This document shows, piece after piece, positions 1-64,000 of a stretch of DNA of 64,000 nucleotides (positions are counted from its first letter, which is position 1; the number at the start of each line of letters is the position of its first letter). Under the pieces are notes generated by a model. That model did no database searches, was not told the origin of the DNA, and saw nothing but the letters and a program-made list of their open reading frames with translations. This stretch comes from Plasmopara viticola (lineage: Eukaryota > Oomycota > Peronosporomycetes > Peronosporales > Peronosporaceae). The stretch covers positions 310,001 through 374,000 of the forward strand of contig MBPM02000061.1 of assembly GCA_001695595.3 (NCBI GenBank), in the 5' to 3' direction. Position numbers and translations under genes: made by a program.

Positions 1-3000
1 GCACCACAAATTGACGTGACAGAAGCTACAAAGGGCATCCTACCGCCTTTCAACAGCAAAGATCGCACAAATGGTCTAAGCTTTGATAGTCTTGTTGTCA
101 CGGATCTCAGTGATCTGTCCGTGACGGCGTACCATGTGGATGAAAACGTCCCGTTTTATTTTCGCGTCTCAGCTATGAACGCTGGTGGATGGGGACCATC
201 CTCCTTGTCAATGCCACAATTTGCCATCCCGACGGCGCAAGTGCCAGGTGCGCCAACAAACGTCTCGCTCACAGCGCTTGATGGCTCGTCGGTTGCGGTG
301 CGTTTCAGCTCCCCGGCAAATGACGGAGGGGCGTCCTTGGACGCGTACCGTGTTGAGTATGGTACAAGTCGGATCGTCGATGAAGTGCAGCAAATTCGGC
401 TGCGTGTTCCCGTGACGAATGAGATGCAGAAAATCAGCACAGTGACGGATACAGTGAGTGAAGTCCAGCTCGTACATTTGACAAGTTCGTTTACTGGTAC
501 AGTCGCGAATGAAGTGCAACAAGTAAATTGCGATGCAGACAGCAAAGCGGGAACATTTTCTTTTACCTTTTTGAGTGAGACAACGGCTCCTATCCCAGCA
601 AGTCAGAGTGATGTCACAAAAATTAAAGCCGTGCTGGAAGAGCTAAATGTCATTACGACCGTAACAGTGGCATTTACGGGCGGACAGACGACTGCGTGCA
701 GTCCGTGTCCGGTCTCCGGCTGCACAGCAGGGTTCACAGTCACCTTTACTTCTGTCCTTGGCCTTCAAGGTGACATGCCTCTTCTTACAGCCAATACGTA
801 CGATTTAGAAGGAAATCGCCGGATTGATATCACAGAGTCAGTAAAAGGCCAGGCGTCTGTCAGTGGCTCATTCAAACTCACGTACCTTCGAGGCAAAGAT
901 GCAGATACAGTAGCTCTCCAATACAATGCACCGGTCTCTGCGATTCAAGCAGCGTTAGCAGCATTGGATACGTCAGTGACGATCGTTGTAACGGATGGAA
1001 CGAGCACGTTACCAGGTGCGGATGTTGCCAGAGGCGAGCGGTTGTGGCGCGTCACGTTTCAAAATAGTGGATACGTGCCGGATATGGTAGTTCGACCGGC
1101 AAATTCGTTCTTACAGGGAAATGGCGCTGGGATTGTTGTGTACACTCGAGGGAAAACGCCAGATCCAAGTGTTCCAGTGTCTGTGGGAGGGAATCACGTG
1201 TCTGGGTTTTTCAAATTGACGCTTGGTGGTCATACAACGGAGTTAATTGAGCATGACGCGTCCGATACAAGTGTCAAGAGTAGATTAGAGGCACTACCGA
1301 ACGTCGGGTCTGTCACAGTGACGCGGTCGATGCCGTCACTAAAGAATGAGTACTCGTGGACTGTCACATTCATTTTGAACCCTGGCAATTTTCCTCCTGG
1401 TGCGGGAGACGTGGATACGCTTGCTGCTGATACGAAATTATTGACAGGCACAAATAGTCAAGTTGTTGTGTCGACGGTGCAGCAGGGGTCACTGTCCCTT
1501 GACGGCACATTTCAACTCGCGTACACTGTCGGTAGTGTTACGCAGACGACTGCCAATTTATCGCCATACGAGTCCTCAGATGGTATCCAACGAGCACTTG
1601 AAACCCTTACATCTATTGGTGGCGTCACTGTTTCGCGTCCGACTCAACCCGACGGCTACAGCTGGTTCGTCACGTTTAGTGGATGTCGTCTTAACCCGGC
1701 CGTGTGCAATATTGGAGACGTAAATCTACTTGCAAGCATTGATACAAATTTGATTGGTGGTCTTGCACCAGCAGTTCCCACAATCACTATAAGTGAAAGT
1801 GCTAAAGGAGTCGCACCGGCATCAACACTACTGGTAACGGATTTATCAGGAGGAGACCCATTCGAAACGATCATTACCAGTCTAACGTACGGCACGACGT
1901 ACTTTACACGCGTGTACTTTCGTAATGACGTGAGCTTTGGACACCGAGCACTGTCCTTACCCGAGTTTGTCACGACGCGAAATCTGCCACCAGGAGCTCC
2001 TTGGCCCGTGACTCTCGTATCGTCGACAGCGACGTCCATAACTGTCGCATGGGATCGACCGACGGTCAACGGTGGCGCCACCGTGAGTGGCTATGAGCTT
2101 TGGATCTCTGAGTGGGCTGAGGCCTCGTACAGAAAGGTGTACGACCGTCCAAACGATGCCGTAACGCTGCAAACGACGCTTTTAACAACAGCCGACAATG
2201 GAATTGAATCGGGCCACAAATATTCTTTTAAGGTGCGAGCAGTCAATTTCTGCTTGTCAGAGAATACCAATGCCGCGTGCTATGGAACCTTTAGCGACCC
2301 GATTGCGTACACGGTCCGAACGCCCGTTGTGCCGGATCCGCCTGCATCATTGACACGAGACTCACGTACCACAATCAATACAATTGCAGCAAATGACGGC
2401 ATTGCATTTGTCAATTGGGAACCACCACGGGATAACGGTGGCTCACCCGTGACCAGCTACAAATTGTTCATGGATGACGGAACGACCGGGTGGGTTCTTC
2501 AAACGCTTATTGGAACTTTTCCGCACGGATACACGCACAAGGTAGTAGGTTGCACTGAAGGCAAAGTGCTTCGTTTCTACATTCTTGCTGTGAATGGCGT
2601 TGGACCATCGGGAAAGAGTCCAATATTGGCTTTGGTCTTGGCCAATGTGCCTTCAGCTCCAGACGTGCCAAGTATCACGGACGTGTCGGCGACGGCAATT
2701 AGTGTGGCATGGCAACCGCCATCCACCTGCACGTCAACGCTTACTGGCTGCAATGGCTCACCACTACTTGGATACCGGCTGTGGCAGTTTGCAGGCGTGA
2801 CGGCGAGTTACACGGCATCCGGGTCACCGGTAAATGTAGAAATCCAACGCATTCGGACGACTGTAGCTGCTCCTGTGCCAGAGATTCAGAGCGTCACTGT
2901 TACTGGCGCCTCCGGCAAATTCAAGTTATACGTCAACTCCCAGCCAACGCCTTTACTAAGTGCCAGTGCCACAGACCTCGAAGTCCAGACTGCCGTAGCT

Positions 3001-5232
3001 ACTTGCGGGGTGAGTCCGACGAGTGTAGTGCACACGTCGACAGCGACGGGAAGAACGTGGATAGTTACGTTTGCCTTAATGGATGGCCCTCAACCGTTGA
3101 TGGTGGTTGTGCCCGATCAGCTTACGAATACAGTGCTTGCCGTCGCGTACACGACTTCTGTGACCCGTTTACAAGCAGGGACGACGGCACTTGGAGGCGA
3201 TTTCACGGTATCCTTTCGCGGATTCGAAACCGACCATTTATCTGTATTAATTGACGCTGTAGAGATGAAGCGGCAACTAGAGAATCTTCCGTCCATCGGC
3301 ACAGTCGAGATCACAGCAGTCACGGGTTCCAACAACGCCATGACTTGGGATGTGACGTTCATGACGGAGCTTGGGGACTTGCCGTTGATGAAGGTGACAG
3401 CTGGAAGGTTAAGTGGTGGCAATCCAACAGTCCAAGTCACAACGACACAAGAAGGAACGGCTGGTCGTATTATCTATGACGGAGCTACTTCGCCTGACAT
3501 TTTGACGTTTACTTCGACCAATTTGGTGCCCGATGCATTGCACGCCTTTGTCGTTGTCGCTATCAATGCGGTTGGCGAAGGAATCGGCGGTGTGGCAACG
3601 CCGGCTGTTGCTGCATCAGCTGGAGCGGCCAGTAGCTACACTGAAGCCTACGGCGGTGCTCTCGTGCAAGGAATGGCGGGTATTGTATACGAAGTCCAGA
3701 GCATAATCACCAGTGGCTTGACAAGCTCCTTTACGCTCCGCTGGGGAACTTCAGGTCCTTCGAGCGCGATCGACACGACAACTACTGCAAGCGCATTAGA
3801 GGCGATGCTACCGACGACAATCGACAGTCTTGGTACCGTTCACGTTTCTCGAGCAGATCTCAATGGCGCCGACTGCATTTGGTACATTACATTTGTCTCT
3901 GTCGTTGGTGACGCTCCAATGCTCGTATCGAGCGAGACGATCCACGTGCAGGTCGAGGAATTTGTCAAAGGCGAAGCCAATGAGTTCTTGATTGCTCCTC
4001 GAAAGGCATCGGGTGACGTGGTAACGTACGCAACGATGCCAGTGAGTTTTCAGGGCAAAGATCGGTTCTGGACGGAATTGTGGGCGTCACCTCCATCAGT
4101 TGTAGACGGCACGCACACGTTCGTGTCGGAAGGAGGCTTGGCTGTGTACAATCCAGTGATTTACGAGGTTCAAGTACTTACATTCAACGCAGTAACGGGT
4201 ACTTTTCGATTAAAATTGGACACAACCAGTGCCCGTCTGGGCGGCGTCGTGGCGATCAGCACTGCACCAGTGGACGCTGCCGTATTAGCTTCGTCCAGTG
4301 ATGCCGAAGCCGCCGACATAATCAAGAAAAGTATCGAAACCCTCGCTAATGTCGAAAGTGTACTCGTATCGCGAGTCTCCACTGCAGGAGCTGCACCCTG
4401 GACATTTTCCGTGACCTTCGTATCTGACTTGTGCGAACAACCGCCTTTGCAACTAATAGGCGATGCTGCATTCATGACCTCTGCAACGCTGCTAACGTCT
4501 ACCCCAGTACTGTTCCAGAAAATTCAAAACGGAGTGTGTGAAGTACAAACAGTGACAACGTCGGCCAGTGTCGAGTCGACCGCTCAAGTACAGTCGATTT
4601 CGACGTGGCTGGACGGTACTGGGTCCACCACTAGTCTCGGTGGATCTTTTGTCTTGACGTTTGCCGGTATGGGCAGTGTCACAGTGCCGTACAACGCGGA
4701 CGCTGTGACGATGAAAAGCCTGCTCGAAAGTCTCAATGGGATCGACGATGTCACAGTGACGGTCAAGGATGCCAACTACGGAACGCCGATAGCAACCACG
4801 GGACTGCAAACGTGGATTGTGACATTTAACGAAATTATGGGCGCTGTTCCCGTAATCACACTCGACTTGCCCACTTCTTTGACTGGAAGCTCCGCCACTG
4901 TTCTCATTAAAGAAGTCAAACGGATGGCACTATCGTTAGGAGGCACGTTTGTGTTAAACTTTATGAGTGAGACCACGCCTTCGTTGCCATTCGACATTGA
5001 AGCAGTCGATATGAAGATGGCACTAGAGACGGCGTTAAGGAACGTTCGCCAAGTAGACGTTCAAAAAGAAGAGCGGTACACTGGCAATCGATGGACCATA
5101 TCATTCACAAAGAACTTGGGAGATTTGCCACTCTTAGAAGCATTTCCGTACGCGTACGAAGTGCAGGAAATTACAACACTGGGTGGTTCGCCAACGCCGT
5201 TGGGAGGTTTTCACGTTATTGTTGGAAAGTGA
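1..5232 (+). CDS. Giant FN3/EVQ-module surface-type protein, 5' partial (first part, before frameshift)
   Basis: The frame is open from base 1, so the true start lies upstream; the first ORF codon at 16 is a GTG inside a repeat. It begins at the end of a guest module and the last strands of an FN3 domain. FN3 domains then start near 241, 1985, 2330 and 2647. Those at 1985 and 2330 look uninterrupted. The ones at 241 and 2647 are split: after the Y-x-V-E-Y or Y-x-L-W strand, guest modules run to about 1800 and 3460, and only then does the FN3 finish (strands ending R-V-Y-F-R-N near 1915 and V-V-A-I-N near 3565). From about 3680 to 5210 there are back-to-back EVQ modules, each with an E-V-Q strand, GTF-x-L, an A-L-E-x-L helix-like stretch, W-x-V-T-F and G-D-x-P-L. 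The frame stops at 5232 inside such a module, and the continuation is in the +1 frame from about 5200. FN3 domains bind or space in extracellular and ciliary proteins, and a surface or matrix role is inferred. There are no introns. The exact function is unknown. Confidence 0.93.
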   Translation, partial: APQIDVTEATKGILPPFNSKDRTNGLSFDSLVVTDLSDLSVTAYHVDENVPFYFRVSAMNAGGWGPSSLSMPQFAIPTAQVPGAPTNVSLTALDGSSVAVRFSSPANDGGASLDAYRVEYGTSRIVDEVQQIRLRVPVTNEMQKISTVTDTVSEVQLVHLTSSFTGTVANEVQQVNCDADSKAGTFSFTFLSETTAPIPASQSDVTKIKAVLEELNVITTVTVAFTGGQTTACSPCPVSGCTAGFTVTFTSVLGLQGDMPLLTANTYDLEGNRRIDITESVKGQASVSGSFKLTYLRGKDADTVALQYNAPVSAIQAALAALDTSVTIVVTDGTSTLPGADVARGERLWRVTFQNSGYVPDMVVRPANSFLQGNGAGIVVYTRGKTPDPSVPVSVGGNHVSGFFKLTLGGHTTELIEHDASDTSVKSRLEALPNVGSVTVTRSMPSLKNEYSWTVTFILNPGNFPPGAGDVDTLAADTKLLTGTNSQVVVSTVQQGSLSLDGTFQLAYTVGSVTQTTANLSPYESSDGIQRALETLTSIGGVTVSRPTQPDGYSWFVTFSGCRLNPAVCNIGDVNLLASIDTNLIGGLAPAVPTITISESAKGVAPASTLLVTDLSGGDPFETIITSLTYGTTYFTRVYFRNDVSFGHRALSLPEFVTTRNLPPGAPWPVTLVSSTATSITVAWDRPTVNGGATVSGYELWISEWAEASYRKVYDRPNDAVTLQTTLLTTADNGIESGHKYSFKVRAVNFCLSENTNAACYGTFSDPIAYTVRTPVVPDPPASLTRDSRTTINTIAANDGIAFVNWEPPRDNGGSPVTSYKLFMDDGTTGWVLQTLIGTFPHGYTHKVVGCTEGKVLRFYILAVNGVGPSGKSPILALVLANVPSAPDVPSITDVSATAISVAWQPPSTCTSTLTGCNGSPLLGYRLWQFAGVTASYTASGSPVNVEIQRIRTTVAAPVPEIQSVTVTGASGKFKLYVNSQPTPLLSASATDLEVQTAVATCGVSPTSVVHTSTATGRTWIVTFALMDGPQPLMVVVPDQLTNTVLAVAYTTSVTRLQAGTTALGGDFTVSFRGFETDHLSVLIDAVEMKRQLENLPSIGTVEITAVTGSNNAMTWDVTFMTELGDLPLMKVTAGRLSGGNPTVQVTTTQEGTAGRIIYDGATSPDILTFTSTNLVPDALHAFVVVAINAVGEGIGGVATPAVAASAGAASSYTEAYGGALVQGMAGIVYEVQSIITSGLTSSFTLRWGTSGPSSAIDTTTTASALEAMLPTTIDSLGTVHVSRADLNGADCIWYITFVSVVGDAPMLVSSETIHVQVEEFVKGEANEFLIAPRKASGDVVTYATMPVSFQGKDRFWTELWASPPSVVDGTHTFVSEGGLAVYNPVIYEVQVLTFNAVTGTFRLKLDTTSARLGGVVAISTAPVDAAVLASSSDAEAADIIKKSIETLANVESVLVSRVSTAGAAPWTFSVTFVSDLCEQPPLQLIGDAAFMTSATLLTSTPVLFQKIQNGVCEVQTVTTSASVESTAQVQSISTWLDGTGSTTSLGGSFVLTFAGMGSVTVPYNADAVTMKSLLESLNGIDDVTVTVKDANYGTPIATTGLQTWIVTFNEIMGAVPVITLDLPTSLTGSSATVLIKEVKRMALSLGGTFVLNFMSETTPSLPFDIEAVDMKMALETALRNVRQVDVQKEERYTGNRWTISFTKNLGDLPLLEAFPYAYEVQEITTLGGSPTPLGGFHVIVGK
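382..519 (+). repeat. EVQ ladder: four E-(V/M)-Q strands in close tandem
   Basis: Four copies of the strand that opens the EVQ module follow each other at codons 382 (EVQQI), 421 (EMQKI), 460 (EVQLV) and 511 (EVQQV), spaced 13, 13 and 17 residues. Only the last is followed by a full module (GTF, A-V-L-E-E-L, F-T-V-T-F). It looks like repeated duplication of the first strand. Similar short series occur near 2838 (E-I-Q then E-I-Q, 15 residues apart) and near 4540. Confidence 0.7.
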
Positions 5233-8200
5233 GCGTACCGTGCCGATTGTATACGATGCGACGGACGTGGCTATGAAATTCGCACTCCAGTCACTACCAA
5301 CCATTGGACTCGTGGACGTCACCCGAACGGATCGTCTCGATCCAGGCAATCGCTTTAGCTGGCAAGTGACGTTCCGTTCTCAGTTGGGCGATATCAACAA
5401 CCTCATGGCTGATTCATCGGGTCTTACTGGTAGCTTTGCCAACGTCACAGTGACAGAACTAGCGCGTGGCAACCAACACGCGCTCACGGGTCAATTTCCT
5501 CAACTCTCCGTCTTTAAGAAACAAAACGGTCGACCGAATTACAGTGCAAGATACATTCCCTATGAAACAAGTGACATGTACTCTGTGGCCGTCCAACAGC
5601 TTCTTCCAGGTGGCCTCTTGGCGCTGTATTTTGACAATTATTGGCAGCAAGACGAGCCCGTGATCAGTCGTGTCGACTCGCAAGTGAACTTTGACTGGGG
5701 TCAAGGTGCGATTTCCAACTATGGACGAGACTACATTAGTATCCGCTGGTTTGGTAAACTTGCTGTCCCGATGACGGATACCTACGTCTTTTATATCTCG
5801 TCCAGTGAAGGAGTGCGTGTGTGGCTAGATCATCAACTGCGCGTGGATACGTGGGATACAGGAGAAGACGAAGGAGGAACACAAGAAAACTTTAATGAAG
5901 TTTTAAAGACAAACACGTTTTATGACGTGCGAATCGAGTACCACGAAGCGACTGGTGCGGCGGCGATCAGTTTGTCCTGGAGCTCGTCATACCTTTCAAT
6001 CGCGACTATACCGAGCACGGCTCTCTTCCATTGTGAACATATTGCTGGCAGTCCGTACCCAATCTCTGTGACGCCTGGAGCGACTGACTTTCCATACACG
6101 ACCGCATTCGGCGATGGGCTCACGCGCGCGACCGCCGGCGTGACGGCGCAGTTTCTCATTCAGGCAAAAGACCAGAACGGCAACAATAAGACGACGGATG
6201 GAGACGTGTTCGACGTGGAGATCACTGGAAGTAATACCGGCACAGCCACAGGAGTGCGATTGGCCCCGTTTGAAGAGCCCAAGTACGTTGGACAAGGGCA
6301 GTACTTGGTCCAGTACTTACCGGCGATCAGCGGATCGTACACCATTTCGGTGCAGACAATAAATGGCGTCGATATTTATTGCGGCCTTGGAAAGTTGTAC
6401 AAATGCAGTCCATTTGCCTTGATTGTCGCTTCGGGTCCTGCAACGCCACACACGAGTCAAGCACTCGGGAATGCTGCTACGACAACGTACGGAATACTCG
6501 ACGGGCTCGTCGAAGCTGTGGCTGGTCTCGTCTCCAACTTTACGGTTCAAGCGCGTGATACGTACACTAACGCAGCCAACGCCGACGATATCTTTGAGAC
6601 GAAGATGGTGCTTCAAAGTGACCGGACGATTCGATACCGCAGTAACGTTCTGATTTCAACACAGACAGGTCTCTACACTGTAGAATACTCGATCCCACGT
6701 GCCGGTGTGTACGAGATTCAAACGTATCTGAATGGTATCCCGATCCTCATGTGCCCGGGAGGCCTAACGTGCCAGACGTTGAACACACCCGCGATTCTCA
6801 CGGTTGTACACAGCTTTTTGCATGGCCCGAGCTGCACAGTGGATGACACGGCGACCGGTGCACTGAGTACCGCCACTAGTGGACATCAAACGTTCTTCAC
6901 TATCTACGCGCGTGACACGTTCGGCAACTTGAGAAAAGGTGATCGGACAATGCATTCGCTCACGACGGGTGACGGTAGATCCGATGCCTTTCTCGTTACG
7001 TTCAAGGGTGCAAATGACGTCTTTTGCACGTCCAGTGCGGTACAAACGCTTACAAGTAATGACAAAACATTCACTGGGTATTTCAAACTCTCTTTTGGGA
7101 AATTTCGAAAGCGACTGTGCCCTCTTTGTGTAGTGGCCTTAGCTGGCGACGTGCTGGCCGTGAGTACGAATCTGGTCGGACTTTTGCTACCAGGAACTAA
7201 GTTTGTGGTACAAGAATGCATTTTCACGGCAGCGAGTGTGACGTCGACCTCTGTTTCTGTAGCTACAAACCATGGCTGCATAGCCTTCACTGCTCAGGCT
7301 CTTGCTCTTCAAGTCGCATCGTCTACCACCGCGGCAACTGAAGCGCTTACGCCGTTAATTTCACACGACGTTAGTGCGTCAGGCTTGCAGTCCATTCTGC
7401 AGGATCTCCACGTGAGCGCAAAGATAGCAGTCTCGCGTATTAATTTGGGAGCCGGTTATCAGTGGAAAGTGACGTTCCTCTCGCATCTACTCGAATGGAG
7501 CGAGGCTCATCTCGCAGTAGAATACACAAGCGGATTCGCGTCGAGTTTGTATGCGCATCCGCTTGTAGTGGCATACACGGCAGCGACAGGTACATATCCT
7601 GTATGGTATACTCCGCACTACGCTGGGCAGTACACTGTAGCCGTGACAACTTGGGACCAAGAGATTCACGTGAAAGGGAGTCCATTTACACTTGTAGTGG
7701 CAGATGACGCGACACATGGTCCGAGTGCACTTGCGGCCACAGGAGACTGGCGCGTGGAAAACTACAGCATGGCAGCCCAGCAAATGGTTGTCGAGGCAGG
7801 AAAGACGCTGAATTTCCAGGTCCAGCTTAAGGATAAACGGCGGCTTGAACAGCAAGCCGTTCGGCTGCGAGCCGTCGTACTAGCGCCGGTGCAAGAGGTG
7901 CAGCGAGTACGTGTAGATGCTTCGCCATTTACACTGAGCTTCCGTGGATCACCGGCATCCGCGTCGCTGACAACTAGCAGCTCATTTGCTAGCATTAAAA
8001 CCGCGCTGGAAGCACTCGCGACCATTACGAGTGGTGGCGTGACCGTGACGCCTGAAAATCCGGGTGATGCGACTGCCCTCTTAAATCAAGCGTTTCTAGT
8101 CACATTTGTAAAAGTGACCGGCAGCTTGCCACTGATGATAAGCCCGAACGCTGGAGCCACCGTGACGCGATTGGTAAGTGGTGTTGTTTCCGTACGACAA

Positions 8201-11200
8201 GAAGTGCAGACTTTGACGTGCACTTCAAGCGTGGCCGTCGCGTTGGCCGGCTCTTTCTCGACCTCGATTCAAGGTGGAGCACCAGTATCTATAGCTGCGT
8301 CCGATACACTAACAACACTGGCCTCGACACTATCATCTCTGGTGGGGTCTTCCGTGTCTGTGACCGCAGAGAACGCCATCCAAACATCGGTGTGTGCACA
8401 AACGACGTCCTCCCGCTTGTTCATCACGTTCAGTCTACTCCTTGGAGACATTGCGCCGCTGACCTACACAATGCCCGTAGGATCTCCACTTACAGTTGCT
8501 GGTGAAGATAACACCGACAACTCTGTAAGCGGCATTTACCCAGCGTGGGGTAGCTTTACGCTATCACTACCCGGACGAGCCGAAGCGACAGTCAACATCC
8601 CGTTCAGTGCATCAGCGACTGCCGTGGAAAATGCACTGGAGGCACTTTCACTCGTAGATTCGGTCACAGTGACGCGCGACTGGTTTGACGTGACCACAGA
8701 GACAGCGGCGGCTAAGCTGGTTACGTTGGCACAGTGGACAGTGACGTTTGACAGCCACTCGGGTAACTTACCGGAGCTCATTCCAGATTACACGGGCATT
8801 TCTATGCGTGACGATGGGCAGCACAAAGCATTCGTAGAGACGGTGGAACGCGTACGTGGATCCGTCGGCAACAACCGCTCCGTGACTACTACTAGTGACA
8901 CACTGGTCACAATGACAACTAGTCGCGAGAACCCAGGAGTATTGGAAGTGCAGGAACTCCTGTGTCGTGGAAACCAAGCATTTACACTGACGTATGGAGG
9001 AGTAAGCAAGGTCATCGCACCTGATGCCTCACTAAGCGAGCTTGAGACTCAATTGAATACAATTCCTGCGGGTGTTCAGCTGTTCGCGACTTTGGACGGT
9101 GTACGAAGACCAGCGGCGGAGCTCTCGACGCCTTCCTTGTTCATTCCAGTGTGCAGTGTAACAAACCCACACACGATCGAGATTGTGTTCAAGGCACCAG
9201 CAGATATGCCCTTTATTGCATGGAGCTCAACGAACAACGACGTGTACATCACGGAGGCAGTCAAAGGCTTTGCACCGAACGAAATTCCGCTTAAAATATC
9301 GAATTTCGAAGTGCAAAAGCTTCAGTGTCAAGTCACGGCGGCGGCGGCAGCCACAGCATCGTTTGATTTATCGTTTGCGGGTGACCGGATCACGGTGGGG
9401 GCAAACACAGTGCCAAGCGCATTTCAAACGCAGCTCAATGGGATGAAAAGCATCGTGCGGGCTGGTGGCGTGGATGTTACGACCTTGTCACCTCAAATTT
9501 GTACTGCGACGGCAAGTTCAATCGATGTGACGTTCCGGAACGTGGGCGACCAGCTTGCGATGATCATCTCTCAGGTTCGCGATGGTATTTTGGTGGCACA
9601 ACTCGCAGAGACTACAAAAGGTCTAGATGCGCTCGTTTACGATGGCTCGCACCAAGGACTTTTTAACGTAAGCGCCACGCCGGTCATCAGTGGAACGTAC
9701 ACGCTGGGCGTAACCGTGCAAAACCTGGCGACGTTCTGTCCACCATCCTTTCAAGTGCAGCCAACACTGGCAAGCGGAGCGACCAGTACACACACGGCGC
9801 CGGCTGTGGTTACGCAAGGAGTCACAGCGTGGTTTAGTGTCCAAGCCATCGATCGGTTCAGCAATTTGCTCGAATCCAGCACTGAATTGGGCCCCGAAGC
9901 CTTTGTAGCAACGCTGTTGCCTTCTTCTACGCAAAGCCTGCCATCTTCTTTTTCCGAGAATTATCCCGTCTCCATTACCGAGTCGCATCCAAATACGAAC
10001 GGCATCTTCTCGCTCAATTTTGTGCCTCAACAGATTGGAATGTACACGCTGTCAATCGTCCGGCGCCAGGCTGGCGGGCTATGGGCCACTTACTACACCA
10101 CGGCCGATTTCACAGACAGCTATATGAGCCATCAAGACGCCGTCGTAGCGTTTCAATGGGGGGAAACATCTCCACTAGGTGATCCATTTCCAAATCGAAA
10201 CTACTCTGTTCGTTGGAAGGGAGAGCTGCGTGCTGCTGTAACTGGCCAGCACGTTTTCACTTTACGAGCCGATAATGCGGTGGCGCTTTCCGTCGACGGG
10301 AACGTACTCCTCGATCTGTTTGCGACACCAACAGTGTCATCATCCGTCAACAAATTTGACTCCTTGTCAATTGAGTTGATCGCTGGTAGCTTTTACAGCT
10401 TGGTGATCAGCTACCGCACGACAAACGCCCAGTCTTTCATTCAATTTGAGTGGCGTTGTCAAACAGCAGGGTTGATGCGCACGGTGGTGCCTTCTGCATC
10501 ATTATACACTTTGACTGCGCTAGTCAACACACCATTCACGATCCAGACGTACCCGGGTGCGATCAACTCCACGCAAGTGCGAAATTCGCTCGATGGTTTG
10601 ATGACGACAAATGTGAGTGACGCTCCTATCGTGACGAAGGCATTGGAGCCGATATCGTTTGTGCTCGAGTCGCATGATGCATTTGGAAACTGTCGATATC
10701 ACAGCGGTAGCGACACGTTCGAGGTGTCGATGATGGCCGTCGACGGCTGGGCACGCATTGGAAAAATGTATGAAGTGGCGACGAATTCGGCTATCCAGTA
10801 CGATCCGACATTTATCTGTAAAGCGTGCGCCGTTGGCTTTGTACCCAACACTCGTACATTGACGTTGAATGTTGACGTGGCCAGTCAATTGGAAGTGGGC
10901 GTACGGTTTCGTGTACTCAATGCAAATAGCGGCACATTGGCACGTCGGCGAGACTGCTTTTTTACGACAGAGAGCATCGCTGGACCGTTCAATGCCGGCG
11001 CCGTCGCCGTCGTGGTCGTAGCTGCCAACGGCTGCGAGGCTTTTGCCGGCTCGCAGTTCGACGTGTCCGCCATCGCACCAACTGACTGGAATTACGTTGG
11101 CACGTGCTCGGTCCTTTCTGGCTCGACGTCGCTCACGTCATGTAGCCGAGATTTTGGACTAAAGCGTGGCGATCAACTGGTGGTCGGACAGGAAGTGAAC

Positions 11201-14200
11201 AGCATACACTACACAGCAGGCGTTTTCAACACTGTGACGATTCCGCTTCAGCAGTCGTACCGCGGTGCGTCAAGTGATTTGGTCCCTGTTTTCAAAGCAG
11301 GTGATGCTACTGGACGTCACACAGTAGCTATGGTGCCATATGTAAAAGGTTTGTACCAACTGAGCGTACGCCTTCCCGCGATTGATGCGGTATACGCAGT
11401 CATGAGTCAAGCCACCTCGGCTCTAGGCGGTTCATTTTATCTTTCCGTAGCAGGACAAACAACAGCAGCATTAAGTTTCGCGTCACTGGGAACGGATGTG
11501 AAGACTGCATTGGAAGCGCTCTCGACCGTAGGAGTAGGTAACGTGGCTACTTCCTTGTCGTGCACTAGTGGGGACGCCACAAGAGGATGCAGGTGGCTCG
11601 TGACATTTCGGCACCTAGCAGAGACTGTGGCGTCGAGTCTTACGACCTCGTACAGTGGCGTTTTGACCGGCAACGACGCCATTGTCACCGTACAGATACT
11701 AACAGCTCCAAAAGCGGCGCAAATGATTCATGGTTTTCCAAAGAACGTGCGGGTAGATCCAGGGAACATGAATCCAAGCATTAGCACCGCGTACGGGCCT
11801 GGTCTGTACACCAGTACGTCTGGCATTCTAGCCTCATTCTTCGTCCAGATGAAAGACACCCACGGCAACAACTTGGAGAGTGACACAAGCTCTTTGCAGG
11901 TGCAAATTTTTCCGTCTGGAACCTTTTATCTGCCGTCGCAAGTGGCGCAAGAATCATCGATCGAGTATGTTGCGGAAGGGCTGTACAATGTCTCGTACAC
12001 GCCCATCCTATCCGGCCGCCACACTGTAGTCGTGACGGCTCAAACGTCTCCAGAAGTTCATCAGGTTTCGTCAGCGTTTGCTGTACCAGGAACGAGTCGC
12101 GGAGGCACGTTTGCACTGCGTTTGTTTGACCAGACGACTGCTCCACTCGTGTTCGAAGCCAACTCGACGGACGTCCAGCAGGCCCTGCTCAACCTGCCAG
12201 TCTTCGCGTCGTTTCTTTCTCAAACGACTGCGATTGCTGTAACACGAGTAGTCAATAGTCAAAACGGTTTTGACTACTTGATTACGTACACGCGTCTTCC
12301 ACCAAGTTTGAGACTAGAGCTCGTTCAAACCGTCAACAATCTCTACAGTGGCGATGGTGGTGGTGGTGCAACGCTTAGTGCGACTGTGCAGACGTCGCAG
12401 TCGCGTGAGCACGTCAAAACATCTATAACTTGGGGAGAGCCAATCATCAACGAGGTACAGGTTGTGACAGTAACGTCGACGGCTGCGCTGACAGGTGGTT
12501 CATTCCAGCTCCAATTCGGTGCATACACGACGGATCTCATCCCGTATAATGCACCGGCAGCGGTTCTTGAAACTTTGCTAAATCAGTTGCCACCGATTGG
12601 CGCTAACGGGGTGAGTGTTAGTCTGACGTCGAGCATAGCTACCTCGCGGTCATATACTGTCACGTTCTTAGCGGCAACGACCGGGACACCGCAAACGGCG
12701 TTCTGGAGCTCAGTGGTGTATACGCCCAATCGAATCGTTCGTCACGATCGTCTTGTTGGCGACATTCCAGCCCTGGCGCCAACGTCGACACATACGCTCG
12801 TTGCCGGCATTAATCCTGATGGTCAAGTGGCCGTGAGTACATTAGTATCGGGTGTCAGTCCGTTTACCACGATCGTTGCGCATGGGGCGCTTGTTCCTAA
12901 TCAATGCACGGCTGTCGATGAAAGCACGCCATCCAAACCTGGTTCAATTAACGCAGTAGGACAGAACGGCCTTCACTCTGGCAGGTATCACTCACGCTCG
13001 AGTTTTCTCATTGAAGCACGGGACGCGAACGGGAATCTTTTGGACGGCACAGGAGGCGGTGTATCAGGAGCACCAGTTCAAGAAGTCCAAATTATCGAGA
13101 CTTTTAATCTTGCTGGTCCAGGAAATCGACTGACAGGCACATTTGCATTCGTGTTTGATGGTCAAAGGACTGCAGCGGTGCCAGCAAACGCTGGCATTCA
13201 CGAGGTTGAGGCAGCTCTAGAAGCTCATTCCACTTTGAGCGGTTTCATCACGGTAGACACACCGGACGTGCAAGTGTTAGTGACCACTGGTACCGTGATT
13301 GTCGCGAAAACATCCAATATCCTAACAACGTCGGCAAGTTTATTGACTGTACCAGACTTTGCAGTCGGGGATTGGATTCGAGTTGGCTCTTTAACTGGTC
13401 CAGTCTTCACGGTCACTGCAATCACAGCTACAATTATTACACTCTCTGGTATCTACCAAGGTACCTCAAGCAATGTCGCGAACGTCTACAAGCAGAGCGA
13501 TCCAGGCTCTGGCTTTACGTACAGCGTTTATTTCGCTGCTGAATTAGGCGATGTACCAGCACTTGTTGTCGATACAACTGAGCTAGGCGGCACGGGGAAG
13601 GCGAAGGTCACGGCTTGCGACTACTTACGAACGCAACAGCTTCAAAGCACGGCAATGACGCAAATCAGTGGCACATTCTCGCTATCTTTTCGCGATAGTG
13701 TGACACGCATGCTTCCGTGGAACGTAGACGCCACTACACTACGCGATGCTCTTGAAGATTTAGACGGTATCTACTCGGCAGTGGTAGACACGCCCGTCGC
13801 GGGCACAAATGGCGGCTACACGTGGCAAATTACACTTGTATCGACAGAAACAAACGGTGACGAGGATCTCGCACTATTGTATGCTGAAGGATATTTGCTT
13901 CGAGGGAAACAGGCACATCTTCAAGTCTCGCCAGTCTGCCCTGCGACAAAGACACGAGAGAATGTTAACGTTTGGTCGGTGAGTGGCAGTCAGGGTCACG
14001 CCTTTGTGCCTGTGCTACGTGGTGCATCAACTGTTGTGGCCGACGTCAGTTATCTCGGTGGTGCCAAGTACAAGGCCCTGTACGACACCCCGCGTGAAGC
14101 CACGTACGCCCTCGACGTGCGTTACGTGGCACCTCGAGGCTTGCTAGGTAGCTACTTTGACAATCGCTGGTTGTACGGTATACCAGCATTGGAGCGAGTA

Positions 14201-17200
14201 GATCCACAAATCGACTTTATGTGGTACGAAGATCACATTACTCAATCCAGTCGAGAGCACGTAAGTGTTCGTTGGCATGGCTACGTGAAGCCACCGTTTA
14301 GCGAAAACTTTGTCTTTTTCGTAGTCGTCAACGACGGTGCGAGACTGTGGATCGAAAATGAGCTCGTCATTGATCAGTACGACTACGAAACGTCCACGAC
14401 CGTCGAATTTCAAGCGAATGCGTCAGTGGCCCTAATTAAAGATCGACTGGCAGAGATCACGTTAGAGTACCGTGAGAATTCGGGGCTGGCTTCCGTCTCG
14501 CTCATGTGGCAGTCGCACACACAGCCAAAAGGAATTGTGCCAAGTTCACGACTCTTCCATCGGTCAGATGCAATTCAAAAAAGCCCATTTCGTGTCCAAA
14601 CGCAAAGCTCGAAACCGTCTCCGCCAACTAACGTTAGCTTGACGATCAGTGGGGTAGATGCACTCACTGTTCACTTTCAGGCACCCGACGACAATGGCGG
14701 GGCGCCTGTGACACAGTATCAAGTCGAGTGGTGGACTTACGGAGGGTACGGGTCGCTCGAAGTCCAAGTTGTGAAAATTGCCACGACTAACACGGGAGGA
14801 ACTTTTACCCTCACACTTGACAGCAATCAAGTAACGGGTCCACTATTGCTCACAGTCTTACCTTCAGACATGGAGGTAGCGCTCGAGGCACTCGATGGAG
14901 CGGGTGATGTGACCGTGACGTCTGTCGTATCAGCGACCTCTCGAGACTTCATCGTCACCTTTAAATCGCGCGTCGGAGTGGTGCCAGTCATTCAAATCGA
15001 CGCCACCCAGCTCGTTGGATCCAAGGCATCAATGGTGTGCTCGAAAGGCATTGTTCAAGCGTTAGTAAACGGCATGCAGTGTACATCGGTGGAGAGCACT
15101 ACAAGCTCGGTCCAGTTACTAAGCAGCCCAATTGTGTTTGCGCCTCCAGACGTGCCAAAGCGTGGAGATTCCTTTTCGTTTCTGCTGACAGGGCTCACGC
15201 AACCAGCCGCTTCAGTTGCACCGACAGCACCAGGTGCCGTCGGCGATTCAACCGGACCGGGGTTTTCCGTTCGAGTTTTGGCCAAAAATTCGGCAGGGTA
15301 CGGGCTCCCGAGTGCCACGGCTTCGCTCAAGCCAATGGCGGTTCCTGCTGCTCCAACCAATGTAAAGCTGCGCCTTGTAGCTGGTTCTTCCACCAGCCTT
15401 CGGCTGTGGTGGGACGCACCGACTACAAACAATGGTGCAATCGTTACAAACTATGTAGTGGAGTGGCGCCGTCTAGAGCCAATCGCAAACACGTCCACCC
15501 TTGAGCTCTTCGCTTCTTTTCGGGACACGCCAGGTTCCTTTCTTGCTGCATACCCAACATCTTTGCGGTATAAATACACAGTCACCGACCTCGTGCCTGG
15601 CGTCGCGTATGTCGTGCAAGTTCGTGCAGAGAATGTCATGGGTGTCGGACCGAGTGGACAAGCAACACCGTCTTCTCAAAAGCCGCAAAGTAAAGCGACA
15701 CCTGTACTCAGTGGCGAGGTTGCACTGAGTACAAGATTGGTATCTCCTGTCGTCTCGACAGCCGCGTCATGCACGACTTTGTTGTTGTCGTGGCTTCCCG
15801 TTCCAATTGAGAATGATAACGGTGCGGCCGTCACGAGCTACGTCGTGGACTGGTACCAACCTCAGCTTGTCGATAAGTCTCCTTTTGAGGTTCAAATGCT
15901 CCAAATCATTGGTAAAGATGCAGCAGATATCGTCAGAGGAACATTCCGAGTGCAGTACAGTGGTACATTTACCGAAGCACTACCAGTCGACGCTAGTGAG
16001 TTGGCATTGAAAAGCAGCCTCGAAGCTTTACCAGCTTTACGCAGTGTCGACGTGGAACGAACGTCGATGGCGTCACGTGGTGGCTACCAATGGGCCGTCA
16101 CGTTTTTATCGGAAACGCCTTCAGTCGTGGGCAAAGTGCTTTCCATTGACTCGACAAGGTTGATGGCAACGATATTAAGTACAGACGTCGGCGCCCAACT
16201 TGACTCTGCTCATGTTGGGAGTAGTAGCATCACTGTCACTGCAACACAAGGCTCAAATCAAGTCACGAGTACAGATACTGCCGCCACAAATGCCTTGGTA
16301 ACCATGTATCTGTCCGTCGCTCCTTTTGGTTTATGGCGTGTGACTGGGGTGACGGTCGTTGCAGGAACAGCAACGTTGACGTTGTCTGCACCCTTTTCCG
16401 GTGCAAATGGTAACTACGTAGCTCAAGTTGGCTGGACTGTTCCTGGTGTACTGCCACCTGACTTCCACTCGAAGCAGATCCCAGCAACAAGTTCGACAGA
16501 GCCATACACTCTTGTATTGGACACGTTACCGTCTGGAACGGCGTATACGGCACGTGTGAGTGCTTGCAACTCACTTGGATGCAACGCTCCGACGACGGCG
16601 ACTCCGTCAACGTTGGCTGCACCAAAGCAAAAGCCTGCTTCCCCACGTGATGTCGCACTCTTTACCGATGGTGCCTCTACACTACGCGTACAATGGCGCC
16701 ACCCATCAAGTGACGGTGGCGATGTCATTACACACTATCGAGTGGAATGGGACGTTCATTCGACGTTTGATTCGGGAGATCGTGGCAATTCAGGGAGCTC
16801 GGGGGGTACGTCCCTTGGTTATGAACGTAAAGCAGTGATGAATCCAGGAGTGGATTGTCTACTGACGTTGTGTGAGACGGTAGTCGGCTCACTCGTTCGC
16901 GGGACGCCGTATTACGCCCGCGTCTACGCTTACAATTCGTATGGGTATTCGGGAGAAGCTGGTTATCCTGTGCTACCAGGCTATGGCGTACCCAAGACAC
17001 TTCCCGAGCCTCCCGCTGCCGTTCTACTTACTCCTTTGAACGCTTCAACGGATGTTGGCTTGACCGTGTCGTTCAACACGTCAAGTCATAGCTCTGACAA
17101 TGGCGGAGACGACGTGACGCAGTACCAGATTGAATGGGATGCCATGGATATCGAGGCCATCGTTCCCGATGTTGTGGCTCGTATTTCCAGTGCCCAAACA

Positions 17201-20200
17201 GTAGAGACAATCTCAACGAATCTAATCAACAACGTGCTTTTTGCAGAGTACACGACGCAGATTGTACTGCTCTCTGCAACCGCGTACGACATACGTGGTT
17301 CCTTTCGATTAGCTTTTCTCGATGCTGTCACGCCGAGTGTGCCATGGGATGTGTCGGCCGAGACTTTCACTGCTCTACTTGAAGCGCTTCCTACCGTCGG
17401 ACGTGTCAATGTCCGCCGTATCGCTGCAGGGTTTGGCTTTGCCTGGTTCGTGACATTCTTGACAGCTCCCTTTCGAGCAGATACTTCGACGTTTGCAGAC
17501 GTGTATGGAGACCTTCCACTACTGAGAGTGTCAACAGACAGCACGCAACTTCTTGCCGCTTTTAGCACGTCCCAGTCGGCAACTAACTCACTGACCGGGA
17601 CGGGCGCCAGACTAGCAACTGCAACGCTCATACGTGCGTTCAACGGCTTTGAACAGCAAGGCATCAAGGTCTCAACAAGTGCCGGGATTTTGACGGGATT
17701 CTTCCGTTTGAGCTACGATCAGCAGCAGACGGCGTCGATTCCTGCCAATGCCAGTGCAACGACTGTCAAGCAAGCGCTAACGGACGCTGTGACGTATATC
17801 GGAGACATTCGCGTATTCAAGCGACAGAGTGCTACACCGACAGGTTTTGTCTATACGATCCTGTACAAGTCACGCCTTGGCCCCAACTATCCGCTTGTCA
17901 ATTGTGTAGGAACGGATCTCAGTAGTTCCTTGGCGACAGCCACGACTTTGTGTGAAACGACTCGTGCACAGGGAGGTCGACTCCCAGCAATGACGAGTAG
18001 TTTATATGGCGTTGTCGTTCTAAAAAAGACAGATTTAAATATCTCTGACAATGGAATGGCCCATTACGACGTACAAAAGTTGCGACGGGCGGTGGGGTAC
18101 CACGTCCGGGTAGCGGCGTGGAATGGCGTCGGTGATGTTTTTGGCGACACACGTGCTTCTACACCTGCTCGTTTCACGGTCCAAAGTATCCCTGATCACC
18201 CTCGGGACATAACAGTCGAACCTCGTTCATCTTCCACGTTGCTCGTCATGTGCACGCCCCCATTGAATACTGAAGAAACTCTGATTTCGAATTACACTGT
18301 GCAGATCGCAGCCCGACAGGGCATTGCCGAACAACAAGTGATAAGAGCCGAGAGTTCGTTAGGTGATCTATCGATACGTCGTCTTGTGCTGGAGCTTCGA
18401 GTGGGAAACGTGATGGGATCGATTCAAGTCATGGGAAACATCTCGAGCGACGCTTTACACTCGTCACTTACTGACGCGTTGAATGTACCAGGAGCAATCG
18501 CGAGTGTAAGTCGCACCAGTGTCGGGATCTTTTCAAACTACGGTTACGAGTGGGTCATCACTTTTGACGACGCAATCGGCGACGTGCCTCTCATTAAGTT
18601 TACTGAAGCGAGCTACGAAGTCTTCAATCGATCACCCGATTTCATGTTGGCATTGGCTCTCAGTGTCACTGAAAAGATAAAGGGTAGTATTGACGGTCCC
18701 ACGCTGCCGCCAGCTTCTGTGTTTACGACAATAGTGACTCCGTACCACGAAATCCAGCGGATTTTTATCTACAGCGGATCGCCAGTGGATCTAAGTGGGA
18801 CGTTGTCGCTCAGCTTTGGTGGTGAATCGACGGTCGCGTTAGCTACAAGTGCGACGGCGGATGACGTTCGAGAGGCACTGGAGGGATTAGCGACGGCTGG
18901 CGAGGTAACAGTGACAGTATCTGCGCCAGTTCTCGAGCGCGCAATACTCCCAGCGACTCGACACGGAGTGTACTGGGACGTGACGTTTATCAGCTCGACG
19001 AACGATCTGCCATTGCTAGGTGTACGAACGGACTCGACACTTCCATTCACTTCAACTGCTTGTGGCGGCTCACTGAGGGGTGTGACGCCATGTGTAGACA
19101 TTTACACCCTCGTGCAAGGTGGATTGTCCCCCCAGACGACGCTCAAACAGCTTAGTAATTCGACAAATTACATTGTACGGATTGCGGCTTCAAACGACCA
19201 TTTTACAAGTCAATTTGCGACTGCTTTGGGAGCATTTCAGCCGGTTGCACGCCCCCCATTGGCGGTACAGAATACCCTCGTTGCTCCACTCGCGGCTGAT
19301 ACACTTGGAGTCTCATGGCAAGCCCCTCGCGACGACGGCGGGGCGCGCATCACTCACTATAAGATTCAATGGGATGTCAGTGCGAGCTTTGACTTGCAAA
19401 ACATTTTTGCAGGCTCCGACAGTGTTGATGTGCACGACGAGTTGTGGTACGTCTACCGCATCACGGGCCTTAGCTCAAGCAAGCAGTATTTTGTATCGGT
19501 TGTTGCATACAACGCACGCGGTTACGGGATTTCTGTGACAGCACAGCCAGTAGACGCTCACGACCGTGTGACACATGTGACAGTGTCAGGGGCGACACTC
19601 GACGAGACCGCGCTTGCTACTGAGACAATGACCTTGTCGTTTGCGAATTATCCTACCAAGACAGTAACCGTCGGTCTAACGTCGAGTGCGCTAGAGATGC
19701 AGAGCGCGTTGCAACGTCTGCCCGTCGTGGGTATTTTGTCCGTCAAACGCTCGGATTACTCGAAAGGACCGACTGCTACGCCATACGATACCAGTGGCGT
19801 AAGTACACCAAGCGACTTACTAATCACTTGGAGTATCACGTTCCGTACGGCTTCGATTGATGGTGTACGTGCAAGTGCGCTCGGCAATCTTGTCGTGACG
19901 TATACGGGATCGAACACCGTCACTTCTTTCGAGGTTGTGGCGCCGATTGAAGACGGCTCACTTAGTATACAGCCGCGACCTGTATCCGCCACGGGACCTC
20001 GCGACGTGCTCTTGTCGGTTGTCGATGTTGCGTCACTTGGTGTAAGTTGGTTGCCATCACTTGCGTCCCTCACGACCAAATATCTTGTCGAATGGAGTAG
20101 CAACCCAGACTTTGCCGTGTGTCGCGCTGGGTCCATCACCAGTAGCGGCATCCGGACATCGTACGCAATAGCTGCAGCCAATTCACAAGTCGTGAATGCA

Positions 20201-23200
20201 GCTACCATCAGAGCCGATGGGCGTATCGCGTACACTATAGGAGGCTTACCAGCAAACACCAAACAACACGTGCGTGTGTCGGCATACAATGGCAATTACG
20301 GCTCCCCGGTTCTTGCTCAAGTGTTGTTTGTGAGAAATCCTACTACACCCGACGACGAGGCTTTTGTTCGCATTCTACCGCAGGTCATAAGCCTGATGCC
20401 ACAAGTCGTGCCTCCGTTCCGTCCGACATCGGTCACGATGCAAGTAAGCTCTAATGACCAGCCAACGCAATTGGAAGTCAATTTTGTTCAGCCTACTCAA
20501 GATGCCTTTGGGTTCACGGCGGGAAATGGCGGCGCTCCAATTACGCACTATCGATTAAGTTGGTGGGATCCGTCCGAACTGGCAGTGACCGCCAACGCCA
20601 TCGCGTCGTACGAGGTGCGAATGGTAGACCAGACGGGAGCGGCGTTGACTTGTTTCCCTGCGCCTTGTCAGTTCCGGTTGGGAGCCGAAGTGCAGTCTTT
20701 GTCATTGACGCCGGACGCGGTAGCAGGAACAGGTTCTTTCCGTCTCGTGCTCTCGTCTTTGACCTTTACGACTTTAGTCTGCACGACGTGCACCGTGGCA
20801 TTTACTGCAGCAATCGATGGTGTGGTGACCATGGACTATACAGGCACGTCACCCAATTTACAAACTGTTCTCGGTACAAATGCTCGCTTTCAAGTCGACA
20901 AACTCGGTGCTGCATGCATCTTTGAGGTGGCAGCGTCGGCCACGCTCCCAGCCAACAACCTACCACTTCGATTTCTTTCTGCTGCTAATGGTGCGCCAGC
21001 ATGCCCTCTACCACTAACTCAAGCGACGTATACGATTCATGTGGAACCGACTACGGCGTGTATCCCAGCGTCGACGAACGCTGCGGGGCTCGCGACTGCA
21101 GTCTCGGGCTTGGTCGATAATGATGCCGTTGACGTCTCACTTGACATTGCCTCAAGTCTCATACGACGCTTTCAGATCACATTTACGGGATCGAGTGCAT
21201 CGGGAGCATCAGGGACCTCAATAGCCCACATAGCAGACGTCGCACAGCTCAAAGTCGTGGCGATGGATGGTACGGGTGGATGCACAGACGCATCAGGAAA
21301 TGCTTGGACGGGCACGGAGATTAATGGAGGCTTCCTGACGCCAGGCGTGGCCTACGCTGTTCAAGTCGCCGCACTGAACTCGGCTGGACTCGGTGCTCCG
21401 ATGCGTGCAACAGCAATATGCCACGACACCCCGTGCTTTGCTGGCGATGCAGCTCTTGCACCAGCTGCACCACCGCTTGCTCCAAATGCCGTCACTGTAG
21501 CCAGCAATCGTGCAGATCGAACAGCATTAAACGTCATATGGAAGGCTCCAACATCAACGAACGGTGCCATCGTGACGCAATATCTAGTCGAGTACTCAAC
21601 TGCCAATTTTGCCGTGCAACCGTTGTTGTGTACAGGCTGCGTCACGGCCTTTACCACGGGAACAGCCGTGTTAGCACCAACGCTAACGCTTAGTTCTAAC
21701 ACTGTTTTGACAAGTGGACAGCTCGTGGTGCTTAGCAGTCTCTCACCTGTGTGCATCCTCACAGTGAGCAAAGACGTCGCGACTTTTATAAGGACAGCAT
21801 GGACTGGAGCGCTTGTCGTGTACAACCTCGAGCGTCAGCATGGCTGCGATGGATTCACGGGTCAAAGTAGCAATTTAAAGGCGCTTCTGGACTCAGCAAC
21901 CGACAGCTCCGTCGCCGTCTTTCCTCGTGCCGACGAATTACAGTCAACAGTTTTAAAGCCACTGACACCGGGCAAACAATACACAATTCGTGTCCGGGCG
22001 CAAAACCGTGAAGGGTATGGCGCGCCTCAAACTGCCGCGTTTGTTTGTGAACCAGGCATTGAGTTGTGTACCGCAGCTGGAACACTAGCAACAACGCGAC
22101 AGCTACCGGCATCGCCAGCTTTAATTGTGCCATCGCAGCTACTAGGGGCTGGCGTGGCTGGTGCTACGTCCAACATTTTGGGATTCACTCGGACTTCCCT
22201 AACGGTTGCCTTCCGTGATCCGAACCGCTGGTCAGGTCTTGAGATTGTGGACTCGTTCCGCGTCGAGTGGGACACAGCTGCAGATTTCTCATCGTCAGAT
22301 AAACAGACAATGATTGTAACCCCTTCAGCGTCAACTCCTCCGTCGCGTTGGTTGACACGTCAGCTCTGTGCCAGTTGCATTACGGACCTCGTGACGGCAA
22401 CCGGTACACTGTCAGTGAGTGGTGGTCTTGGGCTTTCGTTTGGCCTTGCAAACAATGACTGGATTCTAGTAGGTGCTGCGTCAATAACATGTAGTTTTCA
22501 AGTCGCCAATACGGCTCCAACTACGTCTGCAATCACAGTCCTGGGAGGTCATGGATGTGCGGATTTCACTGGAAAGACACTGTCGCTAGATGCTCAGGAA
22601 ACGTACGTGTATCAGCTGACGACCGGTCTTTCGATGGGAGTTTTGACACATATTCGTGTCGCGGCTCACAACTCCCTCGGCTTTGGGCCACCCAGTGATA
22701 GTATTGCCGTCGCTCCAATTACATCCAGTGATCCCCCACCTTCTCCATATGTTGCTCTGACTGTGCTAACTTCTGATGAGGAGGAGGATTCCGACGTGCG
22801 CGTAAGTTCGCTGCGTGTATCGTTCCCGCCGCCTGCGATGTCTTTAACCGACACGAATGGTGACGGCGGTTCACCCGTAACTAAATACCTCGTCGAATGG
22901 GTCGATACGATGGAATTTGCAAGTACAATACCTCAAGTCCAAACAATCAGTACGACGTCGGATTCTAGCGGAAGTGTCGCCGGTTCGTTCGTCTTGACAC
23001 TTGATACGACAACGTGCGCGTTGTGTTCGATTCAAGGCGTGTTTACCACGTCTGCACTAAGCGCGTCGGCTTCAGTGGAGAACATGGCGCAAGAGCTGGA
23101 GAACTTGCCGAATGTAGGCGACGTGGCAGTGACACGTGATGGCTGTACGACTAAGAACCAATGCACGTGGGCAGTCACGTTTGTCAGTGAGCTGGGCGTC

Positions 23201-26200
23201 GTGCCGCCGTTGACGTACACGAGCCGATTGTACGCCGTGGGGGGCAAAGTGACGCTAACAGTGAATGGGGGGACCCAAATTGGCAGTCTCAATGGAGCTA
23301 CGTATTGTCCCTCTTTAGTCAACAACGTAATAGTAAGTGGAAGAACGAATTGCGGCGTGGTTGCTGTCGACGCCAAGACGACGTCTGTTCCGTTCGAATA
23401 CGTTATTGAAGGCTTGACGCCTGGCACTACGTACTACGCTCGTGTTGCGGCTTATAATGCACTCGGTTACGGACCAAGACGAGTTACAGCTCCACGGTCG
23501 TTGAGTGTACCATTCGAACCTCCATCAGCGCCACGATCACCATTCAACGGATTCGCACCACCACTTCTTACCCTTGCTGGGCCGACGTCTTTGATGGTGA
23601 GCTATGGTGCCCCACAATTTACTGGCGGAGCTCCAGTAACGGGCTACGTGATTGAATGGGATTTGTCGCCAGAATTCGATAGTGGCTCGAACGGCGATGC
23701 CCTCGGTCAAGTGACGATATCAGCTTCTTCTCTAGTCGCGGCTGTTGATCATGCTTTCCGGTATCGATTGAACGGACTCCCAAGCCGACAGTGGATTTAT
23801 GTACGGATGTTCGCCGAGAATGGCCAAATGGGAGCAGGCGTGCCCGTACTGACTGTACCAGCACGAGAGATGCCTCGAGGAAAGCCAGGTAGTTTAAACG
23901 GAGTGACTGTCGTCAACGATCGACGAGCTCAGCCTCTAGGAACGGCGCTATTAGTGTCGTGGCCTCAAGCCTCGGCTGATATCGTTCGGTACCAGATTGA
24001 GTGGTATCAACAAGCTGCGGTCGAACCACTTTACGGCGCGCCAGTGGTACAACTTGTCCGGTCCACGGGCACAATAACGGGAGGCTTCTTTGCCTTGTCG
24101 TTTGGGGACGGCAGTGAGTTGTATCCGTGGCGTTTATTGCCTGGAACCGTAGACGCTGAACACGGTGCAACGTTCTTCAAAACAAGTGAAGACTTGACTG
24201 GAGTAGTAGCTCCAGGTGACGTCGTGTTTCTCAATCAGCAGGCGTACTTGGTGTCGGCAGTCGGTACTTGTACAGCCTCGCAACTTCCACTAGCTCTTGC
24301 AACAGGCTACCAATCGGTTGGTACACTTGCCAGTTCACGAGGTACAACACCCACGACGTATGCTGGAGACACAGTATTCGGTGCCAAGCTTTACACTCAA
24401 TGGCGCACGACCCCTTTGCCCATGGACGTCACACCTTTAGACATGCAGGAAGCATTGGAGATGCTGCCAAGTATTGGCTTGGTCCGTGTCGAGCGTCGGT
24501 CAACTGGAACCAACACGTACGAATGGACAGTCACCTTTACGTCGCAAGTGCCGCAAACGGACCCGGCGTTTCCTATGCTCACAGTAAACGATCGCTTACT
24601 CACACCGACGGGCACTGGAGCCGATGCGAGCGTTGGCGTGACTTTTATCACATCCGGACAAAAACCGCAAGCTTTTGGGTCGGCACTTGTCGGCACGCAA
24701 GAGACTGTAGTTTCTGATGGTGTATGTAGGTATAGTATCCCTCACCTTGAAACGGGAATAGTCTACTTTGTTCACGTGGCTGCAGTCAACGACCGTGGAG
24801 CTGGCGCGTTCACTTCAGCTTCAACGTCTGGTGTTGTGCCTACAAGAGTCCCACAAGCACTGAAGAATGTTTTAGTTCGTCCGCTCTCACCTCACCGTTT
24901 GGAAGTTGCATTCGATCAAGCGCAGACTTCAGGAGGACGCGAGGTCAACGACTATCGTATCGAAGCTGCCCTTAACGCTCAATTTACCGAGCCTTCTATC
25001 GTTCAAGATCGACTGCCGACTACCAAATACGCTCGCGTCACCACTGCTGCCCTCACTGGCCCCTTCCTCGCAGGCAGCACCTTCTCCTTGGCTGCAGTCG
25101 ATACGCGGTCTTTTCACGGTACAATGACACACCAAGTGGATGCGTTGGCTTCGGCACAGGCGCTCGCTGCCGGGTCTGCTTTCCTGTTACGACTGAAACC
25201 AGATAGCACACTAGGATACGGAGCTGCTTCGTTCTCTGACGCGTTTTCTCGAGGAGAAATGGTCCGTATCCGAAATGACCAAGCAACGGTTTGTCTCGAT
25301 GGCAACGTGGCGTGGCAACTCTGGAAAACGGATACAGGGCTCACGATTGCTGGATACAGTGGCACAACGATTACGCTATCGGCACCGCTTAGCACAGCTC
25401 TCCAACTCGTGGTTGGTGTAGGCACTCAGCTCGCAGTTGGCGAAGCAGCAAAAGGCCCAGCAGACCCAGCAGCCTGTCAAGCTGTCGTGACGGCAGTGAA
25501 CGCCGACAAGCTGCACGTGGATGTTCGGCATGTGTGTATCAATCTAGGAGTGAAATTTGCCAGCGGATTGTCCGTCTTTGTCGTCAAAGGCGTCGCACCA
25601 ATCACGAGTGCTTCGTACGATGCTACTACGGCGACGATTACCTTGTCAACGGCTCTAGACAATCGTCTCGTCGATATCGTCGTAGCAAACACTTGGATAT
25701 CCATCGGGACGACACTCGAAGGTGCCGCGACATGTCGTGCTCGGGTTACGACTGCGACGACGACGACTTTGACGTTAAGTCATCAATGTGCCGAAGCTGC
25801 AATCAAATTAGGGACGGGAAATCCCAACATTTACATCCACCGCGGGCCCGCGCTGCTTCCTCTGTGCGAGCGGCAAGATCCGTGGAAAGCACTGGAGGCG
25901 TCAAGTATCGCGTCGCTACTTGCTAGCTTCGATGCGTCAGGTGGACGCGAGCCATTGCCAGTATTTCGTAGTGACTCGGCTGTGAGTGTAGCGACTGAAC
26001 TTGGTACAATTGGAAGCAGTGAAGAGGTCCAGGTGGTAAGTGGAGTGACACTGAATTGTGGTGACTATATTCGGTTAGGCAGAGCATCCTTTGATGAGCC
26101 AACAGCCGAAGACATTGAAGCGTTAGCAACGTTTCGGGTTCGCGGCAAGTGTGACACCAATGGATGCGACTGCGTGCGCTCTGCTACGACATCTTTACAG

Positions 26201-29200
26201 CTTGGAAGTTTGCAAGACCCAACGAAAGCTGTTAGTCTAGCACCACGGCTTGATCTCCTCCATAAAGGAGCAACACGTGAGATCCAACGGATCGTATTGA
26301 CTGTCACGGGGCCTGCTGTAACTTACAACACTGGAGGATTCCGAGTCCAGTTTGGAAACGAAGTAAGCTCTCTTGCTCTAGGGACAGGTGGCAACGGCGG
26401 CATGTCGTTGAACGATGATGTCGGGTGCCTCGTATGGGCGTCTGGTCCGCTCGCGAGTGATGCGGCTCGCGATATGTTGGCACTTGAACGGGAGCTTGAG
26501 AATTTTGCCGGCATCGACGATGTCCGAGTGAAACGTGCTATCACTGAGACGTCAGGAGTCCGCGTGACGGTCGAGTATACAGTCGAATTTATGGGCGTTC
26601 AAGTAAGCGGCAGAATGCCAACCCTCCAGATTATTGACGTGGGAACCAATGGCTGTAGTGTGTACGTTGGTGGATCAGCAGGGAGTCCAACCGTCCAGCG
26701 AGATCAAAACAGCTATGTCACCATTTACCAGGCACCCACAACTCCCGTCATTCCTTTCGATGCCACTGACGCTGACGTCAAGGCTGCTCTCGAGACATTA
26801 AGTGTTGTAAGCAACGTGGACGTTACTCGCCAAGTGAACAGAAACGGCTACGACTGGCACGTCACGTTTGTCGTGTTTCCGGCTCCCGCAGCGGACGTGG
26901 AATCGAGTGTATTTCCCACTCTGACTGCCAATGGTTTTGCGTTACAAGCTGTCCAGTCCCCTCAAATTAGCGTCACTTCATTTCAACGTCTTGAAGTGGA
27001 CACGAAATTGTTGGCAAGTGGTGGTGGAGTGCCGATCTACACGCGCGTGCGTGCTCATAATGCAGACGGATGGGGTGAGGCAACTATGCCTTCGCCGGCA
27101 TCACTGCAACTTGCGACACAGGTACCCGGTGCCGTGCGTCTCCTACGCGTCGACGTTTTGTCGACTTCCCAACTTCTCCTTCAATGGGACGCACCCATTC
27201 ACGATGGCGGAGAACCCGTGACAGAATTCCGTGTCGAGTGGTGGTTGCATGGTACTGCGCCATCGGTGGCTAAGCCCTTTGCAGTGGTTCACGCACTCGA
27301 GGCAGCGTCGCAGAGTGTAACTGATGATGTTGCGACGATCACCGTATCGGCTCCAAAAGCCGGAACTCATACGTTTCTCGCGGGTACGTTTCGCGTCGGC
27401 TTTGACGGGCAATGGACCTCGGAGCTACGGTGCGATATTTCAGCCTTAAACATGCAGACGGCACTTGTCGCGCTCTTTACGATCGAAAACGTCTCGGTGA
27501 GTCGTGAATTGACTGCTGGTGGATACACGTGGCTCGTGACGTTCTTACAGCGCAAATACGGCGGCAACCAACACAAGCAATGGCACTCGATGCTTGCTAC
27601 GCGTCCTCCATTCGGTTACAAGCTCGAGGTATCGGGTGTCAATCTAGTGGCGTGCACGACGGCTGAGCTTTCAAGCTGTGTGCCACACCTTGCTACACTT
27701 GTGGCACCACGCGCTGCTATTGATGCCACACCAGAGCTGCAGCACCTCGTGTGCATTTCGACGGGTAACGTACTTGTAGATGCGTCCATGAGTTTCAAGC
27801 TGAAACTATTCGGCTTCGAGACGGCTTCGATCCTAGGAACAGCTACTGCGGAAACGTTGGCGACAGCAATCACAGCTCTGGGGGCCGCTGGAAGCGTGAA
27901 TGTACGTTTCCGAGACACAGCGCAGACGACCGTATGTTCTTCGAGTGCAACGGCTAGAGGCTTGACGATTGAATTTACGACGGCACAGGGGGACGTACCA
28001 CTACTTGTAGCTACAACTACGAACGGTGTAGGCGTCACGATCAAGGAACAACGAAGAGGTCGAGCTGCGTTACATGTGGGAAGGCTCCCATTCGCCTACG
28101 TGATCGATGACCTTACGATGGGGACATATCATGCACGAGTTGCTGCATACAACAGTGTAGGTTTTGGACCATTCCAAGACGCGACAGATGGCAACGGTCT
28201 GCTATTAGGCGCACGTCCACCGCTTGCACCTCGATCCCTTCGTGTCCAGGCAAAGATGATTGATTATTCCCATGGAATCCTCGTGGTCTGGACAGCCCCG
28301 CGCAGTGACGACAGTAATATCAATCAGTACCGAATCGAATGGGACTTTGGCGTGGCGTTTTCAAGTCAATGCGGAGAAACCATTGAATGGCAGACAATTG
28401 TAGTGACCAACACTTTGGCCAACGCCGCAAACCGAAAATTCACGGTGCGAACGGCAAACGGAGGGACAAAGGTCGGCTGTGTGGACCCAACGAGTTTAGC
28501 TACGTCCCTACAGACGCCATTGCAAGCACTTGGAGGCGTCTATACTGGCGGCACGGTGGCAATGCAGGGCGATGATTCAGCAACGTACGATTACGGTCGT
28601 ACGTACACGGTAAAGTTTCCTCAAGCTCTAGTTGTTCCTAGTGTAGGTTACGATGCCGCCGAGAGTGCTGCCGCCGCCACGTCTCCCGTTGACATCCCAG
28701 TGCTGTTCTGGGATTCGACCGATCTAACGTGCACCGCCACGCCTCCCGACTCGGTGGCGATACAGCGTACAACGTACGGCCCGGGACTCGACGACAAGCG
28801 TGGGCAAGGACGCATTGGTGTTGATGCAGCCAATACTTTTCACGACGAATGCTCGGCGGATTTAGCCGGTCCACTCGCTCGTCAGACAATTGCTGCTTCG
28901 AAAGCAATTGAACATGCCTTAAAACCAGAAATTCTGCACCTTGCAGCCAAGAATGGTGTCTTTGAAAGTGCCGATCTCGCTCGACCAGCTCTGTGCGAGG
29001 CTTGCGTGCAAAAACTCACAGCAGACGGCAAGTTGACGGTCACGGCGTCGTTGGCATTAGCTGCAGGTGACTACTTTCTAGTAGCCGATTCCCCGACGAC
29101 AAGCACGTCGAGCGCTACTCTTCGCTGTGTGATGAAAGTTGCAAGCATGAGTGGCACTCTGATCAACGTTGATCTTGTGGATCCTGGCCGCAGTGCGTGC

Positions 29201-29374
29201 GAACTCCCCGTGACGTACGAGGCCAAGGCTTGGCGCATTTCGCGGTTTGAACTCCGAGCACATACGATTCAAGACCTGGTGCCGGGACGAGAGTACGCAG
29301 TTCGAGTCATTGCAAGCAATACGTTAGGTGAAAGTCCTCCACTCACTACAGCTTCCACGATCGCCGTGACGTGA
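5183..29374 (+). CDS. Giant FN3/filamin/PA14 multidomain protein (continuation of the same gene, 3' complete)
   Basis: This is 8,063 codons without an intron, ending at the TGA at 29374. The listed start is a GTG inside a module, so the frame is a continuation of the coding region that ends at 5232, not a separate gene. Order: the rest of an EVQ module; PA14 at about residues 143-278; filamin-type Ig repeats (about 6045-7715), the third interrupted by guest modules; a further interrupted filamin repeat; PA14 at about 1630-1776; more filamin repeats with guests; PA14 at about 2985-3130; then about 17 FN3 domains starting near 14611, 15340, 15715, 16630, 17000, 18185, 19250, 19980, 20410, 21465, 22100, 22730, 23515, 23880, 24850, 27120 and 28210. 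About 12 of these 17 carry a guest between the Y-x-V-E-W strand and the P-G-x-x-Y-x-x-R-V strand. The protein ends in an FN3 with no transmembrane segment or GPI-like tail. PA14 usually binds carbohydrate or acts as a spacer at cell surfaces. An adhesive, matrix or ciliary scaffold is inferred. Any signal peptide lies outside the window. Confidence 0.94.
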   Translation: MVRQRRWEVFTLLLESERTVPIVYDATDVAMKFALQSLPTIGLVDVTRTDRLDPGNRFSWQVTFRSQLGDINNLMADSSGLTGSFANVTVTELARGNQHALTGQFPQLSVFKKQNGRPNYSARYIPYETSDMYSVAVQQLLPGGLLALYFDNYWQQDEPVISRVDSQVNFDWGQGAISNYGRDYISIRWFGKLAVPMTDTYVFYISSSEGVRVWLDHQLRVDTWDTGEDEGGTQENFNEVLKTNTFYDVRIEYHEATGAAAISLSWSSSYLSIATIPSTALFHCEHIAGSPYPISVTPGATDFPYTTAFGDGLTRATAGVTAQFLIQAKDQNGNNKTTDGDVFDVEITGSNTGTATGVRLAPFEEPKYVGQGQYLVQYLPAISGSYTISVQTINGVDIYCGLGKLYKCSPFALIVASGPATPHTSQALGNAATTTYGILDGLVEAVAGLVSNFTVQARDTYTNAANADDIFETKMVLQSDRTIRYRSNVLISTQTGLYTVEYSIPRAGVYEIQTYLNGIPILMCPGGLTCQTLNTPAILTVVHSFLHGPSCTVDDTATGALSTATSGHQTFFTIYARDTFGNLRKGDRTMHSLTTGDGRSDAFLVTFKGANDVFCTSSAVQTLTSNDKTFTGYFKLSFGKFRKRLCPLCVVALAGDVLAVSTNLVGLLLPGTKFVVQECIFTAASVTSTSVSVATNHGCIAFTAQALALQVASSTTAATEALTPLISHDVSASGLQSILQDLHVSAKIAVSRINLGAGYQWKVTFLSHLLEWSEAHLAVEYTSGFASSLYAHPLVVAYTAATGTYPVWYTPHYAGQYTVAVTTWDQEIHVKGSPFTLVVADDATHGPSALAATGDWRVENYSMAAQQMVVEAGKTLNFQVQLKDKRRLEQQAVRLRAVVLAPVQEVQRVRVDASPFTLSFRGSPASASLTTSSSFASIKTALEALATITSGGVTVTPENPGDATALLNQAFLVTFVKVTGSLPLMISPNAGATVTRLVSGVVSVRQEVQTLTCTSSVAVALAGSFSTSIQGGAPVSIAASDTLTTLASTLSSLVGSSVSVTAENAIQTSVCAQTTSSRLFITFSLLLGDIAPLTYTMPVGSPLTVAGEDNTDNSVSGIYPAWGSFTLSLPGRAEATVNIPFSASATAVENALEALSLVDSVTVTRDWFDVTTETAAAKLVTLAQWTVTFDSHSGNLPELIPDYTGISMRDDGQHKAFVETVERVRGSVGNNRSVTTTSDTLVTMTTSRENPGVLEVQELLCRGNQAFTLTYGGVSKVIAPDASLSELETQLNTIPAGVQLFATLDGVRRPAAELSTPSLFIPVCSVTNPHTIEIVFKAPADMPFIAWSSTNNDVYITEAVKGFAPNEIPLKISNFEVQKLQCQVTAAAAATASFDLSFAGDRITVGANTVPSAFQTQLNGMKSIVRAGGVDVTTLSPQICTATASSIDVTFRNVGDQLAMIISQVRDGILVAQLAETTKGLDALVYDGSHQGLFNVSATPVISGTYTLGVTVQNLATFCPPSFQVQPTLASGATSTHTAPAVVTQGVTAWFSVQAIDRFSNLLESSTELGPEAFVATLLPSSTQSLPSSFSENYPVSITESHPNTNGIFSLNFVPQQIGMYTLSIVRRQAGGLWATYYTTADFTDSYMSHQDAVVAFQWGETSPLGDPFPNRNYSVRWKGELRAAVTGQHVFTLRADNAVALSVDGNVLLDLFATPTVSSSVNKFDSLSIELIAGSFYSLVISYRTTNAQSFIQFEWRCQTAGLMRTVVPSASLYTLTALVNTPFTIQTYPGAINSTQVRNSLDGLMTTNVSDAPIVTKALEPISFVLESHDAFGNCRYHSGSDTFEVSMMAVDGWARIGKMYEVATNSAIQYDPTFICKACAVGFVPNTRTLTLNVDVASQLEVGVRFRVLNANSGTLARRRDCFFTTESIAGPFNAGAVAVVVVAANGCEAFAGSQFDVSAIAPTDWNYVGTCSVLSGSTSLTSCSRDFGLKRGDQLVVGQEVNSIHYTAGVFNTVTIPLQQSYRGASSDLVPVFKAGDATGRHTVAMVPYVKGLYQLSVRLPAIDAVYAVMSQATSALGGSFYLSVAGQTTAALSFASLGTDVKTALEALSTVGVGNVATSLSCTSGDATRGCRWLVTFRHLAETVASSLTTSYSGVLTGNDAIVTVQILTAPKAAQMIHGFPKNVRVDPGNMNPSISTAYGPGLYTSTSGILASFFVQMKDTHGNNLESDTSSLQVQIFPSGTFYLPSQVAQESSIEYVAEGLYNVSYTPILSGRHTVVVTAQTSPEVHQVSSAFAVPGTSRGGTFALRLFDQTTAPLVFEANSTDVQQALLNLPVFASFLSQTTAIAVTRVVNSQNGFDYLITYTRLPPSLRLELVQTVNNLYSGDGGGGATLSATVQTSQSREHVKTSITWGEPIINEVQVVTVTSTAALTGGSFQLQFGAYTTDLIPYNAPAAVLETLLNQLPPIGANGVSVSLTSSIATSRSYTVTFLAATTGTPQTAFWSSVVYTPNRIVRHDRLVGDIPALAPTSTHTLVAGINPDGQVAVSTLVSGVSPFTTIVAHGALVPNQCTAVDESTPSKPGSINAVGQNGLHSGRYHSRSSFLIEARDANGNLLDGTGGGVSGAPVQEVQIIETFNLAGPGNRLTGTFAFVFDGQRTAAVPANAGIHEVEAALEAHSTLSGFITVDTPDVQVLVTTGTVIVAKTSNILTTSASLLTVPDFAVGDWIRVGSLTGPVFTVTAITATIITLSGIYQGTSSNVANVYKQSDPGSGFTYSVYFAAELGDVPALVVDTTELGGTGKAKVTACDYLRTQQLQSTAMTQISGTFSLSFRDSVTRMLPWNVDATTLRDALEDLDGIYSAVVDTPVAGTNGGYTWQITLVSTETNGDEDLALLYAEGYLLRGKQAHLQVSPVCPATKTRENVNVWSVSGSQGHAFVPVLRGASTVVADVSYLGGAKYKALYDTPREATYALDVRYVAPRGLLGSYFDNRWLYGIPALERVDPQIDFMWYEDHITQSSREHVSVRWHGYVKPPFSENFVFFVVVNDGARLWIENELVIDQYDYETSTTVEFQANASVALIKDRLAEITLEYRENSGLASVSLMWQSHTQPKGIVPSSRLFHRSDAIQKSPFRVQTQSSKPSPPTNVSLTISGVDALTVHFQAPDDNGGAPVTQYQVEWWTYGGYGSLEVQVVKIATTNTGGTFTLTLDSNQVTGPLLLTVLPSDMEVALEALDGAGDVTVTSVVSATSRDFIVTFKSRVGVVPVIQIDATQLVGSKASMVCSKGIVQALVNGMQCTSVESTTSSVQLLSSPIVFAPPDVPKRGDSFSFLLTGLTQPAASVAPTAPGAVGDSTGPGFSVRVLAKNSAGYGLPSATASLKPMAVPAAPTNVKLRLVAGSSTSLRLWWDAPTTNNGAIVTNYVVEWRRLEPIANTSTLELFASFRDTPGSFLAAYPTSLRYKYTVTDLVPGVAYVVQVRAENVMGVGPSGQATPSSQKPQSKATPVLSGEVALSTRLVSPVVSTAASCTTLLLSWLPVPIENDNGAAVTSYVVDWYQPQLVDKSPFEVQMLQIIGKDAADIVRGTFRVQYSGTFTEALPVDASELALKSSLEALPALRSVDVERTSMASRGGYQWAVTFLSETPSVVGKVLSIDSTRLMATILSTDVGAQLDSAHVGSSSITVTATQGSNQVTSTDTAATNALVTMYLSVAPFGLWRVTGVTVVAGTATLTLSAPFSGANGNYVAQVGWTVPGVLPPDFHSKQIPATSSTEPYTLVLDTLPSGTAYTARVSACNSLGCNAPTTATPSTLAAPKQKPASPRDVALFTDGASTLRVQWRHPSSDGGDVITHYRVEWDVHSTFDSGDRGNSGSSGGTSLGYERKAVMNPGVDCLLTLCETVVGSLVRGTPYYARVYAYNSYGYSGEAGYPVLPGYGVPKTLPEPPAAVLLTPLNASTDVGLTVSFNTSSHSSDNGGDDVTQYQIEWDAMDIEAIVPDVVARISSAQTVETISTNLINNVLFAEYTTQIVLLSATAYDIRGSFRLAFLDAVTPSVPWDVSAETFTALLEALPTVGRVNVRRIAAGFGFAWFVTFLTAPFRADTSTFADVYGDLPLLRVSTDSTQLLAAFSTSQSATNSLTGTGARLATATLIRAFNGFEQQGIKVSTSAGILTGFFRLSYDQQQTASIPANASATTVKQALTDAVTYIGDIRVFKRQSATPTGFVYTILYKSRLGPNYPLVNCVGTDLSSSLATATTLCETTRAQGGRLPAMTSSLYGVVVLKKTDLNISDNGMAHYDVQKLRRAVGYHVRVAAWNGVGDVFGDTRASTPARFTVQSIPDHPRDITVEPRSSSTLLVMCTPPLNTEETLISNYTVQIAARQGIAEQQVIRAESSLGDLSIRRLVLELRVGNVMGSIQVMGNISSDALHSSLTDALNVPGAIASVSRTSVGIFSNYGYEWVITFDDAIGDVPLIKFTEASYEVFNRSPDFMLALALSVTEKIKGSIDGPTLPPASVFTTIVTPYHEIQRIFIYSGSPVDLSGTLSLSFGGESTVALATSATADDVREALEGLATAGEVTVTVSAPVLERAILPATRHGVYWDVTFISSTNDLPLLGVRTDSTLPFTSTACGGSLRGVTPCVDIYTLVQGGLSPQTTLKQLSNSTNYIVRIAASNDHFTSQFATALGAFQPVARPPLAVQNTLVAPLAADTLGVSWQAPRDDGGARITHYKIQWDVSASFDLQNIFAGSDSVDVHDELWYVYRITGLSSSKQYFVSVVAYNARGYGISVTAQPVDAHDRVTHVTVSGATLDETALATETMTLSFANYPTKTVTVGLTSSALEMQSALQRLPVVGILSVKRSDYSKGPTATPYDTSGVSTPSDLLITWSITFRTASIDGVRASALGNLVVTYTGSNTVTSFEVVAPIEDGSLSIQPRPVSATGPRDVLLSVVDVASLGVSWLPSLASLTTKYLVEWSSNPDFAVCRAGSITSSGIRTSYAIAAANSQVVNAATIRADGRIAYTIGGLPANTKQHVRVSAYNGNYGSPVLAQVLFVRNPTTPDDEAFVRILPQVISLMPQVVPPFRPTSVTMQVSSNDQPTQLEVNFVQPTQDAFGFTAGNGGAPITHYRLSWWDPSELAVTANAIASYEVRMVDQTGAALTCFPAPCQFRLGAEVQSLSLTPDAVAGTGSFRLVLSSLTFTTLVCTTCTVAFTAAIDGVVTMDYTGTSPNLQTVLGTNARFQVDKLGAACIFEVAASATLPANNLPLRFLSAANGAPACPLPLTQATYTIHVEPTTACIPASTNAAGLATAVSGLVDNDAVDVSLDIASSLIRRFQITFTGSSASGASGTSIAHIADVAQLKVVAMDGTGGCTDASGNAWTGTEINGGFLTPGVAYAVQVAALNSAGLGAPMRATAICHDTPCFAGDAALAPAAPPLAPNAVTVASNRADRTALNVIWKAPTSTNGAIVTQYLVEYSTANFAVQPLLCTGCVTAFTTGTAVLAPTLTLSSNTVLTSGQLVVLSSLSPVCILTVSKDVATFIRTAWTGALVVYNLERQHGCDGFTGQSSNLKALLDSATDSSVAVFPRADELQSTVLKPLTPGKQYTIRVRAQNREGYGAPQTAAFVCEPGIELCTAAGTLATTRQLPASPALIVPSQLLGAGVAGATSNILGFTRTSLTVAFRDPNRWSGLEIVDSFRVEWDTAADFSSSDKQTMIVTPSASTPPSRWLTRQLCASCITDLVTATGTLSVSGGLGLSFGLANNDWILVGAASITCSFQVANTAPTTSAITVLGGHGCADFTGKTLSLDAQETYVYQLTTGLSMGVLTHIRVAAHNSLGFGPPSDSIAVAPITSSDPPPSPYVALTVLTSDEEEDSDVRVSSLRVSFPPPAMSLTDTNGDGGSPVTKYLVEWVDTMEFASTIPQVQTISTTSDSSGSVAGSFVLTLDTTTCALCSIQGVFTTSALSASASVENMAQELENLPNVGDVAVTRDGCTTKNQCTWAVTFVSELGVVPPLTYTSRLYAVGGKVTLTVNGGTQIGSLNGATYCPSLVNNVIVSGRTNCGVVAVDAKTTSVPFEYVIEGLTPGTTYYARVAAYNALGYGPRRVTAPRSLSVPFEPPSAPRSPFNGFAPPLLTLAGPTSLMVSYGAPQFTGGAPVTGYVIEWDLSPEFDSGSNGDALGQVTISASSLVAAVDHAFRYRLNGLPSRQWIYVRMFAENGQMGAGVPVLTVPAREMPRGKPGSLNGVTVVNDRRAQPLGTALLVSWPQASADIVRYQIEWYQQAAVEPLYGAPVVQLVRSTGTITGGFFALSFGDGSELYPWRLLPGTVDAEHGATFFKTSEDLTGVVAPGDVVFLNQQAYLVSAVGTCTASQLPLALATGYQSVGTLASSRGTTPTTYAGDTVFGAKLYTQWRTTPLPMDVTPLDMQEALEMLPSIGLVRVERRSTGTNTYEWTVTFTSQVPQTDPAFPMLTVNDRLLTPTGTGADASVGVTFITSGQKPQAFGSALVGTQETVVSDGVCRYSIPHLETGIVYFVHVAAVNDRGAGAFTSASTSGVVPTRVPQALKNVLVRPLSPHRLEVAFDQAQTSGGREVNDYRIEAALNAQFTEPSIVQDRLPTTKYARVTTAALTGPFLAGSTFSLAAVDTRSFHGTMTHQVDALASAQALAAGSAFLLRLKPDSTLGYGAASFSDAFSRGEMVRIRNDQATVCLDGNVAWQLWKTDTGLTIAGYSGTTITLSAPLSTALQLVVGVGTQLAVGEAAKGPADPAACQAVVTAVNADKLHVDVRHVCINLGVKFASGLSVFVVKGVAPITSASYDATTATITLSTALDNRLVDIVVANTWISIGTTLEGAATCRARVTTATTTTLTLSHQCAEAAIKLGTGNPNIYIHRGPALLPLCERQDPWKALEASSIASLLASFDASGGREPLPVFRSDSAVSVATELGTIGSSEEVQVVSGVTLNCGDYIRLGRASFDEPTAEDIEALATFRVRGKCDTNGCDCVRSATTSLQLGSLQDPTKAVSLAPRLDLLHKGATREIQRIVLTVTGPAVTYNTGGFRVQFGNEVSSLALGTGGNGGMSLNDDVGCLVWASGPLASDAARDMLALERELENFAGIDDVRVKRAITETSGVRVTVEYTVEFMGVQVSGRMPTLQIIDVGTNGCSVYVGGSAGSPTVQRDQNSYVTIYQAPTTPVIPFDATDADVKAALETLSVVSNVDVTRQVNRNGYDWHVTFVVFPAPAADVESSVFPTLTANGFALQAVQSPQISVTSFQRLEVDTKLLASGGGVPIYTRVRAHNADGWGEATMPSPASLQLATQVPGAVRLLRVDVLSTSQLLLQWDAPIHDGGEPVTEFRVEWWLHGTAPSVAKPFAVVHALEAASQSVTDDVATITVSAPKAGTHTFLAGTFRVGFDGQWTSELRCDISALNMQTALVALFTIENVSVSRELTAGGYTWLVTFLQRKYGGNQHKQWHSMLATRPPFGYKLEVSGVNLVACTTAELSSCVPHLATLVAPRAAIDATPELQHLVCISTGNVLVDASMSFKLKLFGFETASILGTATAETLATAITALGAAGSVNVRFRDTAQTTVCSSSATARGLTIEFTTAQGDVPLLVATTTNGVGVTIKEQRRGRAALHVGRLPFAYVIDDLTMGTYHARVAAYNSVGFGPFQDATDGNGLLLGARPPLAPRSLRVQAKMIDYSHGILVVWTAPRSDDSNINQYRIEWDFGVAFSSQCGETIEWQTIVVTNTLANAANRKFTVRTANGGTKVGCVDPTSLATSLQTPLQALGGVYTGGTVAMQGDDSATYDYGRTYTVKFPQALVVPSVGYDAAESAAAATSPVDIPVLFWDSTDLTCTATPPDSVAIQRTTYGPGLDDKRGQGRIGVDAANTFHDECSADLAGPLARQTIAASKAIEHALKPEILHLAAKNGVFESADLARPALCEACVQKLTADGKLTVTASLALAAGDYFLVADSPTTSTSSATLRCVMKVASMSGTLINVDLVDPGRSACELPVTYEAKAWRISRFELRAHTIQDLVPGREYAVRVIASNTLGESPPLTTASTIAVT
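5609..6015 (+). other. PA14 domain 1 of the giant protein
   Basis: The encoded segment opens with GGLLALYFDNYW, has the D-x-Q-V-N-F-D-W strand, then Y-I-S-I-R-W-F-G, Y-V-F-Y-I-S-S-S-E-G-V-R-V-W-L-D and a closing I-S-L-S-W-S-S strand. This is the usual PA14 order (LxxxYFD, V-D-xxx-F-W, SVRWxGxL, YxFxxxSDDGxRLWID, VxLxWxS). A filamin-type repeat starting S-P-Y-P-I-S-V follows directly. Confidence 0.88.
6045..7715 (+). other. Filamin-type Ig repeat block, third repeat interrupted
   Basis: Filamin-type repeats are recognised by a G-P-S or G-D-G-L start, A-G-x-x-x-x-F-x-I-Q-A-(K/R)-D near the middle, and G-x-Y-x-V-x-Y-x-P-x-x-x-G-x-Y at the end. Two full repeats lie at about 6045-6430 and 6435-6810. 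A third starts near 6830 (F-F-T-I-Y-A-R-D-T-F-G-N) but only finishes at 7585-7710 (Y-P-V-W-Y-T-P-H-Y-A-G-Q-Y and S-P-F-T-L-V-V). An EVQ-like module and a CxxC module lie between its two halves. Confidence 0.75.
7118..7320 (+). other. CxxC four-cysteine module, copy 1
   Basis: The encoded segment starts C-P-L-C, then a strand with L-A-V-S, a G-T-K-F-V-V-Q-E-C strand and a closing S-V-A-T-N-H-G-C. The pattern is CxxC, about 30 residues, C, about 20 residues, C. It sits inside an interrupted filamin repeat. Confidence 0.65.
10073..10510 (+). other. PA14 domain 2 of the giant protein
   Basis: The segment opens with GGLWATYY, has V-V-A-F-Q-W-G, then Y-S-V-R-W-K-G-E-L, H-V-F-T-L-R-A-D-N-A-V-A-L-S-V-D-G-N and a closing I-Q-F-E-W-R-C strand. 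The usual acidic calcium pair of PA14 is less obvious (A-D-N-A-V). It is preceded by a filamin-type repeat (G-M-Y-T-L-S-I) and followed by another (P-F-T-I-Q-T-Y-P-G). Confidence 0.85.
10815..11080 (+). other. CxxC four-cysteine module, copy 2
   Basis: The segment starts F-I-C-K-A-C, followed by L-T-L-N-V, a strand G-V-R-F-R-V-L-N, then R-R-D-C-F-F and A-A-N-G-C. It is inserted in a filamin-type repeat whose first half (F-V-L-E-S-H-D-A-F-G-N) ends near 10800 and whose last strands appear near 11320 (H-T-V-A-M-V-P-Y-V-K-G-L-Y). Confidence 0.65.
14135..14570 (+). other. PA14 domain 3 of the giant protein
   Basis: The segment opens with RGLLGSYFDNRW, then V-D-P-Q-I-D-F-M-W, V-S-V-R-W-H-G-Y-V, F-V-F-F-V-V-V-N-D-G-A-R-L-W-I-E-N-E-L and S-V-S-L-M-W-Q-S. 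The match to the PA14 pattern is very close, including the N-D-G-x-R-L-W strand. It ends the filamin/PA14 half of the protein; the FN3-rich half begins straight after it near 14610. Confidence 0.9.
20785..21010 (+). other. CxxC four-cysteine module, copy 3 (inside an FN3 domain)
   Basis: The segment starts L-V-C-T-T-C-T-V-A-F, with later single cysteines in A-A-C-I-F-E-V and A-P-A-C-P-L. It lies within the FN3 that starts near 20410 and finishes near 21380. Confidence 0.65.
21624..21870 (+). other. CxxC four-cysteine module, copy 4 (inside an FN3 domain)
   Basis: The segment starts L-L-C-T-G-C-V-T-A-F, then L-T-L-S-S, S-P-V-C-I-L-T-V and R-Q-H-G-C-D-G-F-T-G. It is the whole guest of the FN3 that opens near 21465 (Y-L-V-E-Y) and closes near 21990 (Y-T-I-R-V-R-A-Q-N). 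Confidence 0.7.
22366..22590 (+). other. CxxC four-cysteine module, copy 5 (inside an FN3 domain)
   Basis: The segment starts Q-L-C-A-S-C-I-T-D-L, then L-S-V-S, W-I-L-V-G-A-A-S-I-T-C-S-F-Q-V and G-G-H-G-C-A-D-F-T-G-K. The G-C-x-x-F-T-G ending is shared with copy 4, so the two are close paralogues. The host FN3 resumes at H-I-R-V-A-A-H-N. Confidence 0.7.
28990..29230 (+). other. CxxC four-cysteine module, copy 6 (inside the last FN3 domain)
   Basis: The segment starts A-L-C-E-A-C-V-Q-K-L, then L-T-V-T-A-S-L-A-L-A-A-G-D-Y-F, L-R-C-V-M-K-V and R-S-A-C-E-L-P. The final FN3 strands follow (L-V-P-G-R-E-Y-A-V-R-V-I-A-S-N). Confidence 0.65.
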
Positions 29375-30306
29375 GATTGACGTTGTCGGTGTCAGGAAAT
29401 GACATGCAAGTGGCGTGAGCGTATCGTTAACAGGCTATAAAGCGCAATACACTATATAACCAAGGAACTTTGGGCAGCTTCACTAAGCGATCATGCTAAT
29501 AAATTGTCTCATCCGCTAAAAGGATTATTTGTTTTTGCGTTTCACGATCCCTGACGGATTTGATCGACCAGTAGATAAAAGTAGACGTGAATTGCGTATG
29601 ATTTTCAATGTTGGAATCATATAGCGGGCGCGAAGAGAATAGCCAAGGTGCTCGCTATGAAATAATTTGCTTGATGCTTGATGCACCCCAGAAGCAAGCT
29701 TTACTATTTTCGGAAAGCTCCGAGCCTAATTGGTACCAGAGACAGCATTTTATTTTATACGTTACAGATGCTTGTAAAATAGACCCTGGCAATGAAAGAG
29801 GATTACTCATACGGCCTCGCTTTACTTATCTATTGTATCTCTCATTCGTGGACCAGCTTTTGGCTCTCCACTTTTTCAAAAGGTTGTGCTTCTAAATGCT
29901 TCAAGTTCTTCGTCAGACAGCACCTCGCACAGCGGAAGGGTGCAGTAGAAAATTAATTTAAAAATAAGATATATCTTCGGGCTTTATCAAGAAAAGGAAG
30001 AGTTACTTTACGCTTTGACATAAGACTAATACTTACCTTGGAAATAGTCAGATAGCTCGTACTAGTCGTAGTATGGAACGAAGATCAGAGAACTCCTCCT
30101 TTTAAATGCAAAAAAAACAGCAGTGCATGTAATTTGAGCTGGATAAAGACTCGTACTTCACCAATAGCGACTTATACGTCATCAAAACATTTCAAACCCT
30201 TTGATTCTCATGTCTAAGTTTCAAAAGTAAGCTCTATGGCCATCACAATCCTCTATGAATGATCTTAATAACACTATCAGACCAACAGTGTAGTAATTCA
30301 ACTTTC
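29375..30306. other. Intergenic region, no supported gene
   Basis: An AT-rich gap lies between the end of the giant gene and the 3' end of arginyl-tRNA synthetase. A 95-codon ATG frame at 29608-29895 (plus) has no recognisable domain and I do not call it. AATAAA-like tracts occur near 29498. No repeat was seen. Confidence 0.5.
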
Positions 30307-32217
30307 TCACATGCGATTCACGGGTACAACGCCAACTAGCTGTAGACCGCGTCGCAACACGGCGTCAGTCGCAGCACAGAGTAACAATCGACTGTCTCGA
30401 TGACGAGAATCGGGAAGCACCCGGCAACTTTCATAAAACCCGTGAAAGTGGCCAGAGACACGAAAAAGGTAGTCGCACAAGTAATGCGGATACAATTGTG
30501 CCAGAGCAGCTGCCACTTCGTCGTCAAATTGGGAGAGCAACAATGCCAAGGCTCGCTCCGATGGATGCCAATCAGCTGACGCCTGTGCCAGCAAATCTTG
30601 CGCTGCTAAAGCATCCTCAGAGAGTCCTAAAAAGGAGTCCCAGGACGTTTGAACATTTGTCAAACCACTGGCTTTGCGTAGAAGTCCATGCAGTCTCGCA
30701 GACGCGTACATAAGGTATACGCCCGTATTGCCCTTTAAATTAAGTACGTTGCCCATGATGAATTTGTAGTTCCGCTCGCGTTGTTGTGCCAGCTCAAAGT
30801 AGCGCACAGCAGCGTCTCCTACGACACGGTTCTGGGCATCAACTTGTTTTTGAGTCAAATGAAGAGCACTTGCCACGGCGCCAGTAGTTGCAGAAACCAA
30901 AGCCTGTCGCGAACACTCTGCGGCAGCACCATCGAGTAAATCTTCCAAGTAATCAAACGCTCCGTTGCGCGAGCTCAATTTTGTACCGTCATTTCCAAGC
31001 ACTAAGCCAAACGGCGCATGTATTAACTTGACGTCCTCTTTATCTTGTCGTTTTGTCCATCCTGCTTGTTGCGCCGCAGCAAATAAGTGCTTGAAGTGGA
31101 GTTGCTGACTCTGATCCGTCACGTACACAATTTTATCGTACTGAGTTGTATCTACGCCTGGAAAGCCATGAATCCGAGAGTAGAGACAAGTGAGATCCAC
31201 TGTAGCGTATAAAAATCCACCGTCACTTTTTCGGATAAGCATTGGTGGCTTATTTGGACCGTCTAAAAAAATACCAAGTGCTCCTTGTGATGGCACTGCT
31301 AAGCCCTTATGTTTCATTACTTCAACGACTTTAGGAACCAAGGGCATGTACGTGGACTCGCCACGTTCGTGAACATCCACTGCAAGTCGGTCAAAGATGC
31401 GCTGATAGGCTTCCCGACTTAATTGACACGCACGTGTCCACGTCTTTTGAACGTCATTGTCCACTTTAGCGTCTGTACCAAGTCGTTGCAGCTGAAGGAC
31501 AACATCGTCTACCTTGTGCTTGAAAGTTTTGTCCACTTCAAGTCTACGTTTACCCATTTCGTAGCATTTGCCCAATTGCGCATCCGTCAACGTCTCTAAA
31601 GATATTTGTTGTTCCATTAACTCGACAATGAGCGTAGCCACAGCAGATCCGACGTCGCCCGTGTGACTAATCCTAGCCACCCGATGGCCACGAAATTCCA
31701 GCAAATTGCAGATTGTGTCGCCCAGTACGGACGAGCGCAAGTGACCAACGTGCAACTTCTTGCCCATGTTTGGAGCAGCAAAATCCACTAGAATATTCTT
31801 TTGTTCGTTAGAAGGAAGAATGGTGGTACGAACACCTTCAGTGGCCATACGCACAGCTTGACGCGCTACCCATTCGTCGTGTATCACAAGGTTGACAAAT
31901 CCGCCTTTGGTGACGAATGCGTCCTTTAACAAAGGACATTTCGGATCTTGAGATGCAACTAAATTGTCTACAATGGTGGTGGCGAGGACTTCAGGCGTCG
32001 GACCCCTCAATTGAACACCCTTCTTCTTCATGCGGCTGCCTAACTGCAATGCCAGGCTAGTTTGGTAATCTACACCGCTCTGTGCCGAGCGCCGTAGTCC
32101 TAGAGAAGACGTTGGTAGAGAAGAGGCATCAATCAAAGACGATTGAGACTGTAAAGACCGACGCAGCACCTGCTCCAGATGCCACGTACATGATAGACCT
32201 GAACGGGACGCTGCCAT
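30307..32217 (-). CDS. RARS: Arginyl-tRNA synthetase (class I aminoacyl-tRNA synthetase)
   Basis: The enzyme charges tRNA-Arg with arginine using ATP. The product has 636 residues, the normal family length (about 570-660). The class I HIGH motif is present as H-V-G-H-L-R-S near residue 155, in the typical A-P-N-M-G-K context. The KMSKS-type loop is G-T-K-L-S-S-R-N near residue 411. The C-terminal DALR anticodon-binding part carries Y-L-F-R-V-S-G-H-F-H-G-F-Y-E-S-C, and the chain ends in P-V-N-R-M, much like the P-E-R-M end of many ArgRS. The ATG at 32217 is the first in frame. The first 50 residues are rich in Ser, Arg and Leu and poor in acidic residues, so a mitochondrial targeting peptide is possible but unproven. 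The block after HIGH reads G-D-V-G-S-A where most family members I know have G-D-W-G-T-Q. The start is 52 bp from the divergent zinc-finger gene. Confidence 0.97.
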   Translation of the reverse strand: MAASRSGLSCTWHLEQVLRRSLQSQSSLIDASSLPTSSLGLRRSAQSGVDYQTSLALQLGSRMKKKGVQLRGPTPEVLATTIVDNLVASQDPKCPLLKDAFVTKGGFVNLVIHDEWVARQAVRMATEGVRTTILPSNEQKNILVDFAAPNMGKKLHVGHLRSSVLGDTICNLLEFRGHRVARISHTGDVGSAVATLIVELMEQQISLETLTDAQLGKCYEMGKRRLEVDKTFKHKVDDVVLQLQRLGTDAKVDNDVQKTWTRACQLSREAYQRIFDRLAVDVHERGESTYMPLVPKVVEVMKHKGLAVPSQGALGIFLDGPNKPPMLIRKSDGGFLYATVDLTCLYSRIHGFPGVDTTQYDKIVYVTDQSQQLHFKHLFAAAQQAGWTKRQDKEDVKLIHAPFGLVLGNDGTKLSSRNGAFDYLEDLLDGAAAECSRQALVSATTGAVASALHLTQKQVDAQNRVVGDAAVRYFELAQQRERNYKFIMGNVLNLKGNTGVYLMYASARLHGLLRKASGLTNVQTSWDSFLGLSEDALAAQDLLAQASADWHPSERALALLLSQFDDEVAAALAQLYPHYLCDYLFRVSGHFHGFYESCRVLPDSRHRDSRLLLCAATDAVLRRGLQLVGVVPVNRM

Positions 32218-32269
32218 TGATGGAGAGTCGGCAGGATAACGTGGTGCACATCACTTAGGAGCCCCAAAC
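32218..32269. promoter_or_regulatory. 52-bp divergent intergenic region, candidate bidirectional promoter
   Basis: Only 52 bases separate the ATG of arginyl-tRNA synthetase (minus) from the ATG of the zinc-finger gene (plus). TCACTTAG at 32251-32258 resembles the oomycete initiator (Y-TCA-Y-TYY), 11 bases before the plus-strand ATG. The core elements must lie here or overlap the coding sequences. A later plus-strand start (ATG in frame at 32330, residue 21) would widen the gap. Confidence 0.45.
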
Positions 32270-35086
32270 ATGGCTACATTCATGACACTCACTCACCATA
32301 CGAATTCCGCATCTTCCGCATTGCCTATTATGGCGGACTCGCCACCCGCTTCGCTGTCGTGTCCCGTGTGCTTCGAAGCGTACTCGTTAACAGAAGGATC
32401 GGCCTTTGCACTACACGTGTCTTCCTGTTCACGCTCGTCGCTGTCACCGCTTGGCTCACCTTCGTCTCCCACTGCCCACTGTCCACTCTGTCTCCACGTC
32501 TATACGGCCGGAACCCCGGCCTATGAGATTGCATTCCACGAGCATGAATGCGCGCGTGTTAACAAGTTGCCAGACGAAAGCACTGACGATGGACCTTCTT
32601 CCATTGCATCAAACCGCCATAATAAGCGCCAGCGTAACGATGCGGTCACGCCGTCGGCACCAAGTGTGACGCTCTTTCCGTCCACTTGTTTTCTATGTGG
32701 AAATGGCGGCCGTGGATTGCTTCATTGTAGTGGAAAATGTGCACGTGCAGCACACCAAACTTGCGTGGATCAGCTACAGGCATTTGCTGTGGGAGAGCTG
32801 ATGTCCATCTCCGAGCGCAGGCAAGCAGCCGACAATTGGAAGTGTGCGCAATGCGTACGACATTTGCATTGGTGCCACCGCTGCGGATTCTTAGGACACA
32901 AGGCTAATGGTATGCGCAAATGCATCGTCGTGAACTGTGGCCATCACTTTCATGCCCATTGTCTACCTGCCGGAGCCAAGACAACCGGATTCGTGTGTCC
33001 ACGCCACACGTGTGTGGCATGTAACACCCAAGAGACAGATATGAAACGTTGCAACAGCTGCACATTGTGTAATCACATGACTCATTTACGCTGTCCAAAA
33101 GGAAGTGGTGGCACGGCAACTGGATTGACAGGACTGGATTCAAACAATTTGTTCGAGTGTCCTCGACACGACACAGAGACCCGCACGTCTCTGACAAATA
33201 GCTTTGATGCTACTAACTCTCTACGACAAAGACTCGCAGCAGGTGATGTGGTGCTTGTACTCGAATTTAACAACGCGCTGTTGCCTTCGAGTGCAAAGGA
33301 AGCTGCCCCTGATGCTGCAAATCACTGGGGTGTCGTTATCTCAGCGGAAGAGACGGAGCCACATAGACGTGGCAATCAGCTACTGAGTGTGCGCATGTTT
33401 GCAGATGATAATGTGCTTGTCGTACCTAACCAGTACGCACTGCGAGTCGCTACAGCTTTGGAATTTTCTCGACCTGTGGATCTTCTTTCTCACTGCTTGC
33501 AGCATCATGCGATGGTGGAGCTTCAGCTGCGTCGGATGGAAGGCGAATTTGATGAGGCTGAAGAAAAGCGTATACTAGGTGTCAGTGAGAAAGCATTCGC
33601 TGCGCGTCTCCAGGCGCTCGGTATGGCTGCAGCTCAGATCACGAGTAACACAGAGCAAGGGCTTGCACGTTGGCGCCGGTTTCAAGATCTGCCACAACCG
33701 CGACAGTATGACGGTATTGGGGACTCAGCGCCCAACTTTCTGTTTATCGACACCCGTGGACGTCGCTACGAACACGAGACAACATCCATTGAACAATCTA
33801 TTAAAGCCGTGACAGCAGACATTGGTGAAAACACGTTTATGACAGATCTTGGCAAAGACGACGGTGTCATCAACGGCACTGCGCGTGGGTCCCCGCATGT
33901 TACTGCTTCATTGCGACCGACAGAGGTTGGAAAGAGTCCGCATGAAATTGAAGGTGAGAAACATACGGATAAGAGTGTAATAGTTGTTGACGAGGCATTC
34001 TCGTCACAGCAGACCAGCACCCAAGACACAATAGTTTCGAAAACCAGCCTTAGTGTATCTGCCCACATCAGTAACACTAGCAACAAAGCGAGCGGCCTTA
34101 ATGTAAAAAAGTATAAACGGACGGTGGATAGTAATGGCTGCGCTGACGTGAAGCGTCGGAATACCGATTTGGACACATTTGCAGAATTACAAGCACCGAT
34201 TTCTACGCCCACTAACTTTCGTGGCCATCATTCTGGAGCTACTTCAAGCAGAGTACCTGCGTCTGCTACGTTACACATGTCGCCCATGGCATCGCGTGCG
34301 ATCTTTCCACAAAAGCGGAAGCAGATGACTCGCAAACAGAAACTGTTGGCTGACATGCCACCGTTGTTGCTGAAAGAATTGAAGCGTGAAGTGTTTCGTT
34401 ATCTAGAAGATGCTGACGGTTCAAGACAGAAGTCGACACGAATACCACCTGATGCTGATGCGTTCCCGTGGGCTGCTCGTACTGCAAGTTTACGCCCTGC
34501 GTTCTATAGATCCACTGTCATGCTGGGCCACAGTGGACTGCGTCGACCTGGCGTGGATGCAATTAGTCGCTTGTTGGTCAGTCAGGATAAGCGCAGTATC
34601 AAGTGTTTTGTGCAAACTACTGAGGATGACACTGATCTTACCCGGTGCTCTCACGTGGCTTCTATGAATTCATCGTCTGCGTCTCCAGGCTTCGTTTTTT
34701 TAGATCTTATGTCCTTGCACGGCTTTCGTGAGTTGGAATTGGTGGTGCGCACTCGTTTGGTGGAAGCTCTAGACTCCCACTCTCGTTACACTCGCAATCA
34801 CTTTGGCATGGATGTGCACCAAGTGCAACGTTGGCTTGAGCGGCAACGTCGCCGAAAGATCAGCGAACAACCTCCTATATTTTTGTCGTACTGTGTTATG
34901 GATGGCATACGATACCAACTCAAGCGAAAGCAATTGTCGCTCAAGTCAACTAATAAGGACAAACAGGCGTGGGTTTGCTTTTGTGCGAATGCGTGTCACC
35001 TCTCAGTCGCGATCGCTGTTCCCAGGATGCCACGAGCAGTGTCTGTGCCGATTGCATCGGCAGTCCAACAGAAAACAAGTAAGTAA
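32270..35086 (+). CDS. Tandem UBZ-like / multi-PHD zinc-finger protein (chromatin or ubiquitin-linked, predicted)
   Basis: The product has 938 residues. The N-terminus has two C2HC fingers of UBZ type: C-P-V-C with H-V-S-S-C (about residues 29-53) and C-P-L-C with H-E-H-E-C (about 65-90). Residues 140-300 form a run of three PHD-like fingers: C-F-L-C-G-N-G-G ... W-K-C-A-Q-C; C-H-R-C-G ... H-F-H-A-H-C ... F-V-C-P-R-H; and C-V-A-C-N ... C-N-H-M-T-H-L-R-C-P ... F-E-C-P-R-H. The spacing recalls the PHD arrays of NSD-type methyltransferases, but no SET domain is present. Near residue 324 A-G-D-V-V-L-V-L-E begins a possible small beta domain. The rest is Ser/Thr-rich and low complexity up to about 680, then a conserved-looking C-terminal part I cannot assign. 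UBZ fingers bind ubiquitin and PHD fingers bind histone tails; combining them suggests a chromatin reader, which is inference. No signal peptide or membrane segment. Its 3' end converges with the dehydrogenase 92 bp away. Confidence 0.9.
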   Translation: MATFMTLTHHTNSASSALPIMADSPPASLSCPVCFEAYSLTEGSAFALHVSSCSRSSLSPLGSPSSPTAHCPLCLHVYTAGTPAYEIAFHEHECARVNKLPDESTDDGPSSIASNRHNKRQRNDAVTPSAPSVTLFPSTCFLCGNGGRGLLHCSGKCARAAHQTCVDQLQAFAVGELMSISERRQAADNWKCAQCVRHLHWCHRCGFLGHKANGMRKCIVVNCGHHFHAHCLPAGAKTTGFVCPRHTCVACNTQETDMKRCNSCTLCNHMTHLRCPKGSGGTATGLTGLDSNNLFECPRHDTETRTSLTNSFDATNSLRQRLAAGDVVLVLEFNNALLPSSAKEAAPDAANHWGVVISAEETEPHRRGNQLLSVRMFADDNVLVVPNQYALRVATALEFSRPVDLLSHCLQHHAMVELQLRRMEGEFDEAEEKRILGVSEKAFAARLQALGMAAAQITSNTEQGLARWRRFQDLPQPRQYDGIGDSAPNFLFIDTRGRRYEHETTSIEQSIKAVTADIGENTFMTDLGKDDGVINGTARGSPHVTASLRPTEVGKSPHEIEGEKHTDKSVIVVDEAFSSQQTSTQDTIVSKTSLSVSAHISNTSNKASGLNVKKYKRTVDSNGCADVKRRNTDLDTFAELQAPISTPTNFRGHHSGATSSRVPASATLHMSPMASRAIFPQKRKQMTRKQKLLADMPPLLLKELKREVFRYLEDADGSRQKSTRIPPDADAFPWAARTASLRPAFYRSTVMLGHSGLRRPGVDAISRLLVSQDKRSIKCFVQTTEDDTDLTRCSHVASMNSSSASPGFVFLDLMSLHGFRELELVVRTRLVEALDSHSRYTRNHFGMDVHQVQRWLERQRRRKISEQPPIFLSYCVMDGIRYQLKRKQLSLKSTNKDKQAWVCFCANACHLSVAIAVPRMPRAVSVPIASAVQQKTSK

Positions 35087-35178
35087 TAATGACCTACAAT
35101 ACCAACGGTACAAAGAACGACAGCTACTGTGTGGTGTGTATATGTTAGACATTCATGCCACTGCTAATTAAAATTTTA

Positions 35179-36233
35179 TCAGTTCTTTGGTCCTTCAATC
35201 AGCCACTTCATTCCATTGCCAGACTTGACGTTATCAAAGGCCTCTTTTGCGTCTTCAAACGGCACCGTGTGGGTAATGAGATCCGTGACGCTCAATTTTC
35301 CAATCGCAATCATGTCAAGCGCCAATTGATAGTCACCGGCTGAATACCGGAAGCTGCCAGTAACGCGCAGCTCCTTGGCGCACATGACTCCGATCGGAAA
35401 TACAATGTCCTCTTTACCCATGCCTCCCTGTGTAAACGACGCGCCATTCCGTGCAACATAGACGGCTGTCTGGATACACGGCTCGGCCCCACTTGCATCA
35501 ATCACAACGTCAGCTCCGTCGCCCAATCCACACTTTGCGATAATTTGTTCAGCCGTATCCATGGCCGCTAAGCTTGGTTTGCTTTGAAACACATGCGTGG
35601 CGCCGTGCTCCTTTGCAAACGCTCCTCGCTAACGTCCACACCAACGACTGTCGTAGCTCCAAATACGAAGCGAGCCACTTTGCAGGTTAACAAACCCACA
35701 GGGCCTACACCAAAGACTACAACACTGTTTCCAGGGGCCACCTTTGCCTGACGACAAAAGTGAATAGCTACTGCCGTGGGTTCAAGCAACGCACCTTCCT
35801 CTAAAGTGACGTTCAACGGAAGTTTGTAGCAAAAATCTTCTGGCACGACGTAAAACTTGGCTAATGTGCCATCGTAAGGAGGTGTAGCTGCAAAGACCAT
35901 GTCCGGACACAAGTTGTACTTGCCCTCACGGCATCGCACGCACCGGCGGCACGGGACCCCGGGTTCCATGGCCACATGGTCGCCCACTTTAAGCGACGTG
36001 ACGGCAGAACCCACTGCGTGTACAATGCCAGCCGATTCGTGACCCAATACCATGGGCTTCTCCACGACATACTTGCCAATCCTGCCATGCGTGTAGTAGT
36101 GGACGTCACTGCCGCATATACCCGTGTAGCGGACTTGAACAATCACGTCGTACGGATTCCTAATCTCTGGCACAGGCCGGTCCTCAAAGGTGACGACACC
36201 TACTTTTTCAAGGACGAACGAAAGATTCTGCAT
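35179..36233 (-). pseudogene. Xylitol/sorbitol dehydrogenase (zinc MDR family), one frameshift
   Basis: This is a medium-chain zinc dehydrogenase that oxidises xylitol or sorbitol to the ketose with NAD+. The first frame (36233 to about 35620) carries the catalytic zinc ligands C40 (G-I-C-G-S-D), H65/E66 (V-L-G-H-E-S-A-G) and E151, the structural zinc cysteines 95, 98, 101 and 109 (C-R-R-C-V-R-C-R-E-G-K-Y-N-L-C), the Rossmann G-V-G-P-V-G at 175-180, and D200 at the end of the second beta strand, which favours NAD over NADP. Reading then moves to a second frame (about 35620 to 35179) starting F-A-K-E-H-G-A-T-H-V and ending W-L-I-E-G-P-K-N. The joined length would be about 353 residues, the family norm. 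One base appears to be missing near 35619-35623. Everything else is intact, so a sequencing error is as likely as a true pseudogene. It is closer to xylitol than to alcohol dehydrogenase, but substrate cannot be fixed from sequence. Confidence 0.9.
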
Positions 36234-36235
36234 TG

Positions 36236-36243
36236 GGAATGAG
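36236..36243 (-). promoter_or_regulatory. Oomycete-type initiator (Inr) of the dehydrogenase gene
   Basis: On the minus strand the bases read CTCATTCC, an exact fit to the oomycete initiator pattern Y-TCA-Y-TYY. It ends 2 bases before the ATG at 36233, so the 5' UTR would be extremely short. A TATATA run lies just upstream at about 36245-36252. No other Met occurs before residue 61, so the start call stands. Confidence 0.4.
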
Positions 36244-37691
36244 TGAGATATATAGTGACTGCTCTCAGCACGATTATTTGCCCCGTTGTCGTTATCGCAA
36301 CTTCAACGGTCCGACCGACAGTGCGACAGTGTAACAAACGGCCGACCTATAGTACCCCGATCGGTAATTATCCGATTCAAATACCGAGGTATTTCAAAAG
36401 TATATATCTAAAAGTCATAAACTACCATAGGAGTGATTGTACAAAATAAGTTATTTTATGCAGGCAATTGCACACTTCAATCCCTTGATAGTAATGGATC
36501 TTGCACCAATATCCATACATTTACTTGAGGGTGATAGATCACTTGCAATCAATCCTACACGAACGGACTTGAATTGTCGATCTAAACTCTCGCAAAAATT
36601 ATGGATCGATTCACTTTGCCACATTTGTCAGACGCACAGGTCGTGCAACTCGGGTGACTCGCTGGCTTTTGTGGGCCCAAGATAGCGTTTGTAGTCCTTC
36701 TTGCTGCCACAATACGGCATTCGCATTCTCCAAGCAGAGGTTTTGCTCTTGGCTTAAGAAATACAGGCTCGAGTTATCGTGCCGGTAGCGCTTACTTTAG
36801 GAACACTCAAGGTTTGCAATTCTTCATGGAGCGTTTTCGAGGTAGAGTTTACCTTCTTGTCACAGATGATAAAGTGTGCGTGGACTTTGCACTATAAAAG
36901 CTGCAGACTTAGTTGAAATACCATTTCACCGGATTATTACGTGTCTTGGCAGTAAATGGCAGTAAGTTATTTGACACATTTTGAGTTTTGCCAGCGCTTT
37001 AGTCTGCAAACAGAAATGCGAGCTTCATGAATGTACTCATCAGCTATAGAGTCTCGCCATCTCTGTTGGTAAGGCATCATTTCCTAAACAAGTCAAACAC
37101 GGTGGATGTGTTCTTAGCTGTTTAAGGGGAGGCCTACCACGCACGGAATTGTCCAAGTACAGACGGCAGTAATAAAGTAGACGATTCGAGTCACTCTTGT
37201 AGAGAAGTATAGCCACAAAACCCGATTTGTCGGCGAGATGCCGGTTAAGGGTAGTACATCTGTCTGCAGAAATCTGTTCCTGGACTTGCTTAATTGGGTT
37301 CGACTTATAAGCTGCTGAGCAAACTATCATCTACCGCTTGGCTGCGGCAAGATCAGCATTTGTGCCTGTACCAAGATGGTAGTGTAACGAACCTTTGTCT
37401 CGCCCAAAAACTCTAAGTAAATTGCTAACAGAAGCCGCACCCTCACAGCTGGAGAAAGACTTTGTCGAGAGCAATTATTCTAGGAGAAACCCTAGTTTTG
37501 GCAAGGATATGTGAAGAATACACATTATGAGAGCTTAATCCACAAGACAGCTCTTGAAGGAAAAACAATTTGAATCTGTACATGTATATGTACGCAATTT
37601 TGAAAGTCCATTTCGAGTCTTGGTGGCCTCTAACGCGAAAAAACGCGCACTCCGGCAAACAGATGCTGTGAATTAAATGAGTTTACCGATT
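36244..37691. other. Gene-poor region, no supported gene
   Basis: AT-rich sequence with short frames only. A 96-codon minus-strand frame at 37040-37330 shows no domain I recognise. It could be a retroelement remnant, but I see no catalytic motif. Confidence 0.4.
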
Positions 37692-37838
37692 GTTGAAGAG
37701 AGAGGTATGGAAAAACCCGTTTCAAATCGCCTTACTAATAAGATGACCTTGGATTCTTACTAAGAGAATGCCCTTAGAGCAATCCTATTAGTAAGGCGAT
37801 AGAAACCATTTTTTTGCTGCTCTCTCTTCGTTCTCAAC
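37692..37838. mobile_element. MITE-like element with about 50-bp imperfect terminal inverted repeats
   Basis: The left end starts GTTGAAGAGAGAGG and runs to ATCGCCTTACTAATAA near 37742. The right end, read on the other strand, starts GTTGAGAACGAAGAGAGAGC and runs to ATCGCCTTACTAATAG. The inner 16 bases match except for the last one. The element is 147 bp with a short central spacer and no coding capacity, which fits a non-autonomous DNA transposon. Flanking T-rich bases do not give a clear target duplication. Confidence 0.7.
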
Positions 37839-38297
37839 TTTCACTGCTCGATCACTTTTGACTCTAGCTTTTAGGCACGTATCAATAATTTGTCCTTGAC
37901 ATACATACAACGTACGCCGTGACTCAACAAGCACGATTTTTATTACGAGCTTGAGAAATTAAAACCATAGGTGTCAGTGGCCCAGTCCCATATAATAGAC
38001 TTTATGGGTAATATTTCCACATCTGCTATTTTTTTGCTTCGAATGGGATTCAAGTGAGATGCCCGCACGATGCTAAATGAGAAATACTGTAGTAATGATT
38101 TTCTCCCGAAGCTCGACAAATTGACGTTATTAAGAAGCTTATTAGCTGATATTGAAGTTTCGGTGGGTAACGCCTGCCGAAGACGTCGAATTGTGCTTCA
38201 GGCTTTTCCTACAAAAGCATATCCAAGCGCCGTCGAATGCAGGTATCAAAGTATTGCAAGCAAGTAACAAAGGCTAACGACACTGCGGGCATAGAGG

Positions 38298-38442
38298 GAA
38301 GAGACGCGATAAAGATCTAGTTTTTGGTGTGATGGGCAAATTGTAGGTAATTTTACCTATATTGAGTAATCTTCCTTTGGGAGGAGACGCTATAAAAATC
38401 CGGTTTTTATTGTGATGAGCCAATTGAAGATAATTTTACCCA
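38298..38442. repeat. Two-copy degenerate direct repeat, 62-bp unit, 83-bp period
   Basis: Copy 1 (38298-38359) and copy 2 (38381-38442) share GA-GAGACGC-ATAAA, TAGTTTTT/CGGTTTTT, TGTGATG-GC-AATTG and TAATTTTACC blocks. They are about 80 percent alike by eye. No coding frame runs through them. Confidence 0.7.
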
Positions 38443-39147
38443 CAGGTGTGATTGATTGCTAGACTGGTCGCCGTGTCACGGAAGACGTTTCTTGTTCGGA
38501 TACACTGCCACGATGGTTATTAAGACCAGAGCTATTTAGACTTCATAGATGAAAGTTTGCCGAGCTTTAAGATGAGTGCAAGGCCAACCTCCTTTGAGGT
38601 GGTGTCTAAAGCTGAAAAAGTAGAAAGCCCTACAAAAATTACATGCACACCCTCCGTTTTGTCTTGAATCAGCTTCATAGGCAGCGTGCGTCATGCGTAG
38701 GCTCAGAGATCACAAAAAAAGTAACGGCGAGCGAAGTTCTTATATGGGGTACCCACCAAAACTTGCTCTGGTACAAGAGTCGTGCACATATGTTGGACGT
38801 ATCATTAGGCAATGACCGCATGTGCAAAGCGAGCTCATTGATGCCTTGTTTGCTAAGAATGCCGTATTGTTAGAAGTTAAAATGTCGCGCTCGTCAATGA
38901 CTTTTCGTGTTCGAAGTTTAAACAAAAAGTGGCGTTTTGCAATAATCAGGTCAGTGCAGCGGTGCTTGTGCAAGCACCTTAGGAAAGGTGGCAACGCGTC
39001 CGGGAACGCCTCCTTAGTAGCGTCGACGTCTAAATTGACTCTCGTTAAGAAAAGCTGGAACGACCAGATCCACCATTCAACACAATGATGTTTTTCATCT
39101 TTATGCATCAGAGATGAGGCTTCTTGAAGGTCTTACTCTTAGTCAAA

Positions 39148-40420
39148 CTATGTAATGTCGTACATATAGCGATCCCTGTCTATGACGAGTATTTTGTTGT
39201 GAATAGGTGTCACTCCATGTACATCGATACGGCAGCATCTCAGATACCTCGACCTCTCTTTTAATACATCATGCCGTATACAAATTTGAACACAGTCGAC
39301 GATGATCGCTGTTTTGTGGGCTACGTGCCGCTTCAAGTGTAACAGATGAACCTCGTCCTTGATGTGTTGGCTCAAAGCTAATCACTTCTTTCATGTGATG
39401 TACGTTTCGAGCAATGCTCGGCGATTTACATGCCATCTCTGTCAGTAATTAGGTCTCGCCGATACTGCCTTGGCTAATTGCCAATCATGCCAACACCGGC
39501 ATCAGCAAAAGCTGCTTACATAGAGTATCGCTCGTTGATTCACATGGCGATCTATTTTTGACAACATTAGCGTCTATTTCTGAATTTTTAAGCTAAATCG
39601 ACTAGGTACATTGTCTGCCAATAGTCCTTCTCAATCTTATCAATGACTCATGAAAGCTCCACAACAGTCCCCTTCAATCGACCCAGAGTTTGTGATGTTC
39701 TATCCACGTACCTAAGATGAGATCATACCTAGTAGGTAAAAAAGCTTCTGTCTTCAACAAAGTCGAGCAAACTAATACTTGAAAATCGCTACCTCAGATA
39801 CGCTCCTGTTTCTAATCAAGCAGTGACAATATCGCGTTGATGTGCTTGTAGCGCTTACACGTATCATATGCTTTGGTATCCATATGTTTTGCTGTGCTAC
39901 TCACCGCGGCTTGTGGATCTATGCTGCTCGCTTATAAAGCTTTGTTATCCGCATTTTTGTGGCGCACCTCCAACAATCACGCTAGGTAGGTTAGAAGCGA
40001 TATATTTAGCGTCTTCTGCAACTGTTGCTGACAGCATATCTGGTCACCTGTCAAAAGCGCTTCTATGAACCTCGTTCCGTCTATCTTTGAGAATAAACAG
40101 TACATTGGTTCTCTTTTAAGCGTATCTTCATCGAGACTTCAATTTAATGGAGCCGTTCGCACAGCAAGGGTGCATAAAAATAGAATTGACTGGCTGTCAC
40201 CAAAGGTCTTGTCCCGTCAATCGATCCGGAGTTTGTGCTTTTCAAGGTAAGGCATGTACAAAGTCATACGTACTCGTCCGTGCAAGAAATGGAGATGACC
40301 CCGTGATAACGAAGTCCTCAAATTTCACAGCCAGCTCTATTATGCTCTTAAAAGCATCCAGGCCTGCTGCGCTGAAAAGTCAAATTGTAGCTGACTTATT
40401 TTCGTTGCTCTATATAACAG
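39148..40420 (-). mobile_element. Ty3/gypsy-like aspartic protease remnants (decayed)
   Basis: On the minus strand three broken pieces resemble the region of oomycete gypsy elements around the retroviral-type protease, where a D-L-D-x-R-Y-D-x-x-L-G-M-x-W-L strand is followed by H-E-P-x-I-D-W. Piece 1 at 39148-39375 ends V-I-D-R-D-R-Y-M-Y-D-I. Piece 2 near 39640-39720 reads W-I-E-H-H-K-L-W-V-D. Piece 3 at about 40190-40400 reads S-T-Y-D-F-V-H and then, in another frame, M-P-Y-L-E-K-H-K-L-R-I-D. Pieces 2 and 3 are also alike at DNA level (TCAATCGA-CC-GAGTTTGTG). No reverse transcriptase or integrase was seen nearby. The assignment rests on pattern memory only. Confidence 0.38.
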
Positions 40421-40439
40421 TATTACTTTAATGTATCAT

Positions 40440-42126
40440 GGCTGGCTGCCCGCATCTACCGGCATGCAAAATTTGCGACGCGGCAGATCCTACAAGATCT
40501 TAGAATTGTATGTTTATACACACGCGTGTGTACAACTAGCAGTCTACTGCTGCTGGTCACTTCGTCAAAAGTCATCAAGCTCTTAAGGTCAAAAATTTTA
40601 CTGTGTATATCATCCGCATACTCTTCATGAGAGCTAACTTTTACCTCAATAAACAGCTTCAATTTTTTGATAACTGATTGCGAGAAAGTATTGTTTACCA
40701 ATGACCCCTAATAGCCCTGAAGGTCTTTACTGAACCTTTTTGGTGTATCGTGTGCCGCAGTCGAAATAGCGAATGTTGTTGTTTTCTCAGCAGCACTTAG
40801 ACCCTTAGGGAATGCGCCCGGTTAAACGGACACCACAACTTCGAATTACGCAGGCCAAGACACTGCCCACCCACAAAGTCTCAAAACCGAGCTTTTTACG
40901 GCTGCATTCATCTACAAAAAAGACTAAGATGTCTTTTCCATCGTCGCCGCTGTCTGCACCTAAAGATGCTTAGTGCGAGGCGGGTCTACCCGTAGAATGA
41001 AGTCATTCTAACTCGGTCAGGGTGTAGCACTATAGTCATGTTGAGATCGTTTGCTGATATTTTTGAAGATTCGTGCCTCTCTTACTTACAGACAAGAAAG
41101 TGTAAACGCTGGTACAATTTACAGCTCACCGAAAGAAATGCGCTTTTTATTTGTTTTTAGGGATAAGAGTCACCAGGTGCGATGGTATCACATAGCACCT
41201 TGCAGAGAGGTGGTCTGCCGAGCTATAGAGGATTTTTCAGCGAACGACCATTTCCTATGTCCGATCTGAAAAAAAAACTTAAAACTGTGTTAAAATCACA
41301 TGGCATCTTATATAGAGGAAGCATGCAGAAAGATACGAAATACATGGTGATCGGCTGCTCACTATCTCTGGTCTTAAAAAATTAAGTGTGGACTGCAGTT
41401 TACGAAATGGTTTATCCAATGCACATTTATGTGTCTCGGTCCTACCTCTCATCCTTAATAAGCGACTATATCTACCTTATAGATATAAGATATCTTTAAA
41501 GGGTCCACTTAGAGCAACTTTTCAGGCTTTTTGAAGCAAAAACAACTTTCGATAGCCCACTACAGCAAATTAAGTTTGGCTTCGCTGAAGTATCTCTAGA
41601 GCTAATAGGCGAGTAGATTTAGTATTTTACATGCGAGGGGGACTTATTTAATGGCTTGGTAATAGCATGCCAAAAAAATGGCCTAAACCGTAGCAGAGTT
41701 TGTTCATTCCTTCTGCGCCGATAATACACTCGTCTGTATTAGCGTTAAGCTTGATCTTGCGCAGAAAGTTCATATAGGATTTACTTTGCGAAGCGGCCTG
41801 TCAAAGTATGCAGCTGAAAGCTTGCCCTGTAGTCAAGACCACAACGCCGTGTATAACTCTAAAACTAACGATAGTATCAATTAGGATGGCAAATTATGTG
41901 TCAATAAATTATATTACGTTTCAGAAAGAAATACATTGATATTTGCATTATATGTGAGTTTGGTCATTAAAAGTTGATCCGAAGCCGGAACTGGCCAATC
42001 ACCGATCGACTTTAGGGTGACTAAATGAGCTGTTCAAAAGCTGCTATTTCTTCTGGTGTCGTATCGATTCGATTCTATCTTTGCGCACTTCTGGCGCCAC
42101 CTAGCACTTGTAAAGTGCATCATAAA
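40440..42126. other. Gene-poor region, no supported gene
   Basis: Short frames only, none with a domain I recognise. The last part is the 3' flank of the SWEET gene. AT-rich, no clear repeat. Confidence 0.4.
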
Positions 42127-42903
42127 TCATCTCGGAAGAGGAGCGACAGGAGCCCGAAGCAGCTCGTAATTTAACGGGCTCTTGAACCAGCAAGCAAGAT
42201 GGTCCCAATACCACTGAGGACCTTCCGAAAGCTTGCTCTTTTGCATCGTAGCTTCCTCGCGGTTTGGACGATACTTTAAGTATAGAGCCACTTGAGCTGC
42301 ACAAAGTAGCATCCCCAGCAAATTCGGCACCATGACAAACATATCGCCAGCCACGATAGCGTATAGCACCCACAGCGCTGCATTGCCAAGAAAGACGGCG
42401 CTGATAGTAATGGGGATTGAAGACGCATCCTTGGTCTCAATCACCTTTTTCATACTCGCCATTGGGGACGCATAGAGTGCAATGTTGATCGAGACGGCGA
42501 CAAAGCCAAAAGTTGTGGCCACTTGGTCTGGAGTCTGGTTGGTCACTCCGTTGGCTCCAAGGATCAAGTAGAAGGTACCGGCTGCCAAAATACATGCAGC
42601 CCGACTCCAAATTTTGTGGACAAAAGCGCGATCAGTGCTCCAGCGATAGAAAATCGAACTGAAACCAATGGCCGTTGTGATGCCGTACAAATTGCACACG
42701 AGGACGGGAAAAATGTTGTACGTCCAAACGCCGTAGATTGCCCACATGAAACTATTGCAGAACAAAAGTGTGATCGGCAAGATCGAGACGTCACCCGTGG
42801 TGCGCGTTTGATGGATACGATAGAAATCCGGCAGCGGTGATAAACCCACAAAGAGTGCTGCAACAGTCGTGAGCACTCGGAGTACACCAAGAAGTGCGGT
42901 CAT
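42127..42903 (-). CDS. SWEET-family sugar transporter (MtN3/saliva)
   Basis: SWEETs move sugars down their gradient across the plasma membrane or vacuole. The start is the ATG at 42903, giving 258 residues; the frame opens earlier only through a TTG. Two MtN3/saliva triple-helix repeats are visible. The first has P-L-P-D-F-Y-R-I-H-Q-T-R-T-T-G-D-V-S, then a conserved N-S-F-M-W-A-I-Y-G and P-V-L-V-C-N-L-Y-G. The second has S-P-M-A-S-M-K-K-V-I-E-T-K-D-A-S-S-I-P, then G-N-A-A-L-W-V-L-Y-A and M-V-P-N-L-L-G-M-L-L. Both pore asparagines (in C-N-x-x-G and P-N-x-x-G) are present. The order is three helices, a linker helix and three helices, seven in all, with a short charged tail. Length and motifs are complete. 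In plant-associated oomycetes such carriers may take up host sugar, which is inference. It stands alone, with no operon-like partner. Confidence 0.95.
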   Translation of the reverse strand: MTALLGVLRVLTTVAALFVGLSPLPDFYRIHQTRTTGDVSILPITLLFCNSFMWAIYGVWTYNIFPVLVCNLYGITTAIGFSSIFYRWSTDRAFVHKIWSRAACILAAGTFYLILGANGVTNQTPDQVATTFGFVAVSINIALYASPMASMKKVIETKDASSIPITISAVFLGNAALWVLYAIVAGDMFVMVPNLLGMLLCAAQVALYLKYRPNREEATMQKSKLSEGPQWYWDHLACWFKSPLNYELLRAPVAPLPR

Positions 42904-43907
42904 TGGCGGTAGGAAGGAGAATGGCAAGTGGTGGGGCGAAGGGTGTGCGATGCGGAAAGTAATTTACGAGTTCTTTGGCGTCGTAAATAACGGCAACGCG
43001 TTCAAGACTCAGACCCCGATGCAAAGTGCTATTCTCGGTGCTCGAGACTTCTATTGATAGCTTTCCAGCCACACGTCAACATGTTCTTTCGGTGTTCGAG
43101 TGTGTCGTCATTCAGGCTACTAACCCTTTGACTAATTAAAATCTTTTCGTAGAGGTAATTAGAGTAGGTATACTTTTCAATGTTGAGGTAGCTAAAGCAT
43201 TCCCACGGTAGCTAAAGCATTCCCACGTGTCTATTCAAGCTTAGAGACCACGTCCTGAATTTTGGACTGCAACAGACCGATAAGTAGCTTTCCATTGTCA
43301 TCTTAACGTGTGCCACACAATGTAATAACTATTGCGCCGGTAAGACTTAATACTTTATTTCGACGTATTTGCAGCTTTTGATAATATTTACACAGATCCT
43401 ATCGTTTCGCATACCTATAACACGAGTACGAATCTATTCTACTTGCGTCCTTTGGACGTTATCGCTGAGTGGCCACCACACTGTTCGTTATTCATATGTC
43501 TCTTTGCGTAGTAAGAAACAAGTGGTACGTTTCCTTGTTCGGAAGAGTGACAATCTATATGTTTGTGTCCTGTTCTATTATGAAGCCCCAGGAAAAGTAA
43601 AGCGAGACTTGATCAAGCAAGTGAGCCAGACATCGAAAAAGCCCCGAGGGTACGCCCAACTCTGGTACAAGAATGGTCAAGAAGTGTCAAGGAGGTACAA
43701 GTTTCGAGAATACGTGGTCGTTCTGTGATACTTTTTTATTCAACGATAATGTGTTCGACTGAGTACCAGTGTACCAGTAACGAGCAATCTAGTGTACCAA
43801 CCTATCCAACTTACAAGCAGTAGGTAAAATCGGAAAGATGTCGATACTTACGTCAATTGCTCCAAGTCGGGCAAATCCAGTTCCCTGAAAGGCGTAAAAG
43901 GGCTCGT
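42904..43907. other. Intergenic region between SWEET and secreted-protein genes
   Basis: Upstream of the SWEET start there is a pyrimidine-rich stretch but no exact initiator. A 119-codon plus-strand frame at 43369-43728 has no ATG at all and no recognised domain, though its second half is Lys/Arg-rich and protein-like. It might be a decayed exon. I do not call it a gene. Confidence 0.4.
43187..43226. repeat. Perfect tandem duplication, 20 bp x 2
   Basis: The unit GGTAGCTAAAGCATTCCCAC occurs twice back to back (43187-43206 and 43207-43226) without a mismatch. Confidence 0.95.
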
Positions 43908-44669
43908 CTACGATTGCGTCGCCGGAGACGGGGTCGACGTGGTCTGCTCATGGGACGGGGCTTCCGTCGAGCCCGGAGCATGGGTCGGGGCTCCCGTCAT
44001 GCCCGGGGCATCGGTTGGGGCTTCCGTCATGCCCGGAGCATTCGTCGGGGCTCCCGTCATGCCTGGGGCATGGGTCGGGGCTTCAGTCGTGTTGGTGGTT
44101 TGCGTCATGGGGCTTGGCGTCGACCCCATTGGAGCAGGCGTCGTGTGGTCATTCTGGGCGTGTGGGCTGGGGGTCCCAGTCGACGTCGTGTTGGACGAAT
44201 CATGGTCAGCTCCCACCGTGGATGGCCCTCCGTGTTGCGTGGGGGCCGGAGTGTGTGTGCCTCCAAGATCCGGAGTCATGATCGAGGGCGATTGCGTCGC
44301 GTTTTCCGAGTCCCACGTGAACGGACACGGCTTGGAGTTGCCCGACTTGTCCATCGTATAGCAGCCCACGGTCGGGAAGACGCAACCCCACGTGTCTCCA
44401 GTCACGTGCGTACACTGGCTGTCCTCCTTGGCTATGCATTTCGATCCGTCGTACGATGGGAGGTACGGGTAGCAATCCGCAGTGGCGACGTCGCCCTTGA
44501 CCGGGCAAGCCGTGCCCGCGGGCGACTGACCCGACCCGGAGCAAATAGCGCCACGCACGTCTTGAAGCGTATAGGTCGCGTCCCGGCAGACCGACACTTC
44601 CGTGTTGGCCGACGAGCTTTCAATAGCGAGCGCTGCCGCGAGGACTAGTGGTGCAGTGGAGAATTTCAT
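43908..44669 (-). CDS. Secreted Cys-rich protein with mucin-like Thr/Ala/Pro repeat tail
   Basis: The first ATG is at 44669, giving 253 residues. It starts M-K-F-S-T followed by a Leu/Ala-rich stretch ([10 protein letters not shown]) and a likely signal-peptidase site after S-S-A or S-A-N. Residues about 25-115 hold around ten cysteines in a compact domain ([53 protein letters not shown]) with a K-P-C-P-F-T-W close. The rest is Ser/Thr/Pro-rich, ending in four to five copies of a 10-residue unit A-P-T-x-A-P-G-M-T-(G/E). Such tails are heavily O-glycosylated in known oomycete wall and cyst-coat proteins. No RXLR or LFLAK motif is present, so it is not a classical translocated effector. A wall or surface coat role is inferred. 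The Cys domain is one I associate with oomycete secreted families but cannot name. Confidence 0.87.
43951..44090. repeat. In-frame 30-bp coding minisatellite, about 4.7 copies
   Basis: The plus strand repeats a unit of the form T-GGTCGGGGCTCCCGTCATG-CCGGGGCA exactly every 30 bases, from 43951 to about 44090. It encodes the 10-residue units of the secreted protein's tail. The copies differ at a few bases, with alternating G/E at unit ends (APGMTG and APGMTE), which suggests an older 20-residue doublet. Confidence 0.92.
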
Positions 44670-44691
44670 CTTGTCGAAGGAAGGTGGTACC

Positions 44692-44699
44692 CGAGTGAA
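44692..44699 (-). promoter_or_regulatory. Initiator-like motif of the secreted-protein gene
   Basis: On the minus strand the bases read TTCACTCG, close to the oomycete initiator Y-TCA-Y-TYY. It lies 22 bases before the ATG at 44669, a normal short 5' UTR for this group. Confidence 0.4.
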
Positions 44700-45945
44700 G
44701 TGGCGCGGTGGAGTCAAAATTGATTGTGCCGTAAAATTGGCAAGAGCTACTTTGTCGAGAGGTTGTTGACACCCGTATTTTGGTACATTGTAAAAGAGTC
44801 AGCGCCGGGTGTGAGATTGTTCCCACCATCACTTTGGCCAAGTGTGGAAAAGACAAAGGTTGCAATTGCATCGACAAGGAAGGGGCATCTTTGCTAGAAG
44901 GAAGGATTGATTTGAGACCATCCCGTCGGTGGCTGTGAAATTCGAAAGCTTTCTCTGGTGATTTGATTCCATATGAACAATAGTACTATCGACTTGGGAG
45001 TAGGGGCACAAGGTCGAGTGTATGAAATGATCTCGATTACGGAAAATGGATTGTCGCCTTTTTATGGGAAAAAGAGTCAGTTGCCACGCTCCACAACCTG
45101 GGTACAGATCCTGATACACTCGGTACATTATTGCTACAATACTCGACGAGGCATTTATTGCTATGCTGATTGCCATAAGTTGAATGAAAGCTGCATCTGT
45201 TGACGCTTACGAATAGAAGTGGCGCATATATGAAGCCAGCTTAAAATATTACAGCACCTCAGCCTCTACGTTAAAGTTTGCAGAAGCGCAGAGAGAAAAT
45301 GGATTACAAGTGTCTCAAGGAGCAGACGACGAAAGGTACCGTCTTGGTACATGCAGTAGTGGTACATGCAGTAGTGTTTGTGCTGTTGAGGAGGGAAACT
45401 GAACCGAGGAGACGACGCACTTCCATCGTTTCTCGTCATCACCATGGTCACACGGGCACCTTTCAAAACCATGGACCGAATTAGAGGCGACTCTATCTGC
45501 TGCATCAAGCGCCAGTACCAGGTCTCACGGATTTTGCTACTTTGATTCGCACTTTGGTACAATACTTCTTGAATGTTCTACGGATTGCATGTCGTAAACA
45601 AATTTCTACAGCTCTTGACAATTACAAGTAGAACTGACGCACGTGCGGAGTCAACCTCAATGATTACAGTGACTCAGCAGATACTCGCCGATACGCCAAA
45701 GTCGTAAGTAGAAATGTTCCACAAATGTCTCAATTTGCAGACGACGGAAGGTACCGTATGGGTACATACAGTATTGTTTTGTACCGATGGTGTGGCACCT
45801 AGGTACGCAGTACGTGACGCCAGCCGTTGACGCTTTTACAAAGAACACTAGAATGTCTAGCTAGTTCACTCCGCTTCGCTTGAAGACGCGCATCGTGTCG
45901 TGTCCCAGCCGCTGGTTCCCATTCAATGTGGAGTTCAATATCAGG
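44700..45945. other. Gene-poor region with degenerate and tandem repeats
   Basis: No gene is supported. A direct repeat is shared by about 45294-45375 and 45708-45775 (ACAA-TGTCTCAA, GCAGACGACG-AAGGTACCGT, GGTACAT-CAGTA). In the first copy the 15-mer GGTACATGCAGTAGT is doubled exactly (45346-45360, 45361-45375). Confidence 0.7.
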
Positions 45946-47090
45946 TCAACAGCGCGTGATTAGATCACGCAAGAGCCGTACAAATGCACGCCGAGCGCTT
46001 GTAGAAATCGTTGGATTTCCAATGCCGTGGCCCGTAACTCGCAATAAATAGAGCAGTGCCAATTCAGTACCAAGACGAGGGCACTTTTGCACGACAATGG
46101 CTTCAATAGGGCGTTTTCTTGGTACAGGCCATGCAATCCTTGCCCATACCACTTTTCACACAATGCACAGTCTTGCTGCATGAACACACGACACGACCGG
46201 CAGATCCACTTGCCAATGACAAGAGGCCCACGGCCACAGCCATTACAGAGAGCGTCCTTTTCATCACTTGCCAGTTGCATCGCTTGGACGGAACCACTGG
46301 GGGTACCATTCGGGGAGGAAGAGGTTCCACTGGGTGGTACAAGCGACTGGTGGGATTGAAGCCGACTTGATCGATCAAAGCCACTGCCGACAATCTTTTG
46401 ATTTTGCCATCCTTTTCCCGACAAGGCATGGCCATGACTTCGAGCTCCACTCGCATGACAGTCTCCTCTGTCGTTGGGCTGCCTGCACTCTCTTGCAAAC
46501 GCACGCGAAAATCCATCGTCGGTTTGGCATACTTTCGACTGAAACACTGCAATCGATCGTGTTGGTCACCACGGTCCATTGCGTCGAGCAACGCGGGGAG
46601 CAAATAGAGCAGCCAAACTCGACTTAAAGCGTTGCGACCTTGGCCATGACTTTAGCCACGGCTTTGGTCCGATATAGCGTCGTTGTCTTGCAGTGCCACA
46701 CTGTCCAATCCGGAGGCACCCTATCTGTCGGCACGACGTCATCTCCTTTGTTGTCGATTAATGGAAACGACGCGTGTTGCGCATTCAACTGCGCGACACT
46801 CCCTTTCAATTCTTCCAATCGTCTCTGCATGACACGGAACTGCTAATCTTTTCACTCGACATAATTCTCTTTTAAGCATAAATCACGGGTCAAAGCACTG
46901 TTGGTGTGCTGCAACGTTTCGACTTGGGCCTGCAGCGCCGCAGACGGTTTGGAGGGGAAAGACCGGTATCACAAGGGGATACCAACCCACGATCTCGCTG
47001 CTCTAATCTCTCTAACTACGTTGTCCATGTCGTTGAGTTTCTAAAGATCTTTGCTTTTTCTTTGATTTGACTCCGACGACGAAATCTACA
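45946..47090 (-). pseudogene. Decayed gene, probably an oomycete bZIP-type protein
   Basis: Reading the minus strand, pieces in different frames join into one plausible protein. Near 47070 there is a basic stretch (R-R-R-S-Q-I-K-E-K-A-K). Then comes a heptad leucine run (L-Q-A-Q-V-E-T-L-Q-H-T-N-S-A-L) near 46930, two in-frame stops near 46850, and a frame with M-Q-R-R-L-E-E-L-K-G and W-T-V-W-H-C-K-T-T-T-L-Y-R-T-K-A-V (46830-46624). A second frame (46603 to about 46350) has L-P-A-L-L-D-A-M-D-R-G and K-Y-A-K-P-T-M-D-F-R-V-R. A third (about 46350-46150) has a cysteine-pair segment C-N-G-C-G-R-G ... W-I-C-R-S-C-R-V-F. A last frame ends at 45946 with R-R-A-F-V-R-L-L-R-D-L. At least three frameshifts and two stops make it non-functional as drawn. 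The basic region plus leucine heptads suggests a bZIP factor. This is moderate inference and the rest of the protein is unnamed. Confidence 0.5.
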
Positions 47091-48655
47091 GCAACAAGAG
47101 CTGGAAACTGCCTTTTTCATTGTCGTCCTCTTGATCTGGCAATTCGTCATTAATCGACGCGTATTGGAATCAGGCGTGATTTGATTCTTCAATGCTTGAT
47201 TTATGGTTTCTCGTGTGATACGGTTGGTCCAATGGGTTGACCCGTCATTCGTTGCAACATACCCTTTGGAGAACGTTATTCGAGCCTTCGGAGAATCTTA
47301 ATCGAGGTGGTCGATCAACAACGCGATCGGCGTGTCAATCAGATCGCCGACCTTATTTTTGTCGTCTCTAGTAGTTGAGAAGACAAAGTTTGGTCTTTCA
47401 GCGTATCTCCGCGTTCTACCGTCCCGAACCCTTTTTGACTTGGTAAGCAATCTTCTGTCAGCCATACTTTTAGATGAGTGTGTGCCAGAGTTTCTTGTAC
47501 GATCACTCACCTAATTTTTGACCTCCAATCACATAATGGCTCGCGGTTTTTAAAACATGCTATGTTCTGGACAAAGCCATCCATACCTTGCCAAGCCCAA
47601 ACATCATTCGGAGCTATCAAAGACGAGAAACGTTGCAATTGGTTCACCAAAATTCTTACTACAGTGATGTCGCTAGCAAATAATGGTAGTGTCACGTCGT
47701 AGAGCCTTAGTCGATGACTAACTTTCTTTCACATTAACAAGTCAGACGTAGTTTTTGGCCGCGTCAGAGCCGACAAGTACAATCCATGGCTCACTGCAAC
47801 CCTTCAAGATTATCTACACAGCCAACAAGCCAGTCTTGCAAGCACAAACCGCGCTATAGAGATTAAAGCTCTTTGAGCTAAGCTTTTCTGTTTCCTTTGG
47901 GCTCGACAAAGTTTTTTGGGGGCAGGCCGCTTTTAGCCTTTGAGATATTGCCAATTTTTCTCACAATGCCAGACGACTGATTGATTGTAGAATTTTGGTT
48001 CTTGAACCTTAACATATGACAGCTGAGACACCTCAGCCGCAAACGACAGGTACCACTACAGGTGAAGCGTTGACGAATGCTCATAGGTTGGCCAGTACCT
48101 TCAATGTTTATGGTTTTATATAGACATAGCTGGACTCCGTGGGACCAGTTCGTCTGATAAAGTTTGGCTCTGTAACTATCCTCACACCTGTGCCACCTTC
48201 TAAATGACTTTCACGACCCGAGTGCACCACGCTTGGCTTGGAATTGTGGACGGCTTTGAACGGTTTCTTGCGTTTCCCCCTCCCCAATAGTCAATACTAT
48301 TACAATCGAGAAAATAGGCTCATGACGTCTTCACCAAAGTTGCTATCGATTCGTGAAATGGAAACAATTACGAACGTAAGGCGACTATATGCGTGCTTCT
48401 GACAAAGTCGGTGTGGTGTGTCGTCACACTCGCGTCAACCTTCCTGAAAGCAATATTTATTTGGACTAATGCTCTTGTCTACTGTTATCACGTGGTCGAC
48501 AATCGCGAGGAAGCCTTTCAGACATGGACGCATCTGTGAGCACTCTACAGTAAGTAGATGTTTATGCTTAAAGCGACGGCTGAGGGCTCTAGGTGTCGAC
48601 GTGTGACTTCGCAATTCAGCTTTAAATATTCGTGCATACCTCTGCAGCGTCGGTG
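47091..48655. other. Gene-poor region, no supported gene
   Basis: Short frames only. A 70-codon minus frame at 47298-47510 is basic at its start but has no recognised motif. It could be an upstream remnant of the adjacent pseudogene. Confidence 0.4.
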
Positions 48656-48805
48656 CTAAACAGAGGACGTTGCAAATTTTTGCTTCGCAGTCGTTTTAAA
48701 AGCTACGAAAGTGTCGTGCTTAGATTTGGAATGAGCCACATAAGGCTTCGCCCCAAATGTGGGGTAGATCCTAACAAAAAAGTACATCATGAGGCATATC
48801 CATAA
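48656..48805 (-). mobile_element. Ty1/copia integrase fragment (weak)
   Basis: The minus-strand frame reads P-T-F-G-A-K-P-Y followed by S-K-S-K-H-D-T-F-V-A-F-K-T-T-A-K. This resembles copia integrase, where P-T-F-G-G-K-R-Y-F is followed by a K-S-K-x-E-x-F-x-A-F-K helix. The same P-T-F-G-G-K-R-Y-F string is present in the copia element near 56895. Confidence 0.4.
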
Positions 48806-49028
48806 ATTTCGACGGCTAAGATAGAGAGCGTGCCAAAGATGTTCACCACTGACCGGGCGTCTAGACCGCCATCGACATGTTATTGAAGGTATCAAAAGTT
48901 GGATGCGATGTCCTCTAGAGGTCACTTCAAAGTTGCTTCATTGTCCTCGTCATCAACTTTATAACCATGAGCGACGGAACGTCGAGAGCAAAGTGAGGCA
49001 GAAATGACAGATCATTGGGGTGGAGGAA

Positions 49029-49477
49029 GGCCTTCTTTTGCTCAAGTGTCTTTGCTCCAGTTCTCCTACGCGCAGACTCTTCGCTTTTACTCCTTCATCT
49101 TTTTAACTCTTTTAACAACTACACGGGAATATTCTCGCCCGTTATCAAGTATGGAACATTGTGAATTGTGATCAGCTTGACCAAGTACTTTGGATGGCTT
49201 CTGGATCTGCTTGATGTGGTTACGGCGCTCCTGTACGGCGCTACGAAAGAATTTGTGTTTTGTGTTGTGCTCGAAGGGGTGGAGCTCGACGATGACCACA
49301 ATTGTTTGGGGTTGGTGATGGCGATTACGGCCGAAGCAATCTTCGCGCGTGTGGAACGAGACGTTCGACGAGTTTGCGTGCTCGATTAGTTTCCAAGTGC
49401 CCCACTTCGACTCACGTCTGTTCGTCAAGGTTACAGTCGGCCAGTGTGAATTTTTGCTGGTGTACGTCGATGACCCA
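49029..49477 (+). mobile_element. Ty1/copia: LTR end fused directly to a reverse transcriptase fragment
   Basis: Bases 49029-49113 match the 3' part of the LTR at 60277-60529 (CTTCTTTTGCTCAAGTGTC and on to TTTTAACAACT). Reverse-transcriptase sequence starts at once (Y-S-P-V-I-K-Y-G-T-L, then D-V-V-T-A-L-L-Y-G-A-T-K-E-F-V, with frameshifts), and gag, protease and integrase are missing. It ends at F-L-L-V-Y-V-D-D, the catalytic YVDD box, at 49477, exactly where an oppositely oriented fragment begins. Confidence 0.75.
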
Positions 49478-50425
49478 TAAGACACCCCCTCAATCCGAAC
49501 ACGCAAGTATGCCGAGCGCTGCCATCAAGTCCTTGTGGCGCGGTCCTGGTAATCGCTACGTCATGATGTCCACCAGCATGATTGCAGTCTTGCAGTACTT
49601 CAACTTGACTTTTCTGCACTTGACCTCATCACGAATGTGGTGATACTTGATGTCAATGCGCTTGGTACAACCATAATTCACCGGGTTCTTCGTCATTTTG
49701 ACACACGACTGGTTGTCTTTCATGATCTTGAGCTCGGGCTCCGACTTGTCCATCGCTGCGGCTAAGGTCTCGCAGAGTAGACGATGAACTTACTTGCCCT
49801 CTTAAATCGCAAGACTTAGCGCGATCTACTCCGCTTCGCTATTAGACGGCGACACTGTTGACTTCCCAGCTCACAGGAGCACCCATCGGCATAAACACAT
49901 AGCCCGGAGTCGACTTGCGGTCAGCGTGATCTCCGGCCCAGTCTGCGTCGAAATACTCAAGAAGGTCCGCCTTGTTGCTGAGCTCGAAGCAAAGACCGTG
50001 TGACTTGGCTCCTTGCAGGAAGCGTAGAATGCGCTTGACTGCAATCCAGTGCTCAATTTGTGGATTTTCCATAAAATGCAAAACGTAGTCAACAGCAAAA
50101 GCAATGTCTGGACTTTTTGCGGTCGTCAAGTGCATGAGAGCACCCACTACTTCACCAAATTAAGCGTTGATCCTTCGATGCTGCATCGCTCAAAACAAGT
50201 CTGAGTTCATTTCTGTCAGACTCATCACAGCCTTGCAGTCGTTCATGTCTTAACGCTTGAGAATGTCATCCCCGTAGCGTCGCTGGCACAGTGTTAGGCT
50301 GCCGCCACCAACTAAATACCCAGAATCAACGAATACTTGCCGCTGCCCGTCATCTCGAAGCGCATCTTTGAGTCAATCGTAGTACGCACGATCAACTCAT
50401 TCGATTTACCGGTAACTAGCACATC
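49478..50425 (-). mobile_element. Ty1/copia reverse transcriptase C-part and RNase H fragment
   Basis: On the minus strand the order is F-E-M-T-G-S-G, A-L-M-H-L-T-T-A-K-S-P-D-I-A-F-A, A-V-K-R-I-L-R-F-L-Q-G, F-D-A-D-W-A-G-D-H-A-D-R-K-S-T-P-G-Y-V-F, and the tail D-I-K-Y-H-H-I-R-D-E-V and L-V-D-I-M-T. This is the normal end of a copia polyprotein. Several frames are needed. About 10 bases of LTR start follow the purine-rich tract before the junction at 49477. Confidence 0.85.
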
Positions 50426-50429
50426 AGAG

Positions 50430-50506
50430 TTATGGGTTTCCGGTATAATCACGTTATGTAGAATAAGTAATAACGAGAAGTGGAAGTATAAGTCCCAATA
50501 CACCCT
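50430..50506 (+). mobile_element. LTR fragment (family 1) between two copia pol fragments
   Basis: TTATGGGTTTCCGGTA is followed by TAATCACGTTATGTAGAATAAG and AAGTATAAGTCCCA, matching both ends of the first half of the LTR at 60277 but lacking about 85 inner bases. It separates the RNase H piece on its right from the next pol piece on its left, both minus strand. Confidence 0.65.
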
Positions 50507-53500
50507 CCATATATCATGAACGCATAGCCAATTGTATCTCGTCGTGTTTCCACATTGCCTGCCCAATCTGTATCTGAATAGCCTCGAAGTCCTTCTTGAT
50601 CTTGGTACCGAAACTTGATGCCATGCGTCTTTGTTTCTTGCTCGTCCTTTAAAGTGCCTGCCAGTGAGTTAGACATGGGTCTGAAGCGATATAGCTACTG
50701 TGGCTGCTAATACATGAGGCACCCGACTGCATTTCGATATGGGACTGTTGTCATGGTCACTTCATGGCAACACCCTCCTTCGCACATATAATTAGTCAAT
50801 TTGAGTCCTGGGTCTTGAGGCGTCGTAAAGGGATTACTCTTTCCCATGCCAATTTTTCTCAAGATGTCACTCACAAATTTAATGCGACGAATAGACAAGT
50901 TGCCACCTAAAGTGTCTTGATCAATTGCCATGCCTAAAGAGAGCTTGAGTTGACCGAGATCCGTCATCTCGATTTGCTCGCTGAGTGCCTTCTTAGTCAT
51001 CTTCATTAGCTTGCCATTGTTACATGCAAGTACCAGGTCATCAACGTAAAGTGCCATAAGGAACAATTTATGGCTAGCCTAGTTGACGTAAATAGAATGG
51101 TCTGCATCACACTTCGTGAGCTTTGTTTCCACCATGAACGTGGCAATTGTCCGATTCCACTTTCTTGGTGACTGCTTCAAGCCAGAGAGAGAGCGCATCA
51201 GCTGGCAGATGTAGTTTAGGTTTTCAAGGTCGACGTATTGGTCCAGTTGTACCATGTAAATATCCTCGTCCGGGGTGCCGTTAAAGAAGGCTGTCTTGGC
51301 GATGCAACATCAAATTGTACTCGGTCGACAGACCTATTAGACTCCCGATCGAGACAAAGTTGGCCACCAATGCAAATGTCTCCGAGAAGTCGACACCATG
51401 CTTCTGAGAAAAGCCTTTGGCCACGAGTCGTGCCTCGAACCGCTTAATCTCTCCGGCTTGATTTTTCTTGGCAGGAAGGAGGTGTGTGACTATGAATTGA
51501 GTTCATTTCTTACTTCAGAGTCACTCGCCTCTTTCCATTCGGCCGCGTTGCTGGATTCCATCACCGATTTGTAAGTTGTCGGCATTTCTTTCACCGAATC
51601 TACATTAAAGGCTGCTACAAAACCTTGGATCGTCGCATACATTTCATTCAGCGATTGGTAACGACCTGGTCTGTTTGCTGTTGAGATTTGCGCTGCTTTT
51701 TCAGGCAATCGATTGCGCTGGTGTCGTTTGCTACCAAGCTCTGAATTAAAATTTACGATAGGCTGAGTGCCTGAGGGTTGTTTTCTTATGATCTCCATGT
51801 TCTGGTCTTACATAGTTTCTTCATTACTTGACAAGTCACAATCAGCTTCTTCGGTATCTTCGAATACAGCTTCTCCTGACTTGGTTCGTGGTATCCCGTC
51901 GTCAAAGATATATTTTGTAAATCGTGCGCAGAATGCAACTGGCAGCAACTTCTTCAAACCTGTACGCTTTTCCATGCTCTGGAAATCCAAGAATCCGACA
52001 GCGAGCTGATCGAGCATCAAACTTGGGTCGTTTCTCCTTCGAAGTTGAGACGTACGCATGGCAGCCGAGCACTTTTAGGTTTGCTAACCAAGGCTTCCTT
52101 TTAGTCTACACTCGGAACGGTTACACATCATGATCAACGACTTGTGTAGGGCGTCGGTTGCAAAGGATCGCAGCCGTCAAAAACTGCTTCACCCCAAAAC
52201 ACCTTTGGCAGGCCAGCGAGCACCAGTATGCATTGAAGCAAACTTAGCAAATGTACGATTCATGCGCTCTGCATCTCCATTTGGTTTTGGCGTGTATAGT
52301 GGCGTACAATGCCACGTTATGCACAAAACTTCGCCATTGCTCCAGAGTTGTACTCGCCATCGTTATCACAACGAAGTGATTAAACGCGCATATTAGTCCA
52401 GCGCAACACAAGCAGCAAAAATGTCTGCAATCTCAGACTTGTTCCGTAGCAAGTAAAATCACAGTTATGCAACTTCACGTCAATAAAAGTGACGAAAAAG
52501 CGCTTGCCACTAAATTCTGCCGTGTGCATAGGTCCACACACATTGCTGTGAATGACTTCAAGAACGTCAAGAGCTTTCGTAGCCCGATTCGGAGACATCT
52601 TCATAAAGCTTACCCGCGTCTGTTTGCCTAGATCGCACCCTTTCCACAGCTCCCAGATTAAAACATGCTCCACAATTTTTGCAACACTAGTGGAAAGACC
52701 ACCGTAACCAATGTGACCTAGTCAAAGGTGTCGGAGATACGAAGTGGCGTCACCATGGCATCCCAACGAATTGGTCATATCGACCTCGTCCACAAAGTTG
52801 GCTTTAAATAGCCCTATTCCTTCGTGGGCGCCCAGATTTCAGCGAAGCCTTTTGCTTCCGCAAAGCCGCCATTTTGCTCAAAAACAATTGGACAGACATC
52901 TTTTGTAAGATTTTAACGGAGAACAAGTTGCGCGAAAGTCTCGGGGTGTGCCATACCGACTTTAAACACCTTCCTCTATTCCGCGGGGCGTTGCCATCGA
53001 CATAACAATATCACCCATTCCCACAGCATTAACTACGCCGTCATCCGCGAGGTGCACGTCGACTGGGTTGATTTTCTTGCAGTCTCTCATATACTTATTC
53101 GAACAGTCATGTGCTGCGTGACACCCGAGTCAACTAACCACCACTGCTCGGCTTGGCGAAATATGCAGCTTCGCCAACCGAGAAAAGAAAGTCGCCAGAG
53201 TATTTTTCGTTACTCTGCGCAACACTCGCACGTTGCGGTCGCTGGCACTCCGCATTTTCACGGATTCGAGCTGGGCACTTGGCAATCCAATGCCCATCTC
53301 TCCACATTAATTACAGGTACTGCTAGCCTTCACTGAGGCTTGGCGTCCTTTGCATCGTTTATTGTCTGTCATCGCGAACGCTTCCCCTTGGTCGTACACG
53401 GATCCGTCGACGCCGCCACCTTGCTCTTTGCGCTTTAAATCTTTGCGCAGCAGCCGTGACGTGACGAGCTTCTGCGACAAAGCATCGGCTCTTGATTCTA

Positions 53501-54028
53501 GCGCCGTGATCAAAAGCGTGTACGACTCGCTGCGACTTGCCAAAAGCGTGATCATCAGAGCACCCACAGCGTCGAGCTGCTCCGCCAGCATCTTGATCTT
53601 GCTTATGTGCGCGAGCACATCTATCCTTTATCCATCCTGGCCGTGAAGAAGCGATGACTTAGAAAGAGCTTATTTGCAAGGCTCTTCTTCTCGAAGTGTT
53701 CCTCAAGCTGCGGTCATGCATCGTGGGCCCCACTCGCCGAACATATCAACGGTAACTGGTAATCCTCCATCGAAAGACAGATGATCGCGAGTGCCTTCCT
53801 CGACTTGTGCTTGAACGTGTTTAAGTCCAGCGCAGTAGTCAGGTGTTTCAGCTTGATCACCCCGCTCACCACTTCCGTCAAGCCACGCTCCTCCAGCACC
53901 ATCTGAACCTTGAACTTCCACGCGTGAAAGTTTGTTCCATCAAATTTTTAGATGCGATTTGTGGTGACGTCATCCATGGCAAGGACGAAGTCGGTGTCGG
54001 AGTCTGAAAAGACGAAGCTTGGGCTCAT
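50507..54028 (-). mobile_element. Ty1/copia element, near full gag-pol, degenerate (family 2)
   Basis: Gag starts at the ATG at 54028 (M-S-P-S-F) and soon meets an in-frame stop. Then come V-L-E-E-R-G-L-T-E-V-V-S-G and the UBN2-type gag body to 53307. A CCHC-like knuckle (C-G-E-M-G-H-W-I-A-K-C) lies near 53260-53300 with its first Cys in another frame, and a protease remnant (V-D-S-G-V-T-Q) near 53140. Integrase (V-C-G-P-M-H-T-A-E-F-S-G-K-R-F-F) lies at 52380-52690, the linker with A-A-E-W-K-E-A near 51550, and reverse transcriptase with A-L-Y-V-D-D near 51045, then D-T-D-W-A-G-N-V-E-T-R-R near 50570. Many stops and frameshifts, so inactive. The C-terminus is cut off by the LTR fragment at 50506. 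Confidence 0.88.
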
Positions 54029-54312
54029 AACTTGAAGAAGGTCAAGTGTGCACTAGTTGGTAAAATGCAAAGTAAATATATCTATTGGGTTCTTAGTTCG
54101 CAACTACTTGCTACCTCTAAGCCAATTATTTATCTAAGCCGATCACGACGACTTACTATCCGGGCGCAATCATCTTCAAAGCAGTCATCTTTAGTGCGCC
54201 TGTCCACGCGCCTTTCCATGACACCAGTGTTGCTTGGTCGCATCGTTGACCGGTATTAGTATCGGTAGATTACCAGTACATTACTGCTAGTCGAGGCGTC
54301 GTGTCTTCAACA
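54029..54312 (-). mobile_element. Probable 5' LTR/leader of the preceding copia element (family 2)
   Basis: On the minus strand it starts TGTTGAAGACACG at 54312, the usual TGTTG start of copia LTRs. It shares blocks with 55231-55415 (GG-GTCATG-AAAG and GGCGCACT-AGATG) and with the sequence before 63710 (CTTAGAGGTAGCAA). The exact LTR end is not clear. Confidence 0.6.
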
Positions 54313-54369
54313 CTCCCACTCGACTCGTCAGCACTTAACGACTTGACTCTCAACTTGTTTCGAAGGTTT

Positions 54370-54570
54370 CAAAAAAGGACAGCAGCATTTGGCATGGTCG
54401 TAATGTCAGCAAGCATCTCGTGTTTCGTACAATACTGGAGAACAACTTGACCGTCTTCTACTTTTTCACGCACGAAAGGGTAGCGGATGTCGATTGCTTG
54501 GTGCACTTGTGAAATTCAGGGTCTTTGACCAATGCGATTGAACCTTGATTGTCCTCATCGATCATTACCG
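54370..54570 (-). mobile_element. Ty1/copia RNase H C-terminal fragment
   Basis: The minus strand reads D-E-D-N-Q-G-S-I-A-L-V-K-D-P-E-F-H-K-C-T-K, then after a frameshift L-A-D-I and M-P-N-A-A. This is the copia D-N-x-x-A-I-x-L ... H-I-D-I-R-Y-H ... D-I-x-T-K ending. It belongs to an element different from both neighbours. Confidence 0.7.
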
Positions 54571-54619
54571 CTTCTTTTTTCACGACTATCCATATTTACA
54601 AAGCATCATCATGAGCCAT

Positions 54620-55222
54620 ACTGCCTCTTGTGTTGCTTCCGAAAGCGTGTTGTATATGTATCACGATTCATGGAGAACCCACTCGGTTGCTATCAAGAGA
54701 ATTTTTCGCTAACTTTTAAGGAAGCAAGGCACACAGTATCTCATTTAAGCCAAGGGGTAAAGTAAACTTTCGTAAATAATCGGATGCAGACTGGACTGGC
54801 AATTATGCTGACCGTACGTCAACTTTTGGCTTACATTTCTTTTGCTGTGAGTAGGGGAAGCAAGAGACAATCTACTAGCGAAGCCGAATACACCGCACTC
54901 AGTCTGGCGATACAAGAAGGCAAGTGGGTGTATCGCCTTCTTTGTGAGATTTTTATTGCAACTGGTAAAGGAAGACCGGATCTGAAGATACTGAAGATAA
55001 TCAATCATGTATCAGAATGACAAAGATTTCGGTCAACTATGGTTGCGTTAAGCACATTGACATCACGTATGATCACATCAGTGACAATGTAAAGCGAGGT
55101 GAAGTCAAGCTTAAACATTGCGAGACTTCGGCAATGCTGGCGGACATCATGACAAAAGCACTTTCAAGACCACGTCATACTGACCTTATGGCTGCTCTCG
55201 GAGCTCACGCATGCTCGTATTA
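54620..55222 (+). mobile_element. Ty1/copia RNase H and C-terminus fragment
   Basis: The plus strand reads S-K-R-Q-S-T-S-E-A-E-Y-T-A-L-S-L-A (RNase H), W-V-Y-R-L-L-C-E-I, then V-K-H-I-D-I-T-Y-D-H-I-S-D-N-V and A-D-I-M-T-K-A-L-S-R-P-R-H, stopping near 55222 before a purine-rich tract. A stop and frameshifts lie upstream. Confidence 0.85.
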
Positions 55223-55230
55223 AGGGAAAG

Positions 55231-55415
55231 TATTGGAAGTTACCAGTTACCTCGGTTTGTACCGGTTTTTTAGGCTATCCAATACGAGTGGCTGTCCGAC
55301 GGTTAAAACAAACACCTATGGCGTCATGAAAAGACACATGGATTGGCGCACTCGAGATGGTTGCATCCGGATGTGACAATGATTGCACCCGATTGGAAAG
55401 TCCTTCTGATTGGCC
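55231..55415 (+). mobile_element. LTR-like sequence, family 2
   Basis: It starts just after the purine tract (GGGAAAG) with TATTGGAAGTTACCAG, a decayed TGTTG start, and is shared in part with 54029-54312 on the other strand. It is followed by gag of the next plus-strand element. Confidence 0.55.
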
Positions 55416-55454
55416 GCCTTTGCAATGGACATCTCTGCTTCCAGTCAAATCAAC

Positions 55455-58400
55455 AATTTCGATGGAGCCATCACACATGGAACTTCAAGATGCAGATGGT
55501 TCTCGAGGAATGCAATCCGTTGGAGGTAGTTTCCGGAGAAGTCAAGCTTGAGCACTGTTTCACCACGCTGAACCAAGCCGCATTTAGGAGAAAGTCACGC
55601 AAGGTCATGGCGATCATCCATCTTGCGATGGAAGAATTGCAACTGCCTCTGGTCCGGTCAGCTGATGTTGCGCACAATGCATGGTCGCGTCTGACGTTGC
55701 ATTTCGAGAAGAGGAGTTTGGCCAACAAGCTTATTCTTTGTCGACGCTTCTTCACGTTAATGATGAGTGAAGGCGATGATGTGCTCGGGCACTTTTTTAC
55801 GATCAAGACACTGGCAAAACAGCTCGATGCGGTAAGCGCTCCGGTCAGCGAAGACGACGTGGTGATCACGCTTCTGGCGAGTTTTAACGACTCGTTTGCG
55901 TTCCTAAACACGACATTGGAGTCTCGATCCGATTCGGTAACGTAGGAGCTCGTAACGCCTCGACTACTTCACGAGGACATGAGGAGCAAGGTGTGACGTC
56001 GATGAAGCGACGCACAAGCAAGGCCAAGTGGTTGTATCAAGCAAATACGGACGGCATGAGGGTAATCAACCGCCGATAAAGGCTAGCAGCGCCTGTCATT
56101 ACTGCGGTGAATGCGGGCATTGGATCGCCAAGTGTCCTGTAAGGATTCGTGGAAACGCGGAGCGGCAGCGACCGCAGCGTGCAAACATCGCGCAGCTTGA
56201 GAAAAGACGCTGGCAATTTTCCCTTTTCGGCGGGCAGAGACACGAGCGCCGCCCAGGACAGCTGCGTGTGGCTGGTTGACTTGGGTGCAACGCAGCGCAG
56301 GACGTACTCCAAAGAGTACATGAAGAACTACAAGGTTATTCCCCAGAAAATGTGCATCTTGCTGATGACGGTGTCGTTCAAGCAATTAGTACGAATGACA
56401 TTGTCATGACCATGTCAATTTTGCGTGGGACAAAGAAAGATTTTCCTACGAAGGTGGGGCGATTCCCCAAGCTTTCGCGCAATTTGTTTTCTGTCGGCCG
56501 CGTTACTTAGGATATCAGCCCGGTGACGTTTGAGAGCGACGCATGCTACGCGCAAGTATAGGGCTTTCGTTGGGAAGCTGGAGGGCTGTATCAGTTGTGT
56601 ACAAGGCCAGCTATAACACACAAGGCCAATGTGATAAGTTCGTCGGGATGCCATAGGAAGACCACTTCATACCTCTTGCACCTTTGACTCGGTCACATTG
56701 GCCATGCTGGTCTAGATTCCATTATTAAGAAGGGCTATAGCACAGAGATCAACTTGACCTCGGTGAGCCAGTGGGAAATCTGCAACGGTAGCGCGCTCGG
56801 TAAATAGACAAGGGTGATTTTACGAGGTCATCCCCAAGCCGCGCCAAAGAAGTGCTAGAAGTCATAACAGTGACGTTAATGTGCCGATGCAAACACCAAC
56901 TTTCGGTGGCAAGCGCTACTTCGTCATGTTTATTGACGATAGCTTTATAATGATTTTTTGCGTCGTTTTTCTTAATCTGAGGTGGCCGACAAGTTTGTCA
57001 AATTTGTTGCATTGGCCGAGACACAGACAAACAAGCGTGTCAAGACACTTTGATGCGACAATGGTGACGAATGTACTCCTGGTGCAATGCTTAGATTCTT
57101 TGCGAGACGTGGCATCATTCAAAAGTTTACGCCCCCGTACACCTCTCAGCTGAATGGGGTTGCTGATCAGATGAACCGTACATTCGTGGAATGCGCTCGC
57201 TGCATGATGGAGCATGATGACTTATCCATCATGCAGTAATGACGGCCACATTTCTCCGGATCGATGTCCAACACGTGCTGTCAACACGACATGTCGCCGC
57301 ATCAAGATTGGAATGGCAAGAAGCCATAGAGAGCGGACCTCAAGGTATTTGCATGCCACGCGTACGTTTGATTTCCGAAAGAGAAGCTGTCCAAAGTGGA
57401 CGCTCGATCGGTAATCGGCGAATCAATTTCAATAGGTGGCTAGCGGTCGTTTGTTGGTCAGCCGCGATGCACAAATTATGGAGGATGTCTTTGGTGGTGA
57501 AATACAAAAAGTTAAACTGACGTTTAAGGCAATGGTGATGATTCTACGCAGTCCGATGAAAACAAATACGAAAACGTAGAGCGACTGAAGACGATTGGTT
57601 CGAGCTAGGCAGCAAGCGGTATCAACGAACTGTCGCTAGAGCAATCTGCTGATAGTCCACGACCCAAGCGCTTCAGCTGGCACCAGTCGCTGGATGAGAT
57701 GTCTACAACGGCACAAGACGTTAAGGCTGCTTTCGGCGTTGATTCAATGAAAGAATTGCCGACCACGTTCAAGTCGGCGATGGGATCTAGCGACGCAACC
57801 AAATGAAAAGAAGCCTGCAAATTGACGCCACTGTCTTAAGGACGTAAGCCGATTGACAGTAGATGAGTGTTTGGAGTCAAGGAAAATCAAGCTGGCGAAA
57901 TCAAGGGGTACTAGGTACGCGTGGTGGCAAATGCTTTTCACAAAAGCATGACATTGACTACGAGGAGACCTTCGCGCCCATCGCCGAGATTACTTCGATC
58001 AGGATTTTGCTCAGTTTGGCGACCAAATAGTCCATTGAATGGATGTGTAAGCGGCTTTTACCAATGATTTGCTTGACGAGGTAATCTACATGGTGCAACC
58101 AAATGGATCAGCTACGACACTACCCAAATTATGTGTGCAAGCCTCAACGATCATTGTATAGACTTAAGCAGTCACTTCGAGTACAAAACAAGACAATCGA
58201 CGATTTCGTGCTTGGACTGGACTTTTAGGAGTGCGAGTAGGACCACTGCGTTCAAATGAAGCGTGGCAGTCAAGTCTTTACATCGACGACTTGAACCTCG
58301 CAATCAGCTCAGCGAACGATTTGAGACGACCGGCTTGGAAAAGCTCAACTTTTTTTAGAAAATAGAAATCATGCACGACACCACAAGCGGGACAGTTACA

Positions 58401-58890
58401 AAGTACAGACCAAGATTACGAACGACATCCTGCAGAAGTTCAAGATGGACAACAGCAAGTCCGTACGGTCGCCACAAGATCCAGGTCCAAGTCAATGCGT
58501 GGAGGTGGTTAAAGCACGATGTGACAATGGCGGGTGTGCAGTACCGAATCGCTGTGGGCTGCCTTATGTATCTTATGGTTGGCACGCGTCCGGACCTTGC
58601 AGCAGCAGTGAAAGTGCTTAGCCAGTTTGCTGCGAACCCGGCCCGACACATGAGCAAGCTTTCAAGAGAGTATTTCGCTATGTCCGAGGCTCAAAGACGC
58701 ACGGCATCGAGTTTCGAGCAAGCTAGGATGAAGGTCTTCAAAAATACCTGGTTGTGGACTGGGCCGAAGATACCGGATCAAGACGAAGAACAAGTGGCTA
58801 CGTATTCATGATGAACGGTGGGTGCGTCAGCTAGAAGAGCAAGAAACAGCGAACAGTGGCGCAACCATTGACAGAGGCTGGGTACATGGG
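55455..58890 (+). mobile_element. Ty1/copia element, near full gag-pol, degenerate (family 2)
   Basis: Gag runs from N-N-F-D-G-A near 55455 through V-L-E-E-C-N-P-L-E-V-V-S-G to about 55945. The CCHC knuckle C-H-Y-C-G-E-C-G-H-W-I-A-K-C is intact near 56095, and the protease remnant is V-W-L-V-D-L-G-A-T near 56265 (Leu where Ser is expected). Pre-integrase L-G-H-I-G-H-A-G-L is near 56690. Integrase P-T-F-G-G-K-R-Y-F is near 56895 and Y-T-S-Q-L-N-G-V-A-D near 57140. Reverse transcriptase pieces run from 57900 (D-Y-E-E-T-F-A-P-I-A) to 58640 (Y-R-I-A-V-G-C-L-M-Y-L), and RNase H start G-Y-V-F-M-M-N-G-G ends near 58890. Many stops and shifts. Gag is like that of 53307-54028, so same family, opposite strand. 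Confidence 0.88.
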
Positions 58891-60276
58891 TAATGTATTG
58901 ATGTGTCGCACTAATAAAATGCATCAGAGCACCCACAGCTTCACGAAAGCGAACATCAACCTTTGTTTTTGCAGCCCTTGATACGAGTCGTAAGCTCAAG
59001 TCTGTCGGACTCATTACTGTCTTGCAGTCACACAAGACGGATCGTTTAAGTATGTCGTCGACATAGCGTATCTGGCATAGTGTGACACTGCCGTCGGTGT
59101 TAGTCACAATTTCGATACCCAAACAAAAGCACACTTTCCACTGTCTGTCATTTCGAAGCGTGACTTAAGACTGCCTTTTGTTTTCGCAACAAGCTCATCT
59201 GAGCTGTGATGAGTACATCGTCCACGTAAACCAGCAGCCATATGAAGTAACTGCCGACATTCTTAATATAGAGGCACCAATCGGAAGCAGATATACAAAA
59301 CCCAATTGAGCATACAAACTCATCGAAGGTCTCATTTCAAACCCTTCATGCTTATTTTCGTCCGATAATAAAATTACCTTCGAGCTCTATTCCTTTTATT
59401 ACCACACATAAACAACTTCTTTCATGACACCGTAAAGAATGCCGTGACGACATCAAGCTGGTTCATCCAAAATTCTTAGTCAAGCTGATCACCATACGCA
59501 ATGTGACATACTTGACACTAGACGAGAACGCCTCCGTGCAGTCAATGCCGTATTGCTGCTCGAAAACTTTTGCGACGAAACGCGCCTTGAATCTTTCAAT
59601 CGATCTGTCGGCTTTACGCTTTGTCTAGAATATACTTGGTTCCAATAGCGTGTTGTCCTGGTGAGAGTTTGGCAGATCGAAATACATTGCGCATTTTCAT
59701 AGTCCAGTTCTGCACGAACCGCTTTACGCCAATGTACTGAATCCGGTCCGCTGACTGCAGCTTGATAGCTCGCTGTCTTAGAAAAACGGTTGCTTCGACT
59801 GCATTAGCGCTTGCGTGCCAAAAGTCGTGTGGCCCTTAACTATCATTCGTCGCGCTCTTTTTTTTTCGCTTTTCTGATCGTTGTTTATGTACTCGACCAA
59901 TCTGTGTTCGGCTCGTCGCTCGTCAAGACTCTCAGGCGCACTTGTTTTACCAAGCTCATCTTCATGATATTCGTTGCGCGAAAATGCTGAATAATGGTTT
60001 GTGTCGCTTGCGGTTGAGCAATTCTTGCGCTTTTCTGACAGCTTAAAATTCATCTAATGCGCTGGACTACTGTCATCAATGGTAAGCAAGTCAAGACTAA
60101 TGTCATTGTCATCACTCTCAGGAGTTGTCAACCTCGTAAATGCAAAGCCAAGATTTGATTTATCAAAACTGACGTCGCGGATAATACCAATTTGTCCTGC
60201 CTCAATTACAGAAGCTCGATACGCCTCCGATGTTCTTAATAGCCCATAAATATCCCGGCACGATCTTTCGGGTTCG
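58891..60276 (-). mobile_element. Ty1/copia pol fragment (integrase tail to reverse transcriptase)
   Basis: On the minus strand S-E-A-Y-R-A and R-D-V-S-F-D-K-S lie near 60200, the usual end of copia integrase. The reverse transcriptase opening follows near 59700 (A-I-G-T-K-Y and similar, broken), then C-L-G-I-E-I-V-T-N-T-D-G-S-V-T-L-C-Q and R-Y-V-D-D-I-L-K-R at 59040-59130, and R-E-A-V-G-A-L-M-H-F near 58930. It is truncated at both ends by plus-strand elements. Confidence 0.8.
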
Positions 60277-60529
60277 CTTTTTAGGGGTTTCCGGTAATAT
60301 ACACAACCTAACCCGGTCCAATCCAAACCGCGGTTCAACATAGTTCTAACTTTTGAGGGTTCAAAGTAATCACGTTATGTAAAATGAGGGATTACAAGAA
60401 TTAGAAGTGTAAGTCCCATTAAACAATCACTTCCACAAAATTCTTCTTCTGCTTGAGTGTCTCCGCTTCAATTCTCCTCCGTGCAAACTCTTTGCTACTA
60501 CTTCTTCGACTTTATCAGATATTTCAACA
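60277..60529 (+). mobile_element. 5' LTR, family 1, about 253 bp
   Basis: It runs from TTTTTAGGGGTTTCCGGTAA to TTTCAACA, a decayed TGTTA...CAACA. It matches the 257-bp LTR at 62270-62526 on the other strand block by block (CCGGTCCAAT, CGCGG-TCAACATA, GTATG/GTTATGTA-AATGAG, AGAAGTGTAAGTC, TCTTTGCTA). Gag starts 17 bases later, so this is the 5' LTR of the next element. Confidence 0.8.
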
Positions 60530-60545
60530 ACTGTTGACGACTGCG

Positions 60546-62269
60546 AGGAAGTGTGGGTTGCATGGGCGCGTATTAAGACGCTGTATGGTGGATCTTGTAA
60601 GACTGGTCGCATCTACTTGGAGCGACAACTTTTCAGCATGGAGATGTCCGAAGGCGACAGTGTATTGCAACATCGCAATAGAGTTCTCGATATCGACGCA
60701 AAGCTTTCCAGCACCGGCGCGCAGGTGGAGGACGAAGACGTGGCACTCTGCCTTTTGTGTAGTCTACCCGAGAGCTACGTGAATGTCGTGCTCGACTCGG
60801 AGATCAGCAATGCAGATCTGAGGACTCAGGATGTGATTAAAGTGCTAACAATAAGCGGCAAGGGTCATAAACTACGGCAGCTAAGACCAAGGAGGCGGAA
60901 AAGGCGATCAGCACAGAGCGAGAATATTGCCAGTGCGCATGTTGCAAAAGGTTGAAGCACTCGGCGGAGCGGTGCTGGATCAAGCAGAAGGATGAGAATC
61001 AAGTTGCTCGACGGGCGGCCACGCTCGTGGACGCACAGCAAACAATGCTCACTATCGACCCAGCGATCAATACGACTACGACCGTGTTGCGTTTGCGGTC
61101 TTGCTGAAATGCGAAGTTTCAAGGATGAAGAATATGCCTAGAACGTGCGTAATCGACAGTGGTACAACACATGATACATGCAACAAAAAGGAGAGATTTG
61201 TAAGGCTCGTTGAGCACAACTTTGGCGAATTCTCTGTCGTTGACGGTAACAAAATTGCAATCAAGGGTGTTGGAACCATCATTGAACGCGTGATTTTGCT
61301 TGATGGTAACTAATCGGACATCGAAATTAAGGACGTATCATTCGTGCCAGCGATGAACAAGAAATTGCTTTCAGTGCCATAGATCAACAAAAGCGGCAAG
61401 TTTCAGGTGGTGTTTGACGGCCCGCGCACGAACATTGCGTACAAAATCTCACACCGAGTTGTGGCCACAGCAAACCTTGTGGACGGTCTCAATTGGCTCC
61501 GTACTCCTCAATATTCAGCAAATTTAGCGGTGCCAGAACGCAACACTTATCCGCATGCCAACTTGGGTCACGTTTCAGTTGACGTGCTGCGCAAGATGGT
61601 CAACAGCGGAACACAAATGTGCCACTAGGTTCAAGTGATGAAGACATGTGCCAAAAATGTCAACAAGGAGAAATGGTGCAAAAAATATTTCACAGCAATC
61701 AAGACAAGCGTTAGTATGATGCTTTTGAGCTAATTCACTTTGACGTTTGTAGTCCTATGGAACAAGACTCTTTAAGTGGAAGCAGATACTTGCTTCTCAT
61801 TGTCAACGAAGCCACCGGATCCTCGAAAGGCTTTTGCTTGAGTGCCAAGCCCGAGTCCGAAGAATATCTCAAAAGCTACATCCTCAAGGTTCCATCACAA
61901 TTCGGCAAGCAGGCCAAGTTTGTACGACACGATGGAGCGCGTGAGTTCGCAACAAATTCACTTAAAATATTCTTTAGAGATCAAGATATCAAGCAGCAAG
62001 TCGCGGTGCCTTCGCGCATCAAAAAAATGGTATAGATGAGCGCGCGGTCGGAACTTTAATTACCATTGGCCGCTTTTTCTGCACTATGCTAAATTGGACA
62101 AGTGCTTTTTGTTTGAAGCGGCAATGAAAGCAATTAACATCAAGAATCGACTTTCTTCACCCAAGATTGCTAGCAGAACCCTGTTTGAAAAAGTGTACGA
62201 TGCATAGCCAAGTTATAAGCACCTGCATGTTTTTGGCTGCCGGACATTTTCTCTCACACCAAGAGGAAA
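60546..62269 (+). mobile_element. Ty1/copia gag to integrase, 3' truncated (family 1)
   Basis: Gag frame 60551-60955 has [10 protein letters not shown] and [11 protein letters not shown], and is only lightly damaged. A canonical knuckle [14 protein letters not shown] follows in the next frame near 60935. The protease C-V-I-D-S-G-T-T-H-D at about 61145 is intact. Pre-integrase N-L-G-H-V-S-V-D-V-L is near 61560. Integrase lies at 61757-62035 with V-R-H-D-G-A-R-E-F-A-T-N, then broken H-L-H-V-F-G-C-R-T-F near 62220. It stops at the LTR edge at 62270. This is the least decayed copia copy here. Confidence 0.88.
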
Positions 62270-62526
62270 TGCTGAAATAGCTGAAAAGGACAAAAGAGTA
62301 ATAGCAAAGAGTCGGAGCGGAGGAGACCCGGAGCGAAGACACTGAAGCAAAAAAGGGATATTTGAAAAAGATCAATTATTGAGACTTACACTTCTACTTC
62401 TCGTAACCACTCATTCTACATACCGTAATTACCTTAAGCTGTAAAAAGTAAAATTTATGTTGGACCGCGATTCGAATTGGACCGGATTGGGCTATGTACG
62501 TTACTGGGAACCCATAACCCATAATA
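62270..62526 (-). mobile_element. 3' LTR, family 1, about 257 bp, minus orientation
   Basis: On the minus strand it starts TATTATGGGTTATGGG at 62526, right after the purine-rich tract TGAGGGGGCG that ends the minus-strand coding fragment, and ends TATTTCAGC at 62271. It matches 60277-60529. It abuts the broken integrase of the plus-strand element, so this copy probably inserted there or was joined by rearrangement. Confidence 0.8.
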
Positions 62527-62528
62527 CG

Positions 62529-63420
62529 CCCCCTCAATGCGAACACGCAAGTTTGCCGAGCGCTGCCATCAAGTCCTTGTGGTGCGGTCCTGGTAGTCCT
62601 GTCGTCATGATGTCCGCCAGCAAGATCACAGTCTCGCAGTACTCCAACTTGACTCTACTGCGCTTGACCTCATCACAAGTGAGGTGAAACTTGATGTCGA
62701 TGTTCTTGGCCCGATCATGAATCTTCGTCATCCTGATGCACGACAGGTTGTCTTCCAGGATCTTGAGCTCGGGCTCCGACTTGTCCGTTTCTGCAGCAAG
62801 AATCTCGCAGAGTAGACGATGCACCCACTTACCCTCTTGAACGCATAATTTAGCGCGACGTACTCCGCTTCGCTAGTAGACAGCGACATGCTTGACTGCT
62901 TCTTGCTCCCCAGCTCAAAGGAGTACCCATCAGCATAAACACATAGCCCGGAGACGACTTGCGGTCAGCATGATCTCCGGCCCAGTCTGCATTAGAATAT
63001 CCACGAAAGTTGCCGGGCTTGAAGCAAAAACCGTGTGACTTGATTCCTTGCAGGTAGCGTAGAATGCGCTTTAGTGCAATCCAGTGCTCGCCTTGTGGAT
63101 TCTTCATGAAGCGCGAAACGTAGCCAACAGCAAACGCAATGCCGGGGAGACCGCGGTCGTCAAGTGCATAAGAGCAACCACTTATTCACGAAATGGAGCG
63201 TCGACCTTGGATGCTACATCGCTCGAAACAAGTCAGGAGCTCATGTCCTTCGGACATCACAGCCTTGCATTCGTCCGTGCCAGAACGTTTGACAATGTCA
63301 TCCACGTAGCGTCGCTGGCACACTGTCACGCTGCCGTCAGCGTTGTCCACCAGCTCAATCCCCAAAACAGACGTACACTTGCCGCTGTAGCTAAGTCATG
63401 TTCAAGATACGACTGATATA
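62529..63420 (-). mobile_element. Ty1/copia reverse transcriptase end and RNase H (family 1)
   Basis: The minus strand reads A-L-M-H-L-T-T-A near 63150, A-L-K-R-I-L-R-Y-L-Q-G, N-A-D-W-A-G-D-H-A-D-R-K-S-S-P-G-Y-V-F, S-T-S-R near 62860, H-R-L-L-C-E-I-L, D-I-K-F-H-L-T-C-D-E-V and L-A-D-I-M-T-T-G-L, with frameshifts. It is very like 49478-50425, so both come from one family. The 5' part is missing beyond 63420. Confidence 0.87.
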
Positions 63421-63709
63421 GCGCCCATTTGATGGTTAGGCTCGATCCGTACATATCTCAATCAAATTCTCCGACGACGGTTGTCAAATGTACATACGAA
63501 GATGACACGTCAGAATGGGTATGCTTTCCGATTGGCTAAAAACATGTCTTGGAACTGGTATAGTATAGTGAACCTAGCACATAGTAAATGAGTGACTTAG
63601 AGGTAGCAAACAGTTTTGCGAGCTTAGGTCCTTAAATATTTTCATTTTGTATTCAGCCATCTAGATGATCATCAAGTTACCCGTTAGAAATTAAACTTTT
63701 TAGCATATT
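63421..63709 (+). mobile_element. Probable LTR/leader, family 2
   Basis: This AT-rich stretch shares CTTAGAGGTAGCAA and following blocks with the leader of the element at 50507-54028, at the same distance from the gag ATG. No TG start can be placed with confidence. Confidence 0.45.
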
Positions 63710-63930
63710 ATGAGCTCAAGCCCCGCCGACTCTGCCTCTCCATTCTTAAACTCTGCCTTCGCCACCTTGGACGCGTTTACGTTAGGCCAAACTAATGACT
63801 TCGACGTCACCAACTTTCACATCTATAAGTTCAAGATGTAGATAGTGCTGGAGGAGAGAGACTAGTAAGAAGTTGCAAGTGGTGAAGTTAAGCTGGAGCA
63901 CTCCACGAGTGTGATGGACCAGTCGAACTA
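63710..63930 (+). mobile_element. Ty1/copia gag N-terminus (family 2), broken
   Basis: The ATG at 63710 starts M-S-S-S-P-A-D-S, then N-F-H-I-Y-K-F-K-M and a stop, then V-L-E-E-R-D with two stops and V-A-S-G-E-V-K-L-E-H-S. It matches the gag start at 54028 on the other strand. It stops making sense after about 63930; the rest of the window to 64000 shows nothing. Confidence 0.75.
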
Positions 63931-64000
63931 AATTAGTTTCTAGTTTATTGTTTTTAAAAAATCACACAAATAGTGAGAATCTCGAAGTGCGTGAGCGATG

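Follow-up and report, generated by a model that had tools for sequence, protein, structure and literature searches.

Organisation of the giant gene

The window analysed here, a stretch of 64,000 nucleotides, covers positions 310001-374000 of contig C61 in a genome of 92.9 Mb and 358 contigs. Most of a giant gene on the forward strand occupies its positions 1-29374, and the start of the gene lies 2250 bases upstream of the window (L009:7751). The protein of 10,556 residues is distributed across two reading frames. The first frame (1-5232) encodes 1743 residues within the window and 2493 residues when the 750 upstream codons (L009:7751-10000) are included. The second frame (5183-29374) encodes 8063 residues, the last element of which is the C-terminal half (C-half) of an FN3 domain. 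An earlier sequence-only reading of this DNA has to be corrected with respect to the upstream start of the gene and the frame change near position 5200. This change falls within a repeat termed G1 (5150-5260, forward strand; see below). Six relatives (P0013, P0014, P0029, P0033, P0041, and P0046) align on both sides of the site and span it within one protein, with 1-8 residues between, and intact copies of the giant gene therefore exist. At its N-terminus, the protein has a hydrophobic start that resembles a signal peptide by eye, immediately followed by an N-terminal half (N-half) of an FN3 domain.

Among the homologues compared, that of Phytophthora nicotianae is the nearest, with identities of 79% in the first frame (1677 residues aligned) and 77% in the second (6021 residues aligned). 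This orthologue is annotated as two proteins, Twitchin and Titin (P0003 and P0040), which apparently lie on one contig and leave the middle part uncovered. Two further similar giant genes were found on contig C47, seemingly tail to tail (255857-278122, forward strand, and 278299-300493, reverse strand), the latter split over two overlapping frames; we took the five giant frames of this genome as three genes. Neighbouring frames at the locus resemble an elicitin, a SWEET transporter, and an arginyl-tRNA synthetase (names assigned by eye), and the genome most probably belongs to an oomycete close to Phytophthora. Retroelement-like fragments, gag- or polyprotein-like by eye, are located at 55343-60955, and Rfam and tRNA scans of the window gave no matches.

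FN3 domains are parted at a recurrent site

We delineated FN3 domains with in-house profiles that call N-halves and C-halves along both frames, and these calls mostly alternate. The resulting table contains 22 FN3 units, 7 uninterrupted and 15 split; 4 of the 44 halves, namely the N-half of unit 19 and the C-halves of units 4, 5, and 20, were missed by both profiles and had to be positioned by eye. All units and modules described here are on the forward strand. The uninterrupted units lie at 1990-2292 (unit 3), 2341-2646 (unit 4), 15344-15667 (unit 7), 16634-16972 (unit 9), 19256-19546 (unit 12), 19991-20308 (unit 13), and 23546-23854 (unit 18). The seven positions that had been read from the letters for such domains (1985, 2330, 15340, 16630, 19250, 19980, and 23515) all coincide with these starts to within 31 bases. 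Likewise, the earlier estimate of about 14 split domains among 22 is borne out by 14 that lie wholly within the window, to which unit 1, reaching upstream, is added.

The split units part after strand C. From the end of strand C to the start of strand E, they hold 109-724 residues compared to 15-40 in the uninterrupted units, lengths that include strand C' and linkers. Counted in this way, the C-to-E stretches of the split units total 4562 of the 10,556 residues. The earlier reading had put the guests at 60 to 650 residues. Of the 20 linkers that join adjacent FN3 units, 19 measure between -1 and 40 residues and the remaining one 148.

The usual guest is G1, a repeat of about 96 residues with 44 matches in the giant gene; together, the genome's five giant frames have 121. 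It is present in the guests of 13 of the 15 split units. Unit 1 is represented in the window by its C-half (103-210); its N-half lies about 2.1 kb upstream (L009), as does most of the 724-residue stretch with seven G1 matches. Unit 2 (244-1950) has its N-half at 244-363 and its C-half at 1855-1950, with short EVQ strands and four G1 repeats between them. Two G1 repeats each are found in the guests of units 5 (2662-3621), 10 (17003-18148), 11 (18194-19228), 20 (24854-27130), and 21 (27128-28186). One each is found in units 6 (14615-15322), 14 (20417-21412), 17 (22778-23488), 19 (23864-24823), and 22 (28238-29350), the C-half of the last forming the end of the protein. In unit 8 (15734-16600) G1 is followed by a second small module, G2. 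The guests of units 15 (21473-22039) and 16 (22160-22705) have no G1 match. Unit 20, split by 688 residues, is the weakest host. Overall, 27 of the 44 G1 matches fall inside C-to-E stretches of split FN3 units; since the other 17 lie outside them, including one standing free between units 12 and 13, G1 is not solely a loop guest of FN3. Some guests open with short repeated strands of the pattern EVQxIxTSA before the first G1 (L009:7940-8100 and window 370-520), which are predicted as strands in the model of unit 2.

The alternation of the halves was assessed in 42 sequences (37 homologues and the 5 frames of this genome; the homologues P0008 and P0038 are without FN3). Neighbouring half-domain calls alternate in 747 of 833 cases, compared to 434 on average and at most 469 in 200 label shuffles; the other 86 do not alternate. 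Distances from N-half to C-half are bimodal, with 170 of 379 pairs at up to 70 residues and 199 at 70-1100 (10 longer ones were dropped), while those from C-half to N-half have a median of 24. On the profile of 97 positions, 239 of 300 N-pieces end at positions 35-59 and 199 of 264 C-pieces begin at 55-69. Partial FN3 matches thus mostly break in one stretch of the profile, which substantiates the constant insertion site that had been proposed for this protein.

Conservation and origin of the inserts

The homologues that carry names belong to the oomycetes Phytophthora, Pythium, Globisporangium, Aphanomyces, and Saprolegnia and to Ectocarpus and Triparma; many others are unnamed. In the databases they are mostly unnamed or hypothetical proteins, a few being called Titin, Twitchin, or Projectin/twitchin. 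P0014 carries the prefix CCRYP, which we take to denote the diatom Cyclotella cryptica. For P0019 the label is that of a dinoflagellate, Alexandrium tamarense; either this label is wrong or the family may extend outside the stramenopiles. P0019 groups with the rows that lack G2, and its presence could reflect transfer, contamination, or a wider family.

The homologues have their splits in the same units wherever positions correspond. Of 15 compared sequences, 8, among them those of Saprolegnia and Ectocarpus and P0014, have a unit 2 gap of 492-516 residues. Unit 8 is split in 14 of 15 sequences (132-293 residues) and unit 9 is intact in 12 of 15 (24-41 residues), while unit 3 is intact in all 7 sequences that are collinear over that end (20-26 residues). 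These values come from a rough table, from which the remaining cells, empty or mis-mapped with negative or thousands-long gaps, were dropped; its unit 8 gaps for P0014 and P0016 are longer than in direct alignment, and, where units of the first frame are concerned, its rows for P0007, P0015, P0017, and C47p represent either paralogues or proteins whose sequence does not reach that end. A seemingly guest-free unit 16 in Triparma (gap of 15) was discarded as alignment noise. Because unit gaps match across lineages, the split pattern predates the divergence of oomycetes and brown algae if descent was vertical. Under the same assumption, these comparisons indicate that the inserts are inherited from the common ancestor of the compared lineages and are not fresh.

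The sites could have been occupied by repeated insertion into a tolerant loop, or one host-plus-guest unit could have been duplicated. In favour of the latter, one insertion site is common to all units and most guests belong to a single family, with G1 in 13 of 15. A tree of the 22 hosts does not separate split from intact hosts and favours neither course: 6 changes of state were counted compared to 6.1 for shuffled labels, and no branch is starred. The guests also vary between G1, G2, and others, and 8 of the 21 rows of unit 8 (P0009-P0012, P0014, P0016, P0017, and P0019) keep G1 without G2. We consider duplication of one ancestral unit a possible but somewhat doubtful origin of the split hosts.

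G1 in phages, bacteria, and the protein databases

In searches of Pfam and NCBIfam, G1 did not exceed the cut-off of any family for which one was shown (best E-values of 16 repeats, 0.0021 and 0.012). POTRA, Plug, and beta-lactamase were rejected as identities, since these matches are weak and, wherever a Pfam cut-off was given, fall short of it. Among the PHROGs, 10 of 16 repeats matched 'tail sheath' (best E-value 6e-5) and 7 of 16 matched 'major tail protein' (1.3e-4). The strongest link is to a solved structure, the tail tip protein gp23 of phage Bxb1 (9d93), a homologue that the G1 profile matches with an E-value of 3.1e-32, or 9.7e-34 with a broader profile. A Foldseek search with the model of unit 2 (see below) likewise placed Bxb1 gp23 at ranks 2, 3, and 8 (E-values 1.2e-9 to 5.7e-8; TM-scores 0.12-0.13 over whole chains). 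The G1 profile also matches the major capsid protein of Bxb1 (1.4e-4). A phage link based on the first 194 residues of the window was abandoned, the matches falling on the FN3 part and not on G1, and the search was redone with G1 alone. This tblastn search (E-value limit of 1) retrieved 676 phage records, nearly all from mycobacteriophages; among the best 20 of the 676, the best E-values were near 1e-4. At least 19 bacterial loci carry G1, and 11 planctomycetes and 4 actinobacteria can be recognised by title among the matches listed. In the G1-bearing frames of these loci, no FN3 N-half and one weak C-half were found among the matches listed.

Tubular mastigonemes are the hairs on stramenopile flagella. 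Flagellated cells that bear them are produced by the lineages concerned, and the giant protein or its guests might be part of these hairs. Three chains of 9ufe are among the best seven matches of the G1 profile, namely OCM5 (E-value 0.019), a tubular mastigoneme protein (0.25), and OCM6 (0.36), where OCM presumably stands for Ochromonas mastigoneme. These E-values are non-significant for a database search, however, and the aligned parts are single stretches of chains of 366-723 amino acids, far smaller than the giant protein. A role in mastigonemes appears unlikely. The main text of a study on Aurantiochytrium zoospores (PMC12221091) does not mention fibronectin, FN3, PA14, or filamin.

Further nesting in filamin domains and in G1

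Nesting extends beyond what the sequence-only reading had described: PA14 and G1 are found inside filamin domains, and a second module is found inside G1. We identified filamin domains at 6080-6427, which is whole, at 6497-6763, and at 11777-12118. Another, at 6854-7699, is split, with profile positions 11-55 at 6854-7024, positions 64-112 at 7568-7699, and a G1-bearing guest between them. In Pfam scans the filamin repeat (PF00630) reached 85.9 and 54.5 bits in two window pieces (cut-off 26.9) and 15.3 bits, below the cut-off, in a third. The three PA14 domains of the giant gene (5609-6031, 10073-10507, and 14138-14560; PF07691, 80.5, 62.2, and 59.6 bits, cut-off 24) all sit between filamin strands F and G, as judged by the flanking sequence. 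Across the family, a filamin-end pattern (SPFxV-like) follows 38 of 52 PA14 domains.

In the G1 repeat at 13121-13600 (residues 2647-2806 of the second frame), strand 3 is separated from strand 4 by G2 (about 13271-13474). Gaps of 40-400 residues separate 62 of 458 pairs of G1 N- and C-halves, some of which may represent adjacent repeats with a missed half. Bxb1 gp23 (L019:4928-6985) contains three G1 N-halves, after which come two C-parts with weak scores. The RhynO and Kimona proteins of the compared loci L018 and L020 have one G1 in the same place. Because these one-repeat proteins align to the two ends of gp23, repeats 2 and 3 of gp23 seem to lie inside repeat 1, and by this alignment three G1 repeats seem to be concentrically nested. 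From about residue 700 of P0038 (Aphanomyces), a TIG-like domain appears by eye to be parted by a long G1 array.

As a tentative generalisation, G1 could be a recursive plug-in that has its ends close together, spreads into loops of FN3 (after strand C), filamin, and TIG-like domains, and takes other modules or itself between strands 3 and 4, in phages too. Branched, matryoshka-like fibres with tension-shielded guests might then result.

The two modelled split hosts are each predicted to close as one sandwich

We compared the hosts with the Pfam fn3 family and with structural models. In the five units tested against fn3, the two halves match complementary parts of the family, never the whole, as opposed to the two full, independent domains that would have spoken against a single host. 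With the guest removed, 10 split hosts were searched as joined halves, of which 5 exceeded the cut-off of PF00041. Four remained below it, units 8, 10, and 16 among them, and one, unit 20, gave no match; of unit 5, only the N-half matched. The same cut-off is exceeded by 5 of the 7 intact units (3, 7, 9, 12, and 13).

AlphaFold2 models of split units 2 and 8, the latter modelled together with unit 9, reached pLDDT values of 87 and 85 and form one closed FN3 from both halves; they were built on 15 and 9 aligned sequences and represent 2 of the 15 split units. A single seven-stranded sandwich is predicted for units 2, 3, 8, and 9. A titin FN3 superposes on model residues 3-585 (99 residues, 1.7 Å), across a guest region of about 480 residues. 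Compared with solved FN3 domains, the models of units 2 and 8 thus give the predicted structure that had been expected from the letters, a closed FN3 with the guest leaving one loop. They support the view that a split FN3 would be one closed sandwich from one loop of which the guest emerges.

That the two halves are instead separate small domains, or decayed remains, is very improbable. Each half can be detected alone, gaps reach 724 residues, and 2 of the 10 joined hosts are without a full fn3 match. Against this reading, every half tested matches just half of fn3, the models close a single sandwich, N- and C-calls alternate in 747 of 833 cases, and gap lengths are conserved across lineages. 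An artefact of assembly or gene modelling, for which the change of frame near position 5200 might be cited, can practically be dismissed in view of open frames of 2493 and 8063 codons, P. nicotianae proteins that are 79% and 77% identical in alignments of 1677 and 6021 residues, homologues from other species that are continuous across the frame change, the related giant frames on contig C47, and the same layout in independent genomes.

Proposed architecture and function

Our favoured reading, to which we assign a probability of about 0.8, is a giant and probably secreted protein of an oomycete-like stramenopile in which FN3 and filamin beta-sandwiches act as hosts and the chain leaves a host after strand C, makes guests, and returns. 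In 15 of the 22 FN3 units, the chain would exit after strand C, form at least one guest, mostly G1 and occasionally another small module, and re-enter to finish the sandwich; the filamin domains would host G1 and PA14 likewise. The backbone would run from pole to pole through the ends of the hosts, and the guests would therefore hang as side loops, unloaded until their host unfolds. The hosts would bear the pull, and guests would be loaded once a host opens. Such an arrangement could expose numerous guest and PA14 modules while keeping the backbone shorter than its sequence would imply, and the protein may serve as a fibre of the cell surface or matrix that displays binding modules and holds hidden length.

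We infer a secreted, load-bearing, side-branched fibre. As for the side branches, which the sequence-only reading had already suggested, topology places the guest off the main chain if the host folds.

Comparison with known systems

Single inserts in a host domain are already known. In the FnIII-2 domain of the insulin receptor, the loop concerned is C-C'. This FN3 domain has a long insert domain (PMC2577065 and PMC6200814), which was too disordered to be resolved in the crystal and holds the alpha/beta cleavage site and residues with a part in ligand binding (PMC2577065). Like these receptors, the giant protein has a long insert in FN3, and chains of the insulin receptor and IGF1R are among the matches of both models; the receptors have one such FN3 per protein, whereas here 15 of 22 are affected and the guests are folded in the two modelled units. 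Integrin beta offers another case, with an I-like domain inserted in a loop of its Ig-like hybrid domain. Unlike the giant protein, this animal receptor has one insertion and an unrelated guest.

Titin, twitchin, and projectin are likewise long FN3-rich chains, and the models find some of their best matches in titin FN3 domains. In muscle, titin is an intracellular protein whose beads follow one another without interruption, and it includes a kinase as well as Z-disc and M-band parts. The giant protein differs in its signal-peptide-like start (by eye), its nested guests, and its filamin and PA14 domains; no kinase was found among the Pfam matches of the nine pieces scanned, which come from the frames within the window.

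Among the papers listed in searches of the open-licence literature, none deals with nesting that recurs at fixed loops of a single giant protein. Fixed-loop hosting by 15 of 22 FN3 domains and by filamin domains, conserved from oomycetes to algae, is thus apparently undescribed in the open-licence literature searched. The earlier statement that no described protein has this layout holds to that extent and has to be qualified by the precedent of the insulin-receptor FnIII-2 domain (PMC2577065) and by the presence of the family in databases.

The architecture would mean that a giant surface protein can branch through nesting rather than line up its domains in a string, and its hosts and guests would form naturally occurring pairs on which force shielding and loop tolerance could be tested. 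Bxb1 gp23 and the minor tail proteins of mycobacteriophages contain the same G1 repeat; they are much smaller, and in Bxb1 G1 apparently lies inside itself. The G1 family, which occurs in phage tails and bacteria and is without a Pfam entry, would thereby be linked to a family of giant proteins, some members of which are labelled titin.
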